From Parabacteroides distasonis ATCC 8503 (GTDB lineage Bacteria; Bacteroidota; Bacteroidia; Bacteroidales; Tannerellaceae), in the NCBI RefSeq assembly GCF_000012845.1, contig NC_009615.1, forward strand, positions 705,501 through 769,500: a DNA stretch of 64,000 bases, read 5' to 3'. Within the stretch, counting starts at the first letter, position 1. Every line of letters starts with the position of its first letter. A program made the translations under genes and the position numbers. The notes under the pieces are model-generated. The model searched no databases and was not told where the DNA came from. It saw only the letters and a program-made list of their open reading frames with translations. This document shows positions 1 through 64,000 of the stretch, piece by piece.

Positions 1-50
1 GAAATCCTTGTGGTTTGATGGATGTGGTATTGAAAATTTAGCGGAATTTA

Positions 51-80
51 TTTGCCATAATGAAAATTTCTGTAACTTTG
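51..80 (+). promoter_or_regulatory. Bacteroidetes-type promoter of the susC/susD operon
   Basis: A TTTG at 51-54 and the -7 box TAACTTTG at 73-80 are 18 bases apart. They match the Bacteroidetes primary sigma pattern (TTTG, then TAnnTTTG), and the start codon lies 55 bases downstream. Bases 1-135 contain no gene that I can see. Confidence 0.6.
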
Positions 81-135
81 TTCACTATGAGCATGACGAT
101 AAGAGTATTTTTTATCATTTAATCTTTGTTGAATT

Positions 136-3100
136 ATGAGATTGTGTATTAGTGTATTCTCTCTATTGTTATTATGTTTATTCCCACTAGATGCCCAACA
201 GGAATATGCAGAATCTTATATTCATATTTCAGCTTCTGTTAGCTTGGCGGAAGCCTTAGATGAGATCGAGAGCCAAACCAATTATTCTTTTATTTATGAT
301 GCTCGAGTGATCAATTTATCCGAGAAGTTGCGTAGCCCTTTATCTGGACGTACGGTTTTTGAGATTTTAAATTTATTGTTTAAGGATAGGACGATTGTCT
401 ATACAGTTATGAATGACCAGATTATTTTGAGTAAAAAAGAGACAATAATTCAGATACAACAAAAATTGGATGGTAAGATAAAAGGTATCGTGACTGATCA
501 CGAAGGAGAGCCTATTGCCTGCGTGAATGTGGTGGAGAAGGGAACAAAGAACGGTACGATTACGGATGTGGATGGTCGTTTTGTCTTGGAGCTTCCTAAG
601 GAGACTACTTTAGTTTTTTCTTATATTGGTTATCGTTCACGAGAAATTGAGTATGAGGGGCAATTATTTTTGAATGTTCAGCTGGAAGATGATACTCGGA
701 TTCTAGACGAGGTGGTTGTTACGGCTCTTGGTATCGAAAAAAAGGGATCTTCTTTACCTTATGTCACTCAATTGATCTCTGGAGAGGAATTAGTAAGGAC
801 CAAGGATTTTAATTTTATGAGTACGCTTTCGGGAAAGATGGCAGGTCTTCAGATAAATCGGACTTCCGCTGGTCTGGCTAGCTCTTCTCGAGTGATTATT
901 CGAGGAAGTCGTTCTGTATCCGGAAATAATCAACCTTTGTATGTAATGGATGGTGTCCCTATCTTGTGTGTTAGCAGTGAGCAAACCTCGACGGCGATTG
1001 GAGGTGCAGCTGATGCCGGTAATCGAGATGCGGGAGATAATATCTCTAATTTAAATCCCGATGATATAGAGAGTTTGAGTGTCTTGAAAGGGGCTTCGGC
1101 CTCTGCGTTGTATGGGGGACAAGCGGCGAACGGTGTGATCTTGATCAAAACGAAAAAAGGTAAGGCCGGGGTACGGAATATTCATTTCTCCTCGTCGCTG
1201 ACTGTCGATCAAGCGATCAGTCTCCCCAAGTTTCAGAATGAGTTTGGACGGCTGGAAGGGGCGGAAACTTGTTGGGGAGACCGGGCTTCTCTTCCGGTCT
1301 ATGACCCTGTCGGCGATTTTTTCCGGACGGGTATTACCGCTATTAACTCATTGATATTTACGGCAGGGAATAGCCATGTGCAAAATTATTTCTCGTATGC
1401 CAATACGACCGCACGGGGCATTGTTCCTAAGAATAATTTAAGCAAGCATAATTTTAATCTCCGTGAAAGTTCTTCTTTCTTTGATGATCGTTTGATCTTG
1501 GAGGGGCAGGCAAACTTGATACTCCAAACAATCAAAGGGAAACCTACGGTCGGGGGATTTTATATGAACCCGTTACAAGGTTTATACACGTTTCCTAGAG
1601 GGATGGATATGGCGCCTTATAAGGAGAACTTTGAGGTATATAACGAGAAACGGAATATGAACGTCCAGAACTGGTATACTACGATTACTGATTTTGAGCA
1701 AAATCCTTATTGGTTGGTCAACCGTACGGAAAACGAGGATAAACGTGCCCGTGTGTTGGCGTTGGCTTCCGCTAGTTTCAAGGTGACAGATTGGCTTACG
1801 TTACAGGGCCGTGGAAATATCGATTATGTGAATGATAAGTATCAGCAGGAAATATACGCTTCTACCTCTCCGGGTATCGCCGGTGAGAACGGGCGTTACA
1901 TTTATTACACCTGCCAGACTACGTTGCTCTATGGGGATTTGATGGCCAAATTGAATAAAAGCTGGGATGATTTCTCCTTGAACGCCGCTATCGGTACGAG
2001 CATAACGGACACACGCACCAGTGCGTTGAGGCTGGATTCGAAAACGGCTTCCTTGTATTATCCGAATGTCTTTACGATTGCTAATATTAACATGTCGTCC
2101 AGTGCCTACATCGAGGAGTTGGATGACGCACGCCGGCAAATGCAATCCTTTTTTGCTATGGCGCAGTTGGGATATAAGGAAAGCCTTTACTTAGATGTGA
2201 CCGCACGTAATGACTGGTCATCTACCCTTGCGTTTACGGAACGTAAATCAAGAGGTTTTTTCTATCCTTCAGTCGGTCTTTCTTGGATTATCCCTAAATC
2301 CTTCTCGATGCCTTCCTTGATATCTTTTGGGAAAGTACGGGCTTCTTGGAGTAAGGTGGGTAATGATATACCTTTATTCGTTAGCAATACGGTAGGCCAT
2401 ATCGCAGCGGGCGGGATTCCCCAGCCGAATGATACGGCTCCGTTCGGTACCTTGAAGCCGGAGATGAGCAGCTCTTTTGAGATAGGTACTGAATGGAAAT
2501 TCTTTGATTATCGTATGGACGTGGATCTTACGTTTTATAAGACCAACACGAAAGAGCAACTCTTTTCTTTGCCTTCTTCCGCTGGAGCCGCTTACAAGTA
2601 TTATTTTGTGAATGCGGGAAATATACAGAATATGGGAGTAGAATTGACGCTAGGTGCGGTTCCCATATTAACGAACCAGTTTAAATGGAATACGACACTC
2701 AACTTTTCTCGGAATAAAAATGAGGTAAAAAAACTGCACGATGATTTGGCTAGCTTTATTCAAGGAAACGAAGGGTTCTCTTCTAGCTATGCGATGCGTT
2801 TGGTGGAAGGTGGTTCGTTTGGCGATATCTATGGGAAAGCTTTTGAGCGGGATAAATATGGTGCGATCGTGTATGGCCGGGACGGTTTGCCCCAAGAGAT
2901 CGGTAGCGGGAATACGGTTAAGGTGGGGAATTGCAATCCGGCGTTCCTATTGGGTTGGGGGAATAGTTTCACGTATAAGGATTTCTCATACTATTTCCTG
3001 ATAGACGGGCATTTTGGGGGAGAGGTATTGGCCCAGACGCAGGCTGTGCTTGACCAAATAGGAGTGAGTAAGGTTTCTGGAGAGGCCCGTACGATGGGGT

Positions 3101-3441
3101 ATGTGGATTTGGAAGGGCATCATATTTATAACATAAAAGGATTTTATGAGCAGGTGGGAGGACGAAACGGCGTGACCGAATATTATATGTACAATGCTAC
3201 CAATATCCGTTTGCGAGAGTTATCTTTGGGATATACGCTACCGAAGAGATTGTTGGGAAGAAAACAATTTGTTAAAAAGGCGGAACTGTCTTTTGTCGCC
3301 CGGAATCTATTCTTTATTTATAAAAAGGCTCCATTTGATCCGGATGCCATACTTTCGGTGAGTAATAGTAATCAAGGGATCGATATATTCGGGATACCGA
3401 CTACGAGAAGTGTTGGCTTTAATGTGAAACTTTCATTCTAA
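136..3441 (+). CDS. SusC/RagA-type TonB-dependent outer membrane transporter with STN domain
   Basis: This is the outer membrane channel of a glycan or peptide uptake system. It works with the SusD lipoprotein encoded 4 bases downstream and draws energy from TonB. A signal peptide (about residues 1-20) is followed by an STN domain (about 29-100), a carboxypeptidase-regulatory-like domain (about 113-187), the DEVVVTALG segment typical of SusC proteins (191-199), a plug domain to about 340 and a 22-strand-type barrel ending in Phe. STN-bearing SusC proteins usually signal to a FecR-type anti-sigma factor and ECF sigma factor. Such genes would lie to the left of the window, which I cannot see. 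No glycosidase accompanies the pair here, so the substrate cannot be named. Confidence 0.95.
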   Translation: MRLCISVFSLLLLCLFPLDAQQEYAESYIHISASVSLAEALDEIESQTNYSFIYDARVINLSEKLRSPLSGRTVFEILNLLFKDRTIVYTVMNDQIILSKKETIIQIQQKLDGKIKGIVTDHEGEPIACVNVVEKGTKNGTITDVDGRFVLELPKETTLVFSYIGYRSREIEYEGQLFLNVQLEDDTRILDEVVVTALGIEKKGSSLPYVTQLISGEELVRTKDFNFMSTLSGKMAGLQINRTSAGLASSSRVIIRGSRSVSGNNQPLYVMDGVPILCVSSEQTSTAIGGAADAGNRDAGDNISNLNPDDIESLSVLKGASASALYGGQAANGVILIKTKKGKAGVRNIHFSSSLTVDQAISLPKFQNEFGRLEGAETCWGDRASLPVYDPVGDFFRTGITAINSLIFTAGNSHVQNYFSYANTTARGIVPKNNLSKHNFNLRESSSFFDDRLILEGQANLILQTIKGKPTVGGFYMNPLQGLYTFPRGMDMAPYKENFEVYNEKRNMNVQNWYTTITDFEQNPYWLVNRTENEDKRARVLALASASFKVTDWLTLQGRGNIDYVNDKYQQEIYASTSPGIAGENGRYIYYTCQTTLLYGDLMAKLNKSWDDFSLNAAIGTSITDTRTSALRLDSKTASLYYPNVFTIANINMSSSAYIEELDDARRQMQSFFAMAQLGYKESLYLDVTARNDWSSTLAFTERKSRGFFYPSVGLSWIIPKSFSMPSLISFGKVRASWSKVGNDIPLFVSNTVGHIAAGGIPQPNDTAPFGTLKPEMSSSFEIGTEWKFFDYRMDVDLTFYKTNTKEQLFSLPSSAGAAYKYYFVNAGNIQNMGVELTLGAVPILTNQFKWNTTLNFSRNKNEVKKLHDDLASFIQGNEGFSSSYAMRLVEGGSFGDIYGKAFERDKYGAIVYGRDGLPQEIGSGNTVKVGNCNPAFLLGWGNSFTYKDFSYYFLIDGHFGGEVLAQTQAVLDQIGVSKVSGEARTMGYVDLEGHHIYNIKGFYEQVGGRNGVTEYYMYNATNIRLRELSLGYTLPKRLLGRKQFVKKAELSFVARNLFFIYKKAPFDPDAILSVSNSNQGIDIFGIPTTRSVGFNVKLSF

Positions 3442-3445
3442 GTGT

Positions 3446-5041
3446 ATGAAGACAAGATTTCTGAATGAAATGGCAAGTCTGTTGGTCGTATTACTCCTTT
3501 TTTCTTGTACGGGTAAATTCGAGGAGTATAATACCGATAGTACGGGGTTTACTGACGAGCAGAAAACGTATGATTATAATACGTTCGGTGTCTGGTTAAA
3601 AGTAGTCCAGATGGGGATTTATTTTAATTATGATTGGGGGAATGGTAAGAACTGGCATTTCCAAACGATGCAAAATCTGAATGCGGATATGTTTTCCGGT
3701 TATATGCATGATTTTAAACCCTTCAACGCCGGATTGGGAAATACGGTCTATAATTTGCAGGATGGCTGGAATGGCACGATGTGGGATAATACGTATGGAT
3801 ATATCATGACGGAGATAAAGCAGACGGAAGATCATTCCCGTGATAAATATCCGGCTTTCTATGCGATCGCTAAAATACTGAAAGTAGAGGTCATGCATCG
3901 GATCTCGGATTATTATGGCCCGATCGTGTATACGAAGTTCGGGGAGTCGGATGCCGGGGTAATGCCGGATTCCCAGAAAGACGCTTATTATGCTTTTTTC
4001 CGGGATTTGGGGGAGGCTATTCACTTGCTGTCTGAATATGATGGAGAGGAAACCTTTTCTCGTTTCGATATGATTATGCCGGAGAATTACAGGACGTTTG
4101 GGGAATGGATGCGTTTCGCCAACTCATTACGTTTGCGCTTGGCGGTTCGTATCGCTATGGCCGACCCTGATAAGGCAAGGGATGAGGCGCATAAGTCGCT
4201 GACACATCCAGCCGGTTTGCTGGAGGAGGCTTATGAGGTCGTCGCGGTTTCTACCGCCGGAACCGGCTACTCGAATCCGCTAGGGGAGATCAATAAGGCG
4301 TGGGGAGAGGTTTTTATGAACGCTAATATGGAATCGATCCTTAAAGGATATAAAGACCCTCGGTTATCCTGTTATTTTGAGCCTGCTACCGGACAGGGAT
4401 ATTCCGGGGAGTACCGGGGAATCCGGCAAGGGACAGGATTTAATCATTCCCGCTATAGTGAGCATTCGAGAAGCACGATTACCCAGAAAACGGACGCTAT
4501 ATTAATGACGCCCGCGGAAGTTTGGTTCTTACGTGCGGAGGCAGCCTTGAGAGGCTGGTCCGGGGAGGATGCCGGGACTTGCTATGAGCAAGGCGTACGA
4601 TCATCGTTCAATCAATGGAGGGTAGGAGAGGCCAATACTTATTTGCGGAGTGATCTTGTAGCCGCCGATTTCGTGGATACGTTTACTCCCGAATATTCGG
4701 CGAAGGCGCTTTGCTTGGTGTCTCCGGCATGGGATGAAGAAGCCTCTAGGGAGACCAAGCTGGAGAAGATCATTACCCAAAAATGGATCGCTTGTTACCC
4801 CGAGGGCTGTGAGGCTTGGGCGGAGCAGAGGCGTACCGGTTATCCCCGTTTGTTCCCGGTTTTGGTGAATAAAAGCAATGGAAAGATCGATACGCGAACG
4901 ATGATTCGTCGTTTGAATTTCCCGGTTAGCATTATTTCCGGTAACCCGGCTCAATATTCCGCCTTGTGTGAGTATCTGGGAGGTCCGGATACCGGAGGTA
5001 CTCGCTTATGGTGGGATACTGGAGTGAATTTTCGTGATTAG
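3446..5041 (+). CDS. SusD/RagB-family outer membrane lipoprotein
   Basis: This is the surface lipoprotein that caps the SusC channel and binds the substrate. The lipobox LLFS-C puts the lipidated Cys at residue 21. The tryptophan- and tyrosine-rich N-terminal part and the helical, TPR-like architecture match the SusD-like families, probably the SusD_RagB/SusD-like group that has N- and C-terminal regions around 480-530 residues (531 here). It is translationally close to susC (4-base gap) and has no promoter of its own. The ligand cannot be predicted from sequence. Confidence 0.92.
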   Translation: MKTRFLNEMASLLVVLLLFSCTGKFEEYNTDSTGFTDEQKTYDYNTFGVWLKVVQMGIYFNYDWGNGKNWHFQTMQNLNADMFSGYMHDFKPFNAGLGNTVYNLQDGWNGTMWDNTYGYIMTEIKQTEDHSRDKYPAFYAIAKILKVEVMHRISDYYGPIVYTKFGESDAGVMPDSQKDAYYAFFRDLGEAIHLLSEYDGEETFSRFDMIMPENYRTFGEWMRFANSLRLRLAVRIAMADPDKARDEAHKSLTHPAGLLEEAYEVVAVSTAGTGYSNPLGEINKAWGEVFMNANMESILKGYKDPRLSCYFEPATGQGYSGEYRGIRQGTGFNHSRYSEHSRSTITQKTDAILMTPAEVWFLRAEAALRGWSGEDAGTCYEQGVRSSFNQWRVGEANTYLRSDLVAADFVDTFTPEYSAKALCLVSPAWDEEASRETKLEKIITQKWIACYPEGCEAWAEQRRTGYPRLFPVLVNKSNGKIDTRTMIRRLNFPVSIISGNPAQYSALCEYLGGPDTGGTRLWWDTGVNFRD

Positions 5042-5095
5042 CGACTAATTTTTCCTCTTCCTGCCGATAGAATACCGAGATTCTTGAAAAAACAC

Positions 5096-5103
5096 TACCT
5101 TTG
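5096..5103 (+). promoter_or_regulatory. -7 box before the NikR-like gene
   Basis: TACCTTTG fits TAnnTTTG and lies 27 bases before the ATG at 5131. It overlaps a possible TTG start at 5101, which argues that translation begins at 5131 and not at the TTG. Confidence 0.55.
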
Positions 5104-5130
5104 GTACCGAAAATTATAAAAAAAGGTTTT

Positions 5131-5532
5131 ATGTCTTTAAAACGTTTCGGTGTCTCTTTGGAAGACAATCTGTTGGAATCATTGGATCAATATGTGAATG
5201 AGAATGGCTTCGCCAATCGTTCGCAGGCGATTCGTTTTCTGATAGAGAAGAATGTAGCCGAACGTAAATGGCAATGCAACCATATCGTAGCCGGGACGAT
5301 CGTGATTATGTATGACCAAGTCAAGAAAGAGATCTCTTTGAAGATCACGGGTATCCAACAAAATTATAAGGATGTGATCTTGTCGTCTTCCCAGTATTAT
5401 ATCAATCAGAATTTTTGCTTGCATATAGTGACGGTGATGGGAACGGCCCACCGCTTGACGGAATTGTCGGATAAGTTGACGACAATCAAAGGCATTAAGC
5501 ATGGTAAGTTGGTGATGAGCCGGGCGGATTAA
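5131..5532 (+). CDS. NikR-family ribbon-helix-helix regulator with a degenerate nickel site
   Basis: The 133-residue protein has an N-terminal ribbon-helix-helix DNA-binding domain (about 1-45, FGVSLEDNLLESLD) and a C-terminal ACT-like domain as in NikR. The gene organisation and length match NikR. Aligned by eye to E. coli NikR, the four high-affinity nickel ligands His76, His87, His89 and Cys95 correspond to Gln77, Gln88, Tyr90 and Cys96, so only the cysteine remains. It may sense another metal or ligand, or use another site. The TonB-dependent receptor gene 92 bases downstream is the likely target. The ATG at 5131 was chosen because an upstream TTG lies inside the promoter box. Confidence 0.8.
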   Translation: MSLKRFGVSLEDNLLESLDQYVNENGFANRSQAIRFLIEKNVAERKWQCNHIVAGTIVIMYDQVKKEISLKITGIQQNYKDVILSSSQYYINQNFCLHIVTVMGTAHRLTELSDKLTTIKGIKHGKLVMSRAD

Positions 5533-5565
5533 TGCTTTTTTTTGAAGGTTTGGTAACACGTTTTT

Positions 5566-5579
5566 TGGCAGACGTGCCA
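5566..5579. promoter_or_regulatory. Small inverted repeat, possible operator before the TonB receptor gene
   Basis: TGGCA-GACG-TGCCA is a perfect 5-bp dyad in the gap between the NikR-like gene and the receptor gene. It could be an operator for the ribbon-helix-helix protein or a weak hairpin. Nothing else supports it. Confidence 0.25.
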
Positions 5580-5624
5580 CTAAGGGATGTTTAAAATGAT
5601 AAATAGTATAGATATAAGTAGTAT

Positions 5625-7496
5625 ATGAGAAAAGAACTTTTACTAGTTTCCGGACTATTGGTAAGCTCCATGGCATTCGCGATAGATCCGGTAGAGATTG
5701 ACAGTCTGATCAATTTGAAAGGGGTGGTAGTTTCCGCCAACAAGATCCATGTGAACCGGAACAGTGTGCCGTTATCTATCTCGGTCATCGAACGGGAGGA
5801 GATTGAGGCTAGCAGTGAATCGGCGTTGCTTCCCGTATTGTCGGAGCGAGTACCCGGGCTGTTTGTCACGGAAAAAGGGATCACAGGTTTCGGCGTTTCC
5901 GAGGGAGCGGCCGGGACGGTTAATATCCGGGGGGTCGGACAGGGTAATAAGGTCTTGATGTTGTTCGATGGACAGCCTCAATGGGCCGGTCTATTCGGCC
6001 ATTCGCTTCCGGATACCTATGTGGCTTCGGACGTGGAAAAGGTGGAGGTGATCCGTGGTCCGGGTTCCTTGTTATACGGCTCGAACGCTATGGGAGGTGT
6101 CGTGAATATCATCACCCGCCAGCATAATCAGCCGGGACGGCGTACGCAAGCCCGTATCATGTACGGCTCGTATAACACCCAGAAGTATATGATTAATAAT
6201 GGGTACAATATCGGTAACTTTAGTAGTTATATCTCCTTGAATCATGACCGCACAGATGGACATCGTCCGGATTCGAAGTTTCATATCACGAATGGTTTCG
6301 CTAAGTTAGGATATAAGATTGATGATCATTATAAGGTGACGGGAGACGTAAGCTTAGCTAAGTTCAAGAACCAGAACCCGGGAGAGATAACAAATCCGCT
6401 TATCGATAATATCATGAATATCCTGCGAGGTACTACCTCCTTCGCTTTAGAGAATAATTACGGGAAGACAAGTGGTGCCCTTCGTGCTTTCTACAACTGG
6501 GGCCATCATAAGATTGATGATGGGTATAATCCGGGCGGGACGCCTAATCCTTATCTGTTTTATTCGGACGATCATAATGCGGGTTTCTTGCTTTATCAGT
6601 CTTTCCGCTTGGTGAAAGGGAATAGTTTTACGGTCGGCATCGATTATAAGAACTGGGGTGGTCACGCATGGCAGGATAGTATCAATGGTAACCAGAATGA
6701 GTTGGTGAATAAGACCGTGAACGAGGTAGCCGGATACGTTATCATGCAGCAGGATCTATTTGACAAGGTAAGCTTGAACGCCGGGGTTCGTTATGAGCAT
6801 AACAGTATCTTCGGCGGCGAGTGGATTCCGCAGGCCGGCTTCACGGTACGTCCGTTCGAGGGGAACGTGATAAAGGCTTCTTTGTCGAAAGGCTTCCGGA
6901 GTCCGAATATACGAGAGATGTACATGTTCCCGCCTCAGAACCCAGATTTGAAACCGGAGCGCATGATGAACTACGAGGTATCCATCGGGCAGACATTTTT
7001 GGACGGCAACTTGTTTACGGAGTTGACTGCCTTTTTTATCGACGGGCAGGATATGATCGAGACGACACGTATAGACGGACGGCCTAAGAATGTCAATACG
7101 GGTACTTTTACGAATAAAGGTATCGAGTTCGATTCCCGTTACCAGATTCTCAAGAATTTGAGCCTCGATATGAACTATAGCTATTTGCATACGAGCAAGG
7201 CCCTGCTGGCGGCTCCGGCGCATAAGTTTTTCGCTGGCGTGATGTATGCCCCGGGACGTTTCACTTTCAACGTGAACGTACAATCCATTTTCGACCTTTA
7301 TATCAATACGGCGGACAAGGTGAAAGAGGATTACACGGTTTTGAACGCGAAGGCAGCCTACCGTTTCGGTACACGTGATAAAGGCTTGAATCTATTTGTC
7401 AAAGGAGAGAATTTAACGGCTACCCGTTATTCTATCAACGAAGGATTCCCGATGCCGAAGGCGATATTTATGGGAGGTATAGACGTAACTTTCTAG
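5625..7496 (+). CDS. TonB-dependent receptor, probable metal-complex or cofactor uptake
   Basis: A 623-residue outer membrane receptor of the BtuB/CirA/FepA size class, without the SusC N-terminal extension. It has a signal peptide (cleavage about residue 19, AFA-ID), a short TonB-box region (VVVSANK, about 35-41), a plug domain to about residue 160 with the typical RGPGSLLYG segment, and a 22-strand barrel ending in VTF. Its position directly after a NikR-type regulator suggests uptake of a metal chelate, by analogy with NikR-controlled nickel receptors. The degenerate metal site of that regulator makes nickel uncertain. No ABC transporter genes follow. Confidence 0.88.
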   Translation: MRKELLLVSGLLVSSMAFAIDPVEIDSLINLKGVVVSANKIHVNRNSVPLSISVIEREEIEASSESALLPVLSERVPGLFVTEKGITGFGVSEGAAGTVNIRGVGQGNKVLMLFDGQPQWAGLFGHSLPDTYVASDVEKVEVIRGPGSLLYGSNAMGGVVNIITRQHNQPGRRTQARIMYGSYNTQKYMINNGYNIGNFSSYISLNHDRTDGHRPDSKFHITNGFAKLGYKIDDHYKVTGDVSLAKFKNQNPGEITNPLIDNIMNILRGTTSFALENNYGKTSGALRAFYNWGHHKIDDGYNPGGTPNPYLFYSDDHNAGFLLYQSFRLVKGNSFTVGIDYKNWGGHAWQDSINGNQNELVNKTVNEVAGYVIMQQDLFDKVSLNAGVRYEHNSIFGGEWIPQAGFTVRPFEGNVIKASLSKGFRSPNIREMYMFPPQNPDLKPERMMNYEVSIGQTFLDGNLFTELTAFFIDGQDMIETTRIDGRPKNVNTGTFTNKGIEFDSRYQILKNLSLDMNYSYLHTSKALLAAPAHKFFAGVMYAPGRFTFNVNVQSIFDLYINTADKVKEDYTVLNAKAAYRFGTRDKGLNLFVKGENLTATRYSINEGFPMPKAIFMGGIDVTF

Positions 7497-7569
7497 CATG
7501 GGTGGAAAAAGAACTTCCCCGAATACTCATATCTCCTTGAATTTTATGTCTACTTTCTAATATTTGTTT

Positions 7570-7577
7570 TATCTTTG
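7570..7577 (+). promoter_or_regulatory. -7 box before the single-domain response regulator gene
   Basis: TATCTTTG fits the Bacteroidetes -7 consensus and lies 50 bases before the ATG at 7628. No convincing -33 element is seen. Confidence 0.45.
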
Positions 7578-7627
7578 CTTCATCAGAGTTTATTTGATTT
7601 TGATTAAAAGAATAAAACGTTATATAT

Positions 7628-8023
7628 ATGGATGTGAAAAATGATTTGGGTGGAGGAAAGCCCACGTTGCTAATCGCGGAGGATGAGGAAAGTAATTATT
7701 TACTTCTGAAGACCATTTTACATAAATATTGTAATTTGATCCGTGCTAAAACTGGTTTGGAAGCTTTGGCTCTCTTTAAGGAAAACGAGGTGGACTTGAT
7801 CTTGATGGATATAAAGATGCCTGAGATGACGGGTATCGAGTCCTTGAAGGAAATCCGTAAGCTATCGAAAGATATCCCCGTAATCATGCAGTCGGCTTAT
7901 GTATTCGACTCTGATATGGAAGCCGCTAAAGAAGCCGGGGCTTCCGGTTTTATCACGAAGCCGATCAATCTAAAGGTATTGAAAAATACGATATCGCAGT
8001 ATTGTCCGTCAATCGTATGGTAA
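7628..8023 (+). CDS. Single-domain response regulator (CheY-like receiver)
   Basis: The 131-residue protein is a receiver domain only, with no output domain. The expected residues are present: acidic pair Glu18/Asp19, phospho-acceptor Asp61 in LILMDIKMP, Ser89 and Lys111 in the KP motif. It probably acts as a phosphate shuttle or by binding a partner protein. No histidine kinase is adjacent. The two hybrid kinases elsewhere in the window are too distant to pair with it on position alone. It ends before a good intrinsic terminator and is therefore a single-gene transcript. Confidence 0.9.
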   Translation: MDVKNDLGGGKPTLLIAEDEESNYLLLKTILHKYCNLIRAKTGLEALALFKENEVDLILMDIKMPEMTGIESLKEIRKLSKDIPVIMQSAYVFDSDMEAAKEAGASGFITKPINLKVLKNTISQYCPSIVW

Positions 8024-8054
8024 GGATTTATTAAGATGTTTTAGATTTGTATAA

Positions 8055-8076
8055 ACGGCATTTTGCCGTATTTTTT
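8055..8076 (+). terminator. Intrinsic terminator after the response regulator gene
   Basis: The stem ACGGCA/TGCCGT is followed by A and a run of six T, 31 bases after the stop codon. Confidence 0.65.
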
Positions 8077-8078
8077 GT

Positions 8079-8086
8079 TATTTTTG
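8079..8086 (+). promoter_or_regulatory. -7 box before the KamA-like gene
   Basis: TATTTTTG matches TAnnTTTG, directly follows the terminator of the upstream gene and lies about 55 bases before the start codon. Confidence 0.45.
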
Positions 8087-8140
8087 TAGAAAATCGTCAA
8101 GAGGACGCTTTACAAATGTATTCTAATCTACAAAAATGAC

Positions 8141-10261
8141 ATGCTTATGATAAAAAAAGAACATCTTGTATCCGACATTTCTAAACTGAAAAAAGTATAT
8201 AACCAGAGCTTCCCTTGGTTGGTGACCTTAGCGGAAGAAAGTGAGAACGCAAAGTATTTTAAGGATGCTTTGCGTTCTCTTATTTTATCCTGGCTCACGG
8301 AAAAGGAAAGTACCCAAGAAAACGTAGGAATGGCGGTGGCGAGGCGTATCCTTCTTTTGATTGAGCATGATGATACTTTCGTGGACGAGCTGTCTACGGG
8401 CGAGCGTCTTCCGGTGCGGACGGTCACTTATCTTTGGCAGTTCCTGACCGGCCATTTGGAAAATGAGGTCTCTCCTGATTTATTTATCGACCTATACCAT
8501 CAGTTTGATTTATTGGAACATCCGGTTGAGATCCTGCCGGACCGGGCATTGGTGAAAAGGCAGATGAGCCGCTGGCCGACCGGGCTTGACCCGGAGGTGA
8601 TCGCTATCCGTGAGAGGAACAAGGAGCGTATCATCGCTTGCTTGATCAAGAAGATAGAAAGACGCCATAGCCCTTCGTCACGTTTCCAGTTCGCCGAGGG
8701 CATCTCCTATGAGGAGAAAGAGGCTCGGGTACGTGAATGGTGGAATACCGCTCGTTTCCATTTGTCGATGGCGATCAAGAGTCCTACGGAATTGAACTTC
8801 TTTTTGGGATATTCCCTGTCGGACGAGACGATGAGCTTATTGGCCCGTGCCAAAAAGAAGGGGATGCCCTTTTTTGTGACTCCTTATTATCTTTCCCTAT
8901 TAAATATAGAACATGAGGGGTATGACGACGCTACGGTGCGATCGTACATCATGTACTCGAACGAGCTGGTAGATACGTATGGAAGCATTAAGGCGTGGGA
9001 AAAGGAAGACATGGTCGTTGCCGATGAGCCGAACGCGGCGGGTTGGCTATTGCCGGAGGGACATAATATACACCGGAGGTATCCGGAGGTGGCGATCTTG
9101 ATCCCCGATTCGATGGGGCGTGCCTGCGGTGGATTGTGCGCTTCTTGCCAGCGCATGTATGATTTCCAGAGCGAGCGGTTGAATTTCGATTTCGAGGCCC
9201 TGAAGCCTAAGGAGAGTTGGGACCGGAAGTTACGTCGTCTGATGCGTTATTTCGAGGAAGACGCCCAACTGAGGGATATCTTGATAACGGGCGGGGATGC
9301 CTTGATGAGCCAGAACGCTACCTTGCGTAAAATATTGGAGGCGGTATATAAGATGGCGGTGCGGAAACGGAAGGCGAACGAGAGCCGTCCGGAGGGCGAG
9401 AAGTACGCCGAGTTACAACGGGTACGGCTAGGTTCCCGGTTGCTGGCTTATCTTCCGCTGCGTGTGACCGACGAGTTGGTCGGTATATTGAGGGAGTTCA
9501 AGGAGAAGGCTTCCGCTATCGGCGTGAGCCAGTTCTATATACAAACGCATTTCCAGTCTCCACTGGAGGTGACACCGGAGGCGAGGCACGCTATCGAGGC
9601 GATCTTGGCGGCGGGCTGGACGATCACGAATCAGTTGGTTTATACGGTCTCGGCTTCCCGTAGGGGGCATACGGCGAAATTACGGCAGACCTTAAACGCC
9701 CTTGGGGTGGTTTGCTATTATACGTTCTCCGTGAAGGGATTCCGGGAGAATTATGCGGTTTATACCCCGAATAGCCGCTCGTTGCAAGAGGCTCGTGAGG
9801 AGAAGATCTTCGGGCAGGTGCCGGAGGAGAAACAGGCGGAGTTGTATGATATGATCCGTAACCAGCGTCCTTTAGGCAAGTGCTTGGTTCGTTTCCTGAA
9901 GGAGAACGGGTTGCTGTTCGCCGGGACGGATCGTAACGTGTTGAACTTGCCCGCTATTGGTAAGAGCATGACTTTCCATACCATTGGACTGACTTCCGAG
10001 GGAAAGCGGATTCTTAAGTTCGATCACGACGGGAGCCGTCGGCATAGCCCGATTATCGATCAAATGGGTGAGGTCTATATCGTGGAGAATAAATCCGTGG
10101 CCGCTTACCTTAGGCAATTGAAGGAGATAGGCGAGGATGTCAATGAGTACCGTACGATCTGGAATTATTGCGAGGGAGAGACCGAGCCTCGTTTCAGTAT
10201 TTATGAATACCCGGCTTATCCCTTTAAGGCCACGGACCGAATGACTAATCTTGAATTATGA
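8141..10261 (+). CDS. Long KamA-like radical SAM protein
   Basis: The protein belongs to the lysine 2,3-aminomutase (KamA) group of radical SAM enzymes, which use a 4Fe-4S cluster, SAM and usually PLP to move an amino group. The cluster motif is C329-GGL-C333-AS-C336. It is 706 residues against roughly 420 for classical KamA, the extra length being mainly about 250 residues at the N-terminus. The usual glycine-rich PLP-lysine motif (PGGGGK) appears as NLPAIGK, with Lys608 as the candidate. PLP use is therefore likely but not certain, and the substrate need not be lysine. The start may be the ATG at 8141 or the one at 8147. DUF2148 and an unknown gene follow on the same strand. Confidence 0.82.
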   Translation: MLMIKKEHLVSDISKLKKVYNQSFPWLVTLAEESENAKYFKDALRSLILSWLTEKESTQENVGMAVARRILLLIEHDDTFVDELSTGERLPVRTVTYLWQFLTGHLENEVSPDLFIDLYHQFDLLEHPVEILPDRALVKRQMSRWPTGLDPEVIAIRERNKERIIACLIKKIERRHSPSSRFQFAEGISYEEKEARVREWWNTARFHLSMAIKSPTELNFFLGYSLSDETMSLLARAKKKGMPFFVTPYYLSLLNIEHEGYDDATVRSYIMYSNELVDTYGSIKAWEKEDMVVADEPNAAGWLLPEGHNIHRRYPEVAILIPDSMGRACGGLCASCQRMYDFQSERLNFDFEALKPKESWDRKLRRLMRYFEEDAQLRDILITGGDALMSQNATLRKILEAVYKMAVRKRKANESRPEGEKYAELQRVRLGSRLLAYLPLRVTDELVGILREFKEKASAIGVSQFYIQTHFQSPLEVTPEARHAIEAILAAGWTITNQLVYTVSASRRGHTAKLRQTLNALGVVCYYTFSVKGFRENYAVYTPNSRSLQEAREEKIFGQVPEEKQAELYDMIRNQRPLGKCLVRFLKENGLLFAGTDRNVLNLPAIGKSMTFHTIGLTSEGKRILKFDHDGSRRHSPIIDQMGEVYIVENKSVAAYLRQLKEIGEDVNEYRTIWNYCEGETEPRFSIYEYPAYPFKATDRMTNLEL

Positions 10262-10277
10262 ATTCTATCCTCATATG

Positions 10278-10311
10278 TTTGCCTTGGTTTCGTATATTTT
10301 GCTTAATTTTG
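10278..10311 (+). promoter_or_regulatory. Possible promoter before the DUF2148 gene
   Basis: TTTG at 10278-10281 and TAATTTTG at 10304-10311 are separated by 22 bases. The spacing is slightly long for the Bacteroidetes consensus. Confidence 0.4.
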
Positions 10312-10332
10312 TTTCACTGAATTTAGAAGGAT

Positions 10333-10875
10333 ATGATACAGAACGAAAGAGAAATCAGGCATGAGCTTGTGTTACAGGCCGCACGCCGTATGATGACAGC
10401 CGCTCGCACGGCTCCTAAAGGCAAGGGTATTGATATCATAGAGATAGCGATGGTGACGGATGGGGATATCTTGCGCTTGTCCGATGAGATGATCCGGATA
10501 GCGGCCGAGACCGGATTCAAGTTCCTGCTCCGTGACGCCGAGAATATAAAGAGTGCCGACGCCGTGGTGATTATCGGTACCTCCCAGAAAGTACAAGGCT
10601 TGAACTGCGCCCATTGCGGTTTCGATACCTGCGTGGAGAAGCCGGACTTGGTTCCGTGCGCTATTAATTCCGTCGATCTGGGTATCGCTATCGGCTCGGC
10701 TTGCGCTACGGCGGCGGACCTGCGTGTGGATACTCGTGTCATGTTCAGCGCCGGCTTGGCGGCCCAACGACTGGGGCTGTTGGGAGACTGTAAATGCGTG
10801 ATGGCGATACCGGTCAGCGCCTCGTCGAAGAACCCGTTTTTTGATCGTAAACCGAAAGAAGAACCGAAAAACTAG
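10333..10875 (+). CDS. DUF2148 ferredoxin-like protein
   Basis: A 180-residue soluble protein of the DUF2148 family, which is annotated as ferredoxin-domain containing. A cysteine cluster NCAHCGFDTC (about residues 94-103) and further cysteines near positions 112, 127 and 157 could bind an iron-sulfur cluster. The family is common in anaerobes and its role is unknown. The gene lies 71 bases after the radical SAM gene, so it may supply or share an iron-sulfur function, but a possible promoter lies between them. Confidence 0.8.
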   Translation: MIQNEREIRHELVLQAARRMMTAARTAPKGKGIDIIEIAMVTDGDILRLSDEMIRIAAETGFKFLLRDAENIKSADAVVIIGTSQKVQGLNCAHCGFDTCVEKPDLVPCAINSVDLGIAIGSACATAADLRVDTRVMFSAGLAAQRLGLLGDCKCVMAIPVSASSKNPFFDRKPKEEPKN

Positions 10876-10952
10876 AAACAAATGAGTGACTCTATTTAAA
10901 ATTTGCGAATAAGCTGGAGATACGTTATTCCTTTAATAATAAATCCAATTAT

Positions 10953-11849
10953 ATGGATGCCATGACCAAGCACCGGTGTGAGAAGGAGATTCTTACGCTG
11001 ATACGTTCCTTGGCGGATATGCTGGACGTGAAGCTGACGGTTTACAACGAGCCTTACGATAAGGAGGGTGGTTTCCGTGAGAAGCTGGGCGTGGCTGGGG
11101 AGAGTAGCCGCTCTATCTCTATCGTGTTGAACTTGGTGATGCAGATATTGACCCGTCCTTCCTTGTCGGTGGGTGGACAGCCGCTGATGGATCGTACGCC
11201 GGCGGACGAGGAGGAGATGCAGCGTGAGCTGTTCAAGTTACGCCGTGAACTACGGCTGAAGACTCCGGGGGCTACGCCTTCACACCGCTTGATCGACCTG
11301 TTGAACGCCTCGCCCCGTTTCTGTAAGTGTAAGTCTAATTTCTACGAGGCTTTGAAAGGGTATCCGAAGGTGACGAAAATCTCGGTACGTGAGTTGAACG
11401 AGAAGGATCGCAACCGTTCCGGTTCGCTGGAGGTGAAACGGGACCAGTTCGATTATTTTATCTTGCGTAGCGACGATCTGCCTACGGTCAAGGATAATAA
11501 GGCCACGATAGAGATCATCTCGCCGGTACTGAAAGATAGTAAGTATCGGTGGAAAGGTATCTACAACAAGGGAGGCGAGACGATCGATTTCTATATGCAA
11601 GATGAGGATTTCAAGAAACAGATGTTCGAGGACAAGATCTCGTTCACGAGCGGTATGTGCATCGATTGCGTCTTGGAGATCGCCCGCCGTCTGTCGGAGC
11701 TAGGAGAGGTGGTCAACGTGAGCTATACCGTGACTACGGTGATACGTACCCGTTTCGATAAGATGGAGATCGTCACCCCTCAAGGCAAGCGGCATCTTCG
11801 TAAACTGGAAGCCGCAAAGAAACAGCTTACGCTGGATTTGTTCGGCTAA
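10953..11849 (+). CDS. Conserved-looking protein of unknown function (298 residues)
   Basis: I do not recognise this family. The protein has no signal peptide or membrane segment and is rich in charged residues. The second half has a regular alpha/beta pattern ending in a basic tail (KRHLRKLEAAKKQ). Several cysteines occur as CKCK (about residue 124) and CIDC (about 230), which may be structural or metal-binding. The reading frame is long, strongly codon-biased like its neighbours and starts with ATG at 10953, so it is a real gene. It is co-directional with the DUF2148 gene (77-base gap) and is followed by a 22-bp-pitch repeat array. Confidence 0.75.
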   Translation: MDAMTKHRCEKEILTLIRSLADMLDVKLTVYNEPYDKEGGFREKLGVAGESSRSISIVLNLVMQILTRPSLSVGGQPLMDRTPADEEEMQRELFKLRRELRLKTPGATPSHRLIDLLNASPRFCKCKSNFYEALKGYPKVTKISVRELNEKDRNRSGSLEVKRDQFDYFILRSDDLPTVKDNKATIEIISPVLKDSKYRWKGIYNKGGETIDFYMQDEDFKKQMFEDKISFTSGMCIDCVLEIARRLSELGEVVNVSYTVTTVIRTRFDKMEIVTPQGKRHLRKLEAAKKQLTLDLFG

Positions 11850-11877
11850 TCCGACAGCGGTATTCCCATCGCTCCCA

Positions 11878-11980
11878 AACACTACCGTGTTCCCACCTGA
11901 ACACAGTAGTATTCATCAGCGAACACAATAGTATTCAATCCCGGACACAATAGTCTTTTTGCTTTGAATACTATTGTGTT
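11878..11980. repeat. 22-bp-pitch repeat array A
   Basis: Five copies of a 14-bp unit (AACACARTAGTATT) start at 11878, 11900, 11922, 11944 and 11967, so the pitch is 22, 22, 22 and 23 bp. The first and last copies are in the opposite orientation to the middle three. The last copy runs into TTTTTT and can pair with the third copy, so the array may also serve as a terminator between two convergent genes. Confidence 0.8.
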
Positions 11981-12000
11981 TTTTCGTAAGGACGGGCAGC

Positions 12001-13296
12001 CTATACGTATGTATATTTCCTCGGGTAATTGAATAAGATCGCCAATAAGGCGCCTGCTCCCAATAGATACGGGTAGTAAAGATATTGCATGATCTCGATA
12101 GGGGAGACATGCCCGAGTCCGGCGGCCATCAACATCTGGGCGCCGTAGGGGATGATTCCCTGTACGAAGCAAGAGAAGATATCCAATAGGCTGGCGCTGC
12201 GGCGGGGATCTATCTTGAACCGGTCCGCTATATCTTTGGCGATCGGGCCGGCCATGATGAGGGCGATCGTATTGTTGGCCGTGCAGAGGTTGGCGAAGCT
12301 CACCAAGGCCGCTATGCTCATCTCGGCCCCCTTGGAGGAATGGATGCGGGAGGTAAGCTTGCGGATGATCCAGTCGATACCCCCGTTATAACGGATCATC
12401 TCCAACATGCCTCCTGCCAGAAGCGTCACGATAATCAGCTCGCCCATATTCGTGATACCTAGTCCCATGGAGGCGTTCCAGCCCCAGATATCAAAGCTAC
12501 CGGTCCACAGACCTACGATACCGGACAGGACGATCCCGATAAATAGCACCAGCATGACATTGATCCCGCAAACGGCGGTTACCAATACCACCAGATAAGG
12601 GATCACCTTGACCCATTCGATCGGGGCGGGGGCGTAAGCGTTCTCCACGCCGCTTCCCACCAGCACGTATATCAATCCGGTCAGGATCGCTATCGGGAGG
12701 GCGATACGGATATTCACCTTGAACTTATCGGACATCTGGCAACCCTGCGTGCGGGTAGCTACGATAGTCGTATCGGATATGAACGACAGGTTATCGCCGA
12801 ACATGGCGCCGCTCACCACGACACCCAGCATAAGGGCGTCCGGCATCCCCGTCTTGTCCGCTATACCGACGGCTACCGGGGCCAAGGCCACGATCGTGCC
12901 CACCGACGTACCTACCGAGATGGATATGAAGCAAGCGGCTAGGAAGATTCCGGCCGCCAACAGGTTACCGGGCAGGATGGACATCGCCAGATTCACGGTA
13001 GCGTCTACGGCACCCATCGCCTTGGCGGTCTGCGCGAAGGCCCCGGCGAGGATGAAGATCAATACCATCAGCATGATATTACTGTTGGCCGCCCCCCGGC
13101 AGAACTGCTCGATACGGTTGCTTAATTTGCCTCCCTTGGAGATCGCTATCGCTACGATCGAGGAGATGACGAAGGCTACCGTTATCGGCATCTTATAGAA
13201 ATCTCCCGCCACGATAGATACCACCAAATAAGTCAATAAGAATACCACCAGCGGCGTCAATGCCCATGCGTTCGGTCTACGTCCCAACTCCCCCAT
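12001..13296 (-). CDS. NhaC-type Na+/H+ antiporter
   Basis: A polytopic inner membrane protein of 431 residues with about 10-12 hydrophobic segments. It belongs to the NhaC/ion transporter superfamily: the ISVGTSVGTIVALAPV segment (about 125-140) and FGDNLSFISDTT (about 165-176) are typical of Na+/H+ antiporters of this group. It probably exchanges sodium or an organic substrate for protons; some family members exchange malate/lactate or lysine. The gene follows the DUF5686 gene on the minus strand with a 56-base gap and may be co-transcribed with it. The stop codon lies just beyond repeat array A. Confidence 0.85.
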   Translation of the reverse strand: MGELGRRPNAWALTPLVVFLLTYLVVSIVAGDFYKMPITVAFVISSIVAIAISKGGKLSNRIEQFCRGAANSNIMLMVLIFILAGAFAQTAKAMGAVDATVNLAMSILPGNLLAAGIFLAACFISISVGTSVGTIVALAPVAVGIADKTGMPDALMLGVVVSGAMFGDNLSFISDTTIVATRTQGCQMSDKFKVNIRIALPIAILTGLIYVLVGSGVENAYAPAPIEWVKVIPYLVVLVTAVCGINVMLVLFIGIVLSGIVGLWTGSFDIWGWNASMGLGITNMGELIIVTLLAGGMLEMIRYNGGIDWIIRKLTSRIHSSKGAEMSIAALVSFANLCTANNTIALIMAGPIAKDIADRFKIDPRRSASLLDIFSCFVQGIIPYGAQMLMAAGLGHVSPIEIMQYLYYPYLLGAGALLAILFNYPRKYTYV

Positions 13297-13352
13297 TTTT
13301 TCTTATCTCTCTTAAATTAACTGTCAACTGTCAATTCTCTACGTCCCTTCTC

Positions 13353-15941
13353 TTAGAAGGAGAACCGCAGCGCTATACGCACGCCCCCCTTCTTGATATT
13401 CGGTTGGTCCAGATACGTCAACCGGCGGTAATAATCGATCCGTAATATCTTGAAGATGTTCTCCAGACCTACGCTGGCCTCCAGGTAAGGCGTACGGCCC
13501 ATCGGCGAGGTTCCCTCGGGGAAACGGTATAGTCCCGTCGGGTCCAAGGCAGGGTTGTTCTTATCGGTCAGTCCTCCGTAGAAACCGCTGAACGATATCA
13601 CCTCACGCAAACGTAGCCACTTCACGCCGGGAATACGGTTTAAGATCCATCCCTTCATATAATACGTGAAGTAGAACGAAACATACTGGTCGCTTACGAA
13701 CTCCAGCGCACGCATCATGTTGAAGGCTTGCGGCTGGATCGTGATGGACTGGTTGGTATTCGGCATGATGAGCAAGGGGAAAGGAACCTTGTCCCATACC
13801 TTGCCCGCCGTCACCAAGGCGTCGATATGTCCGAAGGAAGAGAGCCAGATCCGTTTCTCGGCGCTGATCTCCGTATGGTTGTAGTTGAAGTCGCCCCCCA
13901 ACACGTTCTTCAATCCCATTTGATGGGATAGCTTGAATACGGGAGCGTCTTTCGAGAGGTTGAAAAGCGAGTTCTTACCCTCTCGTCCGTTATAGGCACG
14001 CTCGCCCGGGGCAAAACGAAGCTGGGCCCCTAGCTCCGTGTTGGTGAAACTCTTTAGGTTCGTCAATGTCCCGTCGGCGTTGTAACGGTCGTAGCGGAGC
14101 GTTCCGGCCGCCTCGTTGTTCTCGTTCCGCGCCCAAGTGGTAAGGGTCAGGCCATTCAGCCATTCCTTCTGGTACTGGAGCATGGTCTTGCGGATGTATT
14201 GCATCATGGTGACGGGCTCGCCCACCTTCCATGCCACGAACATATTATCCTTGCTGGTGAAGAGGAAGTCCTGACCGGGCGTATATACGTCGTACTCTTG
14301 GATCGCGGAGATGTTGTTCACCGGGCTTTCTCCCTCGTGATATTTCTTCTTGTTCACGCTATACGTCAGCTTGGCGTTATACTTTAGCTTACGGTCGTTT
14401 ACGCCATAGGCCAGATAACCGCTACCGAACCAGTGCGGGTTGAGGTTTGCCGTCGTCATACCTCCCACACGCATGCGGAAGCCCTCCAGATGGTTGGCGC
14501 TGAACGTGGTATTCATCGGTCCGAAATCGAACTTGCTCTTATCCTTGTCCGCCGTGGTCGGGATATAACCGGTGATCAATATCTCGGCGGTCTTGATGAT
14601 CACGTTGAAAGCCGGTACCTTGCGAAGTTGCGCCAGCAAGTCGTCCAAGGCGCTCTCTTTCTCTTTCAAGGGGACATGGCGGTTGTGTATCCAGAAGGTG
14701 TCGGTCTGGGCGGTGGCTTCGGGCAACTCATGGATCGGGCCGAGAAGACCGAAGATCGAGTCGGCGTTCTGCACGTCGAACTGATACTTATCGAAATTCC
14801 TTAGCTGGTGGGCATAGAGCTGTTGCGCCCCTTTTACGATATAGAAATTAACGTAGGTATTCTCGTTGGCGAGCACCCAAGTGCTATCCGGCATCCGCTT
14901 GAACTCTTGCTCGATCCGAAGCTTGTCCACCCAGTTGAGGTTGATGTTCGCCGGGGTGTTCAAGAGGAATTTCTTGACGGCGTAATTACCGTCCAGCGTG
15001 ATGTACAAGCGGCCCGTGAAGCCGTAGCTCTGGCTGTTTACGGGCACGAAGGCGAGATCCACACATTTATCTCCGGCTACGTCCACCGTATCCATGATAT
15101 AATATTTGTAATAGGAGACGGCCAGCGTGGAAGATAACGGGCTCACGAAACGGTTCAACAAGATATTGATATTGTTGTCGAAGATATTGACGCCCTTGAA
15201 TATCTCCTCAAGGTTGGCGGTGATGGCGCCTCCATCGTCCAATGTCTTGTCGATACCCTGCTGGCGCTTGGCCTTGGTGATCGTCTTCTCCGCCTTGGGA
15301 TGTTTGCGGTAGTATTGGTCGGAGATCGTCTCACGGACGGAGATCGTCAGGATCGGTTTCCCGTTGAACTCCGAGGTATCCAGATAGTTCTTGATGAACT
15401 TGAATTTCTTCAGGAACTTATTCTTCTCGAGATTGGGGTTGAAGTCGTCCAGCGACATGCTGAGCTTCTCGTACACCTCGCTTTGGTACTCGTCCTTCGC
15501 CTCGATGCGGTTGTCGTTCTTATGCTCTATGACTTTCTTGATCAGTTCCACGGCGGGGTTGTCCTTGCGGGAGTATCTCTCCTTGGTAGGCCTCACCTCT
15601 ACCTCCGCGATCTGGAAGGAGGTGGGGCTTAATAATATATCCAGATTGTCGTTCTTTTGCCCGGCCTTTAGGTTTACGACCTTATTGTCATATCCAAGCG
15701 AGGATACGACCAGCCGGGTAAGCCCTTTGTCATTCTGGAGGCTGAAAGCCCCGTCATCGTCGGTCATCGCCCCGATCGTCGAGTTCTCGAACATGACGGA
15801 TACGTAGGATAGGGGTTCCCCGCTTACGGAGTCTCTCACGATTCCGGACGCGGAAGTTATGCTCTGGGCGTATAGGACGGAAATGCCGGTCACGAATTGT
15901 AACAGGACTAGCAAAGTGATATAGCGAATAGATCTTATCAT
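13353..15941 (-). CDS. DUF5686 family outer membrane protein with carboxypeptidase-like domain
   Basis: An 862-residue secreted protein: signal peptide (about 1-25, VLYA-QS), carboxypeptidase regulatory-like domain (about 28-110) and a long DUF5686 region that probably forms an outer membrane barrel, ending with aromatic residues (ALRFSF). Proteins of this type are widespread in Bacteroidetes and lack a known function. They resemble TonB-dependent receptors at the N-terminus but have no plug domain. The ATG at 15941 gives a normal signal peptide. A TACCTTTG box lies about 40 bases upstream on the minus strand. Confidence 0.88.
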   Translation of the reverse strand: MIRSIRYITLLVLLQFVTGISVLYAQSITSASGIVRDSVSGEPLSYVSVMFENSTIGAMTDDDGAFSLQNDKGLTRLVVSSLGYDNKVVNLKAGQKNDNLDILLSPTSFQIAEVEVRPTKERYSRKDNPAVELIKKVIEHKNDNRIEAKDEYQSEVYEKLSMSLDDFNPNLEKNKFLKKFKFIKNYLDTSEFNGKPILTISVRETISDQYYRKHPKAEKTITKAKRQQGIDKTLDDGGAITANLEEIFKGVNIFDNNINILLNRFVSPLSSTLAVSYYKYYIMDTVDVAGDKCVDLAFVPVNSQSYGFTGRLYITLDGNYAVKKFLLNTPANINLNWVDKLRIEQEFKRMPDSTWVLANENTYVNFYIVKGAQQLYAHQLRNFDKYQFDVQNADSIFGLLGPIHELPEATAQTDTFWIHNRHVPLKEKESALDDLLAQLRKVPAFNVIIKTAEILITGYIPTTADKDKSKFDFGPMNTTFSANHLEGFRMRVGGMTTANLNPHWFGSGYLAYGVNDRKLKYNAKLTYSVNKKKYHEGESPVNNISAIQEYDVYTPGQDFLFTSKDNMFVAWKVGEPVTMMQYIRKTMLQYQKEWLNGLTLTTWARNENNEAAGTLRYDRYNADGTLTNLKSFTNTELGAQLRFAPGERAYNGREGKNSLFNLSKDAPVFKLSHQMGLKNVLGGDFNYNHTEISAEKRIWLSSFGHIDALVTAGKVWDKVPFPLLIMPNTNQSITIQPQAFNMMRALEFVSDQYVSFYFTYYMKGWILNRIPGVKWLRLREVISFSGFYGGLTDKNNPALDPTGLYRFPEGTSPMGRTPYLEASVGLENIFKILRIDYYRRLTYLDQPNIKKGGVRIALRFSF

Positions 15942-15980
15942 GTAAATGTCTCGTTATTCCTTCACGGATAATACAGTTGG

Positions 15981-15988
15981 CAAAGGTA
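15981..15988 (-). promoter_or_regulatory. -7 box for the DUF5686/antiporter unit
   Basis: Read on the minus strand, TACCTTTG lies 40 bases before the start codon at 15941. Confidence 0.5.
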
Positions 15989-16040
15989 TGTTTTTTTCGT
16001 GGGAGGGAGGGGGGAGAGGCTATTAATAATCATTAATCAA

Positions 16041-16074
16041 TGGGGCATCCCCTCCTTGGAGGGAGGGGAGCCCC
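16041..16074 (-). terminator. Strong GC-rich hairpin between DUF6261 and DUF5686 genes
   Basis: TGGGGC/GCCCCA with an inner CCCCTCC/GGAGGG stem forms a long hairpin 40 bases beyond the DUF6261 stop codon. No long T run follows, so it may be a processing or rho-assisted end. Confidence 0.55.
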
Positions 16075-16113
16075 ATCATTCTTAAATCTAAAAAACATGA
16101 GGGCCTCACGGCT

Positions 16114-16923
16114 TTATATCTCTGACGGCGATTCGCTATCCGCTTGCTTCTTGGCGGCGGCGGCCCTCGCTTGTGCGATGCGTTGGTTGTAGAGGGCGTT
16201 GGTCTCGTCGATGAGGGTGTTGAGGCGGTTGATGAAGGTGGCGGTCGTAGCCGTTGGCTTCACCACGCTCTGGGCGAAGGCGTAGGTGGTCATCTCGTCG
16301 TATTCCTCGTCCATGCGGAGGCGGATCTTCTTGGCGCTCTCGATGGGGTTGTCGGCTTGCGCGTTGGTGCGCTGCTCGGTCAAGGCTGCGTATTGCTGGT
16401 TCTTCTCCTTCAGCGAGGCCACTACCTCGGTGAGGGTGAGCGCCGCCAGCGCCTCGGGCATGCCGTCCTTGTCGAGGTCTACCAGCAAGCCCTCGATGGC
16501 GGCCGTCTCCTGCAAGTTGGCGAGGCGCGCGGCTCCGATGTAGGGCTTCACGGGAAGGTATAGCTTCTCGGCCGCCGTGCGTTGCGCCGCCAGCGGGCTT
16601 TTCGTCATTTGGGTAATGGTGGAAGTAATGAAGATCAAGAGATCATCCCTCTCCTTGTCGAGGGTGGACATCTGCGCGGTCTCCTCGCTGGCCGAGGATT
16701 GGTTCACGGCGTCGGTCAATAGGGCGAAATCGGCGGCGAAGGCTGTACGAACTTCTTGGGGGATGCCCAGCGGGTCGTTCGGATCGAAGCTGATCTCGTC
16801 GGGCGATTCCGAGTCGCTTCCGCCACCCGCGAGCAGGTTCCCGTAGCGGGCCATGAAGGTTCGGTACTCGGCGTTGTTCAATTTCGTGATGTTAATGTCT
16901 TTTACTTTTGTAATCTTTTCCAT
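16114..16923 (-). CDS. DUF6261 family protein
   Basis: A 269-residue, alanine- and threonine-rich helical protein without signal peptide, matching my recollection of the DUF6261 family found in Parabacteroides and Bacteroides. Its start, INITKLNNAEYRTFM, and its coiled-coil-like helices (for example ASLKEKNQQYAALTEQ) are typical. The function is unknown. GC content and the Ala/Glu-rich composition are noticeably higher than in the flanking genes. A 41/42-bp tandem repeat lies directly upstream of its start, which could affect its expression. Confidence 0.7.
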   Translation of the reverse strand: MEKITKVKDINITKLNNAEYRTFMARYGNLLAGGGSDSESPDEISFDPNDPLGIPQEVRTAFAADFALLTDAVNQSSASEETAQMSTLDKERDDLLIFITSTITQMTKSPLAAQRTAAEKLYLPVKPYIGAARLANLQETAAIEGLLVDLDKDGMPEALAALTLTEVVASLKEKNQQYAALTEQRTNAQADNPIESAKKIRLRMDEEYDEMTTYAFAQSVVKPTATTATFINRLNTLIDETNALYNQRIAQARAAAAKKQADSESPSEI

Positions 16924-17025
16924 TTTCTTGTTGATTTAGATCCATGATCAGGTTTAATACTGGCTAAAGGTAAGACAAATCGGTGGATATAGCTCTGGAA
17001 ACTACCGTATTTTTCGCGGATTCGA

Positions 17026-17231
17026 CCTCGCGGCAGGTGAAAAGTTGAATCTTGGGAAAATACGGGGCTTACATCGGGCGCGAAACGGAATCTTGGGGAA
17101 ATGCGAGACCTCGCGGCGGGTGCGCGGTCGAATCTTGGAAAAATACGGGGGGTACATCGGGTGTGCGGTCGAATCTTGGGGAAATGCGGCATTCCGCGGC
17201 AAGTGCGAGGTCGAATCTTTAGAAAATGCGA
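17026..17231. repeat. 41/42-bp tandem repeat, five copies
   Basis: The landmark GAATCTT recurs at 17047, 17088, 17130, 17171 and 17213, giving pitches of 41, 42, 41 and 42 bases. Copies alternate between two half-types, one containing CTCGCGGC and the other TACATCGGG, so the true period is 83 bp with a fifth partial copy. The stretch 16924-17265 holds this repeat and no gene that I trust, although it is open in more than one minus-strand frame. Confidence 0.85.
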
Positions 17232-17265
17232 GGCCCAACCGTGATGGCCGGGCCTCGGCGGATCG

Positions 17266-17691
17266 TTATTTCCGTTTGAACTCTCGGAGGTCTCCGTTAT
17301 CATGGAAGCAAATCCTGTTCAGAGGGGAGATCCATGCCTCCACGGAGGGGCTGCCGGAGTCGGGTGTCAATCGCAGGGTAGGGTGCTCGTACTCGTAGCG
17401 TCCGTGCGTGAGGATGATAGTATCCCGCATGATTTGCGATTCGTCATCATGCACACTGCCTTTAGTCGTCATCGTGAAGCCGTCGTCCTCGAAACGCAGC
17501 GTTTGCTCTTTGGGGTTCCGGATGGGAGAGAATCCCTCGTTGGAGACATAAGTCACGGGATACATTTCTACTTTGAGCCATTCCGAGCCTGCCAACTCCT
17601 GTTTGTCGCCATATTTCCATGTGTTGTCATCCTTGGTGCAGGCTATGAGGATGAAGGAGAAGATTGAAGCGAGTATGATTGTTTTTCTCAT
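17266..17691 (-). CDS. Small lipoprotein of unknown function next to a C10 protease
   Basis: A 141-residue protein with a lipoprotein signal (FILIA-C, Cys18), probably exposed in the periplasm or on the surface. The body is beta-rich with WLKVEMYPV and ISPLNRICFHDNG segments and has no domain I recognise. It lies 15 bases downstream of the C10 cysteine protease gene on the same strand and is surely co-transcribed with it. In other Bacteroidetes and streptococci, C10 proteases are paired with small inhibitor proteins, so an inhibitor role is a reasonable but unproven guess. Confidence 0.75.
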   Translation of the reverse strand: MRKTIILASIFSFILIACTKDDNTWKYGDKQELAGSEWLKVEMYPVTYVSNEGFSPIRNPKEQTLRFEDDGFTMTTKGSVHDDESQIMRDTIILTHGRYEYEHPTLRLTPDSGSPSVEAWISPLNRICFHDNGDLREFKRK

Positions 17692-17706
17692 GAGTATCTT
17701 ATATGT

Positions 17707-18837
17707 TTATAGTTTATGTATATTGCAAATCATCTTTAGATTTTTGTTAAATAAATATCCTCCGGCATTGAAAGACATTGGGTATTCTATTAAGAAGAAT
17801 CCGTTCGAATCGCCTCCCCAACCCCAATTCATTTTTAAGTAATCATAGCAATTTCCGTCATCATATATATGTTTTTTCCATCCATCGCAAACCCATGTGT
17901 GGCCTGCATTTGATGCCGTATATCCGAAAAGAATCGCCGGTCTTCCATTTTGAAGGTTCATTTTACATTCTTCAACGGAAAGTGTTACGATACCATCTGC
18001 TTTAAGCCCATAAGAAATTAGACAGGATGGTATATTGCTTGGAGATGCTCCACTTTCGAGACATTCATACTCTGTGCTGATTTTACTTCCTATGTTTGCT
18101 ATAAGTGTGCTCACTTGATCTATGACAGTTGCGCTAGAAGAAGATGTTACCGTAGAGCTAGCTAAGATAGCATTCCAATTAAGGTTTGTTGGGACTCTGT
18201 GATAAGCGAGGATCTGGGCGATAGCAATGGCATTACATCCAGCAAGCGCATGGTCATAACACTTTATTGGACATTTTTCATTATAGGGATATCCTTGACT
18301 CCAAAGTGTAGGTAGGTCTTTATAGCAAGCTTCCACACTCATCTTTGTTTGAATGGCCTTTTCTTGTGTCTCTGCGTAATATTGATTCAGATCTTGCTGA
18401 ATGAGCATCGGGATATCTCTATAATACAATCGCAAAGGTTCGATGAACGATGTGTCCGATAAAAGACCGGAAGGTACTGAAATGAGCACTTTCTCTACTC
18501 TTTTATCTCCGACTACCACGGAGTAGCCCTCTTGTCCATCCGTCTCGGTAGTGAACTCATAAACGGGTATCGTATCTCTGACTGTAACGGGCAAGGTCTC
18601 TGTGTTATCAATATACAGAGTCTTTAATTTATGCTCTTTGATCGTGAAAGACGTGTTAGACTTCGTGAAAGCATCGGCCACGAACTCTTGCAATAAACTT
18701 TTGGCTTCATCGATATCCAACGTGGTGGTTTCTATCGATCCCTGTTCGTCTACATCTGAAAATTCTATATCTTCGCTCGTGCAGGAGGATATCAAACATG
18801 TTGATAACAGTAATTGTGCTAAAAATTTAGTTTTCAT
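17707..18837 (-). CDS. C10 family (streptopain-like) cysteine protease, lipoprotein
   Basis: A 376-residue secreted papain-fold protease of MEROPS family C10, which includes streptopain SpeB and the Bacteroides fragilis Bfp proteases. A lipobox LISS-C (Cys19) anchors it. A propeptide of the Spi/SpeB-pro type covers about residues 30-165. The catalytic Cys201 sits in AGCNAIAIAQILAYH, His313 in AGHTWVCDGW, and the NWGWGG motif is at 337-342. All key residues are present. Residues after the first cysteine are acidic, as in surface lipoproteins. It probably degrades host or diet proteins. The small lipoprotein gene 15 bases downstream may encode its inhibitor. Confidence 0.9.
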   Translation of the reverse strand: MKTKFLAQLLLSTCLISSCTSEDIEFSDVDEQGSIETTTLDIDEAKSLLQEFVADAFTKSNTSFTIKEHKLKTLYIDNTETLPVTVRDTIPVYEFTTETDGQEGYSVVVGDKRVEKVLISVPSGLLSDTSFIEPLRLYYRDIPMLIQQDLNQYYAETQEKAIQTKMSVEACYKDLPTLWSQGYPYNEKCPIKCYDHALAGCNAIAIAQILAYHRVPTNLNWNAILASSTVTSSSSATVIDQVSTLIANIGSKISTEYECLESGASPSNIPSCLISYGLKADGIVTLSVEECKMNLQNGRPAILFGYTASNAGHTWVCDGWKKHIYDDGNCYDYLKMNWGWGGDSNGFFLIEYPMSFNAGGYLFNKNLKMICNIHKL

Positions 18838-18988
18838 ATAAAATTAGATTTAGAGATTCATTTCTCAAGAAAGAAATTATTAAACCATATTAGCTGTGAG
18901 AAGAAACTCCGAGGAGCTGGGGGGCTACTATTTATGGAATAGGCAATTATTAATCACTGTCAAAGGTCAGTAGAAAATTACATAAAAG

Positions 18989-18996
18989 CAAAAATA
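18989..18996 (-). promoter_or_regulatory. Possible -7 box for the C10 protease operon
   Basis: On the minus strand the sequence reads TATTTTTG, about 150 bases before the start codon. The long leader makes this uncertain. Confidence 0.3.
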
Positions 18997-19061
18997 AACT
19001 TTGTTTTTTACATAAATATCTTTGTGTTGTTCTCGTTCTGCGGCTCTCTTGAAACAACAAA

Positions 19062-19084
19062 GGCCTTGCCGGGGTAGCAAGGCC
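19062..19084 (-). terminator. Intrinsic terminator of the acyl-CoA synthetase gene
   Basis: GGCCTTGC and GCAAGGCC pair perfectly around a 7-base loop. On the minus strand the stem is followed by TTTGTTGTTT, 35 bases beyond the stop codon. Confidence 0.6.
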
Positions 19085-19097
19085 CATCGCGGGGGAT

Positions 19098-19124
19098 GAG
19101 ACGCAGCACGCCGCGTCTCTACAA
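19098..19124. repeat. REP-like palindromic element, copy 1
   Basis: A 22-bp imperfect palindrome GAGACGC...GCGTCTC followed by TACAA. The same design, 22-bp palindrome plus TACAA, occurs at 42808. The acyl-CoA synthetase stop codon (TAG, minus strand, 19119-19121) is formed by this element. Confidence 0.65.
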
Positions 19125-21020
19125 CGCCTCCTTGTTCCACTTGTTCTGCGGGTTCTTCCCCTCGGGGGTATAGAGCTGGGCGATACGGGCGGCGTAGGCT
19201 TTCTCTACCTTGCCCCGGACGATCTTCATGGTGCTATTTACCATGCCGTTTTGCTCGGTGAAAGGCTCGGGGAGGATGGCGAAGGTGGTCGGCAACCAAC
19301 GATCCGGGAACATACTAGACAGGTCGCCTCCCTTGCGGAAGCGGTCGATCTGGCGCTGGATGATACGGATGGCCTCTTCCCGGCCTTGATCGCTCGTGAG
19401 GTCCAGATTCTGGTGGGCCAGATGCTTCCTCAACCGTTCTTTGTTAGGGACCAACAGGGCGGTCGTGTACGGACTCTGGTTATTGTACAGGATCAGCTGG
19501 TCGATGCAAGAGGAATGCTCTACCAAGGCTTCCTCTATACCCTCCGGACTGTATTTCTCCCCGTCGCTTCCGATCAGCAGGCTCTTGAAACGCCCCAACA
19601 CATAAAGAAGCCCGTCACGCATATATCCCATATCCCCGGTGTACAGCCAACCCTCCTTTACGGTATCGGCCGTCGATGCCGGGTTCTTCCAGTAGCCGGC
19701 CATCACGTTCTCTCCCCGGATGACGATCTCGCCTTTCTCCCCCGGAGGAAGTACGTTGCCGTCCATGTCGCAGATCTTTAGGTCGAGGGGCCGCACCAAT
19801 ACGCCGCTACTGCCGAAGACGTGGCGGCGGGGGCCGTTGGTCGAGATGATCGGTGTCGCCTCGCTCAGCCCGTATCCTTGGTACATCGGGATTCCCAAGG
19901 CGTAATAGAACTTCTGCAAGTCCTTATCCAGCAAGGCGCCCCCTCCGATAAAGAACTTCAGCTCGCCCCCGAAGTTCTCACGGACTTTCGTGAACAATAG
20001 CTTGTCGAACAAACGGATCAGTGGTTTCAAGAAGACGCGGAAGCCTTTTCCTTCCTCCTCGTCGCTATCCCCGTTATAGATATAACCGATCCGTAGGGCT
20101 AGGTTGAAAAGGCGGACGGCGTTCTTGCCTCGCGCTCGGATACCTTGCTCGATATTCTTCTTGAAGTTCTTCGCCAAGGCGGGGACGCTCAGTATCAGGT
20201 ACGGCTTGAACTCCTTTATATTGATAGGGATATTCTTCAAGGTCTCCATACCGGTACGCCCTACCTGCACGGTAGCTACCGAGGCTCCCTTCGACATGAA
20301 GATGTAGAATCCTACCACGTGGGCGAAGCAATGGTCCAGCGGGAGTATCACCAACGTACGCCACGTATCGTCTATATCCACGCAGGTGAGCGCTTGCTCC
20401 ACGTTCGCCGTATAGTTACGGTGGGTGAGGATCACGCCTTTCGGATCGGCGGTCGTGCCGGAGGTATAGGTGATGGTGGCGTAATCATCGTTGCCCAGCG
20501 ATTGCCCGATCGCCAAGAACTCCTCTAGCGGATGAATACCCAGATAGACCTTCCCCATCCGGCGTATCTCGGACAGCGACATCTCACGGTCTTGGTATTC
20601 CGCTTGCTCGTCGAGTACGATGATCTTCCGTACGGCGGGGAGCTTATCCTTGATCGCCCGGATTTTCTTGAGTTGCAGGCCCGATACCATGATATATTTC
20701 ACGTCGGCGTGGACGAGGCGGAATAAGAGGTCATTCGCCTCCTCCAGCTTGATGGATAGGGGGACATTGGTGGCCCCGGCGTAAAACATGGCCAGCTCTC
20801 CGATGATCCATGCGTTGCGGCCCTCGCTCAGCAAAGCCATGTTATCCCCTTTCCGCACGCCCAGCGATACGAGGCCTGCGCCTTCCTCATAGACGAGGTC
20901 TCGAACCTCGGAGTAAGTGGTTGGCTCGAATCGCTTGCCCGTCTTCTCCCATAAAAAAGGATTACCGGGGAAGCGCTTCACTGAACTCTCAAAAAGGTCT
21001 ATAATCGTTTTCTTTTCCAT
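19119..21020 (-). CDS. Long-chain acyl-CoA synthetase (AMP-binding enzyme)
   Basis: A 633-residue ANL-superfamily enzyme that activates fatty acids with ATP and joins them to CoA. The P-loop-like motif YTSGTTADPKG (about 183-193), the GYGLSEATP motif and the YTGDMGY motif (around 450) are intact, and the C-terminal lysine region is present (EQNGMVNSTMKIVRGK). The length fits the eukaryote-like FadD15 type common in Bacteroidetes. It lies downstream of mfd with a 27-base gap and could be co-transcribed. Its last codons and stop fall in a REP-like palindrome, suggesting that an element insertion redefined the C-terminus. Confidence 0.92.
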   Translation of the reverse strand: MEKKTIIDLFESSVKRFPGNPFLWEKTGKRFEPTTYSEVRDLVYEEGAGLVSLGVRKGDNMALLSEGRNAWIIGELAMFYAGATNVPLSIKLEEANDLLFRLVHADVKYIMVSGLQLKKIRAIKDKLPAVRKIIVLDEQAEYQDREMSLSEIRRMGKVYLGIHPLEEFLAIGQSLGNDDYATITYTSGTTADPKGVILTHRNYTANVEQALTCVDIDDTWRTLVILPLDHCFAHVVGFYIFMSKGASVATVQVGRTGMETLKNIPINIKEFKPYLILSVPALAKNFKKNIEQGIRARGKNAVRLFNLALRIGYIYNGDSDEEEGKGFRVFLKPLIRLFDKLLFTKVRENFGGELKFFIGGGALLDKDLQKFYYALGIPMYQGYGLSEATPIISTNGPRRHVFGSSGVLVRPLDLKICDMDGNVLPPGEKGEIVIRGENVMAGYWKNPASTADTVKEGWLYTGDMGYMRDGLLYVLGRFKSLLIGSDGEKYSPEGIEEALVEHSSCIDQLILYNNQSPYTTALLVPNKERLRKHLAHQNLDLTSDQGREEAIRIIQRQIDRFRKGGDLSSMFPDRWLPTTFAILPEPFTEQNGMVNSTMKIVRGKVEKAYAARIAQLYTPEGKNPQNKWNKEAL

Positions 21021-21047
21021 ATCTTTTCGTGTTTGTAAGAGGATGTG

Positions 21048-24000
21048 TCAAAAGTTGGTTGAGTTTATTTTTTCCATCTCTTGCAGGTAGCCGCATGCCG
21101 CTTCCACCGTAGGGACGTTCTTGATCACGATACTTCGCTTGCCGTTCTGCTCCCGGAGGTTGCATTCACGGGGATGCTTTTGGATGAAGCCCAGCAGCTT
21201 GCCGAACGCCTCGCTTTGGTAATACGGGCTGTCCGGGTTATTCACCAAGAAGAGGCTCATCTGCCCTTTCTTCAGGATCACCTTCTCCATACCCAGTTTC
21301 TTGGCCATGCGACGGAGGCGCACGATCCGGATCAACTCCTTGCCCTCCTTCGGTATCTTGCCAAAGCGGTCTTTCAGGCGCTCCGTAAAGGCGAGGATGT
21401 CACGTTCCTCCTCCATATTATCCAACTCCCGGTATAGGGAAATACGTTCCGAGTCGTTGGGGATGTAGGTGGGAGGGAACATCAATTCTAGATCGCTCTC
21501 GATATAGGTCTCCCGGACGTACTCGCTGCCCGTATCCCGGTGCCCTTCGGTGTTATCGGCGTAAAGATCGGCGAATTCCTCGCTTTTCAACTCGTCTACC
21601 GCCTCCTCCAAGATCTTCTGGTACGTCTCGTAACCCAGATCCGCTATGAAACCGCTTTGCTCGGCCCCCAACATATTGCCGGCCCCCCGGATATCGAGGT
21701 CTTGCATGGCGATATGGATACCGCTACCCAGCTCGGAGAAGTTCTCGATCGCTTGCAACCTGCGCCGTGCCTCCTGCGTCAGCGAGGTGAGGGGCGGGGA
21801 AAGGAGGTAGCAGAAGGCTTTCCGGTTGCTTCGTCCTACACGTCCGCGTAGCTGATGGAGGTCGCTAAGCCCGAATTGCTGGGCGTTGTTGATGATGATC
21901 GTATTGGCGTTGGGCACGTCGATGCCGCTCTCCACGATACTGGTAGCGATCAATACGTCGTATTCATGGTTCACGAAGTCGAGGATGATCTTCTCCAGCT
22001 TCTCCGGCTCCATCTGCCCGTGCCCCACGGCTACCCGTGCGTCGGGGACTTCCCGCCGTACCAAGGCTTCCATCTCGTAAATGTTCTGGATACGGTTGTT
22101 GATGAAGAACACCTGCCCGTTCCGGCTCATCTCGAAATTGATCGCTTCCCGGATGATATCGGGATTGAAACGCTCCACCTCCGTCTGCACGGGATAACGG
22201 TTGGGCGGTGGCGTGGTGATGCTGGAAAGGTCCCGGGCCCCCATCAAGGAGAATTGTAAGGTACGGGGGATCGGGGTGGCCGTCATTGTCAAGGTGTCCA
22301 CGTTCACCTTCAGCTGCCGAAGCTTCTCCTTGACGGATACCCCGAACTTCTGCTCCTCGTCGATGATAAGCAAGCCCAGATCCTTGAAACGTACATCCTT
22401 GCCGACGATCCGGTGGGTGCCGATCAAGATATTCACCTCGCCCTCTTTCAGCTCTTTCAAGGTAGCCTTGATTTGCGCGGCCGTACGGGCCCGGCTGATA
22501 TAATCGATCTTGCAAGGGAAATCCTTCAAGCGCTCACAAAACGTCTGGTAATGCTGGAAAGCCAGTACGGTGGTGGGTACCAACACGGCCACCTGCTTAT
22601 TGTCCGATACCGCCTTGAATGCCGCGCGGATAGCTACCTCGGTCTTTCCGAAACCAACGTCTCCACAAATCAGCCGGTCCATCGGACGGGTACTTTCCAT
22701 ATCCGCCTTGACCTCGGCGGTCGCCTTCATCTGGTCCGGCGTGTCCTCGTAGATGAAGCTGGCTTCCAGCTCATGCTGCATGAAGCTGTCCGGCGTGTAG
22801 GCGAAACCCGTCTCTTGCTTGCGTTTGGAATAGAGGAGGATCAAGTCCCGGGCGATATCCTTCACCTTCGCCTTGGTACGTTCCTTCATCTTTTCCCAAG
22901 CGCCTGTGCCGAGCTTGCTCAACTTAGGAGGCTCGCCGCTCTCTTTCCCCTTGTATTTCGATAATTTATGCAGGGAATGGATGCTGACGAATATAATATC
23001 GTTATTCTGATAAATCAATTTGATGGCCTCTTGCATCTTACCGTTCACCTCGGTGCGTACCAATCCCCCGAACTGTCCTACGCCATGGTCGATATGTACG
23101 ATATAATCCCCCTGCGAGAACTGGTTCAGCTCCTTGAGCGAAAGGGTGATCTTTCCGCTTCGTGCCTTATCGCTCTTCAAGTTGAACTTGTGGAAGCGGT
23201 CGAACAATTGATGGTCGGTGAAAAAGCAGATGCGTAGCGTATCGTCGGCGAATCCCTCGTGTATCGTGCGGTTTACGGCGGTGAAAGGGATATTGTCGCC
23301 CCTATCCTCGAAAATCATCCGGATACGGTTGGCTTGTTTCTCTTGATCGCTCAATATATATAATGTATAGCCCTCGTCGAGGTATTTATGGAACGACTCG
23401 CTCACCCGGTCGAAATTCTTATGATAGATCGGCTGCGTTTGCGTAGAGAAATGGATGGTAGCGTCCGCCGTTCCCATCGGCCGTGCCCCGAAATGGATGC
23501 GACGGAAATCCAAGACCTCCCGTAGGAAGTCCTCGCCCCGGACTAATTTCTTCCGCATCTGGTCGATATCGGCGAAGGATTCCTCGTCGGCTACCACCGG
23601 ATCGTCGTTCCATACGCTTCCGATGCGCTCCTTGCACCATGCGAGATCTCTCGCCGCTATGCAGGTGTTCCGGGGAAGGGAGCCTAGCAAGGAAGTACTA
23701 TCCTTGGCGTTCTTGCTCATCTCCGGGACGATATAGATGCTGTCCAGTTTCTCCTTGCTGAGTTGCGTCTCCACGTCGAACGTACGGATGGTCTCCACCT
23801 CGTCGCCGAAAAAGTCGATACGGTAGGGGAACTCGTAGGAGAAAGAGAAAACGTCGAGGATACTGCCCCGGAGGGCGTACTGCCCCGGCTCATATACATA
23901 ATCGACCTGCTCGAAGCCATACTCGTCCAGCACGTCAGAGACAAACATATTATCCAGCTTCTCGCCCACGCTGATTTTTAAGGTATTCTCCTTCAATACC

Positions 24001-24410
24001 TCCCGGGCCACGACTCGTTCCGCCAAGGCGTCCGGATACGTGACGATCACGAAAGAGGCGTCCGGGTCTTGCAACCGGCTGAGTACCTCGGTGCGCAGGA
24101 TCTCGTTCGCCGGATCGACATGCCCGTACTTGATGGCCCTCCGGTAAGCGGATGGGAAGAAGTATACCTCATTGCTGGCGGTAAGCTGCATCAAGTCGTG
24201 ATAGAAATAGCCGGCTTCCTCTTGGTCGTTCAACACACACACATAGCTTCCCCTTCCTTTCGTAAAAAGAGAGGCGATCGTCATCGCCGGACCCGAGCCA
24301 TTCAGTCCCTTTAGGAATATATTGCGGGACGTATCGTTTTTCAGTAGGGTGTCCAGCGCCGTCACTTGCGGGTGAGCGGCATATAGTTTCAATAATTCTT
24401 GTACTTCCAA
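21048..24410 (-). CDS. mfd: Transcription-repair coupling factor Mfd
   Basis: Mfd recognises stalled RNA polymerase, removes it with its ATP-driven translocase and recruits UvrA. The UvrB-like N-terminal module, the RNA polymerase-interacting domain (about residues 440-520), the RecG-like motor with Walker A GDVGFGKT and the DEEQ box, and the C-terminal UvrA-interaction domain are all recognisable. I start the gene at the TTG at 24410, giving 1120 residues beginning EVQELLKLYAAHPQV after the initiator. The longer open frame to 24497 adds 29 hydrophobic residues, overlaps a dehydrogenase remnant, and would place the likely promoter box inside the gene. Confidence 0.93.
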   Translation of the reverse strand: MEVQELLKLYAAHPQVTALDTLLKNDTSRNIFLKGLNGSGPAMTIASLFTKGRGSYVCVLNDQEEAGYFYHDLMQLTASNEVYFFPSAYRRAIKYGHVDPANEILRTEVLSRLQDPDASFVIVTYPDALAERVVAREVLKENTLKISVGEKLDNMFVSDVLDEYGFEQVDYVYEPGQYALRGSILDVFSFSYEFPYRIDFFGDEVETIRTFDVETQLSKEKLDSIYIVPEMSKNAKDSTSLLGSLPRNTCIAARDLAWCKERIGSVWNDDPVVADEESFADIDQMRKKLVRGEDFLREVLDFRRIHFGARPMGTADATIHFSTQTQPIYHKNFDRVSESFHKYLDEGYTLYILSDQEKQANRIRMIFEDRGDNIPFTAVNRTIHEGFADDTLRICFFTDHQLFDRFHKFNLKSDKARSGKITLSLKELNQFSQGDYIVHIDHGVGQFGGLVRTEVNGKMQEAIKLIYQNNDIIFVSIHSLHKLSKYKGKESGEPPKLSKLGTGAWEKMKERTKAKVKDIARDLILLYSKRKQETGFAYTPDSFMQHELEASFIYEDTPDQMKATAEVKADMESTRPMDRLICGDVGFGKTEVAIRAAFKAVSDNKQVAVLVPTTVLAFQHYQTFCERLKDFPCKIDYISRARTAAQIKATLKELKEGEVNILIGTHRIVGKDVRFKDLGLLIIDEEQKFGVSVKEKLRQLKVNVDTLTMTATPIPRTLQFSLMGARDLSSITTPPPNRYPVQTEVERFNPDIIREAINFEMSRNGQVFFINNRIQNIYEMEALVRREVPDARVAVGHGQMEPEKLEKIILDFVNHEYDVLIATSIVESGIDVPNANTIIINNAQQFGLSDLHQLRGRVGRSNRKAFCYLLSPPLTSLTQEARRRLQAIENFSELGSGIHIAMQDLDIRGAGNMLGAEQSGFIADLGYETYQKILEEAVDELKSEEFADLYADNTEGHRDTGSEYVRETYIESDLELMFPPTYIPNDSERISLYRELDNMEEERDILAFTERLKDRFGKIPKEGKELIRIVRLRRMAKKLGMEKVILKKGQMSLFLVNNPDSPYYQSEAFGKLLGFIQKHPRECNLREQNGKRSIVIKNVPTVEAACGYLQEMEKINSTNF

Positions 24411-24428
24411 AGCGATATCTTGTTTCCG

Positions 24429-24436
24429 CGAAGGTA
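24429..24436 (-). promoter_or_regulatory. Near-consensus -7 box for mfd
   Basis: On the minus strand the sequence is TACCTTCG, one mismatch from TAnnTTTG, 18 bases before the TTG at 24410. It supports the shorter mfd start. Confidence 0.4.
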
Positions 24437-24459
24437 ACCTTTTTAGGGAAAAAAACAGT

Positions 24460-24648
24460 ATGAATAATGCAGCGATTATTGCCCAGACAATGAACAATGC
24501 CGGATTTGACGTACTGCCGATGGAAATGGACTTGTCCTCACGCTCGTCTATTCTGAGCTTGATAGACGAAGCGCAGAAGCATGGAGAAATCTCAATGTTA
24601 GTAAATGTCGCCGGAGTATCTGTTTTCCATAGAGCGAGGATTCGAGTA
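24460..24648 (+). pseudogene. Remnant of a short-chain dehydrogenase/reductase gene
   Basis: About 60 codons (NNAGFDVLPMEMDLSS and DEAQKHGEISMLVNVAGVS) match the middle of classical short-chain dehydrogenases: the Asp after the third strand (MDLSS) and the NxAG motif (as NVAGVS) are visible. The TGxxxGxG cofactor motif that should precede and the Tyr-x-x-x-Lys catalytic motif that should follow are both missing. The frame then runs into unrelated sequence. It is a fragment left by deletion or recombination. The gap 24411-25008 otherwise holds repeat array B and the dps promoter. Confidence 0.75.
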
Positions 24649-24746
24649 GGGGATTTTGGGGGAAATGCTTTTGGGTCCTCTGAAAAAGGGAGACTTATCT
24701 TATATTTTTATGTATGTTCTAGTTCCTTGCCGTATGATTCTGTAAA

Positions 24747-24826
24747 AAGTCGTACGTGTTTCCCGAAAAACATGTACGACTTTTCAAAAAAACACGTACG
24801 TGTTTTTCGAAAATGATAATCGTCTT
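24747..24826. repeat. 22-bp-pitch repeat array B
   Basis: 14-bp units start at 24747 (AAGTCGTACGTGTT), 24769 (inverted, AACATGTACGACTT) and 24791 (AACACGTACGTGTT, fully palindromic), each exactly 22 bp apart. A degenerate fourth copy fits at 24813. The unit differs from those of the other arrays. Confidence 0.75.
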
Positions 24827-24930
24827 TTTAAAATGTTAGTATCCAATTATTTATGTATTCATGTCATTTGCATACTTATTGTATGGAATAGTTTAATAAA
24901 TCTCCTCTATCTTGATATAAAAATTATCTG

Positions 24931-24962
24931 TTTGACAGCTACTTATACTTGCCGTATCTTTG
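24931..24962 (+). promoter_or_regulatory. Promoter of dps copy 1
   Basis: TTTG at 24931-24934 and TATCTTTG at 24955-24962 are 20 bases apart and precede the ATG by 46 bases. The same arrangement is conserved in copy 2. Confidence 0.65.
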
Positions 24963-25008
24963 CGGTATAAGAAAAACAGAAAGTATAACAAATTAAAAAG
25001 TAGCAATT

Positions 25009-25497
25009 ATGAAAACATTAGATTATATCCATTTAGACGCATCAGCGGTAAGTAACGTAGTAGCAAGCTTGAAACAATTATTGGCGGACTACCAAGTATT
25101 TTATACGAACCTTCGTGGTTTCCACTGGAATATCAAGGGACACGGTTTCTTCGTTCTTCACGGTAAATTCGAGGATATGTACAACAACGCTGCCGAGAAG
25201 GTTGACGAGTTGGCGGAACGTATCCTGATGTTGGGAGGCGAGCCGGAGAACAAGTTCAGCGAGTATTTGAAAGTAGCCCGTGTAAAAGAGGTATCAGGCG
25301 TATCCTGCGGTGACGAGGCGTTAAAGAATATTCTTGATACGTATGGTCATTTGATCGGTGAGGAGCGTAAACTTCTTTCCTTGGCATCCGGGGCGGGAGA
25401 TGAGGCTACGGTCGCTTTGATGAGTGATTATCTGAAAGAACAAGAGAAGTTGGTTTGGATGTTAGTAGCATATTTAACTTGCGATTGCAAGAAGTAA
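25009..25497 (+). CDS. dps: Dps-family ferritin-like protein, copy 1
   Basis: A 162-residue four-helix-bundle protein of the Dps group. Dodecamers of such proteins oxidise and store iron with peroxide and protect DNA during oxidative stress. The ferroxidase-site residues lie in FHWNIKGHGFFVLHGKFEDMY with EKVDELAERI following (about residues 41-73). It has a C-terminal CDCKK tail. A second copy 1.46 kb downstream differs at about six residues. The gene has its own promoter and terminator. Confidence 0.93.
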   Translation: MKTLDYIHLDASAVSNVVASLKQLLADYQVFYTNLRGFHWNIKGHGFFVLHGKFEDMYNNAAEKVDELAERILMLGGEPENKFSEYLKVARVKEVSGVSCGDEALKNILDTYGHLIGEERKLLSLASGAGDEATVALMSDYLKEQEKLVWMLVAYLTCDCKK

Positions 25498-25524
25498 AAA
25501 AGGTGATTCATTGCGTTTGGAGAA

Positions 25525-25549
25525 GGTCGGAAGTGATTCCGGCCTTTTT
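25525..25549 (+). terminator. Intrinsic terminator of dps copy 1
   Basis: GGTCGGAA/TTCCGGCC pairs (one G-T pair) around GTGA and is followed by five T. Confidence 0.7.
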
Positions 25550-25632
25550 CTGTTGGTGCCAATAGGGGTTTTTTATTGTTTCATGTCTTATTCATATATA
25601 TCGTTCGATTATTTTATCAAAATAAAAAGTAT

Positions 25633-26316
25633 ATGAAAAGAGTTGTAGTATTTGCGATGGTGTTAATGCTGGGTGTAGTATCGGTACAAGCCCAGTGGTC
25701 GGTAGTTCCGGAAGCGGGTATGACAGTGATGAAGGCGGGTCCAATGGTTGATTGGAAACCGAGTTGGAAGATTGGGGTAGGAGTGGAATATCAGTTGAAG
25801 CCGGAATTTCTTTCTCTGAAGTCCGGTCTGTATTATACGCAAAGGGGATATAGTAATGACCAATTCCCCGGATATGGATATGGGCATTATTGGTGGACTG
25901 TGCCGGGACCTACTTATGATCCGTATGGATATGCGTATGATTACTCAAATAAGGTGACACGAAATTTCTTGCAATTACCGATTATGGCTAATTTATCGTT
26001 CAAATTAGCTGAGGATATTCGTTTGAATGTCGGAGTAGGCCCTTATATAGCCGTAAGCGTATTGGATAAAGGAATGTTCGGGGGATGGTCTGTCGCTTCG
26101 GAAGAATCCGCTAAGTTTTATACCCATGATCCCTGTGAAGGGCTTCGTGCTTTTGATTGGGGTATAAGTTCCACTGTAGGTGTGGAAATAAAACAATGCT
26201 TTATCAATTTTGGCTATGATGTATCGTTAGGTAAAGAGTATAAGGGAGGATCTATCGAGGCGAATTACCATACCTTGGCTCTTACCGCAGGATATAAGTT
26301 TAAATTGGGTAAATAG
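25633..26316 (+). CDS. Small outer membrane beta-barrel protein (PorT/OmpW-like size)
   Basis: A 227-residue protein with a clear signal peptide (KRVVVFAMVLMLGVVSVQA-Q, cut at about residue 20) and alternating hydrophobic strands typical of small 8-10-stranded outer membrane barrels of the porin-like family. A Gly/Tyr/Pro-rich loop lies around residues 80-105. The ATG at 25633 is chosen because the longer frame from 25576 adds 19 residues before the signal peptide. It sits between the two dps copies and was either part of the duplicated unit originally or inserted between them. The function is unknown. Confidence 0.8.
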   Translation: MKRVVVFAMVLMLGVVSVQAQWSVVPEAGMTVMKAGPMVDWKPSWKIGVGVEYQLKPEFLSLKSGLYYTQRGYSNDQFPGYGYGHYWWTVPGPTYDPYGYAYDYSNKVTRNFLQLPIMANLSFKLAEDIRLNVGVGPYIAVSVLDKGMFGGWSVASEESAKFYTHDPCEGLRAFDWGISSTVGVEIKQCFINFGYDVSLGKEYKGGSIEANYHTLALTAGYKFKLGK

Positions 26317-26394
26317 AAACCTAAGTTCTATCGCATGTCTTCCTGTTGATCGTTTAAATATAGATTCTATCTATATGTATATAGGAATTATCTG

Positions 26395-26426
26395 TTTGAC
26401 AGCTGTTTATATTTACCATATCTTTG
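26395..26426 (+). promoter_or_regulatory. Promoter of dps copy 2
   Basis: TTTG at 26395-26398 and TATCTTTG at 26419-26426 keep the 20-base spacing of copy 1, while the bases in between have changed in several places. Confidence 0.65.
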
Positions 26427-26470
26427 CAGTATAAGAAAACGGAAAGTATAACAATTAAAAAAATAGCAGT

Positions 26471-26959
26471 ATGAAAACATTAGATTATCTTCATTTAGAC
26501 GCATCAGCGGTAAGTAACGTAGTAGCAAGCTTGAAACAATTATTGGCGGACTACCAAGTATTTTATACGAACCTTCGTGGTTTCCACTGGAATATCAAGG
26601 GACACGGTTTCTTCGTTCTTCATGGTAAATTCGAGGATATGTACAACAACGCTGCCGAGAAGGTTGACGAGTTGGCGGAACGTATCCTGATGTTGGGAGG
26701 CGAGCCGGAGAACAAGTTCAGCGAGTACCTGAAAGTAGCCCGTGTAAAAGAGGTATCAGGCGTATCCTGTGGTGACGAGGCATTGAAACATATTCTCGAT
26801 ACCTATGGCCTGCTGATTGGTGAGGAGCGTAAACTTCTTTCCTTGGCATCGGAGGCGGGCGATGAGGCTACGGTAGCGTTGATGAGTGACTATCTGAAGG
26901 AACAAGAAAAATTGGTTTGGATGTTGGTAGCATATTCAACTTGCGATTGCAAGAAGTAA
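26471..26959 (+). CDS. dps: Dps-family ferritin-like protein, copy 2
   Basis: This 162-residue paralogue is almost identical to the protein encoded at 25009. The differences I see are Leu for Ile near residue 6, His for Asn and Leu for His around residues 106-112, Glu for Gly near 126 and Ser for Leu near 157. The ferroxidase residues are unchanged. Near-identity of the first two thirds suggests recent duplication or gene conversion. The gene is transcribed from its own copy of the promoter and ends at a terminator shared with the convergent kinase gene. Confidence 0.93.
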   Translation: MKTLDYLHLDASAVSNVVASLKQLLADYQVFYTNLRGFHWNIKGHGFFVLHGKFEDMYNNAAEKVDELAERILMLGGEPENKFSEYLKVARVKEVSGVSCGDEALKHILDTYGLLIGEERKLLSLASEAGDEATVALMSDYLKEQEKLVWMLVAYSTCDCKK

Positions 26960-26986
26960 AAAGGTGATTCATTGAGTTTGGAGAAG

Positions 26987-27010
26987 GCCGGAAGAGATTC
27001 CGGCTTTTTT
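26987..27010 (+). terminator. Terminator of dps copy 2, abutting the kinase stop codon
   Basis: GCCGGAA/TTCCGGC pairs around GAGA and is followed by six T at 27005-27010. The convergent histidine kinase gene ends in this T run. Confidence 0.7.
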
Positions 27011-29385
27011 TACTGGAACCATTTCCTCATAATTCCATATAATTTGTCTATCTCGATCGGTTTTGCGATATGTTCGTTCATGCCGGCTTCCAGACTTAGC
27101 CGTACATCTTCGGCGAAAGCATTGGCAGACATGGCTATAATGGGCATATCTTTGATATCTTGACGGTCGAGATGACGAATTTGCCTTGTCGCTTCGAGTC
27201 CATCCATTACAGGCATCTGTATATCCATGATTATAAAATCGTAATAACCTTCGGGTGAAGCGGCGACTTTATCAACGGCTTCTTGTCCGTCGCAAGCTGT
27301 CTCGACTTCTGCATGGGTTTCTTGCAGCAATTCATACGCTATCTCGCGGTTTAGGTCATTGTCTTCCACGACCAGTATCCGTTTGCCGGGAAAAGATATG
27401 ATATGAGTCGGTGTGATAAGGACTTGCTCGTCTTCCTTTTTGTCTGAGGCAAATTTTTTCATTAAATGGAATAGCTTGGATTTCATGATAGGCTTGCTTA
27501 TGAAGCCGTTGACGCCAGCTTTTACTGCCTCAAATTCGTAACCGGAATAATCGTATGCTGATATGATGATGATCGGAGTATCTGGTTCCACGTATTCCCT
27601 TATTTTTATGGTGGTTTCGATGCCGTTCATGCCGGGCATCATTAAATCTATGATAATAGCAAAGTAAGTGTCTCCGTCGATTACTTTTTGTACGGCCTTT
27701 TCACCGGAAAGAACCCATTCCGGTTTCATCCCTAATTCTTGGAGGTTTTCATAAGCGATCTCGCAGGATACCTCATCGTCATCTACTACCAGTACTGGTA
27801 GGTCTACCAATATATTATTGTCGTATTCATTCGTACTTCCCAGTTTGACATGAAACCTCATGGTGAATTTGGAGCCTTTTCCATATTCACTTTCCACAAG
27901 AATGTCTCCGTTCATTATCTGGGCGATATGGCGGCTGATAGCCATGCCGAGACCAGTCCCTTGGATATTGCGAATGGCCTTGTCATCCGACCGCTCGAAA
28001 GGTTCGAATACTTTTTCCAGAAATTCTGGTTTCATTCCTATACCGTTATCCGTTACGGTTATTTCAAACTGGCCGTAACCGTTATAGACAGAAGGTTTCT
28101 CTTCTACCGTTAGTTGTATTTGCCCGTCTTCCGGAGTATATTTGATCGCATTTGTAAGCATGTTCAACAATGCTTGCTGTATACGTTGCACGTCACCTAT
28201 AAGGCATTCGTGTTTTATCTTGGTGACATGTATCTGAAACTTTTGCTTTTTCGCTTCAAAGGCCGGTTGCACCATGACGAATAAACTCTCTAATAGCTCG
28301 TTGATCTTGAATGCCTCTTCTGTCAGCATGATCTTATCACTTTCCAGTTTAGACATATCCAGTACCTCATTGATCAGATTTAATAAGAGTTTGGAGGAAA
28401 TGGTTATTTTCTTTAAGCAATCAGCTATACGCATCTGGTCATCCATGTGCAGGCGAGCTATCGCTGTCATACCGACGATGGCGTTGATAGGAGTGCGGAT
28501 GTCATGGCTCATCCGGGATAGGAAATCAGTTTTGGCACGGTTGGCGGCATTAGCGCTCTGTAAAGCTTCCTGCAACAGTTTTTTTTGTTTTCTTTCTTCT
28601 TTGATTTCCGTTATATCAGTTCGAGTCATTAACCATATGTTCTTTTCCCTGTCGTAATAGCTGAATCGCATTTTCTTTTCCCGGTTTACGCCATTCTCTA
28701 TCATGGTGCCATATACGATATATTCTCCATGTTTCCGTAGTATCGGTTCTATATGAGCGATCTGTAGTTTCTCAGTCATTTCTTCGTGAAGCTCAGGTGC
28801 CATATATTGCCGGTTATATGAGGCGACTACTCCATCATAGTCATAGCTGGCGATAGGAGGGGGACTATAGCTCTCCGAGCCGGAGGTATACATGACATAG
28901 CTATTTTTCGAAGCTTCAATATAGATTACGTAATCATATTCTGATCTTACGGCGGTTTCTATAATTTGCGCTTTTCTGAAATCGTTGATATTACGGCTAG
29001 ATAAAAGGATTCTATCAGGGATACCTTCGTTGTTAACAAGAATATCGATAAAAGTTTCGTGCCATTCAAAACCGAAGTGATCGTTGCAGAAACGTAAGTC
29101 AAATGTTTTATGAAAACATCCTTCGGCTATCATTCTAAAGAAAACTTCAAGCGAAACCGTTTCATCCCATAAACTACGGTCTGGAGAATAGATGTCGTTT
29201 CTTAGAATGTTGGCAAGGCTGGTATAATCTTGTTTTGTATTAACTAATTCCGGATTCATTGAATATTTAAGTATATCGACGCTTCCGTCTTCCAAATAGA
29301 TAGTCCAGATCGTATCCATGAGATATTGATAATTAGCTAATAGCTCGTTTTTATTTAACTTTTCTTTTTTGCTTTCGCTTGTCAT
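27010..29385 (-). CDS. Hybrid sensor histidine kinase with two receiver domains
   Basis: A 791-residue soluble hybrid kinase. The N-terminal 270 residues look like tandem PAS-type sensor modules, with no transmembrane segment or signal peptide, so it senses a cytosolic signal. A HisKA domain with His294 (SRMSHDIRTPINA), an HATPase domain (about 400-510, with GTGLGM) and two receiver domains follow, with phospho-acceptor Asp580 (IIIDLMMPGMNG) and Asp721 (IIMDIQMPVMDG). There is no HPt domain or DNA-binding output, so a separate HPt protein or response regulator is needed. It is divergent from the IclR-type regulator gene. An inverted repeat lies between its likely promoter and its start. Confidence 0.9.
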   Translation of the reverse strand: MTSESKKEKLNKNELLANYQYLMDTIWTIYLEDGSVDILKYSMNPELVNTKQDYTSLANILRNDIYSPDRSLWDETVSLEVFFRMIAEGCFHKTFDLRFCNDHFGFEWHETFIDILVNNEGIPDRILLSSRNINDFRKAQIIETAVRSEYDYVIYIEASKNSYVMYTSGSESYSPPPIASYDYDGVVASYNRQYMAPELHEEMTEKLQIAHIEPILRKHGEYIVYGTMIENGVNREKKMRFSYYDREKNIWLMTRTDITEIKEERKQKKLLQEALQSANAANRAKTDFLSRMSHDIRTPINAIVGMTAIARLHMDDQMRIADCLKKITISSKLLLNLINEVLDMSKLESDKIMLTEEAFKINELLESLFVMVQPAFEAKKQKFQIHVTKIKHECLIGDVQRIQQALLNMLTNAIKYTPEDGQIQLTVEEKPSVYNGYGQFEITVTDNGIGMKPEFLEKVFEPFERSDDKAIRNIQGTGLGMAISRHIAQIMNGDILVESEYGKGSKFTMRFHVKLGSTNEYDNNILVDLPVLVVDDDEVSCEIAYENLQELGMKPEWVLSGEKAVQKVIDGDTYFAIIIDLMMPGMNGIETTIKIREYVEPDTPIIIISAYDYSGYEFEAVKAGVNGFISKPIMKSKLFHLMKKFASDKKEDEQVLITPTHIISFPGKRILVVEDNDLNREIAYELLQETHAEVETACDGQEAVDKVAASPEGYYDFIIMDIQMPVMDGLEATRQIRHLDRQDIKDMPIIAMSANAFAEDVRLSLEAGMNEHIAKPIEIDKLYGIMRKWFQ

Positions 29386-29419
29386 GTTTGTATTCTTGCT
29401 CGTTTATGAATGCACTTAT

Positions 29420-29439
29420 ATCCTTGTGCTTTCAAGGAT
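29420..29439. promoter_or_regulatory. Inverted repeat in the kinase leader
   Basis: ATCCTTG and CAAGGAT pair perfectly around six bases, 35 bases before the kinase start codon. It may be an operator or an RNA hairpin. Confidence 0.3.
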
Positions 29440-29571
29440 ATTCCGCGAAAGTAGGTAAATAATATGTATATAAGAGATAAAATCATTGTAAATCAAAAAG
29501 AATTGATCATTTTCCTTTAAGGATTTATATGCTCTGCAACATACTTAACACCTTTTTACATATTTCGTGTC

Positions 29572-29599
29572 TTGTTTAAATTCATCACTGCTATATTTG
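29572..29599 (+). promoter_or_regulatory. Promoter of the IclR-headed operon
   Basis: TTG at 29572-29574 and the -7 box TATATTTG at 29592-29599 are 17 bases apart and lie just upstream of the palindrome at 29609. Confidence 0.5.
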
Positions 29600-29608
29600 G
29601 TTCAAATC

Positions 29609-29623
29609 TGAAATGCAATTTCA
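29609..29623. promoter_or_regulatory. Candidate IclR-family operator
   Basis: TGAAAT-GCA-ATTTCA is a perfect palindrome 3 bases before the ATG of the IclR-type gene and 9 bases after the -7 box. It resembles the E. coli IclR site (TGGAAATnATTTCCA), so autorepression by the encoded regulator is a reasonable inference. Confidence 0.55.
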
Positions 29624-29626
29624 AAT

Positions 29627-30424
29627 ATGGAAAACACGCTGCCAAATATGGAAAAAGTGGATGAGAGCTACAAAGTGCCTAATTTAGAGAAGGGCATAGC
29701 GGTTCTTGAGTACCTTTCCTTGCGGTCGGCGGGAGAAACATTGCAAGATATTAAGTCGGCGCTCGATATATCTCAGACTACGGCTTACCGTATTTTGAAT
29801 ACATTGGTGCGGCTGGAATATCTTAATTTTAGTGAAGACACGAAACGCTATAAACTTTCCCGAAAATTATTGACCCTTGGTTTCAGATCCTTGAATGAAC
29901 ACAATCTCTTAGAGACCGTCTTGCCACATTTGCGTGATTTACGTGATCAAGTGAAAGAGACCGCTTGCTTTGGTGTCTTGGGAGATGAGAAAGGGATTTT
30001 TATCGAACAAGCGCAAGGACATCATACGTTCCGCTTCGTCCTGTCGCCGGGAAAGCCGTTTGAGTTGCATTGTTCGGCTCCCGGAAAGGCGATTATGGCT
30101 TATTTGCCGAAGACGGTGCGAGATCGTTACCTGTCCTACATGACGTTTACACGGTATAATTCCCGGACGATCACTTCTCGTGAGGCCTATCTGGAGGAAT
30201 TGGAGAAGGTTGGTAAGCTGGGATATGCCATGGATAATGAGGAGGAGCTGAGCGGCGTGATCTGCGTAGGCGCCCCGATCTTTAATTATACGGGATATCC
30301 TTGTGGAGCGATTTGGATCTCCGGCCCGAAAGACCGCTTATCGAAAGAGGTGGTGAAAAATACGGTGAAGGTGATCAAGGAGATTGCCGGGGTGATCTCG
30401 AACGAACTAGGATTTAGAAAATAA
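29627..30424 (+). CDS. IclR-family transcriptional regulator
   Basis: A 265-residue regulator with an N-terminal winged helix-turn-helix (about residues 18-80, with LQDIKSALDISQTTAYRI as recognition region) and a C-terminal IclR effector domain (about 95-260; SAPGKAIMAYLP and GVICVGAPIFNYTGYPCGAI are typical). IclR proteins usually sense small organic acids or sugar metabolites and control one catabolic operon. The gene heads a run of ten further genes on the same strand with small gaps, so it probably controls them. A second ATG at 29648 is possible. A palindrome lies directly before the first ATG. Confidence 0.93.
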   Translation: MENTLPNMEKVDESYKVPNLEKGIAVLEYLSLRSAGETLQDIKSALDISQTTAYRILNTLVRLEYLNFSEDTKRYKLSRKLLTLGFRSLNEHNLLETVLPHLRDLRDQVKETACFGVLGDEKGIFIEQAQGHHTFRFVLSPGKPFELHCSAPGKAIMAYLPKTVRDRYLSYMTFTRYNSRTITSREAYLEELEKVGKLGYAMDNEEELSGVICVGAPIFNYTGYPCGAIWISGPKDRLSKEVVKNTVKVIKEIAGVISNELGFRK

Positions 30425-30441
30425 GGAATACAAAATATACC

Positions 30442-32217
30442 ATGAACACACGAAAATACTTGATAAAAAACTCATTGGTGGCTTGTCTTGTCGGCTGTTG
30501 CGTTTCTCTCGCTTCAGCCGGCAACCCACCTTTCTTTACTACGGATGCCGTATTGAATGCGAAGGGGGAGCTATTAATGACACAGAAAGGAACGAGACAT
30601 CTGGATATTTTTTCAGCGGACGGTAAGAGCTTACTTCATTCGTTTCCGTTTGATGAGATCCCGACCGGGTTGCTTCCGGATGGGGATAAGGTGTATGTGA
30701 CGACCTTCGAGAAGACCGGCCGTTTACAAGTGCTTTCCTTGGAATCGGGTAGGGTGGAAGCGGCTATACCGACGGGATCGGGAGCCTGTCATCCGATGTT
30801 CGGGCCGGATAAGAAACATATATATGTATGTAATCAGTTCGATAATTCGGTGGTCGAGATAGATCCGGTGATGCGTAAGGTAGTCCGGAGCGTGAAAGTG
30901 TTGCGTGAGCCTAAATCGGCGGTATTCAGCAAGGATGGCAAGTATATGTTTGTTACGAATTTCCTGCCCGCACAACGGGCGGACGTGGATGTGGTGGCCG
31001 CTTGCGTATCAGTAATCGAGATGGAGGGGTTTACGAAAGTGAAAGATATCCAATTGGCGAATGGTAGCAATGCCTTACGGGGGATGTGTATCACGCCGGA
31101 CGGGAAATATATATACGTGTCTCATAACTTGGGACGATTCACGGTGCCTACTTCCCAACTTCAACAAGGTTGGATGAACACGAGCGCTTTCAGCGTGATC
31201 GATGTGGCGAAGCAGGAATTCGTTGGGGCGGTATTGGTGGACGAGCCGGATCGTGGCGCTGCCGGTATCTGGAGTATCGCTTGCGATGACAAGCATATCT
31301 TTATCACGCATAGCGGAACGCATGAGGTGAGCGTGATCGATCATCCGGCGATGTTGGCGAAGTTTGAGTCTTATAAGGATAAGAGCCGTCTGGATTACGA
31401 CTTGAATTTCTTGTATGGACTTCGTGAGCGAGTTACCTTACAAGGAAACGGTCCCCGAAATTTTATATTTTCGGGAGATAAGTTGATAATCCCTACTTAT
31501 TTCGCCGATATCTTGAATACCGTCGATATAAATACATTGGAGGTGACGGCTACCGACATGAATCCGGGGCGTACGGAAACGCCGGAGAACAAGGGCGAGA
31601 AATACTTTAACGACGCAAATCATTGCTATCAAGGCTGGCAGAGTTGTAACGGTTGCCATCCGGGGGATGCCCGTACGGACGGGATGAACTGGGACTTGAT
31701 GAATGATGGAGTTGGTAACTCGAAGAATTGTAAGAGCATGTTGTATTCGCATGTGACTCCCCCAAGCATGATCTCGGGTGTTCGTGAGAGCGCAGAATAT
31801 GCGGTACGTGCCGGTTTTAAGTTCATTCAGTTTTTTGAGCCAGAAGAGGAAATGGCGAAATGTGTGGACGCTTATATGAAATCCTTGCGTCCGGTGCCTA
31901 GCCCGTATTTAGTAAATGGGGAATTATCGGATAAGGCGAAAGAGGGAAGAAAGGTGTTTGAGAAACTGAAATGTGGCGAGTGTCATAGCGGTCCTTATTA
32001 TACGGATATGAAGATGCACCGTATCGGCGAGGATATAGAATTTGAGAAAGGGTGGGATACACCTACTTTGATCGAGGTCTGGCGTACGGCTCCTTATCTG
32101 TTTGATGGGCGTGCGGCTACCATGGAAGAGGTGTTCGAGGTCCATAAGCATGGCATCGATAAAAAGGTTTCCAAGAAAGATATCGAGGCGTTAACGGAAT
32201 ATGTAAACTCCCTGTAA
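30442..32217 (+). CDS. Periplasmic beta-propeller protein with two c-type haem motifs
   Basis: A 591-residue exported protein: signal peptide (about 1-26, SLASA-GN), a YncE/cytochrome-D1-like seven-bladed propeller (about 30-390, with repeated YVxxxxxxSVSVID-type blades), and a C-terminal module related to di-haem cytochrome c peroxidase/MauG. Haem-binding motifs are C402-NG-C405-H406 and C511-GE-C514-H515. The combination resembles propeller-cytochrome oxidoreductases that oxidise small periplasmic substrates, but the substrate is unknown. It lies 17 bases after the IclR gene. The presence of the cytochrome c maturation gene later in the same run supports haem attachment. Confidence 0.85.
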   Translation: MNTRKYLIKNSLVACLVGCCVSLASAGNPPFFTTDAVLNAKGELLMTQKGTRHLDIFSADGKSLLHSFPFDEIPTGLLPDGDKVYVTTFEKTGRLQVLSLESGRVEAAIPTGSGACHPMFGPDKKHIYVCNQFDNSVVEIDPVMRKVVRSVKVLREPKSAVFSKDGKYMFVTNFLPAQRADVDVVAACVSVIEMEGFTKVKDIQLANGSNALRGMCITPDGKYIYVSHNLGRFTVPTSQLQQGWMNTSAFSVIDVAKQEFVGAVLVDEPDRGAAGIWSIACDDKHIFITHSGTHEVSVIDHPAMLAKFESYKDKSRLDYDLNFLYGLRERVTLQGNGPRNFIFSGDKLIIPTYFADILNTVDINTLEVTATDMNPGRTETPENKGEKYFNDANHCYQGWQSCNGCHPGDARTDGMNWDLMNDGVGNSKNCKSMLYSHVTPPSMISGVRESAEYAVRAGFKFIQFFEPEEEMAKCVDAYMKSLRPVPSPYLVNGELSDKAKEGRKVFEKLKCGECHSGPYYTDMKMHRIGEDIEFEKGWDTPTLIEVWRTAPYLFDGRAATMEEVFEVHKHGIDKKVSKKDIEALTEYVNSL

Positions 32218-32228
32218 AATAAAAGGAT

Positions 32229-33323
32229 ATGAATTATTGTGAGAAGATACATTATACGATATTAAGCACCAAGCGGGCCGAGTTCGCCGTTATGGTGGAC
32301 GATCTATTGTCTCAATTGCCTCAAAACGAGGTGATCATGAGGTTGGCCTTTTTCGGTACTCCGGGTACAAATGAGGAATACGTGGCACGCCGGGTTTTGC
32401 TGCGGGAGAAGATCCGTCGGTATTATGGGGATTGCGAACCGGCTTTGAGCTATGTCTCCCAACCGCCGCTGAACGCTCCTTTGCTGATGGAGGTACATAG
32501 CTATGTGCCCGATGCGCAGGATCGGATTACTTTCCGTCATTATCAAGGTGTTCCTTATGTCTTGTTGGAGAATGCCTCGGGACGTTTCCTTTTTGCCGGC
32601 GGTTTTCAAGGGGATGTACTCCATTTTGGTATAGAGCCTCAGTCGGTGGAAGCTTTCCGGTTATTGGGGGATGTGCTTCGTCGGGAGGGTTTTCCGTTGA
32701 ATAGCATTATCCGTCAGTGGAATTATATCGAGCGTATAACCGCTTTCGACGGTCCGGATCAGCATTATCAAGCGTTTAATAACGCCCGGTCTGATTTTTA
32801 TAGTAAAACGGAATGGGCGAATGGTTATCCTGCCGCTACGGGTATCGGGGCGAATCTGGGAGGTATCTTGATCGATGTGGATGCCGCCGTGTTTACTACG
32901 CCGGATGCTTTCGCTACGCCGATCGATAATAAGTTGCAGGTGGCTGCCCATGCGTATTCGGAACAAGTACTGGAAGTTGCCCGACAAAAGAAGACGACCC
33001 CTAAGTTCGAGCGTGCCAAGAGCATGACTTTTCAGGATCGTAAATTGATTTATATTTCCGGTACAGCCGCTATCCGTGGTGAGGAGAGCTTGACGGGAGT
33101 AGGTCTGGAACGTCAGCTACGGATCACGATGGAAAATATAGCGGAACTGATCGCTGACGCTAAATTGGTTAAGTTACGAGTCTACTTGAAGAATAAATCC
33201 GACTATAAGGAGGCTGAGCGTTTGATGAATACCTACGGATTAAATATCCCGATCTCTTATATGTGGGCCGACGTTTGCCGGGATGAGTTATTGATCGAGA
33301 TCGAGGGAATAGCGATACGTTGA
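32229..33323 (+). CDS. Chorismatase/RidA-fold protein (FkbO-like)
   Basis: A 364-residue cytosolic protein whose layout matches the chorismatase family (FkbO, Hyg5, XanB2) with a RidA-like fold: RQWNYIERI (about 158-166), YQAFNNARSDFY, PAATGIG and a C-terminal half like YjgF/RidA ending IEIEGIAIR. In characterised enzymes a C-terminal glutamate helps to cleave the enolpyruvyl ether of chorismate to pyruvate and a dihydroxycyclohexadiene or hydroxybenzoate. The Glu of IEIEG is a candidate. Whether chorismate is the substrate here is not shown. The gene lies 11 bases after the cytochrome gene. Confidence 0.65.
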   Translation: MNYCEKIHYTILSTKRAEFAVMVDDLLSQLPQNEVIMRLAFFGTPGTNEEYVARRVLLREKIRRYYGDCEPALSYVSQPPLNAPLLMEVHSYVPDAQDRITFRHYQGVPYVLLENASGRFLFAGGFQGDVLHFGIEPQSVEAFRLLGDVLRREGFPLNSIIRQWNYIERITAFDGPDQHYQAFNNARSDFYSKTEWANGYPAATGIGANLGGILIDVDAAVFTTPDAFATPIDNKLQVAAHAYSEQVLEVARQKKTTPKFERAKSMTFQDRKLIYISGTAAIRGEESLTGVGLERQLRITMENIAELIADAKLVKLRVYLKNKSDYKEAERLMNTYGLNIPISYMWADVCRDELLIEIEGIAIR

Positions 33324-33357
33324 AACAAATAGTACTAACAAATATACACAAAAACAA

Positions 33358-34116
33358 ATGAGAAAAGGTTTGAACATGAAAATGGCGGCTATGGGATTGG
33401 TGTTGGTATCTATGGTCGCATGTACGGGAAAGACAACGACAGACGCTACTTGTTGCGCCGCTAACGGGGAGGGCAATTGTCCGGAAGGAACTTGCCGCAA
33501 AGAATGCACGAACGCATGTAATACTAACAATCAAAAAAATAAAACAATGGCTTATTCAAAGAAGTACACGAACGCCGATTTTTATAAAGACGGCAAGTTT
33601 CAACAAGATGTCGCTATGGAAGCGATGAAAGATATGTTTGCTTTCTACGATGTTCCTTTCACGGAGTTGATGGCGAAAGATATGTGGGTGACAGACTTTG
33701 GCTTGGGCGATTTCGAAAATGTAGGTATGGGTGGTATTTTCTGGATCAACGATCCGGAGTATAAGTATTTCGCTCACGCTATCTATTTGTTGCCGGGCCA
33801 GATGATTCCGGAACACGCTCACGTAAAGACTGACTTTCCTGCTAAACATGAGTCTTGGATGGTAGAGAAGGGTTGGGTATACAACTTCTCTGAGGTAGGT
33901 GACGAGACCCCGAACGCCCCGGCTATCCCTGCTGGACACGGACCGATCAAGAGCAAGAATTTCGTGGTTCAGAAGGTCGGCGACGTATTACGTCTGAAGA
34001 AATTGGAGACATTCCACTTTATGATGGCAGGTCCGGAAGGCGCTATCGTAGATGAGTGGGCATGCTATCACGACAACGCTGGCTTACGTTTCACGAACCA
34101 GAAGGCCGCTTTATAA
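33358..34116 (+). CDS. Cupin-domain lipoprotein with a cysteine-rich linker
   Basis: From the first ATG the product is 252 residues with a lipobox (VSMVA-C, Cys22) and a linker carrying eight more cysteines (about residues 32-53). The cupin fold follows, with candidate metal ligands His158 and His160 in PEHAHVKT and further His/Glu in KHESW and TFHFMM. It resembles sugar-isomerase-like cupins (D-lyxose isomerase group), without proof of activity. An internal ATG at 33547 would give a cytosolic cupin of 189 residues. An A-rich leader precedes it, so both forms are possible. A 22-bp-pitch array begins directly at its stop codon. Confidence 0.7.
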   Translation: MRKGLNMKMAAMGLVLVSMVACTGKTTTDATCCAANGEGNCPEGTCRKECTNACNTNNQKNKTMAYSKKYTNADFYKDGKFQQDVAMEAMKDMFAFYDVPFTELMAKDMWVTDFGLGDFENVGMGGIFWINDPEYKYFAHAIYLLPGQMIPEHAHVKTDFPAKHESWMVEKGWVYNFSEVGDETPNAPAIPAGHGPIKSKNFVVQKVGDVLRLKKLETFHFMMAGPEGAIVDEWACYHDNAGLRFTNQKAAL

Positions 34117-34117
34117 A

Positions 34118-34174
34118 AACCTCTAGGGTTATGCTTCGTAATTCTAAGGGTTGCCGATCGTGATCCTTAGGGTT
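34118..34174. repeat. 22-bp-pitch repeat array D
   Basis: Three direct copies of a 13-bp unit start at 34118 (AACCTCTAGGGTT), 34140 (AATTCTAAGGGTT) and 34162 (GATCCTTAGGGTT), exactly 22 bp apart, between two co-directional genes of the IclR-headed cluster. Confidence 0.7.
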
Positions 34175-34208
34175 TCAATAAACAACCTTCTAAATTTAAA
34201 TTTAATAC

Positions 34209-37200
34209 ATGAATAAATACTATATAATGGTATCACTCTTGTTGTCGACCTCTCTTCTTGTTTCGGCAGGTCCGAAGCAAAAGAAGGTGGATAACTGGAT
34301 TGACGCCTCAGTAAAACAAAAGTCTGAGCTTCGTGCCTCTTTGGTGAAGGCGAACATGCCGATCATGTCCGCTTGGATCAAAGCGAAGCAGAAGGCTGTC
34401 CCGATGTCCGCCGATTTGACGGGTCAGGATCAGTTGGTACTTGTTACGGCCGCCGGACCGGACGGTACGGATTGGGATTGGGGTACATGGGCGAATGCCC
34501 GTTTAATCAAGGCGGACGGTAGTTCGGTTTGGTTGGATGAGTTAGACCCGGATTATTGGGTTTCCGGTTCGAACAGTATCCGCAAGAATACGGATTTATA
34601 CGGGAATCCATTGTTGATCGGTGGTAAGAAATACGACCATAGCGTATTATGCCATGCCAATGGCGTGATGGTGTACAATATCAATAAGGAATATGTACGC
34701 TTTGAGGCTGAGGTGGGTTTGGCCGATCAGTCAACGGTAGGTAGTGTATTCTTCCGTATCATGAATGTTTTCCCGAAGGAGGAGGCCGCACGCTTGCTAG
34801 CCGCTTATCCGAAGGAATTAGGAGCCTTAAACGCTAATATCGATGGGTTGGAGAATTGGTTGACTACTAGTGACGCTTCCGCTGAGCGTGATATTGTCTT
34901 GAATCTGGCTTCTCGTCTGAAAGACGCTGCGTATGTAAAGAACGCTGTTAAGCAGATCGAGACAGAAAAAGATATTGATACTCAGATCCGTGAGTATTTG
35001 AAACTTTATGAGAAAATTCAACGTATCTGTAATTTGCAGAGCGACTTGAGTTGGTTGAATATGGAGGCGATTCGTCTGGCTTTCAATGATATGAAAAAAC
35101 TGAAAGGTTTCGATGCCACTAAGTATCAACCGGTTTTGGATGAGCTGGAACAGCAGGTAAAGAAAGGTTTCGATGGCATTTATAGTGGTGATGAGGCCGC
35201 TTTGGTTAACGCGGAGAAAGCGATTGCGAATAAACGTACGATCTTGCTGGCGAACCCGTTCTTGGATGGTGATAAAGTCTTGGCTGCCCGCTTTAAATTA
35301 GGTGTAAACGCTCATAAGGCAATGGCTCCGGATTTGGGTACGCAGGGTAATAACTGGAGCAACCAAGAGTCCGCCCGCCGTATGGGATTCGACGCCGATA
35401 TTGTGGAGTTGAGTAATCTACGTGGGGAGGATGTACAGGTACGGTCGATTTATAAACCGGAAAACGGTTCCTCTATCGCTGACTTGCGGATGCATTGGGA
35501 TGGCGATCGTGCTATGTTTACCCAGACGATGCCCGATAAGCGTTGGAACGTATTCGAGGTGAAATTGGATGGCTCGGGCTTTAAGCAATTAATACATAAC
35601 GAGGAACCGGATCTGGAGTTTTATGATGGAACCTACTTACCGGACGGACGTATCATCGCCAACTCGAATATCGGTTATCAAGGCGTGCCTTGTGTAAGCG
35701 GTGATGACCCTGTCGGTAATATGGTACTTTATACGCCGGATACGAAGAACTTGCGCCGTCTGACTTTCGATCAAGACGCGAACTGGAACCCGGTAGTGAT
35801 GAATAACGGTCGTGTGATGTATACCCGTTGGGAGTACACGGACTTGACGCACTATTATTCCCGTATCGTGATGAACATGAATCCGGATGGTACGGAGCAG
35901 AAAGCGCTGTATGGTAGCGGATCGATGTTCCCGAACAGTACGTTTGATATCCAGCCGTTGCCGGGCCACGGTTCCGCTTTCGTGGGAATTATCTCCGGTC
36001 ACCATGGTATCGCCCGTTCCGGCCGTTTGATCGTGTTCGATCCGGCAAAAGCCCGTAAAGGCGCCGCCGGTATGGTACAGGAGATCCCGTATCGTAACCG
36101 GCCGATCGTGGAGGAGATTAAGGATGAGCTGGTGAATGGCGTATGGCCGCAGTTTATCAAACCGACTCCGCTGAATGATAAATATTTCTTGGTGGCCGCT
36201 AAATTAGACCCGCAGGATTTATGGGGTATCTATTTGGTGGACGTCTTCGATAACGTGACTTGTTTGCGTAAGGTAGAGGGTGAGGGCTATATCAGTCCGG
36301 TTGCCGTACGTAAGACACAGACTCCTCCGGCTATTCCGGACCGTGTGAAATTGAATGACAAAGAGGCTACGGTCTTTATTCAGGATATTTACGAGGGAGA
36401 GGGTTTGAGAGGCATTCCCCGGGGTACGGTTAAGTCTCTTCGTCTGCACGCTTATGAGTATGCTTACGTGAAGACTACCTCCGATCATAACTGGCATGGA
36501 ATCCAGTCCGGTTGGGACATCAAGCGTATGTTGGGTACGGTACCAGTAGAAGAGGATGGCTCCGCTATCTTCAAGATCCCGGCGAATACGCCGATTTCTA
36601 TCCAGCCGTTAGACAAAGACGGTGTGGCTATCCAGTGGATGCGTAGCTGGTTGACCGGTCAGCCGGGCGAGGTGGTATCTTGTATCGGTTGCCATGAGGA
36701 CCAGAACCAGATTCCTATTCCGAAACGTGTGATGGCTTCGCAGAAAGCCCCGCATGCGTTGACTCCGCCGGAAGGGGGGACCCGTTCGTTCACGTTCGAT
36801 CTGGAGATCCAACCGATCTTGGATCGTGCCTGTATCGCTTGCCATAATGGTGAGGGTAAGGCTTTCGACTTGCGTGGGGGCAAGAAGGATAAATTAGGTT
36901 ATGGCACTTCTTACTTGAATCTGCATCCGTATGTACACCGTCAAGGTGGCGAGGGTGATATGGTGGTTCTTCAACCGTATGAATATCATCCGAACACGAG
37001 TGAACTGGTTCGTATGTTGAAGAAAGGGCACTTTAACGTGCAACTGACGGATAAAGAGTGGAAAACCCTTTATAACTGGATTGATTACAACGCTCCGGAT
37101 AAGGGTTATTTCAATGCGAATGTGCTTTCGAAGGATATCATCCCGTATCAAGGCTTCGACCAGATCAAGCGTCGTAAAGAGTTGACGGATAAGTATGCGA

Positions 37201-38213
37201 ATGGCGCAGGCGTGGATTGGAAGAAAGAGATCTCCGATTATGCCGCTTACTTGAAGGGTAAAGGTGAGATCAAACCGGAGATGCCGGAGAAATTGGCTCC
37301 TGTCAAGGAAAAAGAGTTGAAGGTGAAAGGCTGGCCTTTCGATGCGGACCGGATCAAGGCTATGTTGGCTGACGAGAAGGAAACCCGTAAGGAGATCGAG
37401 TTGGCTCCGGGTATCAAGATGACATTTGTTCGCATTCCGGCCGGACAATTCGTGATGGGCAGCTATCGTGGGCAATCCGATACTCGTCCGACGGCGAAAG
37501 TGAAGATTGACAAAGCTTTCTGGATGGGTGAGTTGGAGGTTACGAACCAGCAATTCAACGTGATTTTCCCGGATCACGACAGCCGTTTCGTGGATCAGCA
37601 ATGGAAAGATCACGTGGTTCAAGGATATCCCGCTAATAAACCGGAGCAACCGGTAATCCGTGTAAGTTACAATGACGCTATGGATTATTGTAAGAAGCTG
37701 AGTGAGAAAACAGGCTTGAACATCACGCTTCCGACCGAGGCGCAATGGGAATGGGCTTGTCGTGCCGGTAGCGATCAAGATTTCTGGTATGGCGATATGA
37801 ATGCGGACTTCGGCAAAAAGGATAACCTAGCCGACGTAACCACGCTCCTGCTTGCCGTAAGCGGTATCGACCCGCAACCGATGCCTAAGACTTCTTATTG
37901 GTACAAATACTATACTTACTTACCGAAAGAGGAAGGCGTGGATGATGGCAATTTGGTTCAGGTGGGTGGTAAGCAATATGAAGCGAATCCGTTCGGTTTG
38001 TATTGCATGCACGGTAACGTGGCGGAATGGACTCGTTCAGATTACTTGCCTTATCCTTACAACGAGAAATCGAAAGAGGTCTCCGAGTATAAGGTGGTTC
38101 GTGGCGGTTCTTATATCGAGCGACCGAAATTCTCGACGGCTTATACCCGTAAAGGATATTATCCGTACCAACGTGTGTTCAACGTAGGCTTCCGGGTAAT
38201 TATTGAGGATTAA
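34209..38213 (+). CDS. Giant NPCBM / propeller / cytochrome c / SUMF1 fusion protein
   Basis: A 1334-residue exported protein (signal peptide about 1-20). Domains in order: NPCBM-like carbohydrate-binding module (about 75-190, YDHSVLCHANGVMVY), a helical stretch (190-360), a TolB/HzsA-like propeller (about 370-760), a cytochrome c region with C825-IG-C828-H829 and C875-IA-C878-H879, and a C-terminal SUMF1/formylglycine-enzyme-like domain (about 1065-1334; IPAGQFVMGS, PTEAQWEWACRAG, HGNVAEW, VRGGSY, GFRV). The arrangement recalls HzsA-related proteins of Planctomycetes. The SUMF1 part probably binds or recognises a substrate, since the paired catalytic cysteines of true formylglycine enzymes are not evident. 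Role unknown; a redox function on a sugar-like substrate is inferred. Confidence 0.85.
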   Translation: MNKYYIMVSLLLSTSLLVSAGPKQKKVDNWIDASVKQKSELRASLVKANMPIMSAWIKAKQKAVPMSADLTGQDQLVLVTAAGPDGTDWDWGTWANARLIKADGSSVWLDELDPDYWVSGSNSIRKNTDLYGNPLLIGGKKYDHSVLCHANGVMVYNINKEYVRFEAEVGLADQSTVGSVFFRIMNVFPKEEAARLLAAYPKELGALNANIDGLENWLTTSDASAERDIVLNLASRLKDAAYVKNAVKQIETEKDIDTQIREYLKLYEKIQRICNLQSDLSWLNMEAIRLAFNDMKKLKGFDATKYQPVLDELEQQVKKGFDGIYSGDEAALVNAEKAIANKRTILLANPFLDGDKVLAARFKLGVNAHKAMAPDLGTQGNNWSNQESARRMGFDADIVELSNLRGEDVQVRSIYKPENGSSIADLRMHWDGDRAMFTQTMPDKRWNVFEVKLDGSGFKQLIHNEEPDLEFYDGTYLPDGRIIANSNIGYQGVPCVSGDDPVGNMVLYTPDTKNLRRLTFDQDANWNPVVMNNGRVMYTRWEYTDLTHYYSRIVMNMNPDGTEQKALYGSGSMFPNSTFDIQPLPGHGSAFVGIISGHHGIARSGRLIVFDPAKARKGAAGMVQEIPYRNRPIVEEIKDELVNGVWPQFIKPTPLNDKYFLVAAKLDPQDLWGIYLVDVFDNVTCLRKVEGEGYISPVAVRKTQTPPAIPDRVKLNDKEATVFIQDIYEGEGLRGIPRGTVKSLRLHAYEYAYVKTTSDHNWHGIQSGWDIKRMLGTVPVEEDGSAIFKIPANTPISIQPLDKDGVAIQWMRSWLTGQPGEVVSCIGCHEDQNQIPIPKRVMASQKAPHALTPPEGGTRSFTFDLEIQPILDRACIACHNGEGKAFDLRGGKKDKLGYGTSYLNLHPYVHRQGGEGDMVVLQPYEYHPNTSELVRMLKKGHFNVQLTDKEWKTLYNWIDYNAPDKGYFNANVLSKDIIPYQGFDQIKRRKELTDKYANGAGVDWKKEISDYAAYLKGKGEIKPEMPEKLAPVKEKELKVKGWPFDADRIKAMLADEKETRKEIELAPGIKMTFVRIPAGQFVMGSYRGQSDTRPTAKVKIDKAFWMGELEVTNQQFNVIFPDHDSRFVDQQWKDHVVQGYPANKPEQPVIRVSYNDAMDYCKKLSEKTGLNITLPTEAQWEWACRAGSDQDFWYGDMNADFGKKDNLADVTTLLLAVSGIDPQPMPKTSYWYKYYTYLPKEEGVDDGNLVQVGGKQYEANPFGLYCMHGNVAEWTRSDYLPYPYNEKSKEVSEYKVVRGGSYIERPKFSTAYTRKGYYPYQRVFNVGFRVIIED

Positions 38214-38292
38214 TAGACAAGGTCTATTTATAGATAGATAACATGGATGCGGCAAATTAATCGCCGATTCTTTCAAAAATGATTAATCTGCG

Positions 38293-38300
38293 TACATTTG
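38293..38300 (+). promoter_or_regulatory. -7 box inside the ccsBA leader
   Basis: TACATTTG fits TAnnTTTG, 29 bases before the ATG at 38330. It lies inside the longer open frame from 38279 and thus supports the shorter start. A short hairpin (TAGAC-AAG-GTCTA, 38214-38226) follows the stop of the preceding gene. Confidence 0.5.
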
Positions 38301-38329
38301 TCGCATCAGTGTTATTAATAAATGAGCAA

Positions 38330-40777
38330 ATGAAAACTCTAGAAAGATTTATCTCTTCTTCCGTGACGACTATCGTCCTTCTATTGATCTACGCCTTTGG
38401 CTTGGCTATCGCTACTTTTATAGAGAAGTATCATGGTACTGCCGTCGCTAAAGCGCTGATTTACTATTCTCCTGTATTTTTCTTACTCCAATTCTTATTG
38501 GTAGCCAATTTCGTGGCTATCGTTATCAAGCACCAGTTACTTAAGCGGCGTAAATGGGGATTGATGGTCACCCATGCCGCCTTTATTGTCATCCTTCTGG
38601 GTGCACTTATTTCCCACCTTTTCGGCGAGGAAGGAATCCTTCACCTGCGTGAGGGAGAGGCTAGCGATCGTATCATGATCCGTACCTCGGACCAGACTCT
38701 CTATCATACGCTTCCTTTTAGCGTAGAACTCGTGAAATTTACCTTAACCCGCTATCCCGGCTCTGCCAGTCCCTCTGCTTATGAGAGTGAGTTGCTGGTA
38801 CATGTAGATGGACAGACTCGCCATACCCGGGTATATATGAATAATGTATTAGACGTGAAAGGCTATCGCTTCTTCCAAGCCTCCTATGATCCGGATGAGC
38901 AAGGAACGGTACTTTCCGTGAACCGAGATGTGGCCGGAAGGAATATTACGTATACCGGCTACGTGATTTTAGTGATCGGCTTTATACTTTGCTTGGTAGG
39001 CAAGAACTCCCGTTTCATGAAATTAAGCCGTCAGTTGAAAGATTTAAGAGGGGGCGCTCGTAAAACGACCCTGTTAGTAGCGGTTCTTCTTTCCGTAGGG
39101 GGCTTGCGGGCGCAAGGTGCGGCCGCTCCCGAGATGAAGGAGGTTATACAGAAATATGCGATAAGTCCGGAACATGCCGCTAAGTTCGGTGCGTTGCCGA
39201 TCCAATCGGTAAGCGGACGTATGTTGCCGATCAATACATTCTCTTCCGAGGTACTGCGAAAGTTGCATAAATCGGATCAGTTCGGTTCCTTGAACTCGGA
39301 TCAGTTCTTGTTGAGTGTCTTGGCTATGCCGGATATGTGGGTCCGGGTGCCGTTTATCGCCTTGTCTAATAGTGAGCTGGCCAATTATTACGACCTTACG
39401 GATAAGGAGTGTGCCTATATAGAGGTATTCGATAGCCACGGACGCTATAAATTGCAAGAGAAGCTGGAAGAGGCCTACAATAAAATGCCGGCGGAGCGTA
39501 CCCGCTTCGATAAAGACTTGATCAAGCTGGACGAGCAGGTGAATATCTTCCATCAATTGATCAATTACCAGATGTTGAACCTTTTCCCGAAAGAGGACGA
39601 TCCGGATCACAAATGGTATGCGCCGGGCGATGATTTGTCGGCGTTTTCCGGAAAAGACTCCATGTTCGTTACCCACATTATGGGCTGGTATTTATCGGAG
39701 GTACAAGAAGGATTGAAGAGTGGTGATTGGGAGAAAGCGGACGAGGTGATCGGTATGATCCATACGTATCAGCAAGCCAAGAATAAGACGGTAGACATTC
39801 GCCCTGAGAAAATACAGGCCGAGATTAAATATAATCAAATGGATGTATTCCGGCAATGTAAGAAAGGGTACTTGATTTTGGGAGGCTTGTTGCTGATCTT
39901 CGCTTTCGTGGCCTTATTCAAGAAGAAAAAATGGGTTACCTATACGACTTGGTTATTAAGTCTGGGCATTTTGGCCGTATTCGTTTTCCATATGTATGGG
40001 ATGGGAATGCGGTGGTATATCGCAGGTTACGCCCCTTGGAGCAATTCGTACGAGACGATGGTTTATGTGGCTTGGGCTACGGTGTTCGCCGGGTTGTTGT
40101 TCGTACGCAAGAGTACGCTTACGTTTGCGTTGGCTACTTTATTCGGGGGGATCATCTTGTTCGTGTCCGGCTTGAGTTGGATGGACCCGCAGATCAATCC
40201 GCTGGTTCCGGTCTTGAAATCCCCATGGTTGATGTTCCATGTGGCGGTTATCGTGGGAGCTTATGGTTTCTTCGGTATTAGCTGTCTGATCGGCTTGACG
40301 AATCTGGTGATGATGAGCGTAAGCGGGGAGAAGAACAGCGTGATGCTCAAAGAACGGGTACGAGAATTGAGTATCGTGAACGAGATGTCACTTTGGATCG
40401 GATTGGCCCTGATGACGATCGGTACTTTCTTGGGAGCGGTCTGGGCGAATGAGTCGTGGGGACGTTATTGGGGCTGGGACCCGAAGGAGACGTGGGCGTT
40501 GATTACGATGGTGATATATGCGATCGTGACGCATCTCCGCTTGATACCGAAATGCAATAACCTGTGGTTGTTTAATTTTACGTCTATCTTGGCCTTCTAT
40601 TCGGTGTTGATGACCTTCTTCGGCGTGAATTATTTCTTGAGTGGCATGCACTCTTATGGCCAGAATGACAACGTGAACGGGATATTTATTTATCTTTATC
40701 TGTCGATCATCCTAGTATTGGGGGCTGGCTTTATATCCTATCGGAAGAGAACGAATTTTAATAATATAATTGTCTAA
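38330..40777 (+). CDS. ccsBA: Fused CcsB-CcsA (ResB/ResC) cytochrome c maturation protein
   Basis: An 815-residue membrane protein combining ResB/CcsB (N-terminal membrane helices plus a periplasmic domain, to about residue 240) with CcsA (C-terminal half). CcsA carries the haem-handling WWD-type region here as WGWDPKETWALITM (about residue 718). System II CcsBA exports haem and attaches it to CxxCH motifs, which is what the two neighbouring multihaem proteins need. The TM pattern and a large periplasmic insert with a signal-like helix (about 245-265) fit the Bacteroidetes fusion. I start at 38330 because a promoter box occupies the upstream part of the longer frame. Confidence 0.9.
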   Translation: MKTLERFISSSVTTIVLLLIYAFGLAIATFIEKYHGTAVAKALIYYSPVFFLLQFLLVANFVAIVIKHQLLKRRKWGLMVTHAAFIVILLGALISHLFGEEGILHLREGEASDRIMIRTSDQTLYHTLPFSVELVKFTLTRYPGSASPSAYESELLVHVDGQTRHTRVYMNNVLDVKGYRFFQASYDPDEQGTVLSVNRDVAGRNITYTGYVILVIGFILCLVGKNSRFMKLSRQLKDLRGGARKTTLLVAVLLSVGGLRAQGAAAPEMKEVIQKYAISPEHAAKFGALPIQSVSGRMLPINTFSSEVLRKLHKSDQFGSLNSDQFLLSVLAMPDMWVRVPFIALSNSELANYYDLTDKECAYIEVFDSHGRYKLQEKLEEAYNKMPAERTRFDKDLIKLDEQVNIFHQLINYQMLNLFPKEDDPDHKWYAPGDDLSAFSGKDSMFVTHIMGWYLSEVQEGLKSGDWEKADEVIGMIHTYQQAKNKTVDIRPEKIQAEIKYNQMDVFRQCKKGYLILGGLLLIFAFVALFKKKKWVTYTTWLLSLGILAVFVFHMYGMGMRWYIAGYAPWSNSYETMVYVAWATVFAGLLFVRKSTLTFALATLFGGIILFVSGLSWMDPQINPLVPVLKSPWLMFHVAVIVGAYGFFGISCLIGLTNLVMMSVSGEKNSVMLKERVRELSIVNEMSLWIGLALMTIGTFLGAVWANESWGRYWGWDPKETWALITMVIYAIVTHLRLIPKCNNLWLFNFTSILAFYSVLMTFFGVNYFLSGMHSYGQNDNVNGIFIYLYLSIILVLGAGFISYRKRTNFNNIIV

Positions 40778-40795
40778 CTATAAATTGAATAGATC

Positions 40796-41110
40796 ATGAG
40801 AACATTTAATCACGTAGGAATTGTCACTACGGAAAGTAAAGAAGGGGCGGTTTATAACGAAAGCCTGAGTGTATGGTTGACGGATTACAGCAAGAGTCCG
40901 AACCGGATCGAGTTCTTGAAATTCGAGAAAGGCAGCTGCCTACCGGAGTTGGTACAGACCAATGGCCATATCGCTTATACGGTTCCTTGTTTGGAAAAAG
41001 AGTTGGAAGGTAAGAAGGTAATCTTCGGCCCAGCTGTTTGCGACGAGCACTTGACGATCGCTTTCATCGAGGAAGAAGGTATCGCTATCGAGATCATGGA
41101 ACTAAAATAA
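40796..41110 (+). CDS. Small VOC-fold (glyoxalase-like) protein
   Basis: A 104-residue protein with a single VOC module: FNHVGIVTTE at the start, LVQTNGHIAYTVPCLEKEL in the middle and IAFIEEEGIAIEIMELK at the end. His5, His56 and the C-terminal Glu residues could bind a metal. The family includes glyoxalases, epimerases and lyases. Its place directly before dhaK and two genes before an LsrF-type thiolase suggests that it rearranges the phosphorylated or free ketose, in the way LsrG isomerises phospho-AI-2. That is an inference from position. Confidence 0.7.
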   Translation: MRTFNHVGIVTTESKEGAVYNESLSVWLTDYSKSPNRIEFLKFEKGSCLPELVQTNGHIAYTVPCLEKELEGKKVIFGPAVCDEHLTIAFIEEEGIAIEIMELK

Positions 41111-41135
41111 TTCGTAAATCAAAATTTATAAATCT

Positions 41136-41143
41136 AAAGGAGG
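41136..41143 (+). promoter_or_regulatory. Strong Shine-Dalgarno sequence before dhaK
   Basis: AAAGGAGG lies 8 bases before the ATG at 41152. This is an ideal ribosome-binding site, rare in this window, where most genes have none. It settles the start of dhaK at 41152 rather than in the longer open frame from 41038. Confidence 0.75.
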
Positions 41144-41151
41144 ATAATACC

Positions 41152-42168
41152 ATGTCAGACATCAAGACAAAATTCATAAATGATCCTGAGAATATTACGG
41201 CAGAGTTATTGGAAGGCTATGTATTAGCATATCCGAATCAGGTAAAGTTGGCAGCTGAGAATATCGTCGTACGTGCTAACCCGAAAGGCAATGATAAGGT
41301 TGCGATCGTTACCTTAGGTGGTTCCGGTCATGAGCCTGCCTTGAGTGGTTTCGTAGGAGAGGGCATGTTGGATTGCTCCGTCGTGGGTGACGTATTCGCC
41401 GCTCCGGGTGCCCAACGTTTGTTTCAGGCACTGCAATTGATGGATCGTGAGGCCGGGATCTTGTTGGTCGTATTGAACCATTCCGGCGACGTGATGAGTG
41501 CTAATATGGCTTGCCAGTTGGCTGCACGTAAAGGGATCAAGGTGAAGAAATTACTTACGCATGATGATATCAGCGCAGGTATCGGGGCGAATATAGACGA
41601 TCGTCGTGGCTTGGCTGGTTGTGTTCCTTTGTATAAGATATTAGGTGCCGCCGCTGAGGAAGGGAAGTCTTTAGACGAGCTGATTGAGATTGGTGAACGC
41701 TATAATAAGAACGTGGCTACCTTGGCTGTCGCTATGCGTTCTTGTACGCATCCCCAAAACGGAGGTACGATCACGAACCTTCCCGATGGTATCATGGAGA
41801 TCGGTATGGGCCAACATGGCGAAGGTGGCGGTGGACAGAAACCGTTGGTATCCGCCGATGATACGGCAGTGGAGATGGTAGACCTACTTTGCCAGCAGTT
41901 ACAGCCAAAAGCCGGTGATAAGATGTTGTTGATCATTAACGGCGTAGGCGCTACTACCCATATGGAATTGAATATCATCTTCCGCAAGGCTTATAAGGAA
42001 TTAGAGGCTCGTGGCTTGCAGGTGGTGGTAAGCCGTATCCAAGAGATCTTGACCGTACAGGAGCAAGCCGGATTCCAGATGATTATGGCGATCTTGGATG
42101 AGGATCATATCGATTATTTGAATAACAAATGTGCGGACGCACCTTATTGGACAACCCTAGGTAAATAA
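41152..42168 (+). CDS. dhaK: Dihydroxyacetone kinase, DhaK subunit
   Basis: The 338-residue protein is the substrate-binding subunit of a dihydroxyacetone-type kinase. The GGSGHEPA loop (57-63) and the active-site His222 in GMGQHGEGGGG are present. In typical DhaK the second motif reads GIHGEPG and the first GHEPAHAG; here the Pro and one His are replaced, which suggests a different ketose such as erythrulose or an AI-2-like compound. The phosphate donor is unclear, since no DhaM or PTS gene is nearby. DhaL is encoded 9 bases downstream. Start fixed by the ribosome-binding site at 41136. Confidence 0.9.
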   Translation: MSDIKTKFINDPENITAELLEGYVLAYPNQVKLAAENIVVRANPKGNDKVAIVTLGGSGHEPALSGFVGEGMLDCSVVGDVFAAPGAQRLFQALQLMDREAGILLVVLNHSGDVMSANMACQLAARKGIKVKKLLTHDDISAGIGANIDDRRGLAGCVPLYKILGAAAEEGKSLDELIEIGERYNKNVATLAVAMRSCTHPQNGGTITNLPDGIMEIGMGQHGEGGGGQKPLVSADDTAVEMVDLLCQQLQPKAGDKMLLIINGVGATTHMELNIIFRKAYKELEARGLQVVVSRIQEILTVQEQAGFQMIMAILDEDHIDYLNNKCADAPYWTTLGK

Positions 42169-42177
42169 ATAATATAC

Positions 42178-42792
42178 ATGAAACAACTTACTATCGAGGC
42201 CTTCAAGGCCATGTTAGACAATGCGCTGAAACAGATCAAGGCACGTGAGGAGGAATTCTCTAAATTGGATGCCGTAATCGGGGATGGTGATCATGGTACC
42301 GCTATCGTTGCCGCTATGACTGCCGTGAATAAAAGCGCTCAGTCCGGAACGGAGTTCAAGCAAATGCTTGGTGATATGGGAATGGACGTGATGATGGAAG
42401 TGAGCGGATCGACAAGTACCTTGCTCGGTGCTTTCTTCTTGGGTATGAGCGATCATGCAGAGGGAACCGAGTTGGATGCCGCAGGCGTGAAAGCTATGTT
42501 CGCCGGTGGCTTGGCGAATGTGCAACAACAAACCCAAGCGAAACGAGGCGACAAGACGATGATGGATGCCTTGATCCCGGCGGTGGAGGCTATGCAGGCT
42601 TGTACGTCGGATGATATCAAGGAGGTCTTGAATGCCGGCGCTAAAGCGGCGCTTGATGGAGCGGAGGCTACGGTACCGATGAAAGCTAACTTTGGACGTG
42701 CCCGTAACTATGGTGAGCGTTCGATTGGTTTCGCTGATAGCGGGGCTACTTCGTGGAGCTGTATGTTCGCTTCTTTTGCAGAGGTGCTATAA
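42178..42792 (+). CDS. dhaL: Dihydroxyacetone kinase, DhaL (nucleotide-binding) subunit
   Basis: A 204-residue helical barrel subunit with the metal-nucleotide motif DAVIGDGDHGTAI (about 31-43), whose aspartates hold two Mg ions, and GSTSTLLGAFF (about 80-90) for the phosphates. In PTS-type systems DhaL keeps ADP as a cofactor; in ATP-type enzymes it exchanges ATP. With no PTS component in the window, direct ATP use or an unlinked donor is likely. It is paired with dhaK and followed by the LsrF-like gene. Confidence 0.9.
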   Translation: MKQLTIEAFKAMLDNALKQIKAREEEFSKLDAVIGDGDHGTAIVAAMTAVNKSAQSGTEFKQMLGDMGMDVMMEVSGSTSTLLGAFFLGMSDHAEGTELDAAGVKAMFAGGLANVQQQTQAKRGDKTMMDALIPAVEAMQACTSDDIKEVLNAGAKAALDGAEATVPMKANFGRARNYGERSIGFADSGATSWSCMFASFAEVL

Positions 42793-42807
42793 AATAATAC
42801 ACAGCGT

Positions 42808-42834
42808 GAGACGGGGCATGCCCCGTCTCTACAA
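42808..42834. repeat. REP-like palindromic element, copy 2
   Basis: A perfect 22-bp palindrome GAGACGGGGCA/TGCCCCGTCTC followed by TACAA, between dhaL and the lsrF-like gene. It is related to the element at 19098. Confidence 0.7.
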
Positions 42835-42861
42835 AATATAATAATATAACGAATAATAAAT

Positions 42862-43734
42862 ATGGCAGATTTAGATGATTTAAGAGAAGGTGCGGACTTC
42901 GGTTTAGGCATCAATTGTGAGAACCAGAGTTTCCATGTGAAGGGAGCCGAGAACTTACCTTGGGGCATGAAAGACCGTCTGTCCCGTATCTTCAACCCGA
43001 AGACAGGCAAGGCGGTTATGCTTGCTTTTGACCATGGTTTCATCATGGGGCCGACTTCCGGTTTGGAGCGTATCGACTTGAATATCGTTCCTTTGATTGA
43101 ATATGCGGATTGCTTGATGTGTACCCGTGGTATCCTGCAATCTACGATCCCTGCGAATACGACGAAACCGATTTGTCTTCGTTCGGACGCTGGAACGTCT
43201 ATTCTTACGGATTTGAACGATAATGTATTGATCGATATAGAGGACGCTATCCGTATGAACGTCTCCGCCATGGCGGTTATGTTGGCTATCGGTGATGAGG
43301 CGCATGAGGCTAAGACTGTGGCTAACTTATATAAGGCGGTCGATAAGGCCAGCCGTTACAATATCCCGGTAATGGGTGTTACCGCCGTTGGTAAGCAAAT
43401 GGCTCGAGACGCTCGTTATTTCGGTCTGGCTTCCCGTATCTGTGCGGAGAATGGCGCTAATATCGTGAAGACCTACTATTGTGAGGGCTTCGAGAAGGTA
43501 GCCGCTGCTTGTCCGGTTCCCGTGGTAATTGCCGGTGGTAAGAAATTACCGGAGAAGGAGGCGTTGGAATTATGTTATAATGCGATCAACGACGGTGCGG
43601 CTGGCGTGGATATGGGACGTAACGTATTCCAGAGTACTTCTCCTGTCGCCATGATCCAAGCGGTTCATGCGGTCGTGCATCAAGGTATCACGCCTGATCA
43701 GGGATATGAGTTGTTCTGCGACTTAGCGAAATAA
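42862..43734 (+). CDS. lsrF: LsrF-type 3-hydroxy-5-phosphonooxypentane-2,4-dione thiolase
   Basis: A 290-residue class I aldolase-fold enzyme, strongly similar along its whole length to E. coli LsrF: MADLDDLREG, LSRIFNPKTGKAVMLAFDHG, GPTSGLERID, MCTRGIL and GVDMGRN are all shared. LsrF transfers an acetyl group from phospho-AI-2 breakdown product to CoA, giving DHAP and acetyl-CoA. The Schiff-base Lys203 (IVKTYY) is retained at the same residue number. No lsrK, lsrR or Lsr transporter is present; DhaKL could replace LsrK. Related enzymes might act on other phospho-ketoses. Confidence 0.85.
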   Translation: MADLDDLREGADFGLGINCENQSFHVKGAENLPWGMKDRLSRIFNPKTGKAVMLAFDHGFIMGPTSGLERIDLNIVPLIEYADCLMCTRGILQSTIPANTTKPICLRSDAGTSILTDLNDNVLIDIEDAIRMNVSAMAVMLAIGDEAHEAKTVANLYKAVDKASRYNIPVMGVTAVGKQMARDARYFGLASRICAENGANIVKTYYCEGFEKVAAACPVPVVIAGGKKLPEKEALELCYNAINDGAAGVDMGRNVFQSTSPVAMIQAVHAVVHQGITPDQGYELFCDLAK

Positions 43735-43740
43735 TCCATC

Positions 43741-43767
43741 GCAGGGGTAGGTTTTACCTGCTCCTGC
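43741..43767 (+). terminator. Hairpin after the lsrF-like gene
   Basis: GCAGGGGTAGG and CCTGCTCCTGC pair at 9 of 11 positions around five bases. There is no T run, so it may only attenuate transcription into the next gene. Confidence 0.4.
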
Positions 43768-43787
43768 TTATTTATATAATTTAAACC

Positions 43788-44672
43788 ATGAAAATCTATA
43801 CTTTTATATTATCCGCATGCCTGCTACTCGTATGTTCCGCATGTCATGAGGCGTCGCATTATCTTTTATTAGGCGGTTCCGGCTGGGACAAAATCGCCAT
43901 CGTAAACAAGAACACGAAAGAAATTGAATGGGAGCATCCCTTGGAAAAAGGATGGGAATGTAATTCCGTAGCTGTTACTCCCGACCGGAATATCCTTTTT
44001 TCCTATTCGAAAGGGGCGAAGCTAATCACCCGGGATCATGAGGAGGTCTGGAATATCTCCGCTCCGGAAGGCTGTGAGATGCAGACGGCCCGTGTACTTC
44101 CCAACGGTAATTATTTATTAGCGTGGTGTGGATACCCGGCGACGATCATGGAGGTGAATGCAAAAGGAGAGATCCTGTCGAAAACGGATTTCGACACCCA
44201 TATTGAGCAACCCCATGCCCAATTCCGTCAAGTAAACAAAAATAAGCAGGGCAATTATTTAGTGCCCTTGTTCGCTACCTCCGAGATCCGGGAAATATCC
44301 CCGTCCGGTCAATTGCTGAAAAGCGTGAAAGTAGACGGTAACCCGTTTAGCGTGGCTGCGTTGGATAACGGTAATTATCTGGTCGCTTGCGGTGATGCCC
44401 ATTGCTTCATAGAGCTGAATTTCGAGACTGGAGATATCGTTCGCAAGGTGAATGAGAACGATATCGAGGGAGCCCAGCTTTTCTTTGTTGCCCAGTTGCT
44501 CCCTAAACGGGACGGTGGTTTGTATATCTGTAACTGGCAAGGCCATGACGGAGAGGCTGCGAAAGGACATTACCCGCAGTTGATCGAGATAAACGGAGCC
44601 GGAAAGATGGTCTGGGATTTGAATGATAACGCTACCTTCGGGATGATCTCCTCTATTTGTCCGATCGATTAA
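43788..44672 (+). CDS. Beta-propeller lipoprotein (PQQ-like repeats)
   Basis: A 294-residue protein with a lipoprotein signal (LLVCSA-C, Cys19) and about six blade-like repeats of the PQQ/six-bladed propeller type, visible as recurring NGNYLxxxxGxxxxIxEx segments. It has no CxxCH motif and no PQQ-ligand signature that I can see. It is probably anchored in the periplasm and could bind the cluster's substrate or the cytochromes. It is the last gene of the run before a promoter and the transporter gene. Confidence 0.75.
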   Translation: MKIYTFILSACLLLVCSACHEASHYLLLGGSGWDKIAIVNKNTKEIEWEHPLEKGWECNSVAVTPDRNILFSYSKGAKLITRDHEEVWNISAPEGCEMQTARVLPNGNYLLAWCGYPATIMEVNAKGEILSKTDFDTHIEQPHAQFRQVNKNKQGNYLVPLFATSEIREISPSGQLLKSVKVDGNPFSVAALDNGNYLVACGDAHCFIELNFETGDIVRKVNENDIEGAQLFFVAQLLPKRDGGLYICNWQGHDGEAAKGHYPQLIEINGAGKMVWDLNDNATFGMISSICPID

Positions 44673-44693
44673 AGATATATCCGGATTATTAAT

Positions 44694-44701
44694 TATATTT
44701 G
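44694..44701 (+). promoter_or_regulatory. -7 box before the MFS transporter gene
   Basis: TATATTTG lies 23 bases before the ATG at 44725 and suggests that the MFS and GH130 genes form their own transcript. Confidence 0.5.
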
Positions 44702-44724
44702 TACACCTAAATTCTAAATAAAGC

Positions 44725-46041
44725 ATGGAAGAGAAAAACACGAATGCTACTAAACGTCGAAACCCTGTAACTTGGGTCCCTAGTGTCTATTTTGCTATGG
44801 GATTGCCTTTTGTAGTGCTGAACATGGTTACCGTACTCATGTTTAAGGGATTGGATATCTCGGATGCCCAGATTGCGTTATGGACCTCGGTTATCATGTT
44901 ACCTTGGACCTTAAAGCCTTTATGGAGCCCGTTTTTGGAAATGTATCGTACCAAGAAATTCTTTGTCGTATTGACCCAGTTGTTATCCGGTTGCTTATTC
45001 GGTTTAGTGGCCTTGGCGTTAAACTTGCCGAGTTTCTTTGCTCTATCTATCGCATTATTAGGTATTATAGCGCTTAGCGGGGCTACGCATGACGTGGCAA
45101 CGGATGGCGTTTATATGAAAGAGCTCTCACCGGAGAATCAAGCCAAATATATCGGTTGGCAAGGTGCGTTTTACAATTTAGCGAAGATCGTAGCCACGGG
45201 TGGTCTGGTTTATCTGGCGGGTTATATGATGCAATATTTTACCGGGATAGGATTGGAGAAAGAGGCCATGATATACGCTTGGATGATCGTTATGCTGCTT
45301 TGCGGTACGATCATGATCCTGCTTGGTTTTTATCATATGAAGATGTTGCCTTCGGGTGGAAAAGCCGCTACCGGAGAACATTCGTTGAAGGAAAGTATGG
45401 CTGAGCTATGGCTGGTCTTCAAGGAGTTCTTCACGAAGAAGTATATCGTGTGGTATATCTGTTTCATTATATTGTATCGTTTTGCCGAGGGTTTCGTGAT
45501 AAAGATCGTACCTTTGTTCTTGAAAGCTCCGATAGCTGATCAAGGATTAGGACTAACGGAGCAAGAGATCGGTTTGTATTATGGTACGTTTGGAGCGGCG
45601 GCGTTTGTGCTGGGTTCTTTGCTCGGTGGATATTATATCTCGGCTAAGGGATTGCGAAAGGTATTGTTTACGCTTTGTTGTTGCTTCAACATACCGTTTT
45701 TGGTATACACGTTCTTGGCGTGTTTCCAGCCTGATAATGGTCTCATTATCGCTTCCGCCATCGTATTCGAGTATTTTGGCTATGGATTCGGTTTCGTGGG
45801 CTTGATGCTGTTTATGATGCAACAGGTAGCTCCGGGCAAGCATCAGATGGCGCATTATGCGTTCGCCTCAGGTATCATGAACCTTGGCGTAATGCTTCCG
45901 GGAATGATGAGCGGTTTTGTGAGTGACTGGCTAGGTTATAAGTATTTCTTTATCGTGACCTTGCTGGCGATGATCCCTTCATTCTTGGTAGCCTATTTCG
46001 TACCGTTCACGTATGACGATAAAGGTAATAAGTTAGTATAG
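44725..46041 (+). CDS. MFS transporter of the AmpG/PAT type
   Basis: A 438-residue inner membrane protein with about 12 helices. The start ([23 protein letters not shown]), the [10 protein letters not shown] segment and [19 protein letters not shown] match the AmpG-like peptide/acetyl-CoA/drug MFS family, whose members import muropeptides or small sugar conjugates. The GH130 gene 22 bases downstream indicates that it imports a mannose-containing disaccharide or a related glycoside. Its own promoter separates it from the DhaKL cluster, though the shared strand allows joint expression. Confidence 0.85.
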
Positions 46042-46063
46042 TAATATTTTAATAGGATTAGTT

Positions 46064-47062
46064 ATGGATAATTTGAAAATCGTAGGCGCTCCGCTGCCAG
46101 ATATGCCTTGGGAAGATCGTCCCGAGGGTAGCAAAGAAGTATTGTGGAGATATTCGAAGAACCCGGTGATTCCTCGTGATATCCTCCCGACATCGAACAG
46201 TGTGTTCAACAGTGCTGTTGTCCCTTTCAAAGGTGGTTATGCCGGTGTGTTCCGATGCGACGATACGAATCGCCGGATGCGTTTGCACGTAGGTTTTAGC
46301 GCAGATGCCATTCATTGGAGTATCTCTGAGACAAAACTCGAGTTTGAGTGCGACGACAAGGAGATCGGCGAGTTTGTTTATGCCTACGACCCCCGTGTAT
46401 GTTTTATCGAGGATCGTTACTATGTGACTTGGTGTAACGGTTATCATGGCCCGACGATCGGCGTGGCTTACACGTTCGATTTCGAGACCTTCCATCAGCT
46501 GGAGAACGCTTATCTGCCTTTCAACCGTAATGGCGTGATGTTCCCTCGTAAGATTAACGGAAACTTCGCCATGTTGAGCCGTCCGAGCGACAACGGTCAT
46601 ACTCCGTTCGGCGATATTTTCTATAGCGAGTCTCCGGATATGTGTTTCTGGGGTAAACATCGCCACGTGATGTCTCCGGCTGCGTTCGAGGATAGCGCTT
46701 GGCAGTGTACGAAGATCGGTGCGGGCCCTATCCCTATCGAGACTTCCGAAGGCTGGTTATTGATTTACCACGGCGTGCTTCGTTCTTGCAACGGGTATGT
46801 GTATAGCTTCGGTTCCGCTATCTTGGATTTGGAGCAACCTTGGAAAGTGAAATTCCGCTCCGGACCTTATTTGTTATCCCCGCAAAAGGATTACGAGTGC
46901 ATGGGAGACGTTCCGAACGTAGTCTTTCCCTGTGCCGCCTTGCATGATCCGGAGACGAAACGTATCGCTATCTATTACGGCTGCGCAGATACGGTAACAG
47001 GATTGGCTTTTGGCTATATTGATGAGATTTTGGATTTTACGAAGAAGAATTCAATCATTTAA
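46064..47062 (+). CDS. GH130-family glycoside phosphorylase or hydrolase
   Basis: A 332-residue cytosolic five-bladed propeller enzyme of family GH130, which contains beta-mannoside phosphorylases and some beta-1,2-mannosidases. Family hallmarks are [20 protein letters not shown] (45-64), YDPRV with Asp109 as candidate proton donor, [19 protein letters not shown] and [18 protein letters not shown] phosphorylase would release mannose 1-phosphate. Subfamily and linkage cannot be told by eye. It is coupled to the MFS transporter gene and ends before repeat array C. Confidence 0.85.
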
Positions 47063-47074
47063 CAGACTCGAGAA

Positions 47075-47153
47075 GAACAATATACTTTTGTTGTCGAAAC
47101 AATATACTTTTACACACGAAAGTATATTGTTTTAGAACAAAAAGTATATTGTT
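47075..47153. repeat. 22-bp-pitch repeat array C
   Basis: Four cores start at 47077 and 47099 (ACAATATACT) and at 47121 and 47143 (the reverse complement, AGTATATTGT). The pitch is exactly 22 bp throughout, with an orientation switch in the middle. The last copy runs into a T tract, so pairing of the arms could also form a terminator between two genes on the same strand. Confidence 0.85.
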
Positions 47154-47181
47154 TTTTTTATTAGGTAAAAGAGTAAGAGCT

Positions 47182-47523
47182 ATGACAAAGATACAACAGT
47201 TTTTGGCAGATCTGCCCGAGGAGAAGAAATCCTTGTTTGTCCCTGTTTTCGGGAGCATGGAGAAATTTTATACGGTAGTTTACTTGATCGCCCGGAATGA
47301 GCACGTCACTGATCAGGAGAAGCCAGATCGTTATGAGGATCGTTTACAGGTGATTCGCCAGATACGTAACCGGGTGGAGAAACTAGTTTCCTCGTATGGC
47401 TTGGACGGAGGGGAGATCGTAGCCGATATCGCCAGCGACTATTTTGAGGATTATGTCAATTACAAAGAGCCGGAGCTAGACATTACGAATGATGAGTTTA
47501 TCGCTATCCTCCAGAAAATATAG
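47182..47523 (+). CDS. Small helical protein of unknown function (113 residues)
   Basis: I do not recognise this protein. It is soluble, acidic and predicted helical, with no signal peptide, and has a segment EDRLQVIRQIRNRVEKLVSSYG (about 50-72). The ATG at 47182 was chosen because the longer frame begins inside repeat array C. It is followed by a symporter gene remnant. Confidence 0.6.
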   Translation: MTKIQQFLADLPEEKKSLFVPVFGSMEKFYTVVYLIARNEHVTDQEKPDRYEDRLQVIRQIRNRVEKLVSSYGLDGGEIVADIASDYFEDYVNYKEPELDITNDEFIAILQKI

Positions 47524-47536
47524 GAGATAAATATAA

Positions 47537-47677
47537 TTTTATTGTGTGGTAGTATTGACATTATCCGGTATCACCGTGGCTTTGATGACTCTCCCGAACT
47601 TAATTGGTATCTTGCTGTTACATAGGGAAGTGAAAAACTCTGTCAAGGAGTATTGGCGACGGATGAAGGAGAAGTAA
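47537..47677 (+). pseudogene. C-terminal remnant of an alanine/glycine:cation symporter (AGCS) gene
   Basis: A 46-codon open stretch ends with TAA at 47675-47677. Its product (SGITVALMTLPNLIGILLLH, then EVKNSVKEYWRRMKEK) matches the last membrane helix and tail of sodium:alanine symporters of the AGCS family, where (L)MxxPNLIxLLLL is typical. No start codon or upstream helices remain. It probably marks a deletion before the phosphoethanolamine transferase gene. The rest of 47524-47815 holds only the promoter at 47712. Confidence 0.6.
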
Positions 47678-47711
47678 TGACTGTGAATAACATTTTTTGT
47701 GTATAATACGC

Positions 47712-47741
47712 TTTGTATGTGTTTAATAACGCCTATCTTTG
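47712..47741 (+). promoter_or_regulatory. Promoter of the phosphoethanolamine transferase gene
   Basis: TTTG at 47712-47715 and TATCTTTG at 47734-47741 are 18 bases apart. The ATG is 75 bases downstream. Confidence 0.6.
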
Positions 47742-47815
47742 CCAATTACCGGAATTTTAGGTTCTGGGTATTAGTTGAGAAGAGTAATGATTGAGAGTTG
47801 GCAAAGTTTTATTGA

Positions 47816-49534
47816 ATGAAGTATTTTACAAAGTTAATACGCTGGATATCTTCACAGGAGCATTTATATTTCTTATTTGCCCTGTTATTTATCATCCCAA
47901 ACTGTGTGTTCTTTTTTACGGAACCGCTTCCCGTCACGGTCGGTATCGCCTCGTTGCTGATACCTTTGGCCTTTTGGATGGGTGTTTTGTTAGTGGCCCG
48001 TAAACCGGGGATCGTGGTTTGGTGCCTGTTGCCGAAGGTTATATTAGATGGGGGGCAGTTGGTGCTTCTGTATCTTTTCGGGCAGTCCGTGATAGCGGTT
48101 GATATGTATTTGAACCTTACCAGCTCGAACGCTTCCGAGGCTAGCGAATTATTGGGGAATATCATTTTGGTGATCGGTTGCGTATTCTTTTTCTATACAT
48201 TGCCTACTCTAATACTCGCTTATCGTTCGATACGGCAGAAAGAGAAATTGCGAAATCCTTTCCGGAAGAAATGGGCCAAGATCAGCCTAGGCATGTTTGT
48301 CATGGGCTTGATCCTTTGCTTCCTGTCTCCTTTGCAAGATCACCGGTTTTCATGGAAGGACGATGTGTATCCGGCTAACGCCCTATACAATTTATATTTC
48401 GCCATAAATAAGGCGGAGAGGAACCGTAAGTATCATATTACTTCCGCCGACTTTAAGTTCGACGCCACTAAGCTGGAACAAGCTGAGGGAAAACGGGAGA
48501 TCTACGTCTTGGTAGTGGGAGAGACCTCCCGTGCTATGGAATGGAGCCTTTACGGATACGAGCGCAAGACGACTCCCCGTATGGAGGCTTTAGACGGATT
48601 GGTGCATTTCACGGATGTGGTGACGCAATCGAATAATACGCATAAAAGTGTCCCCATTATCCTGTCCGCTGCCAGCGCCGAGAATTATGGAGTCCTTTAC
48701 GACGAGAAAAGTATCGTGACCGCTTTCAAAGAGGCTGGTTTCCGTACGCTCGTGATCGCCAACCAGAAACTAACGACCTCGATGATCGGCGCTTTTTACC
48801 GGGAGGCAGATACCTTTATCGATATGAGCGCATTTAATACGGGTTCTACGCTAACCTCCTTGCACGATGCGGCGATCCTGCCTTATCTAAAGAAGGAACT
48901 GGATAAAGAGGACGGTAATCTTTTCGTAGTACTGCATACTTATGGCTCGCATTTTAATTACCATGAACGTTATCCGAAGGAGTTCCGTTTCTATAGGCCG
49001 GATAAGGCGGAGGGAATTCGTGCCTCGTATAAAAAGGAGTTACGGAACGCTTATGATAATTCCATCCACTATACAGATTACGTGCTGGGGGAAATCGTGG
49101 ATATGTTGGCGAAGACAAATGCTCCGGCATCCATGCTTTACTTAAGCGATCATGGAGAGGATATCTTCGATGATTCCAGAGCCCGTTATCTGCATGCTTC
49201 TCCGATACCGACCTATTACCAGTTGCATATCCCGTATGTGATCTGGTTCTCGAAGGCTTACCGGGAGTCATATCCCCAGAAATATCTGGAAGCGCAGGCA
49301 CACGAGACTTATCCGGTTAGCACGAACAGCGTATTCCATACGATGCTTGATATAGCCGGTGTGCGGACTCCGGTGGCCGATTCCACGTTTGCTTTAACGA
49401 ATCGTGCCTTCAAGGTACGTGACCGTATGTATCTGGGAGACCATGACGACCCGATCCCATTTTGGAAAGTCGGCTTAAAAAAGCAGGATTTTGAGATGAT
49501 GGATAAATGGGATATCGCTTATGATAGGAATTAG
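47816..49534 (+). CDS. EptA/PmrC-like phosphoethanolamine transferase
   Basis: A 572-residue inner membrane enzyme with five N-terminal membrane helices (to about residue 180) and a periplasmic sulfatase-fold domain. The VVGETSRAMEWSLYGYERKTTP motif (about 225-246) supplies the metal-binding Glu; NNTHKSVPII carries the catalytic Thr; LYLSDHGEDIF and the final DHDDP region give the remaining metal ligands. Such enzymes add phosphoethanolamine to lipid A or other glycolipids and raise polymyxin resistance. The stop is 17 bases before a hybrid histidine kinase gene, which suggests that the kinase responds to envelope or antimicrobial-peptide stress. Confidence 0.88.
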   Translation: MKYFTKLIRWISSQEHLYFLFALLFIIPNCVFFFTEPLPVTVGIASLLIPLAFWMGVLLVARKPGIVVWCLLPKVILDGGQLVLLYLFGQSVIAVDMYLNLTSSNASEASELLGNIILVIGCVFFFYTLPTLILAYRSIRQKEKLRNPFRKKWAKISLGMFVMGLILCFLSPLQDHRFSWKDDVYPANALYNLYFAINKAERNRKYHITSADFKFDATKLEQAEGKREIYVLVVGETSRAMEWSLYGYERKTTPRMEALDGLVHFTDVVTQSNNTHKSVPIILSAASAENYGVLYDEKSIVTAFKEAGFRTLVIANQKLTTSMIGAFYREADTFIDMSAFNTGSTLTSLHDAAILPYLKKELDKEDGNLFVVLHTYGSHFNYHERYPKEFRFYRPDKAEGIRASYKKELRNAYDNSIHYTDYVLGEIVDMLAKTNAPASMLYLSDHGEDIFDDSRARYLHASPIPTYYQLHIPYVIWFSKAYRESYPQKYLEAQAHETYPVSTNSVFHTMLDIAGVRTPVADSTFALTNRAFKVRDRMYLGDHDDPIPFWKVGLKKQDFEMMDKWDIAYDRN

Positions 49535-49551
49535 ACTGATCTCAATCGTAT

Positions 49552-52038
49552 ATGAAAGAGCAAAGCGGACATATTACTAGCAAGGTGATATTAGGCTATA
49601 TTTTGCTGATTACCATTGCGGTCTGCTCAGTCGCTTACATTTATAATATAGTAGAGAAAGTGGCCGAGGAGGACGAGCCGGATCATCAGGCACGCCGGAA
49701 GGTGTACTTGGTCACCAATACGCTCTCCCTGCTCTATGAAAGCGAGGCGTTGGGGCAGTTGGTAGGCATGCCCCAGAACGAGTTCCGCCACTTCAATCGT
49801 ACGTTGAATAAGGCCCATAATAACATGGATTCGTTGAGGACCTTGGTGACGGACTCCATGCAACTCCTGAAAATAGATACGATCGACATACTGCTGGAGC
49901 GTAAGCGATGGAATACCCGCCGCTTGCTTGAGACTTGGCAGGAAGCGAACACGGAGCGTCTTTATACGGAGAATATCGAGAAAATAATTGCCGTCCGGGA
50001 TACGATCGTAAATGAGGTGCAGGTACAAGAGCGGGTAGAGGTCAAGCAAGATACGGTGGTAGTTCCCCGTAAGAAGCGAGGATTCTTCAAGCGTTTGGCC
50101 GACGTGTTCTCTCCCGGCAAGGAAGATACCAGCATCGTGGTGAACACGACCCGGGAGATCGTTACCGATACGTTGGTGAACGCTTATAATCCGACCGATA
50201 CGATTGTCAGCGTGCTGAAAAGCATCCAAGACAGTGTGGCTTGGCAACGGCAACAACTGATGGATCAGTTGTTGGAAAGGGCCTCTAACTTACGGTATAA
50301 CAATAGCGTGATTACCCGGGAGATCAACCAGATGCTCCGTAATATCGAGGAGGAGGAGATGGAGGCGTCGCTGGAAAGGGTCTATAAGAAGCAGGTACTA
50401 TTAAGGGAGACCTCCCATTTGATCGCCGGAATCGCGATCGTCTCCGTGGTAATCGCCTTTCTGTTCCTCTTCTTTATCTCACGGGATATCTCACGAAGTA
50501 AATATTACCGTATGCAACTGGAAAAGGCGAAACAGGTCGCCGAGAGCTTATTGCGAAGCCGTGAGAAGCTGATGTTGACGATCAGCCACGATATACGGGC
50601 TCCGCTCTCTTCCATCATCGGATATATCGAGCTTTTGCTACGCCGCCATCCAGACGAGCGTCAGCAATATTATCTGGAGAACATGAAAGGTTCCTCGGAT
50701 CATATCCTTTCCTTGGTGAACGACCTGTTGGATTTCCAGCGGTTGGAGTCCGGCGAGATGGAGGTGCATAGCGTTCCCTTCCGTGTCCCGGCCTTGTTCG
50801 ATGAGATCTATACCAGCTTCCAGCCGATAGCGGAGGCGAAAGGCTTACGGTTTGTCTTGAACCTGAAACCGGAGGAGACTGGGCAAGTTTATATGGGCGA
50901 CCCGATCCGTATCCGGCAGGTCGTAGGAAACCTCTTATCTAACGCTATCAAGTTCACGGAAGCGGGGCGAGTCGTTTTACTTGTCTCCTTACAGAAACTG
51001 TCCGCTGTCCATTATCAACTGTCCATTACCGTCAGCGATTCCGGTCCGGGCATCCCGAAAGAGGAACAAGAGCGGGTATTCGGGGAGTTTACCCGCCTTG
51101 CCGATACGGAAGAGGCGGAAGGTTTCGGTCTGGGCCTCTCCATCACCCGTAAGCTTCTGTCCTTGATGAACGGTACGCTTGCTTTGGATAGTACCCCGGG
51201 GAAAGGCAGTGATTTCACGATCTTGCTACCTCTTCCCTTGGCTGATAACCAATCTTTGCCGGACGTAACGGCGGAGGCTCCGGATGCCGGTGGGGCCGAG
51301 GCTTTACCCTTGTTTAGGGGGCAAGATGTCTATTGCCTTCTGGTTGATGACGATCCTCTACAACTGGCCTTGACGGAGGAACTCTTGAAGCAGAGTCACG
51401 TGCAGGTGGTAGGTTGTACGAATCCGCATAACGTCCTCGAGCTATTGCGGAACACCGTATTCAACGCCATTATTACCGATATACAGATGCCGATGATGGA
51501 TGGCTATCATTTACTGGAGCGGATACGTACGTCCGGTATCCCCGGAACGGATAAGATCCCGGTGATCGCCCTATCCGCCAGTATCGCCAAGGAGCACGAG
51601 CATTATCTGGAGGCTGGTTTCACGGGCTTCTTGAACAAGCCGTTTACCGCCGCCCAATTAATCTCCTTGCTGAATGAGTTGCTGACACTTCATCTGGAGG
51701 CAAAGAGCGAGTTGAATTTCTCTTCGTTGACCGCTTTTGCCGGAGAGGATCCGGAGGCCTCAGCCTCTATACTGAAAACCTTCTCGGAGGAAACCCGCAA
51801 GAGCATCGACTTACTTCGGGATGCGTTAGAGGGAAAAGACCGGGAGGAAGCCTCCCGGATATCCCATAAGTTGATCCCCCTGTTTACGATGCTGGGGGCC
51901 AATTCATTGGTACAACACCTGCGGATCTTGGAGAAGAACGATGAGGAACTGACCGATTCCGGCTGGTACCACCTGCTGGGCGAGGTAATCGAGCAAGCAC
52001 TTGCTATCGTGAAGGATGCGGAGTCCGCCATCGGGTAA
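49552..52038 (+). CDS. Membrane hybrid histidine kinase with receiver and HPt domains
   Basis: An 828-residue tripartite phosphorelay sensor. Two membrane helices (about 12-32 and 293-317) bracket a periplasmic sensor of some 260 residues that is rich in helices and charged repeats. HisKA with His346 (LTISHDIRAPLSS), HATPase (about 430-560), a receiver with Asp643 (IITDIQMPMMDG) and a C-terminal HPt domain with His772 (ASRISHKLIPLF) follow. It needs a separate response regulator; the sigma-54 activator encoded at 53626 is the nearest candidate. It is co-transcribed with the phosphoethanolamine transferase gene. Confidence 0.92.
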   Translation: MKEQSGHITSKVILGYILLITIAVCSVAYIYNIVEKVAEEDEPDHQARRKVYLVTNTLSLLYESEALGQLVGMPQNEFRHFNRTLNKAHNNMDSLRTLVTDSMQLLKIDTIDILLERKRWNTRRLLETWQEANTERLYTENIEKIIAVRDTIVNEVQVQERVEVKQDTVVVPRKKRGFFKRLADVFSPGKEDTSIVVNTTREIVTDTLVNAYNPTDTIVSVLKSIQDSVAWQRQQLMDQLLERASNLRYNNSVITREINQMLRNIEEEEMEASLERVYKKQVLLRETSHLIAGIAIVSVVIAFLFLFFISRDISRSKYYRMQLEKAKQVAESLLRSREKLMLTISHDIRAPLSSIIGYIELLLRRHPDERQQYYLENMKGSSDHILSLVNDLLDFQRLESGEMEVHSVPFRVPALFDEIYTSFQPIAEAKGLRFVLNLKPEETGQVYMGDPIRIRQVVGNLLSNAIKFTEAGRVVLLVSLQKLSAVHYQLSITVSDSGPGIPKEEQERVFGEFTRLADTEEAEGFGLGLSITRKLLSLMNGTLALDSTPGKGSDFTILLPLPLADNQSLPDVTAEAPDAGGAEALPLFRGQDVYCLLVDDDPLQLALTEELLKQSHVQVVGCTNPHNVLELLRNTVFNAIITDIQMPMMDGYHLLERIRTSGIPGTDKIPVIALSASIAKEHEHYLEAGFTGFLNKPFTAAQLISLLNELLTLHLEAKSELNFSSLTAFAGEDPEASASILKTFSEETRKSIDLLRDALEGKDREEASRISHKLIPLFTMLGANSLVQHLRILEKNDEELTDSGWYHLLGEVIEQALAIVKDAESAIG

Positions 52039-52042
52039 TCTT

Positions 52043-52113
52043 GTGGAATCCGGTGTGGAATAAATACCCATCCGTGGAATGCCTTTCCCCATGCTTCTGA
52101 AATAAAATTCCAC
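52043..52113. promoter_or_regulatory. Clustered GTGGAAT motifs, possible enhancer sites
   Basis: GTGGAAT occurs at 52043, 52055 and 52074, and its reverse complement ATTCCAC at 52107. The cluster lies about 80-150 bases upstream of the candidate sigma-54 promoter, where enhancer-binding activators normally bind. Confidence 0.4.
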
Positions 52114-52191
52114 TTTATAGAAACAAAATTTATCTATTACTTGTTAAAGGATAAGTAGTTAGATATTCATTATCGTGCGTTTCGCTGGCTT

Positions 52192-52207
52192 TGGCACGAT
52201 ATTCGCT
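52192..52207 (+). promoter_or_regulatory. Candidate sigma-54 (-24/-12) promoter
   Basis: TGGCACG-ATAT-TCGC-T has the invariant GG and GC exactly 10 bases apart and differs from the consensus TGGCACG-N4-TTGC by one base. It lies between the phosphorelay kinase gene and the DUF418 gene, 1.4 kb from an NtrC-family activator gene. Confidence 0.5.
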
Positions 52208-52216
52208 ATCTATTTA

Positions 52217-52354
52217 ATGAAATCGCAAGTGGGCGTTTCTACATTTAAACCGTTAAAAACGAAAGTCATGAATTTATTCATGGCGAAAGATTAAGTCCTG
52301 AGTATTCAATTTAAGTCTGCAAAAGAAAAAGGCATCCTTTCGAGGATGCTTTTT
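52217..52354 (+). ncRNA. Candidate sigma-54-driven small RNA
   Basis: If transcription starts about 10 bases after the -12 element, a transcript of roughly 138 bases would end at the intrinsic terminator at 52332-52354. It contains a hairpin from CATGAAT/ATTCATG (52267-52282) and no open frame of note. The promoter of the next gene lies beyond the terminator, so this piece is a self-contained unit. No family is recognised. The gap 52039-52408 holds only these elements. Confidence 0.4.
52332..52354 (+). terminator. Intrinsic terminator in the 52-kb intergenic region
   Basis: GCATCC/GGATGC pairs around TTTCGA and is followed by five T. It lies 294 bases beyond the kinase stop codon and before a new promoter. 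Confidence 0.65.
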
Positions 52355-52368
52355 CTATTTAGTTTCGT

Positions 52369-52376
52369 TACTTTTG
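52369..52376 (+). promoter_or_regulatory. -7 box before the DUF418 gene
   Basis: TACTTTTG fits TAnnTTTG and lies 32 bases before the ATG at 52409. Confidence 0.45.
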
Positions 52377-52408
52377 CCACGAAATAATAAAATCTACTGA
52401 ATCATATC

Positions 52409-53581
52409 ATGGAACACGCACTACAATCCCGACCTCGTATCGAGGTGGTCGACGCATTACGAGGATTTGCCGTTATGGCTATTATCCTATTGCATAATAT
52501 CGAGCATTTTAACTTGTATAATTTTCCGGAGGCTACTACCGATTTTATGAAAGCCTTGGATAAAGGGGTATGGGATACCTTGTTCTTCCTCTTTTCCGGG
52601 AAGGCATACGCTATTTTCGCCCTGCTGTTCGGTTTTAGTTTTTTCATCCAGTTTGATAACCAAGCGAGGAAAGGGAAGGACTTCCGGCTTCGTTTCTTCT
52701 GGCGGTTGGTGCTCCTATTCTTTATCGGTTGCTTCAACGCATCGTTCTTCCCGGGGGAGATCTTGGTGCTTTATTCGATCTTGGGTATTGTGTTGATACC
52801 GGTTTGCAAGTTGAGTAATAAGGTGGTATTGGCGATCGCCGTGGTCTTGATGCTACAGCCTATGGAGTGGGGTAAATTCATGTATGCCCTGATGCATCCG
52901 GAATATGTGGCATCCAAGGAACAATGGCTGGTGCACTGTATGCGGATCTTTCCGTATATGGAAGGTACCAGCTTTTGGGAAATGGTCAAGTCCAATCTGT
53001 GGGACGGGCAGCTGTATAGCCTTCTCTGGGCTTGGAGCTATGGACGTTTCTTCCAGACATCGGCTCTCTTTATGCTGGGTATGTTGTTGGGGCGCAAGGG
53101 ATTGTTTGTCGATCCGGAGAAGCACCGGACGTTTTGGACAAGGACCTTTGTTATCGGGGTAGTTTGTTTCATTCCCCTCTATTATCTGTCCCTTTCACTA
53201 CCCGGTTTGCTGGAGCGTACCGAAGAGCTTCGCCCGATGAGCACGATCGTGTCTTCCTTGCGTAATTTCTCGTTCATGTGCGTATTGGTATCCTCCTTTA
53301 TCTTCTTGTGGCAGTGGAAGGCGCCGCATAAGGTGCTTCACGGGCTTGTGCCTTACGGGAAAATGAGCTTGACGAATTACCTCACGCAATCGATGGTAGG
53401 CTCTTTCATCTATTTCGGATACGGTTTATCCCTGTATGACGATCTGGGGACGACCGCCAGCTTCGCCGTAGGAATCCTTCTTTTCATTCTCCAGCTAGGT
53501 TTTTGCCACTGGTGGTTAGCCCATCATAAACAAGGTCCTTTCGAGGGAGTATGGCGTAAAGCTACGTGGATGTTTTCTTGA
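52409..53581 (+). CDS. DUF418 family membrane protein (YeiB-like)
   Basis: A 390-residue inner membrane protein with about 10 helices. The N-terminal RIEVVDALRGFAVMAII segment is the signature of the acyltransferase-3/YeiB group, and the C-terminal DUF418 domain (GKMSLTNYLTQSMVG, about 312-326) is clear. Members probably transfer acyl groups onto periplasmic or surface glycans, but no substrate is known for this branch. It sits between the phosphorelay kinase and the NtrC-like activator, so it may be part of the same envelope response. Confidence 0.85.
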   Translation: MEHALQSRPRIEVVDALRGFAVMAIILLHNIEHFNLYNFPEATTDFMKALDKGVWDTLFFLFSGKAYAIFALLFGFSFFIQFDNQARKGKDFRLRFFWRLVLLFFIGCFNASFFPGEILVLYSILGIVLIPVCKLSNKVVLAIAVVLMLQPMEWGKFMYALMHPEYVASKEQWLVHCMRIFPYMEGTSFWEMVKSNLWDGQLYSLLWAWSYGRFFQTSALFMLGMLLGRKGLFVDPEKHRTFWTRTFVIGVVCFIPLYYLSLSLPGLLERTEELRPMSTIVSSLRNFSFMCVLVSSFIFLWQWKAPHKVLHGLVPYGKMSLTNYLTQSMVGSFIYFGYGLSLYDDLGTTASFAVGILLFILQLGFCHWWLAHHKQGPFEGVWRKATWMFS

Positions 53582-53604
53582 TTCGTTTTATTTATTTACC
53601 TTTG
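53578..53604 (+). promoter_or_regulatory. Promoter of the NtrC-family activator gene
   Basis: TTG at 53578-53580 overlaps the end of the DUF418 gene, and TACCTTTG follows at 53597-53604. The ATG is 22 bases downstream. Confidence 0.5.
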
Positions 53605-53625
53605 TGGTTACTATAAATAATCTGA

Positions 53626-54951
53626 GTGGGTATGTTGTCGATTCTAATCGTTGAAGATGATATAACTTTTTCCTTGATGCTTACCACATGGCTGGGTAAG
53701 AAAGGGTTTGTCGTAAGATCCTCGTCCTCTGTTTCCGATGCTAAACGGAAGCTGGGGGAGGAAGCGTTCGATTTGGTTATATCGGATTTACGCCTGCCGG
53801 ATAGTGACGGGATCGACTTATTGAAATGGCTGAAAAGCACTCATCCTTCCTTACCCCTTATCATGATGACCAGTTATGCGGAGATACAAACGGCGGTTCA
53901 GGCGATGAAGCTGGGAGCGGCGGATTATATTGCCAAGCCGCTGAACCCGGATGAGTTGCTGGGAAAGATCAAGGAACTTGTGCGCGTGGAGGAGAAGGCT
54001 CCGGCGAGAGTCCCGGTTTCTTCGGCCCCGGATCTTTATATCGAGGGGCAGAGCCAAGCGGCCCGCCAGCTTTATGAGCATGTGCGTTTGGTGGCTCCGA
54101 CGGATATGTCGGTATTGGTGACCGGCGCTAGTGGTACCGGTAAGGAGTATATCGCCCGTCGGATTCACGAGCAAAGTAATCGTAGCAAGGCTCCGTTTGT
54201 CGCCGTGGATTGCGGCGCTATTCCCAAGGAATTGGCGGCTTCCGAGTTCTTCGGCCACGTGAAAGGTTCTTTTACGGGGGCGATCGAGAACAAGACCGGG
54301 GCGTTCGTGGCGGCCCAAGGCGGTACGATATTTTTGGATGAGATCGGGAACCTGACGTATGAGGTGCAGGTCCAGCTATTGCGTGCCCTGCAGGAGCGCA
54401 AGGTGAAGCCGATCGGGAGCAATCAGGAGATCGCCATCAACGTACGTCTGATATCCGCTACGAACGAGAACTTGCGGCAGGCGATCGAGAAAGGAGATTT
54501 CCGTGAGGACCTGTACCATCGTATCAATGAGTTCACGATCCGTATCCCGGACTTGAAAGAGCGAAAAGAGGATTTGCTCTTGTTCGCCAATCATTTTCTC
54601 GATCTGGCGAATAGCGAGCTCCAGAAAGATATCATCGGTTTCGACAACGATACCATGCAATTGTTCCAATCCTATTCTTGGCCGGGCAACCTGCGGCAGA
54701 TGAAGAACGTCATCAAGTACGCCACCTTATTGGCGACCGGCCGCTACATCACCCGCAAGGAACTCCCGGAGGAACTGACGGAGAACCTCCCGTCGCACAC
54801 TAACATCCAGCTAAAGAACGTGGAGCACGAACGAGACCTTATCCGTAAGGCCCTCCAAGAGTGCGGCAACAATAAGACCCGTGCGGCCCAGTTATTGGGC
54901 ATCGACCGGAAGACGCTTTACAATAAGCTGAAGATTTATCAGTTGGATTGA
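53626..54951 (+). CDS. NtrC-family sigma-54-dependent response regulator
   Basis: A 441-residue enhancer-binding protein: receiver domain (1-120, acidic residues 8-10 and phospho-acceptor Asp52), AAA+ domain with Walker A GASGTGKE (about 167-174), GSFTGA loop that contacts sigma-54, LDEIGNL Walker B, and a C-terminal Fis-type helix-turn-helix (NNKTRAAQLLGIDRKTLYNKL). It activates sigma-54 promoters in an ATP-dependent way when phosphorylated. The hybrid HPt kinase at 49552 is a likely partner, and the candidate sigma-54 promoter at 52192 a likely target. Confidence 0.94.
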   Translation: MGMLSILIVEDDITFSLMLTTWLGKKGFVVRSSSSVSDAKRKLGEEAFDLVISDLRLPDSDGIDLLKWLKSTHPSLPLIMMTSYAEIQTAVQAMKLGAADYIAKPLNPDELLGKIKELVRVEEKAPARVPVSSAPDLYIEGQSQAARQLYEHVRLVAPTDMSVLVTGASGTGKEYIARRIHEQSNRSKAPFVAVDCGAIPKELAASEFFGHVKGSFTGAIENKTGAFVAAQGGTIFLDEIGNLTYEVQVQLLRALQERKVKPIGSNQEIAINVRLISATNENLRQAIEKGDFREDLYHRINEFTIRIPDLKERKEDLLLFANHFLDLANSELQKDIIGFDNDTMQLFQSYSWPGNLRQMKNVIKYATLLATGRYITRKELPEELTENLPSHTNIQLKNVEHERDLIRKALQECGNNKTRAAQLLGIDRKTLYNKLKIYQLD

Positions 54952-55158
54952 AAATTCCGTGTTTTATGTGAGTGCTTAAGGCCTATTGGGAGCCTCTGGC
55001 TTGTATGATGGGTCTGTTGCGAAATAGAAGCTTATTCTGACTATTTGCTTCATATTATACGAATATGTTGACATACCCTTCGTGCGAAAGTGACAAGATA
55101 ATGAGATAGGTGTGGCAATAAACACGCTTTTTCTTGAAAAAGGGGCCAATTTTGTACA

Positions 55159-55291
55159 CGATAGGTGGCGAAACCTGTTGCGATAGGTCGTATTGCCCAA
55201 TGCCGATACTCGCGTTAGGCATTATGAGCGGTCACGCATAGGGTTATGAGTACTCATGAATGGGCATTCTTACCGTGCTATAACCCTATCG
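55159..55291. repeat. Degenerate repeat region E with perfect inverted repeat
   Basis: CGATAGGT occurs at 55159 and 55181 (22 bp apart), CGATA again at 55204, and CCTATCG, the complement, at 55285. ATAGGGTTAT at 55238-55247 is a perfect inverted repeat of ATAACCCTAT at 55280-55289. It may be an eroded member of the 22-bp-pitch array class. Confidence 0.4.
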
Positions 55292-55754
55292 TAACACTGC
55301 TTTTACCCTTTTCTTGCCTCAAAATATGAGATACGATGAATTAATTTCGCTGGAGCGAGAGGCTGTTTTTCTGTATTCATCTGTCAACGAGACAAATGCT
55401 GCTTTTTCTTCTCGTATTTAGAAACGAGCCGTACCTTTGCCCGAAAAAATCGATTCTCCGAGACTTTAGTTTTCATTTTGTCAAATTGCCAGATGGTATG
55501 TTATTGCCAAGAGAAAATCGCTAGGGGCCTTCTCCACATCGGCACCAACCACCTTTGCCGGGAACAGTAACTTTGGCTGATAAGCTGATTGAATGGTTGG
55601 AGTAGGGTGAATAGTCTTTTATTATTCTTTTTTAACATGGTATGAAATAAATATTGTCTATTTATCAAAGGTTTTTTCTTTGGAGTATTATTAATTATAG
55701 TTAATTGATGTGATAATATTTGTGCGTTTAAGAACTTCGCATTATAATAAAATC

Positions 55755-55762
55755 TACCTTTG
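55755..55762 (+). promoter_or_regulatory. -7 box before the LruC-domain gene
   Basis: TACCTTTG lies 74 bases before the ATG at 55837. Confidence 0.5.
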
Positions 55763-55836
55763 CTGTTGATAATACTCAATAAGTTGATTAAAATATACAA
55801 CTTCTTTTTTTAATGATGTTATAGGGGAAATATTTA

Positions 55837-57996
55837 ATGATTAAGCATATGAAGAGATGTATTTTTACGAAAGTAAAGTTCATGGCACTGTTCCTGTTTG
55901 CGGTGCTGATGACCGCATGTACAGCGGACGTGTACGAGCCTAAGCCGGATCCCGATCCAAAGCCGAGACCGGACGAGAGTACAAATGGTATTCCGAATGA
56001 TTTTGATTATTCAACAAAGGCTAGCCATAAATTGACTGTTAAAGTCTTGGATGAATATGAGGGGAAACGTTATTATACGATAGAAGTATTTGGTTCGGAC
56101 CCTATCACTGATCCTAATTCTGTTTTCTATGTTGGAGGTAAAACAAACTCAAGGAATCCATTTATTGTTGATTTGGCTTTACCTAAGACTCAAGAATATA
56201 TTTATATTAAGAAAACGGATGCACAAGGGTATAGTACTGTTGTAAGCTTAGAGGTGAAAGATGGCGATTTATTATTGGATTATACGGATCCAGTTATTAC
56301 AAAATCTTTTTTGCGTAGTGACAGCGGGATTAGTGATCAAGAAATAACACGTTGGCTCACCCCGCTTTCGGAGAAGGAAATTGAGAAGTTGGATAAAAAA
56401 GCTGAGATGAAAGATGTAATAGAGCTACGGAGTGGTATGACTCTTGATAAAAATAAGAGTTATAAAATTACGAGCGGAAAGGTCAACAATGTCGTTTTCC
56501 CTGATAACGAGAACTACACTCTTTATATTTTTAGCGGCGCTACCTTGGATTTAGCTTCTTCAGCCTCACCATTGACAAAAAACAGTCAAATTGTAGTTTT
56601 TCATGGAGGTCAGATAATTGGCTCTAAGGCTGTTCTGAAAATTGATGGAAATTCTCAATTGGTTAATATGGGTAAAGTAGATATTAATAGAATAGAAACT
56701 CTACCTTCGCCACATAGTTCAATTTATAATCATACGAATTCGGAAATTACTGTAAACTCAATGCATTTGAATGGAGGTGAACTTCATAATCATTGTTTGG
56801 TAAAGGTTGGTACTTTCTCTTTTGATGGATCTGCTTCCGGATTATATTTAAATCGGGGTTCTTCTGTAATTTCCGGGAATTTTATATATGGTTATGATAC
56901 GAAAATATCGATGGCGGAACATTCCTTGTTTGAGACAGATGCGTTGAATCCTGCTCAAACAGGTCCTGTATCCTTAGTTGTAGAGGATGCGGATGCCAAT
57001 CAATATGGAGATGGAAATAGTGCCAAATTGTTTAAGGTGAATGGTGTATTGGATTATACATCTGTTCAGATAACAGGCTTTTTCTGGAGTGATTTATATA
57101 CTTATGCGCAAAGTGAAGTAAATTATTCAGCTAATAAGAATGGTGCGTTAAGAGTGGTTGGCAATAAATGCCCTGTAAATATATCCGGTGATTGTTTTGG
57201 CGATATCAATTACAGTAAAGATGAGCCTTTTACAGACGAATCCGAGACGCCTGAGTATAAACCTGAATATGATAAGACAGAAGCTTATGTCTATTTATTT
57301 GAAGACAATTGGCCTAATTTTGGTGACTATGATATGAATGACTTGGTTATGATTGTCAGCATCATGAATACGACAGAGGCTAGCAGTGAAGGTATTAATG
57401 CAAAAACTGTATATTTATCAACAAGTGTTAGGGCTGTAGGTGCAACGAAATCTTTATATGCTTTTGCGAAGATCCAAGGAACAGACAAGGTTATTAATTT
57501 ATTGGAAGGAAAAGAGGCGCATGAGTTCATGAATAGCGAGCCAGGTCAAATAATAAATACATATAATAAGACTTGTGAAGCACGTGAAAGCTTGATAGAA
57601 GTAGATGTGAATGGCATGAGCGGAGTTGTGAATGCTAACAACTTAAACGTTTTTATTGTTTGGGGTGATCCTAATAAGAATAAAAAGAACGAGGTCCATA
57701 TAGCTGGTTTTTTAGGGACGGAACAAGCAGCCACGGCCTTAACAAGTGATGAATATTATCGATATAAGTATAATGAGAATATTGATAATTCAACAGAGGA
57801 ATTTAATAATATGATGTGGGGATTGATGATCCCTAAATCATCTTTTGATTCATATCCTAGAGAAGGTATTTCTATTATGGATGCATATCCTCAATTTATG
57901 AATTGGGCCAAGTCTGGAGGAAAAGATGTTTTGGATTGGTATACTTTAGGTGTCAATGATCTTCTTTACCAAGGAGATTCTGCTAAAGATAAGTGA
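55837..57996 (+). CDS. LruC-domain surface lipoprotein
   Basis: A 719-residue protein with a lipoprotein signal (LMTA-C, about residue 28) followed by a Pro/Asp-rich spacer (PKPDPDPKPRPDES). The middle has beta-helix-like repeats. The C-terminal LruC domain (DUF4842) is visible as YVYLFEDNWPNFGDYDMNDLVM, whose Asp-rich turn may bind calcium. Similar Leptospira and Bacteroidetes proteins are surface-exposed with unknown function. Base composition is more AT-rich than neighbouring genes, a possible sign of transfer or of rapid surface evolution. A second ATG at 55849 would also be compatible with the signal peptide. Confidence 0.85.
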   Translation: MIKHMKRCIFTKVKFMALFLFAVLMTACTADVYEPKPDPDPKPRPDESTNGIPNDFDYSTKASHKLTVKVLDEYEGKRYYTIEVFGSDPITDPNSVFYVGGKTNSRNPFIVDLALPKTQEYIYIKKTDAQGYSTVVSLEVKDGDLLLDYTDPVITKSFLRSDSGISDQEITRWLTPLSEKEIEKLDKKAEMKDVIELRSGMTLDKNKSYKITSGKVNNVVFPDNENYTLYIFSGATLDLASSASPLTKNSQIVVFHGGQIIGSKAVLKIDGNSQLVNMGKVDINRIETLPSPHSSIYNHTNSEITVNSMHLNGGELHNHCLVKVGTFSFDGSASGLYLNRGSSVISGNFIYGYDTKISMAEHSLFETDALNPAQTGPVSLVVEDADANQYGDGNSAKLFKVNGVLDYTSVQITGFFWSDLYTYAQSEVNYSANKNGALRVVGNKCPVNISGDCFGDINYSKDEPFTDESETPEYKPEYDKTEAYVYLFEDNWPNFGDYDMNDLVMIVSIMNTTEASSEGINAKTVYLSTSVRAVGATKSLYAFAKIQGTDKVINLLEGKEAHEFMNSEPGQIINTYNKTCEARESLIEVDVNGMSGVVNANNLNVFIVWGDPNKNKKNEVHIAGFLGTEQAATALTSDEYYRYKYNENIDNSTEEFNNMMWGLMIPKSSFDSYPREGISIMDAYPQFMNWAKSGGKDVLDWYTLGVNDLLYQGDSAKDK

Positions 57997-58052
57997 TCAT
58001 AGCATCTAAATGATAATTTTATTTGTCGTAAACAGTAAATAGATTTAAGAAT

Positions 58053-58094
58053 AAAAACGGATTGCGGGAACTTTATCCTTAGCAATCCGTTTTT
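58053..58094. terminator. Bidirectional terminator
   Basis: AAAAACGGATTGC and GCAATCCGTTTTT are perfect complements around a 16-base loop, between the convergent LruC and GNAT genes. A and T runs on both sides serve both directions. Confidence 0.8.
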
Positions 58095-58102
58095 CATTTC
58101 TA

Positions 58103-59065
58103 TTAATCCAGCATCAAACTCATATAAGCCATCCTACCTTGATAACCCATCAACTGTCGTGTTAGCGTTTGGTTATCCATTTGTTCCAAATCTTTTTTGG
58201 AGACAGGGCTTTCGTGTTGTTTGGATAGCCAGAGGTGGATCATGCGTTTCGTGTCGATGATGCGGGCCATACCCATAGGTAAGGTACCCGGAGGGGTGGG
58301 AGGGGTATTGACCGTCGCTTGCGATATGTTATTTTGCAGGGTAAGCTCTTGCAATAGTAATTCCTTGATCTCTTCCGAGTCGTAAAGAAGTTCCTTGATA
58401 AAAAGCTTTTTGTCGGACGGCGCTGTACCCGCCTCAAGAGGCAGTGCGAAAGCCATGCCAACCACCTTCTCGTTCTCGTCCAAGGCCGTGTAGATCCCCC
58501 CGTTATCTAATTGCAGATCACGAAGTATCGTGATGAAATCATCCTGCGAGTGCAAGATACAGGAAGGGCGTTCACGTAATTTGCGGTTGAAATAAGCGAA
58601 CAATTCGTCGGTTGTCGGTACCTCCGGTTGGATAACCGTTATCTTCGGGAGTTGAACCGGCGTATTCGGGCGGATATATGTCTCTACGGAATAATCGAAT
58701 GCCTCGGTATAACCCTGTTCCCTATAATAGTCGAATAACCAAGGATCGGCAGGGATTAAGGCGGAGATAGCGATCTCACGCCGTTCCATTTCCTCGAATG
58801 TCTCTTGCAAGAGTTGTCGCATAAGCCCTTGCCCTCTTTCTTCCGGAGTCGTGCACGCCCCAGAGATATAGCCTACCGAGATCTCGGTACCCAAATAAGT
58901 CATCGTATGAGGAACTATCTGCAAGGCAGAAACTATTTTACCGTCCTTCTCGATGGTCATTGCGTTCTCGTCCTTGTAAACACGATCAAAATAAAGGCTG
59001 ATAAATGCCTCGGAATCCCCGAAGCAGGTACGCCATAAGTTTACGATTTGTTGTTTCTTGTCCAT
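58103..59065 (-). CDS. GNAT-family N-acetyltransferase
   Basis: A 320-residue protein with an N-terminal GNAT domain (about 1-130). The acetyl-CoA-binding segment is VGYISGACTTPEERGQGLMRQLL (63-85) with the RGQG motif. The C-terminal half resembles the sterol-carrier-like extension seen in Eis-type enzymes. The acceptor is unknown. The gene starts 3 bases after the stop of the DUF2156 gene, so both are made from one transcript. Confidence 0.85.
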   Translation of the reverse strand: MDKKQQIVNLWRTCFGDSEAFISLYFDRVYKDENAMTIEKDGKIVSALQIVPHTMTYLGTEISVGYISGACTTPEERGQGLMRQLLQETFEEMERREIAISALIPADPWLFDYYREQGYTEAFDYSVETYIRPNTPVQLPKITVIQPEVPTTDELFAYFNRKLRERPSCILHSQDDFITILRDLQLDNGGIYTALDENEKVVGMAFALPLEAGTAPSDKKLFIKELLYDSEEIKELLLQELTLQNNISQATVNTPPTPPGTLPMGMARIIDTKRMIHLWLSKQHESPVSKKDLEQMDNQTLTRQLMGYQGRMAYMSLMLD

Positions 59066-59068
59066 AAT

Positions 59069-59986
59069 TTATTTAGTTTGCGTAAGTTGCTTTTTTATTG
59101 CGGCACTCTTCTCTAATAGTATGGTAGGCTGATAAGAAAGCTTCGCTTGGCGCAACCCCGGTATGCCGAGATCCTCCTCCCGGTTCACGTAAGTATACTG
59201 TTCCGGAAGGTGAGAGGCGAACTCTTGGTTGATCACCGTATATGCTCCGTCAAAATTCACGTCCGCTTTTTCCACGTGTACTCCGAATGTATTATGGTTG
59301 ATGGGGGCCCCGAAAGAGAAAGCGATAATCTCGTTATCCACCCGGAGAGCGCCACCGATCAGGCCTAGGCTGTCAAAATGATGCAAGGCATAGGTAAGGG
59401 AGCGACGTTCGTCATTAAGCTCTTCCTCGTCATTATCTCCATTGTTCGCCTTATACCATTTACATTCCAGTTTTAGGCATTGGGGGACGATATCCGGCGT
59501 GATAGGGACATGCTCGTACGAATATTGTTTCTTGAAATTATTGATATGATTACGTTTGGATTGGTATTTCTTACCCCGTAAGGTCGCTAAATCCTCCCGT
59601 AAATAAATGTAATCGAAATAATCCCGTTCTGGGATATAAAAAAAGCTTCCGGGAAGTGCGCCTTCCAGTTGCTCCTTGGCGTCGGGGGTGATACCCAGCA
59701 TACAGAGCGGATGTCTATATTTTAAGGAATCCTCTTCCAGCAAACGAACGGCACCCGCTAAATCTCCATCCCCGACAGGCATCATATAGGCGAAACGGCT
59801 CTTGTCCTCGATCATGAAACGGATTAATAAATAGCCATCCACGATAGCGAATTCACTGTCATATAAGAAACGCCAACTGCACATGTTCGCGAATGAGAAA
59901 TCACAATTGCGATAATCGCTGGGAAATGTAAATGAGGTTATGATCTCTTTGTCTTCTAACCTGATCGGTTTAAACGGTATATCCAT
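59069..59986 (-). CDS. DUF2156 family protein (GNAT-fold, LPG synthetase-like)
   Basis: A 305-residue soluble protein corresponding to the C-terminal domain of phosphatidylglycerol lysyltransferase (DUF2156), with paired GNAT folds and sequences such as KYQSKRNHINNFKKQY (about 138-153) and NREEDLGIPGLRQAKLSYQP near the end. Members without membrane helices may aminoacylate lipids or peptides with tRNA as donor. The first gene of a two-gene operon with the acetyltransferase. Confidence 0.8.
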   Translation of the reverse strand: MDIPFKPIRLEDKEIITSFTFPSDYRNCDFSFANMCSWRFLYDSEFAIVDGYLLIRFMIEDKSRFAYMMPVGDGDLAGAVRLLEEDSLKYRHPLCMLGITPDAKEQLEGALPGSFFYIPERDYFDYIYLREDLATLRGKKYQSKRNHINNFKKQYSYEHVPITPDIVPQCLKLECKWYKANNGDNDEEELNDERRSLTYALHHFDSLGLIGGALRVDNEIIAFSFGAPINHNTFGVHVEKADVNFDGAYTVINQEFASHLPEQYTYVNREEDLGIPGLRQAKLSYQPTILLEKSAAIKKQLTQTK

Positions 59987-60014
59987 AAATTTTCTTGTAC
60001 TGTTTTACAAACTG

Positions 60015-60022
60015 CAAATATA
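60015..60022 (-). promoter_or_regulatory. -7 box for the DUF2156/GNAT operon
   Basis: On the minus strand the sequence reads TATATTTG, 28 bases before the start codon at 59986. Confidence 0.5.
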
Positions 60023-60046
60023 AAACTAAAATGCGTGTGCGAATGT

Positions 60047-61912
60047 TTAGAATGGGAATAATAAAGGTAATATAAATACCATAACGATTCCCATCACGAT
60101 TTGTAAAGGCAACCCCACCTTTACATAGTCCATAAATGTATATTTTCCGGCGGACATAACGAGTGCGTTGGGTGGCGTAGAGAAGGGGGAGGCGAAGCAC
60201 ATGCTGGCACCTACCGTCACCGCCAGCAGGAACGGATAAGGGCTAACGTTGATGGCTATGGCGGATTGAAGGGCAATAGGGGCTACCAGTACCGCCGTGG
60301 CCGTGTTGCTGATAAACATGGTCAGTAGCGAGGTGGTGAAATAAATTCCGGTCATCAAGACGAGCGGTCCGTAATCGCCTAGTCCGCTCACCAATTTCTC
60401 CGAGATAAGATTGGAGGCGCCTGTCTTCTCTAAGGCTAGCGACATGGGTAACATGGCGGCGATCAAGACTACGCTTTCCCAATTAATCGTTTTATAAGCC
60501 TCTTCCACGTTACGGAAACATCCGGTTAATACCATCAATATTCCCGCTATGATTACCGCCGCTACCGGAGGAATCGGGATGAAGTCGAATACCATGGCGG
60601 CAATCATTAAGACCATGATCAAGGCGGCGACAGGGGCTTTATAATCCAGAGTGACTTTAGAGGCCTCTTCTAAGGGCTGGCCCAATACCACCCATTGCGA
60701 TTGCTTTTGGCTCATGCGAGCGATACTGTCCCATGTGCCTTGTATTAGAAGGATATCGCCGGCATGCATCTTTATATCTTTTATATCATTCAGTATATAT
60801 TCCCCTTTCCGTTGGATGCCTAAGATATTCACGGAATATTTATCCCTGAAACCAGAGTCCTTTACCACCTTATTTATCAATTTCGAGTCGGGCATTAATA
60901 AGACCTCGGCGATACCGATCTCCCGAACGCTCAGCTTTTCAACTTCCGCCCCTTCAACATATTCGGATACGTGGGTATCCGTAAGCTCCAGATTCTGTTC
61001 TTTGGCGAATTGGTTTACTTTCTCGAACGGGCCGAACACATAGAGGATATCGTTCTCCTGTAATTCCGTATGTGGGCCGGCTAAGGACTGGTCTACGGTT
61101 TTAAGGAAACGTCCTTGAGAGGACGACTGCCGGCGTATCTCCAGAATGGAGAGATTATAAGCCTGCGTAATATTTAATTCTTGCAATTTTTTCCCTCCGA
61201 TCCGGGAACCGGGCCTGATCTGTATCCGATATAGATTATCCGATAATTGGTATTTCTTGGCTAACTCTTTTGGGGAGTGCCCGGTTGTAGTCTTCGTGTC
61301 TTTGCCATCCTCCTTTTTTACCAAGAAGAATTTGCTTAGGGGAATCAAGACGACCAAGCCGATAAGCACACAAATAACCCCGATAGGCGTAAACGAGAAA
61401 AACGATAGATCCGTGAATCCGGCGTTGGATAGCACCTCATCTACCACGAGGTTCGGAGGCGTACCGATCAGCGTGGCCATTCCGCCCATGCTACTAGCGA
61501 AAGCCAAGGGCATCAAGAACCTCCCGGGACTGATATTGGCGCTTGCCGCCATGCTCACTACGATCGGAAGCATGAGGGCCACGGTACCCGTATTACTGAC
61601 GAACGCCCCGATAAAAGCGGTGACCATCATGATCAATATGAATAATTTCAATTCGCTTTTTCCCGCTAGACGGAGTATCTTGCTGCTGATCATCTTTGCC
61701 AATCCCGTTTTAAAGATAGCTCCTCCTACGACAAATAACCCGACCATCATGATGACGATAGGATTGGAGAAGCCGGAAAGCGCTTCTTCGGGTGTAAGTA
61801 TGTTGAATACGATTAATAAGACGAGGGCGCATAGAGCGACAAGATCGGAACGTAATTTTCCATTAACAAAGAAAACTGCTGATAGGGCCAGTATTATAAG
61901 TGTTGTGATCAT
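60047..61912 (-). CDS. SLC13/DASS-family permease with two RCK_C domains
   Basis: A 621-residue membrane transporter. Two blocks of hydrophobic helices (about 1-190 and 410-621) flank a cytosolic insert with two TrkA-C (RCK_C) domains (about 215-300 and 310-395). The motifs SNTGTVALMLP and FISNTATAVLVAPIAL are the repeated SNT signatures of divalent anion:sodium symporters that coordinate sodium and the carboxylate. Substrate may be sulfate, a dicarboxylate or another anion. The RCK_C domains suggest control by a small ligand. It is divergent from rclA. Confidence 0.88.
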   Translation of the reverse strand: MITTLIILALSAVFFVNGKLRSDLVALCALVLLIVFNILTPEEALSGFSNPIVIMMVGLFVVGGAIFKTGLAKMISSKILRLAGKSELKLFILIMMVTAFIGAFVSNTGTVALMLPIVVSMAASANISPGRFLMPLAFASSMGGMATLIGTPPNLVVDEVLSNAGFTDLSFFSFTPIGVICVLIGLVVLIPLSKFFLVKKEDGKDTKTTTGHSPKELAKKYQLSDNLYRIQIRPGSRIGGKKLQELNITQAYNLSILEIRRQSSSQGRFLKTVDQSLAGPHTELQENDILYVFGPFEKVNQFAKEQNLELTDTHVSEYVEGAEVEKLSVREIGIAEVLLMPDSKLINKVVKDSGFRDKYSVNILGIQRKGEYILNDIKDIKMHAGDILLIQGTWDSIARMSQKQSQWVVLGQPLEEASKVTLDYKAPVAALIMVLMIAAMVFDFIPIPPVAAVIIAGILMVLTGCFRNVEEAYKTINWESVVLIAAMLPMSLALEKTGASNLISEKLVSGLGDYGPLVLMTGIYFTTSLLTMFISNTATAVLVAPIALQSAIAINVSPYPFLLAVTVGASMCFASPFSTPPNALVMSAGKYTFMDYVKVGLPLQIVMGIVMVFILPLLFPF

Positions 61913-62013
61913 AGGGTATAAATATTATAGGTAAAGAACAAAAAATAGGGGGTATTTGTTCGTTATTTTCTTGTTTCGGGAAAAATGGCTAAACTTATAG
62001 GTTGAACAACCAT

Positions 62014-62043
62014 TTTGTAAAATAGGGGCTGGAGCTATTTTTG
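62014..62043 (+). promoter_or_regulatory. Promoter of the rclA gene
   Basis: TTTG at 62014-62017 and TATTTTTG at 62036-62043 are 18 bases apart. The ATG is 74 bases downstream. Confidence 0.6.
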
Positions 62044-62060
62044 CGATATGAAATTCGCAA
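62041..62060. promoter_or_regulatory. Inverted repeat at the rclA promoter, possible operator
   Basis: TTGCGA and TCGCAA form a perfect 6-bp dyad with an 8-base centre, overlapping the end of the -7 box. A repressor or redox regulator could bind here. Confidence 0.4.
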
Positions 62061-62117
62061 CAATTAGGTTAAAACGAATGTTATTTTAATGTCTAACGAA
62101 AAGAAGATAAATCAGAG

Positions 62118-63497
62118 ATGAAAAAGTACGACGCGATTATTATTGGTTTTGGGAAAGGTGGAAAAACCTTGGCGGCGGATTTGGCCAACCATGGATGGAA
62201 TGTAGCTGTGGTGGAGCGTTCGACGGGTATGTACGGAGGTACTTGTATCAATATCGGCTGTATACCGACGAAAGCGCTTGTACATAACGCTCAAGTGACA
62301 GGGTATCGCAGACCTTCTACCTTCGAGCAATATGCGGAGGAGTTTAAGCAGGCGATCCTCGCCAAGGAGAAACTGACCTCTTTGCTTCGTGAGAAGAATT
62401 TCAAGAATCTGGATGATCGGGAGACCGTAACGGTCTATACCGGAGAGGCTTCTTTTCGTTCCCCTTATGAGATTGTCGTGAAAACGGATACGGACTCTTT
62501 CTTGCTGGAAGGCGAGAAGATATTCATCAATACCGGAGCCACGACGATTATTCCTACGATAAGCGGTATCGAGGATAATCCTTACGTATATACAAGTACT
62601 TCCATTATGGAACTGGAGAAACTGCCACGGCATCTGGTTATTGTCGGAGGCGGATATATCGGGCTGGAATTCGCTTCCATGTTCGCCGGTTTTGGATCGA
62701 AGGTAACGATCTTGGAGGCTGGGGAGGTGTTCATTCCTCGTGAGGACCGGGACATCGCCGATTCGGTGAAGTCCACGCTAGAGAAAAAAGGGATCACCAT
62801 TCATTTGAATACGGTCGTGCAGACTATCGAGCAGGATGCCGAGCGGGCTACGGTGATCTGCCGTAACGCTATCTCGGGAGATACCTTGCGGCTGGATGCC
62901 GAGGCGGTGCTTTTGGCTACCGGCCGTAAACCGAATACGGAAAGCCTAAATCTGCAAGCCGCCGGAATACGGACGACTAATCGTGGCGCTATCGAGGTGG
63001 ATAGTAAGTTGCGTACCAATATCCCTAATATCTGGGCGATCGGGGATGTACATGGCGGATTACAATTTACCTATCTGTCTTTGGATGATTACCGTATTAT
63101 CCGGGAAGAGCTGTTTGGTAATGGTTTCCGGAGCTTGGACGATCGGGAAGCAGTGGCTTATTCCGTATTCATCGATCCTCCGTTGGCCCATGTCGGGTTG
63201 AACGAGACGCAAGCCCGTAAGATGGAGAAAAATATAAAGGTGGCCAGCCTGCCCGCCGCCGCCATGCCTCGTACCCGTACCATCGAGCAGACGGATGGCT
63301 TACTGAAAGCCGTGGTAGATGCGGATACCGGGAAGATCCTAGGATGTACCTTATTCTGCGCCGAGTCCAGCGAAGTCATAAATACGGTTAGCTTGGCGAT
63401 GCGTCTCGGGCAAGATTACACGTTCCTCCGGGATTCGATATTCACCCATCCGTCGATGAGTGAGGCTTTAAATGATCTATTTGGATTAATAAAATAA
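62118..63497 (+). CDS. rclA: RclA-type flavoprotein disulfide reductase
   Basis: A 459-residue FAD/NAD(P)H enzyme closely resembling E. coli RclA along its length (IGFGKGGKTLAADLANHGW, MYGGTCINIGCIPTK, PREDRDIAD, GGLQFTYLSLDDYRI, THPSMSEALNDL). The redox-active cysteines are Cys43 and Cys48. RclA reduces copper(II) and protects against hypochlorous acid and related oxidants, which fits a host-associated bacterium. The lipoamide dehydrogenase partner complexes are absent. It stands alone on the plus strand; gnd follows after 10 bases and may be co-transcribed, which would supply NADPH. Confidence 0.9.
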   Translation: MKKYDAIIIGFGKGGKTLAADLANHGWNVAVVERSTGMYGGTCINIGCIPTKALVHNAQVTGYRRPSTFEQYAEEFKQAILAKEKLTSLLREKNFKNLDDRETVTVYTGEASFRSPYEIVVKTDTDSFLLEGEKIFINTGATTIIPTISGIEDNPYVYTSTSIMELEKLPRHLVIVGGGYIGLEFASMFAGFGSKVTILEAGEVFIPREDRDIADSVKSTLEKKGITIHLNTVVQTIEQDAERATVICRNAISGDTLRLDAEAVLLATGRKPNTESLNLQAAGIRTTNRGAIEVDSKLRTNIPNIWAIGDVHGGLQFTYLSLDDYRIIREELFGNGFRSLDDREAVAYSVFIDPPLAHVGLNETQARKMEKNIKVASLPAAAMPRTRTIEQTDGLLKAVVDADTGKILGCTLFCAESSEVINTVSLAMRLGQDYTFLRDSIFTHPSMSEALNDLFGLIK

Positions 63498-63507
63498 AAA
63501 CATAAAT

Positions 63508-64000
63508 ATGAAAACATCAAATATTGGATTAATCGGCTTGGCCGTGATGGGCGAGAACCTTGCGTTGAACATGGAAAGCAAGGGGTTCACCGTATCCGTT
63601 TATAATCGTACAGCGCCGGGAGAGGAAGGCGTGGTAGACCGCTTCATGAGCGGTCGTGGAAAAGGAAAGAATTTTATAGGAACCCATACGATACAGGAAT
63701 TTGTCGAGTCTATCGAGCGTCCTCGCAAGATCATGCTGATGGTAAAAGCGGGTGCCCCGGTGGATGAGCTGATGGCTCAATTGATTCCTTACTTATCACC
63801 CGGTGACGTGATTATCGATGGTGGCAACTCGGACTTCCATGATACGGAACGACGGGTGAAGGAGATGGAGGCGCATGGGATGTACTTCGTAGGTACCGGA
63901 ATCTCCGGAGGGGAGATCGGTGCCTTGTACGGACCTTCCGTGATGCCGGGTGGCTCGCCTGCCGCTTGGCCTTTGGTGAAGGATGTCTTGCAAAGCATCG
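63508..64000 (+). CDS. gnd: 6-phosphogluconate dehydrogenase (start only, cut by the window end)
   Basis: The first 164 codons are present. The NADP-binding GLAVMGENLALNMESKGF (about 10-27), VYNRT and IDGGNSDFHDTERR (about 102-115) with the following GTGISGGEIGALYGPS are diagnostic. The enzyme converts 6-phosphogluconate to ribulose 5-phosphate, giving NADPH and CO2. The gene starts with ATG at 63508, 10 bases after rclA, and continues past the window; the zwf and pgl genes that often follow cannot be seen. Confidence 0.95.
   Translation, partial: MKTSNIGLIGLAVMGENLALNMESKGFTVSVYNRTAPGEEGVVDRFMSGRGKGKNFIGTHTIQEFVESIERPRKIMLMVKAGAPVDELMAQLIPYLSPGDVIIDGGNSDFHDTERRVKEMEAHGMYFVGTGISGGEIGALYGPSVMPGGSPAAWPLVKDVLQSI

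What the first reader, a model, noticed from the sequence alone, without database searches (positions are those of the whole stretch)
11878..47153. A class of intergenic arrays with locus-specific 13-14 bp units at exactly 22-bp pitch
Four separate arrays (A 11878, B 24747, C 47077, D 34118) share one design: units of 13-14 bp, 8-9 bp spacers and a start-to-start distance of exactly 22 bp (one step of 23). The unit is conserved inside an array but unrelated between arrays, and orientation may flip within the array. A fixed two-helical-turn period with freely changing sequence suggests that the mechanism selects the spacing, for example a protein lattice, slippage at fixed step, or a template-directed copying process. 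I know of no described element with this pattern.
Basis: seen in the sequence. Interest (0 to 1): 0.85.

Follow-up and report, generated by a model that had tools for sequence, protein, structure and literature searches.

The report
Tandem palindrome rows at 22-bp pitch
Between the genes of a gut bacterium of the genus Parabacteroides lie many short rows of palindromic DNA words repeated every 21 to 23 bases, with different words in different rows, and the rows are likely docking strips for paired DNA-binding proteins, a genome feature for which our searches found no published description.

Summary
In 1.664 Mb of the host genome (Parabacteroides), 77 of 604 intergenic gaps hold at least three units at 21-24-bp pitch; three dinucleotide shuffles give 0, 1 and 1, and pitch 27-30 gives 1. 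Of 182 steps, 117 are 22, 47 are 23, 12 are 21 and 6 are 24, so the pitch is not always 22; families mostly keep their own. The unit is a quasi-palindrome: two 6-bp arms round a variable 4-bp centre. "Unrelated between arrays" is wrong genome-wide: 48 of 77 arrays fall into 14 multi-locus families. Arrays are scarcer in divergent gaps, and two families hug stop codons. Rows change by units, are absent, or carry another family at orthologous gaps of near relatives. One family recurs patchily in other families of the order. No REP-transposase domain was found. Best reading: REP/BIME-like extragenic rows of dimer-binding sites, half-sites about every 11 bp, likely occupied side by side by proteins. 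No such protein was identified; selfish-repeat and hairpin readings are not excluded.

The parts
11877..11982 (.). Array A: four quasi-palindromic units (AACAC-NNNN-GTRTT type) at 22-bp steps, then one inverted unit; between convergent genes
   Evidence: present in G016 and G050, absent in G001 and G053
24744..24833 (.). Array B: AAACACGTACGTGTTT-type units at 22-bp steps, 176 bp before the ferritin-like gene start
   Evidence: the same word gives 65 pairs at 22-bp pitch in the genome against 0 in the reversed control
34119..34175 (.). Array D: three AGGGTT-ended units at 22 bp, starting 3 bp after a stop codon; weakest of the four
   Evidence: orthologous gaps in G016, G050 and G001 hold changed versions, G053 none
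47074..47157 (.). Array C: AACAATATACTTTT units, two direct and two inverted, 12 bp after a stop codon
   Evidence: two units fewer in G016, another family in G050; folds far below shuffles
10953..11849 (+). Gene left of array A, no Pfam match
12001..13296 (-). Gene right of array A, Na+/H+ antiporter family
25009..25497 (+). Gene after array B, ferritin-like domain
33358..34116 (+). Gene before array D, no Pfam match
46064..47062 (+). Gene before array C, glycoside hydrolase family 130

Best explanation
Each array is a short tandem row of quasi-palindromic ~16-bp sites at a pitch of 21-23 bp, and the rows are likely docking strips on which dimers of DNA-binding proteins sit side by side. Shown: two 6-bp arms round a variable 4-bp centre, so that half-sites lie about every 11 bp in alternating orientation; families that recur at many loci and mostly keep their own pitch; two families (T, A) that hug stop codons and others (B, R) that do not; rows that differ between near species by whole units, by presence and by family. 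Inferred: each family answers to its own dimeric protein; rows grow and shrink by duplication and loss of units and spread as extragenic repeats; side-by-side dimers act as a roadblock or boundary, mostly at gene ends.
For: Arm-centre-arm profile with complementarity 0.71-0.80 in the arms, 0.58-0.61 in the centre and 0.34-0.41 beyond +-9 (161 units of 48 even-centred arrays). Arms agree between units more than the outer spacer columns. Both-arm changes are not in excess (39 seen, 45.7 expected if arms vary independently), and G.T mismatches do not exceed A.C on the transcript strand (100 against 83, P 0.30): duplex half-sites rather than an RNA stem. Family-constant pitch. T arrays lie within 43 bp of a stop in 9 of 9 cases, B arrays in 3 of 11.
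Against: No binding data and no cognate protein: 58 clear-dyad arrays were scanned over 8 kb on each side without finding a gene flanked by its own family, and the 40 flanking proteins scanned are mostly unrelated. Within-unit pairing slightly exceeds reassorted arms (0.745 against 0.724, P 0.0005; at positions variable on both sides 0.522 against 0.438, P 0.0045), which favours a stem or palindrome correction. Arrays A, B and C fold far below shuffles. Arms do not clearly evolve more slowly than spacers or flanks (26/345, 16/149, 34/308 differences). The catalogue was built on 12-mer similarity, which favours conserved cores. Dozens of families would need dozens of specificities.
Confidence: 0.4

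Rival explanations
1. Selfish REP/BIME- or MITE-like repeats: the rows are non-autonomous mobile units spread by an unknown enzyme and tolerated mainly behind genes, without a host role.
For: Multi-locus families, scarcity in divergent gaps (8 of 134, against 20 of 103 convergent and 49 of 371 tandem), presence/absence and replacement between near species, one family expanded in distant genera, and two G241 loci that share some 30 bp of sequence in front of the row.
Against: No Y1_Tnp match in the genome; in P. distasonis similarity between loci mostly stops at the array edge, so no common ends were seen (listing capped); no gene flanked by its own arrays. A fixed pitch over unrelated words is not expected of unrelated selfish repeats.
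Confidence: 0.28
2. RNA or single-strand hairpins: the rows are transcribed 3'-end stem-loops (terminators or mRNA stabilisers), or DNA hairpins, and the stems are what is selected.
For: RNA folding z-scores of -8.4/-8.6 (A), -5.0/-4.2 (B), -9.6/-8.3 (C) and -3.4/-1.1 (D) on the two strands; T and A families at stop codons; slight excess of within-unit pairing; in array gaps 37 of 56 terminator-like hits lie inside the array zone.
Against: Gene ends with arrays have terminator-like hairpins no more often than others (23 of 72 against 100 of 325), and T-runs of five or more at the array edge are as common as in controls (16% of 92 against 15% of 325); no G.T bias on the transcript strand; no excess of double changes; neighbours are direct more often than inverted. 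Direct repeats of palindromes fold well whatever their role.
Confidence: 0.15
3. Replication by-product: slippage duplicates a chance palindrome and template switching perfects it; the pitch reflects a hairpin or polymerase step and nothing selects it.
For: Whole-unit copy differences (two units less at locus C in G016, 44 bp less at 4596326 in G001); weak within-unit pairing excess; residual similarity of spacers (0.38-0.58).
Against: The same words recur at many loci and one recurs in other families of the order; arms agree more than spacers; pitch is narrow genome-wide.
Confidence: 0.14
4. Chance repeats in AT-rich intergenic DNA.
For: Array D alone would be unremarkable (not in the catalogues).
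Against: 77 of 604 gaps against 0, 1 and 1 in dinucleotide shuffles; B pattern 65 against 0 in the reversed control.
Confidence: 0.01

Closest known systems
REP / BIME elements (PMC2817692: passages; PMC3733652: passages)
   Same: Short palindromes, extragenic, clustered and regularly spaced, multi-locus, scarce between divergent genes (the last is recalled for REPs), proposed protein docking sites.
   Different: No Y1_Tnp found here; many short families share one 21-23-bp pitch; neighbours mostly direct, not alternating.
BrickBuilt MITE of Porphyromonas gingivalis (PMC4596501: passages)
   Same: Same bacterial order; tandem 23-nt units in intergenic regions at 19 loci in one strain.
   Different: One word only, inside a MITE with terminal inverted repeats; not described as palindromic in the passages seen ('palindrom' occurs 0 times). 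Here many palindromic words and no common ends seen in the host genome.
CRISPR arrays (recalled; REP paper passage gives repeats of 24-48 bp)
   Same: Conserved, partly palindromic repeats with spacers of even length.
   Different: Units of ~16 bp that differ from one another, spacers of about 6-8 bp, many loci.
Iterons and operator rows of plasmid or partition systems (recalled, no call)
   Same: Rows of binding sites at about two helical turns; side-by-side dimers.
   Different: Those are single loci with a known binding protein; here many loci and families and no protein known.
Intrinsic terminators
   Same: Several rows follow stop codons closely, and rows can fold.
   Different: No enrichment of T-runs or terminator-like hairpins.

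Membership tests
REP/BIME | Short imperfect palindromic unit, extragenic | tested here: met
   Arm-centre-arm profile; mean best dyad score 0.63 against 0.44 in control gaps; lag peak in noncoding, not in coding DNA
REP/BIME | RAYT (Y1 transposase) in the genome | tested here: not met
   PF01797: 0 matches in the own genome; the control search rings in 5 of 14 genomes
REP/BIME | Alternating orientation of neighbours | tested here: not met
   127 direct, 53 inverted, 23 tied of 203 neighbouring pairs
REP/BIME | Terminal GTAG or CGTC tag | not tested
   No call made
REP/BIME | A protein that binds the unit | not testable with these tools
   Needs bench work
BrickBuilt-type MITE | Terminal inverted repeats or common ends round the tandem units | tested here: inconclusive
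CRISPR | Near-identical repeats with unique, longer spacers and cas genes | tested here: not met
   Unit-to-unit identity in arms 0.68-0.82, spacers about 6-8 bp; cas genes not searched for
Intrinsic terminator | Stem followed by a T-run | tested here: not met
   As a class not enriched; simple scans of A and C found none; C does end in a run of T
Known structured RNA | Match to an Rfam family | tested here: not met
   0 matches in the window at gathering scores

The most novel reading that the evidence does not exclude
Some Bacteroidales genomes carry an undescribed class of extragenic element defined by a ruler, not by a sequence: one mechanism (a family of lattice-forming dimeric proteins, or an enzyme that copies units at a fixed 21-23-bp step) keeps palindromic units in step while the words turn over, so that different families occupy the same gene end in sister species.
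Probability: 0.3. Interest if true: 0.85.

Novelty: new variant of a known kind. Interest (0 to 1): 0.64.

Why it matters
About one intergenic gap in eight of the sampled third of a common gut bacterium's genome carries one of these rows, and the searches made here found no description. If the rows are protein lattices, these chromosomes hold a large, fast-changing layer of boundary sites with many specificities, whose binding proteins are waiting to be found. If they are selfish, they are palindromic repeats that spread without the known REP transposase. Either way the narrow pitch gives a simple, testable handle.

Tried and rejected
RAYT-driven REPs: no Y1_Tnp match. Cognate gene flanked by its own arrays: of 58 clear-dyad arrays scanned over 8 kb on each side, 3 had a lone two-mismatch hit. 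Link of B arrays to AAA-PDDEXK_9 nuclease genes: a B array lies in front of 3 of the 5 copies with a complete AAA-ATPase_like domain; the fourth, near 1.563 Mb, has none in the sample, and for the fifth, near 2.966 Mb, the capped list shows none but does not exclude one; most B arrays lie elsewhere, so this is noted, not claimed. One PDDEXK_2 gene has a B array 142 bp in front: a single case. B as a promoter family: withdrawn when I rechecked; in its 8 tandem gaps it is closer to the upstream stop in 6, and its lack of convergent gaps (0 of 11) is not unusual against 103 of 608. Terminators. Rfam: none. Rate test: too few sites. A first exact two-unit B pattern matched nowhere, not even in the own genome, so it says nothing about relatives. 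Samples of 5-62 kb from five genomes of other families (GC 24-44%) showed no clear 22-bp peak. A viral-contig scan for the GAAAC family hit one stretch. Literature: ten searches; searches returned nothing, and no listed title or abstract start describes such arrays; only open-licence PMC text is held and lists were capped. RepRanger (PMC12306157: passages) has 'parabacteroides' 0 times; PMC5771137 (passages) mentions BrickBuilt as a MITE.

Full report
What was checked. The window is 705501-769500 of a single-contig genome of 4,811,379 bp. Its genus is Parabacteroides by named relatives of a window gene, the closest a P. distasonis strain with a 99% identical protein; the size equals that of P. 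distasonis ATCC 8503 as I recall it, from no call.

More than chance. In 1.264 Mb of the genome, direct-repeat pairs in noncoding DNA number 59 at lag 22, 17 at 21, 20 at 23 and 0-5 at most other lags, with harmonics at 44 (31) and 66 (10); coding DNA shows only its 3-base rhythm. For rows of three or more units, pitch 21, 22, 23 and 24 give 26, 41, 37 and 8 of 460 gaps, and every other pitch from 15 to 39 gives 0-2 (one-base steps are allowed, so neighbouring pitches share rows; single-base shuffles give 0-1). In 1.664 Mb, 77 of 604 gaps hold a row; three dinucleotide shuffles give 0, 1 and 1, and pitch 27-30 gives 1. Several stretches were chosen because they hold an A-unit hit, so one gap in eight may be high for the whole genome.

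Anatomy. Of the 77 arrays, 58 have a clear dyad. In the 48 with an even centre (161 units), complementarity is 0.58-0.61 in the central four bases, 0.71-0.80 at +-3 to +-8, 0.55 at +-9 and 0.34-0.41 beyond; the ten odd-centred arrays (34 units) are less tidy. The mean best dyad score of the 77 arrays is 0.63 against 0.44 for the same procedure in other gaps. A 16-bp unit and a 6-bp spacer make the 22-bp pitch; half-sites then lie about every 11 bp in alternating orientation. Unit-to-unit identity is 0.68-0.82 in the arms, 0.54-0.67 at the centre and 0.38-0.58 in spacer columns (the outermost four 0.38-0.42). Because arrays were found by 12-mer similarity, this contrast is partly built in. Of 182 steps 117 are 22, 47 are 23, 12 are 21 and 6 are 24. 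Pitch goes with the family: the two clusters of the CTTACAAT-N4-ATTGTAAG (T) word have 23 at 20 of 20 steps, four loci of the AGACCACG (R) type have 21 at 8 of 8, and the clusters holding the A/GAAAC and B words have 22 at 39 of 42.

Families. At 13 of 14 matching bases between any two units, 77 arrays fall into 43 clusters: 14 with 2-10 loci (48 arrays) and 29 single. So 'unrelated between arrays' holds for the four arrays against each other, not for the genome: the A word recurs at 22-bp steps near 1.40, 1.44 and 1.50 Mb, and the B word gives 65 pairs at 22-bp pitch against 0 for the reversed pattern. Similarity between loci of a family mostly stops at the array edges; R arrays are an exception, reaching about 80 bp beyond (listing capped at 81 rows).

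Places. Rows occur in 20 of 103 convergent, 49 of 371 tandem and 8 of 134 divergent gaps (convergent against divergent P 0.002, tandem against divergent P 0.025). In tandem gaps 34 of 49 lie closer to the upstream stop than to the next start (P 0.009). Families differ: T arrays lie within 43 bp of a stop in 9 of 9 cases and six of seven clear A arrays within 27 bp of one, but B arrays only in 3 of 11 (five of the 12 arrays listed there under A are cross-matched B arrays). B was seen in 0 of 11 convergent, 8 tandem and 3 divergent gaps, R in 0 of 6 convergent gaps; these numbers are too small to call them promoter elements. The 40 flanking proteins scanned are mostly unrelated housekeeping and metabolic genes.

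Turnover between species. Five orthologous gaps were looked up in up to four relatives (G016, G050, G001, G053). A: same units in G016; in G050 kept apart from the first unit, some spacers and a few positions; absent in G001 and G053. C: two units fewer in G016; in G050, with flanks 93-94% identical, a five-unit array whose inner units are of the A type; G001 and G053 anchored on one side only. D: present with changes in G016, G050 and G001, absent in G053. 4592587: other units in G001, a quite different GC-rich array in G050; G016 and G053 not resolved. 4596326: five units in G016, three in G001 (44 bp less), an unrelated gap in G053, G050 on one side only. Two further Parabacteroides (L140, L141), about 91% alike, share a row of 42-bp period behind the same gene, made of two alternating palindromes (palindromes read by eye).

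Beyond the genus. A two-unit GAAAC word at 22-bp pitch (one mismatch allowed) was counted in 247 genomes of the order: 58 have a match, most with 1-3, as in the reversed control. Clear excess: the own genome 67 (control 1), G041 of the same genus 39 (3), G225 of another family 83 (0), G096 of a third family 46 (14), its congener G201 7 (0). G124, congener of G225, has 0. G241, another genus of the host's family, has 13 but 173 for the control word; without mismatches that word, TTTGNNNNCAAA, gives 104 pairs against 4, so it has its own 22-bp family. A longer GAAAC pattern (up to three mismatches) gives 105 pairs in G225 against 0. In samples of five other Parabacteroides, rows of this step are visible by eye in four.

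Mechanism. Duplex half-sites for dimers are favoured by the arm-centre-arm design, by arms agreeing across units and loci, by no excess of double changes (39 against 45.7 expected; 31 of the 39 are complementary, as shared second-choice bases would give too; units with many mismatches were left out) and by no G.T bias in tandem gaps (100 against 83, P 0.30; convergent 29 against 39, divergent 11 against 5). Against: no protein is known; within-unit pairing slightly exceeds reassortment (0.745 against 0.724, P 0.0005); A, B and C fold far below shuffles; the rate test is inconclusive (arms 26/345, spacers 16/149, flanks 34/308). Terminators: hairpin-plus-T features are found at 23 of 72 gene ends with arrays and 100 of 325 without, and edge T-runs are equal; yet in array gaps 37 of 56 such hits lie inside the array zone, so some rows may supply the terminator there. 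REP-type mobility: no Y1_Tnp, but dispersal, gene-end bias and turnover look like it, and an unknown mover is not excluded. Replication-born palindromes may be how units multiply, but they do not explain the recurrence of words.

Comparison with the known. It works most like BIMEs: clustered extragenic palindromes that may dock proteins. It is not filed as REP/BIME because two features tested, a RAYT and alternating orientation, were not met. BrickBuilt of P. gingivalis shares the order and the pitch class (23 nt) but is one word within a MITE (PMC4596501, passages). I call the rows a new variant of a known kind. Ten searches of the held library listed no description; that library lacks most subscription journals.

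Noticed in passing
window 42807-42834: A ~28-bp GC-rich palindromic word (GAGACGGGGC...GCCCCGTCTC) with dozens of copies in G050, often as inverted pairs some 70 bp apart.
   Followed up: no
window 17024-17232: Tandem repeat of 42/83-bp period inside or near coding sequence.
   Followed up: no
own genome near 89.1, 252.7, 284.0, 3033.5 and 3058.6 kb: A longer dispersed noncoding repeat, up to about 320 bp at 71-87% identity, beside several arrays.
   Followed up: no
own genome 849378/851876 and 2511895/2514395: AATTGAAAAGTGCACC words at 23-24-bp pitch about 2.5 kb apart in inverted orientation, looking like ends of an insertion sequence; such ends can enter a pitch scan.
   Followed up: no
own genome 3490206, 3816880, 3459807, 3058703: B-family arrays lie in front of three AAA-PDDEXK_9 genes and one PDDEXK_2 gene; two of the former also have a 23/24-bp row behind them.
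   Followed up: partly
L252 and L254 (G241): Two loci share some 30 bp in front of a four-unit AAACTACCGGTAGTTT-type row, as if the row travelled with a leader.
   Followed up: partly
L249, L251, L253 (G096): CAAAGCCCGCCGCC-T-run words, in tandem in L249 and L251, beside TTTG...CAAA palindromes.
   Followed up: no
L098 (G050), beside array A: About 0.6 kb of extra DNA between array A and the antiporter gene, with a further, different repeat on the other side of the array.
   Followed up: no
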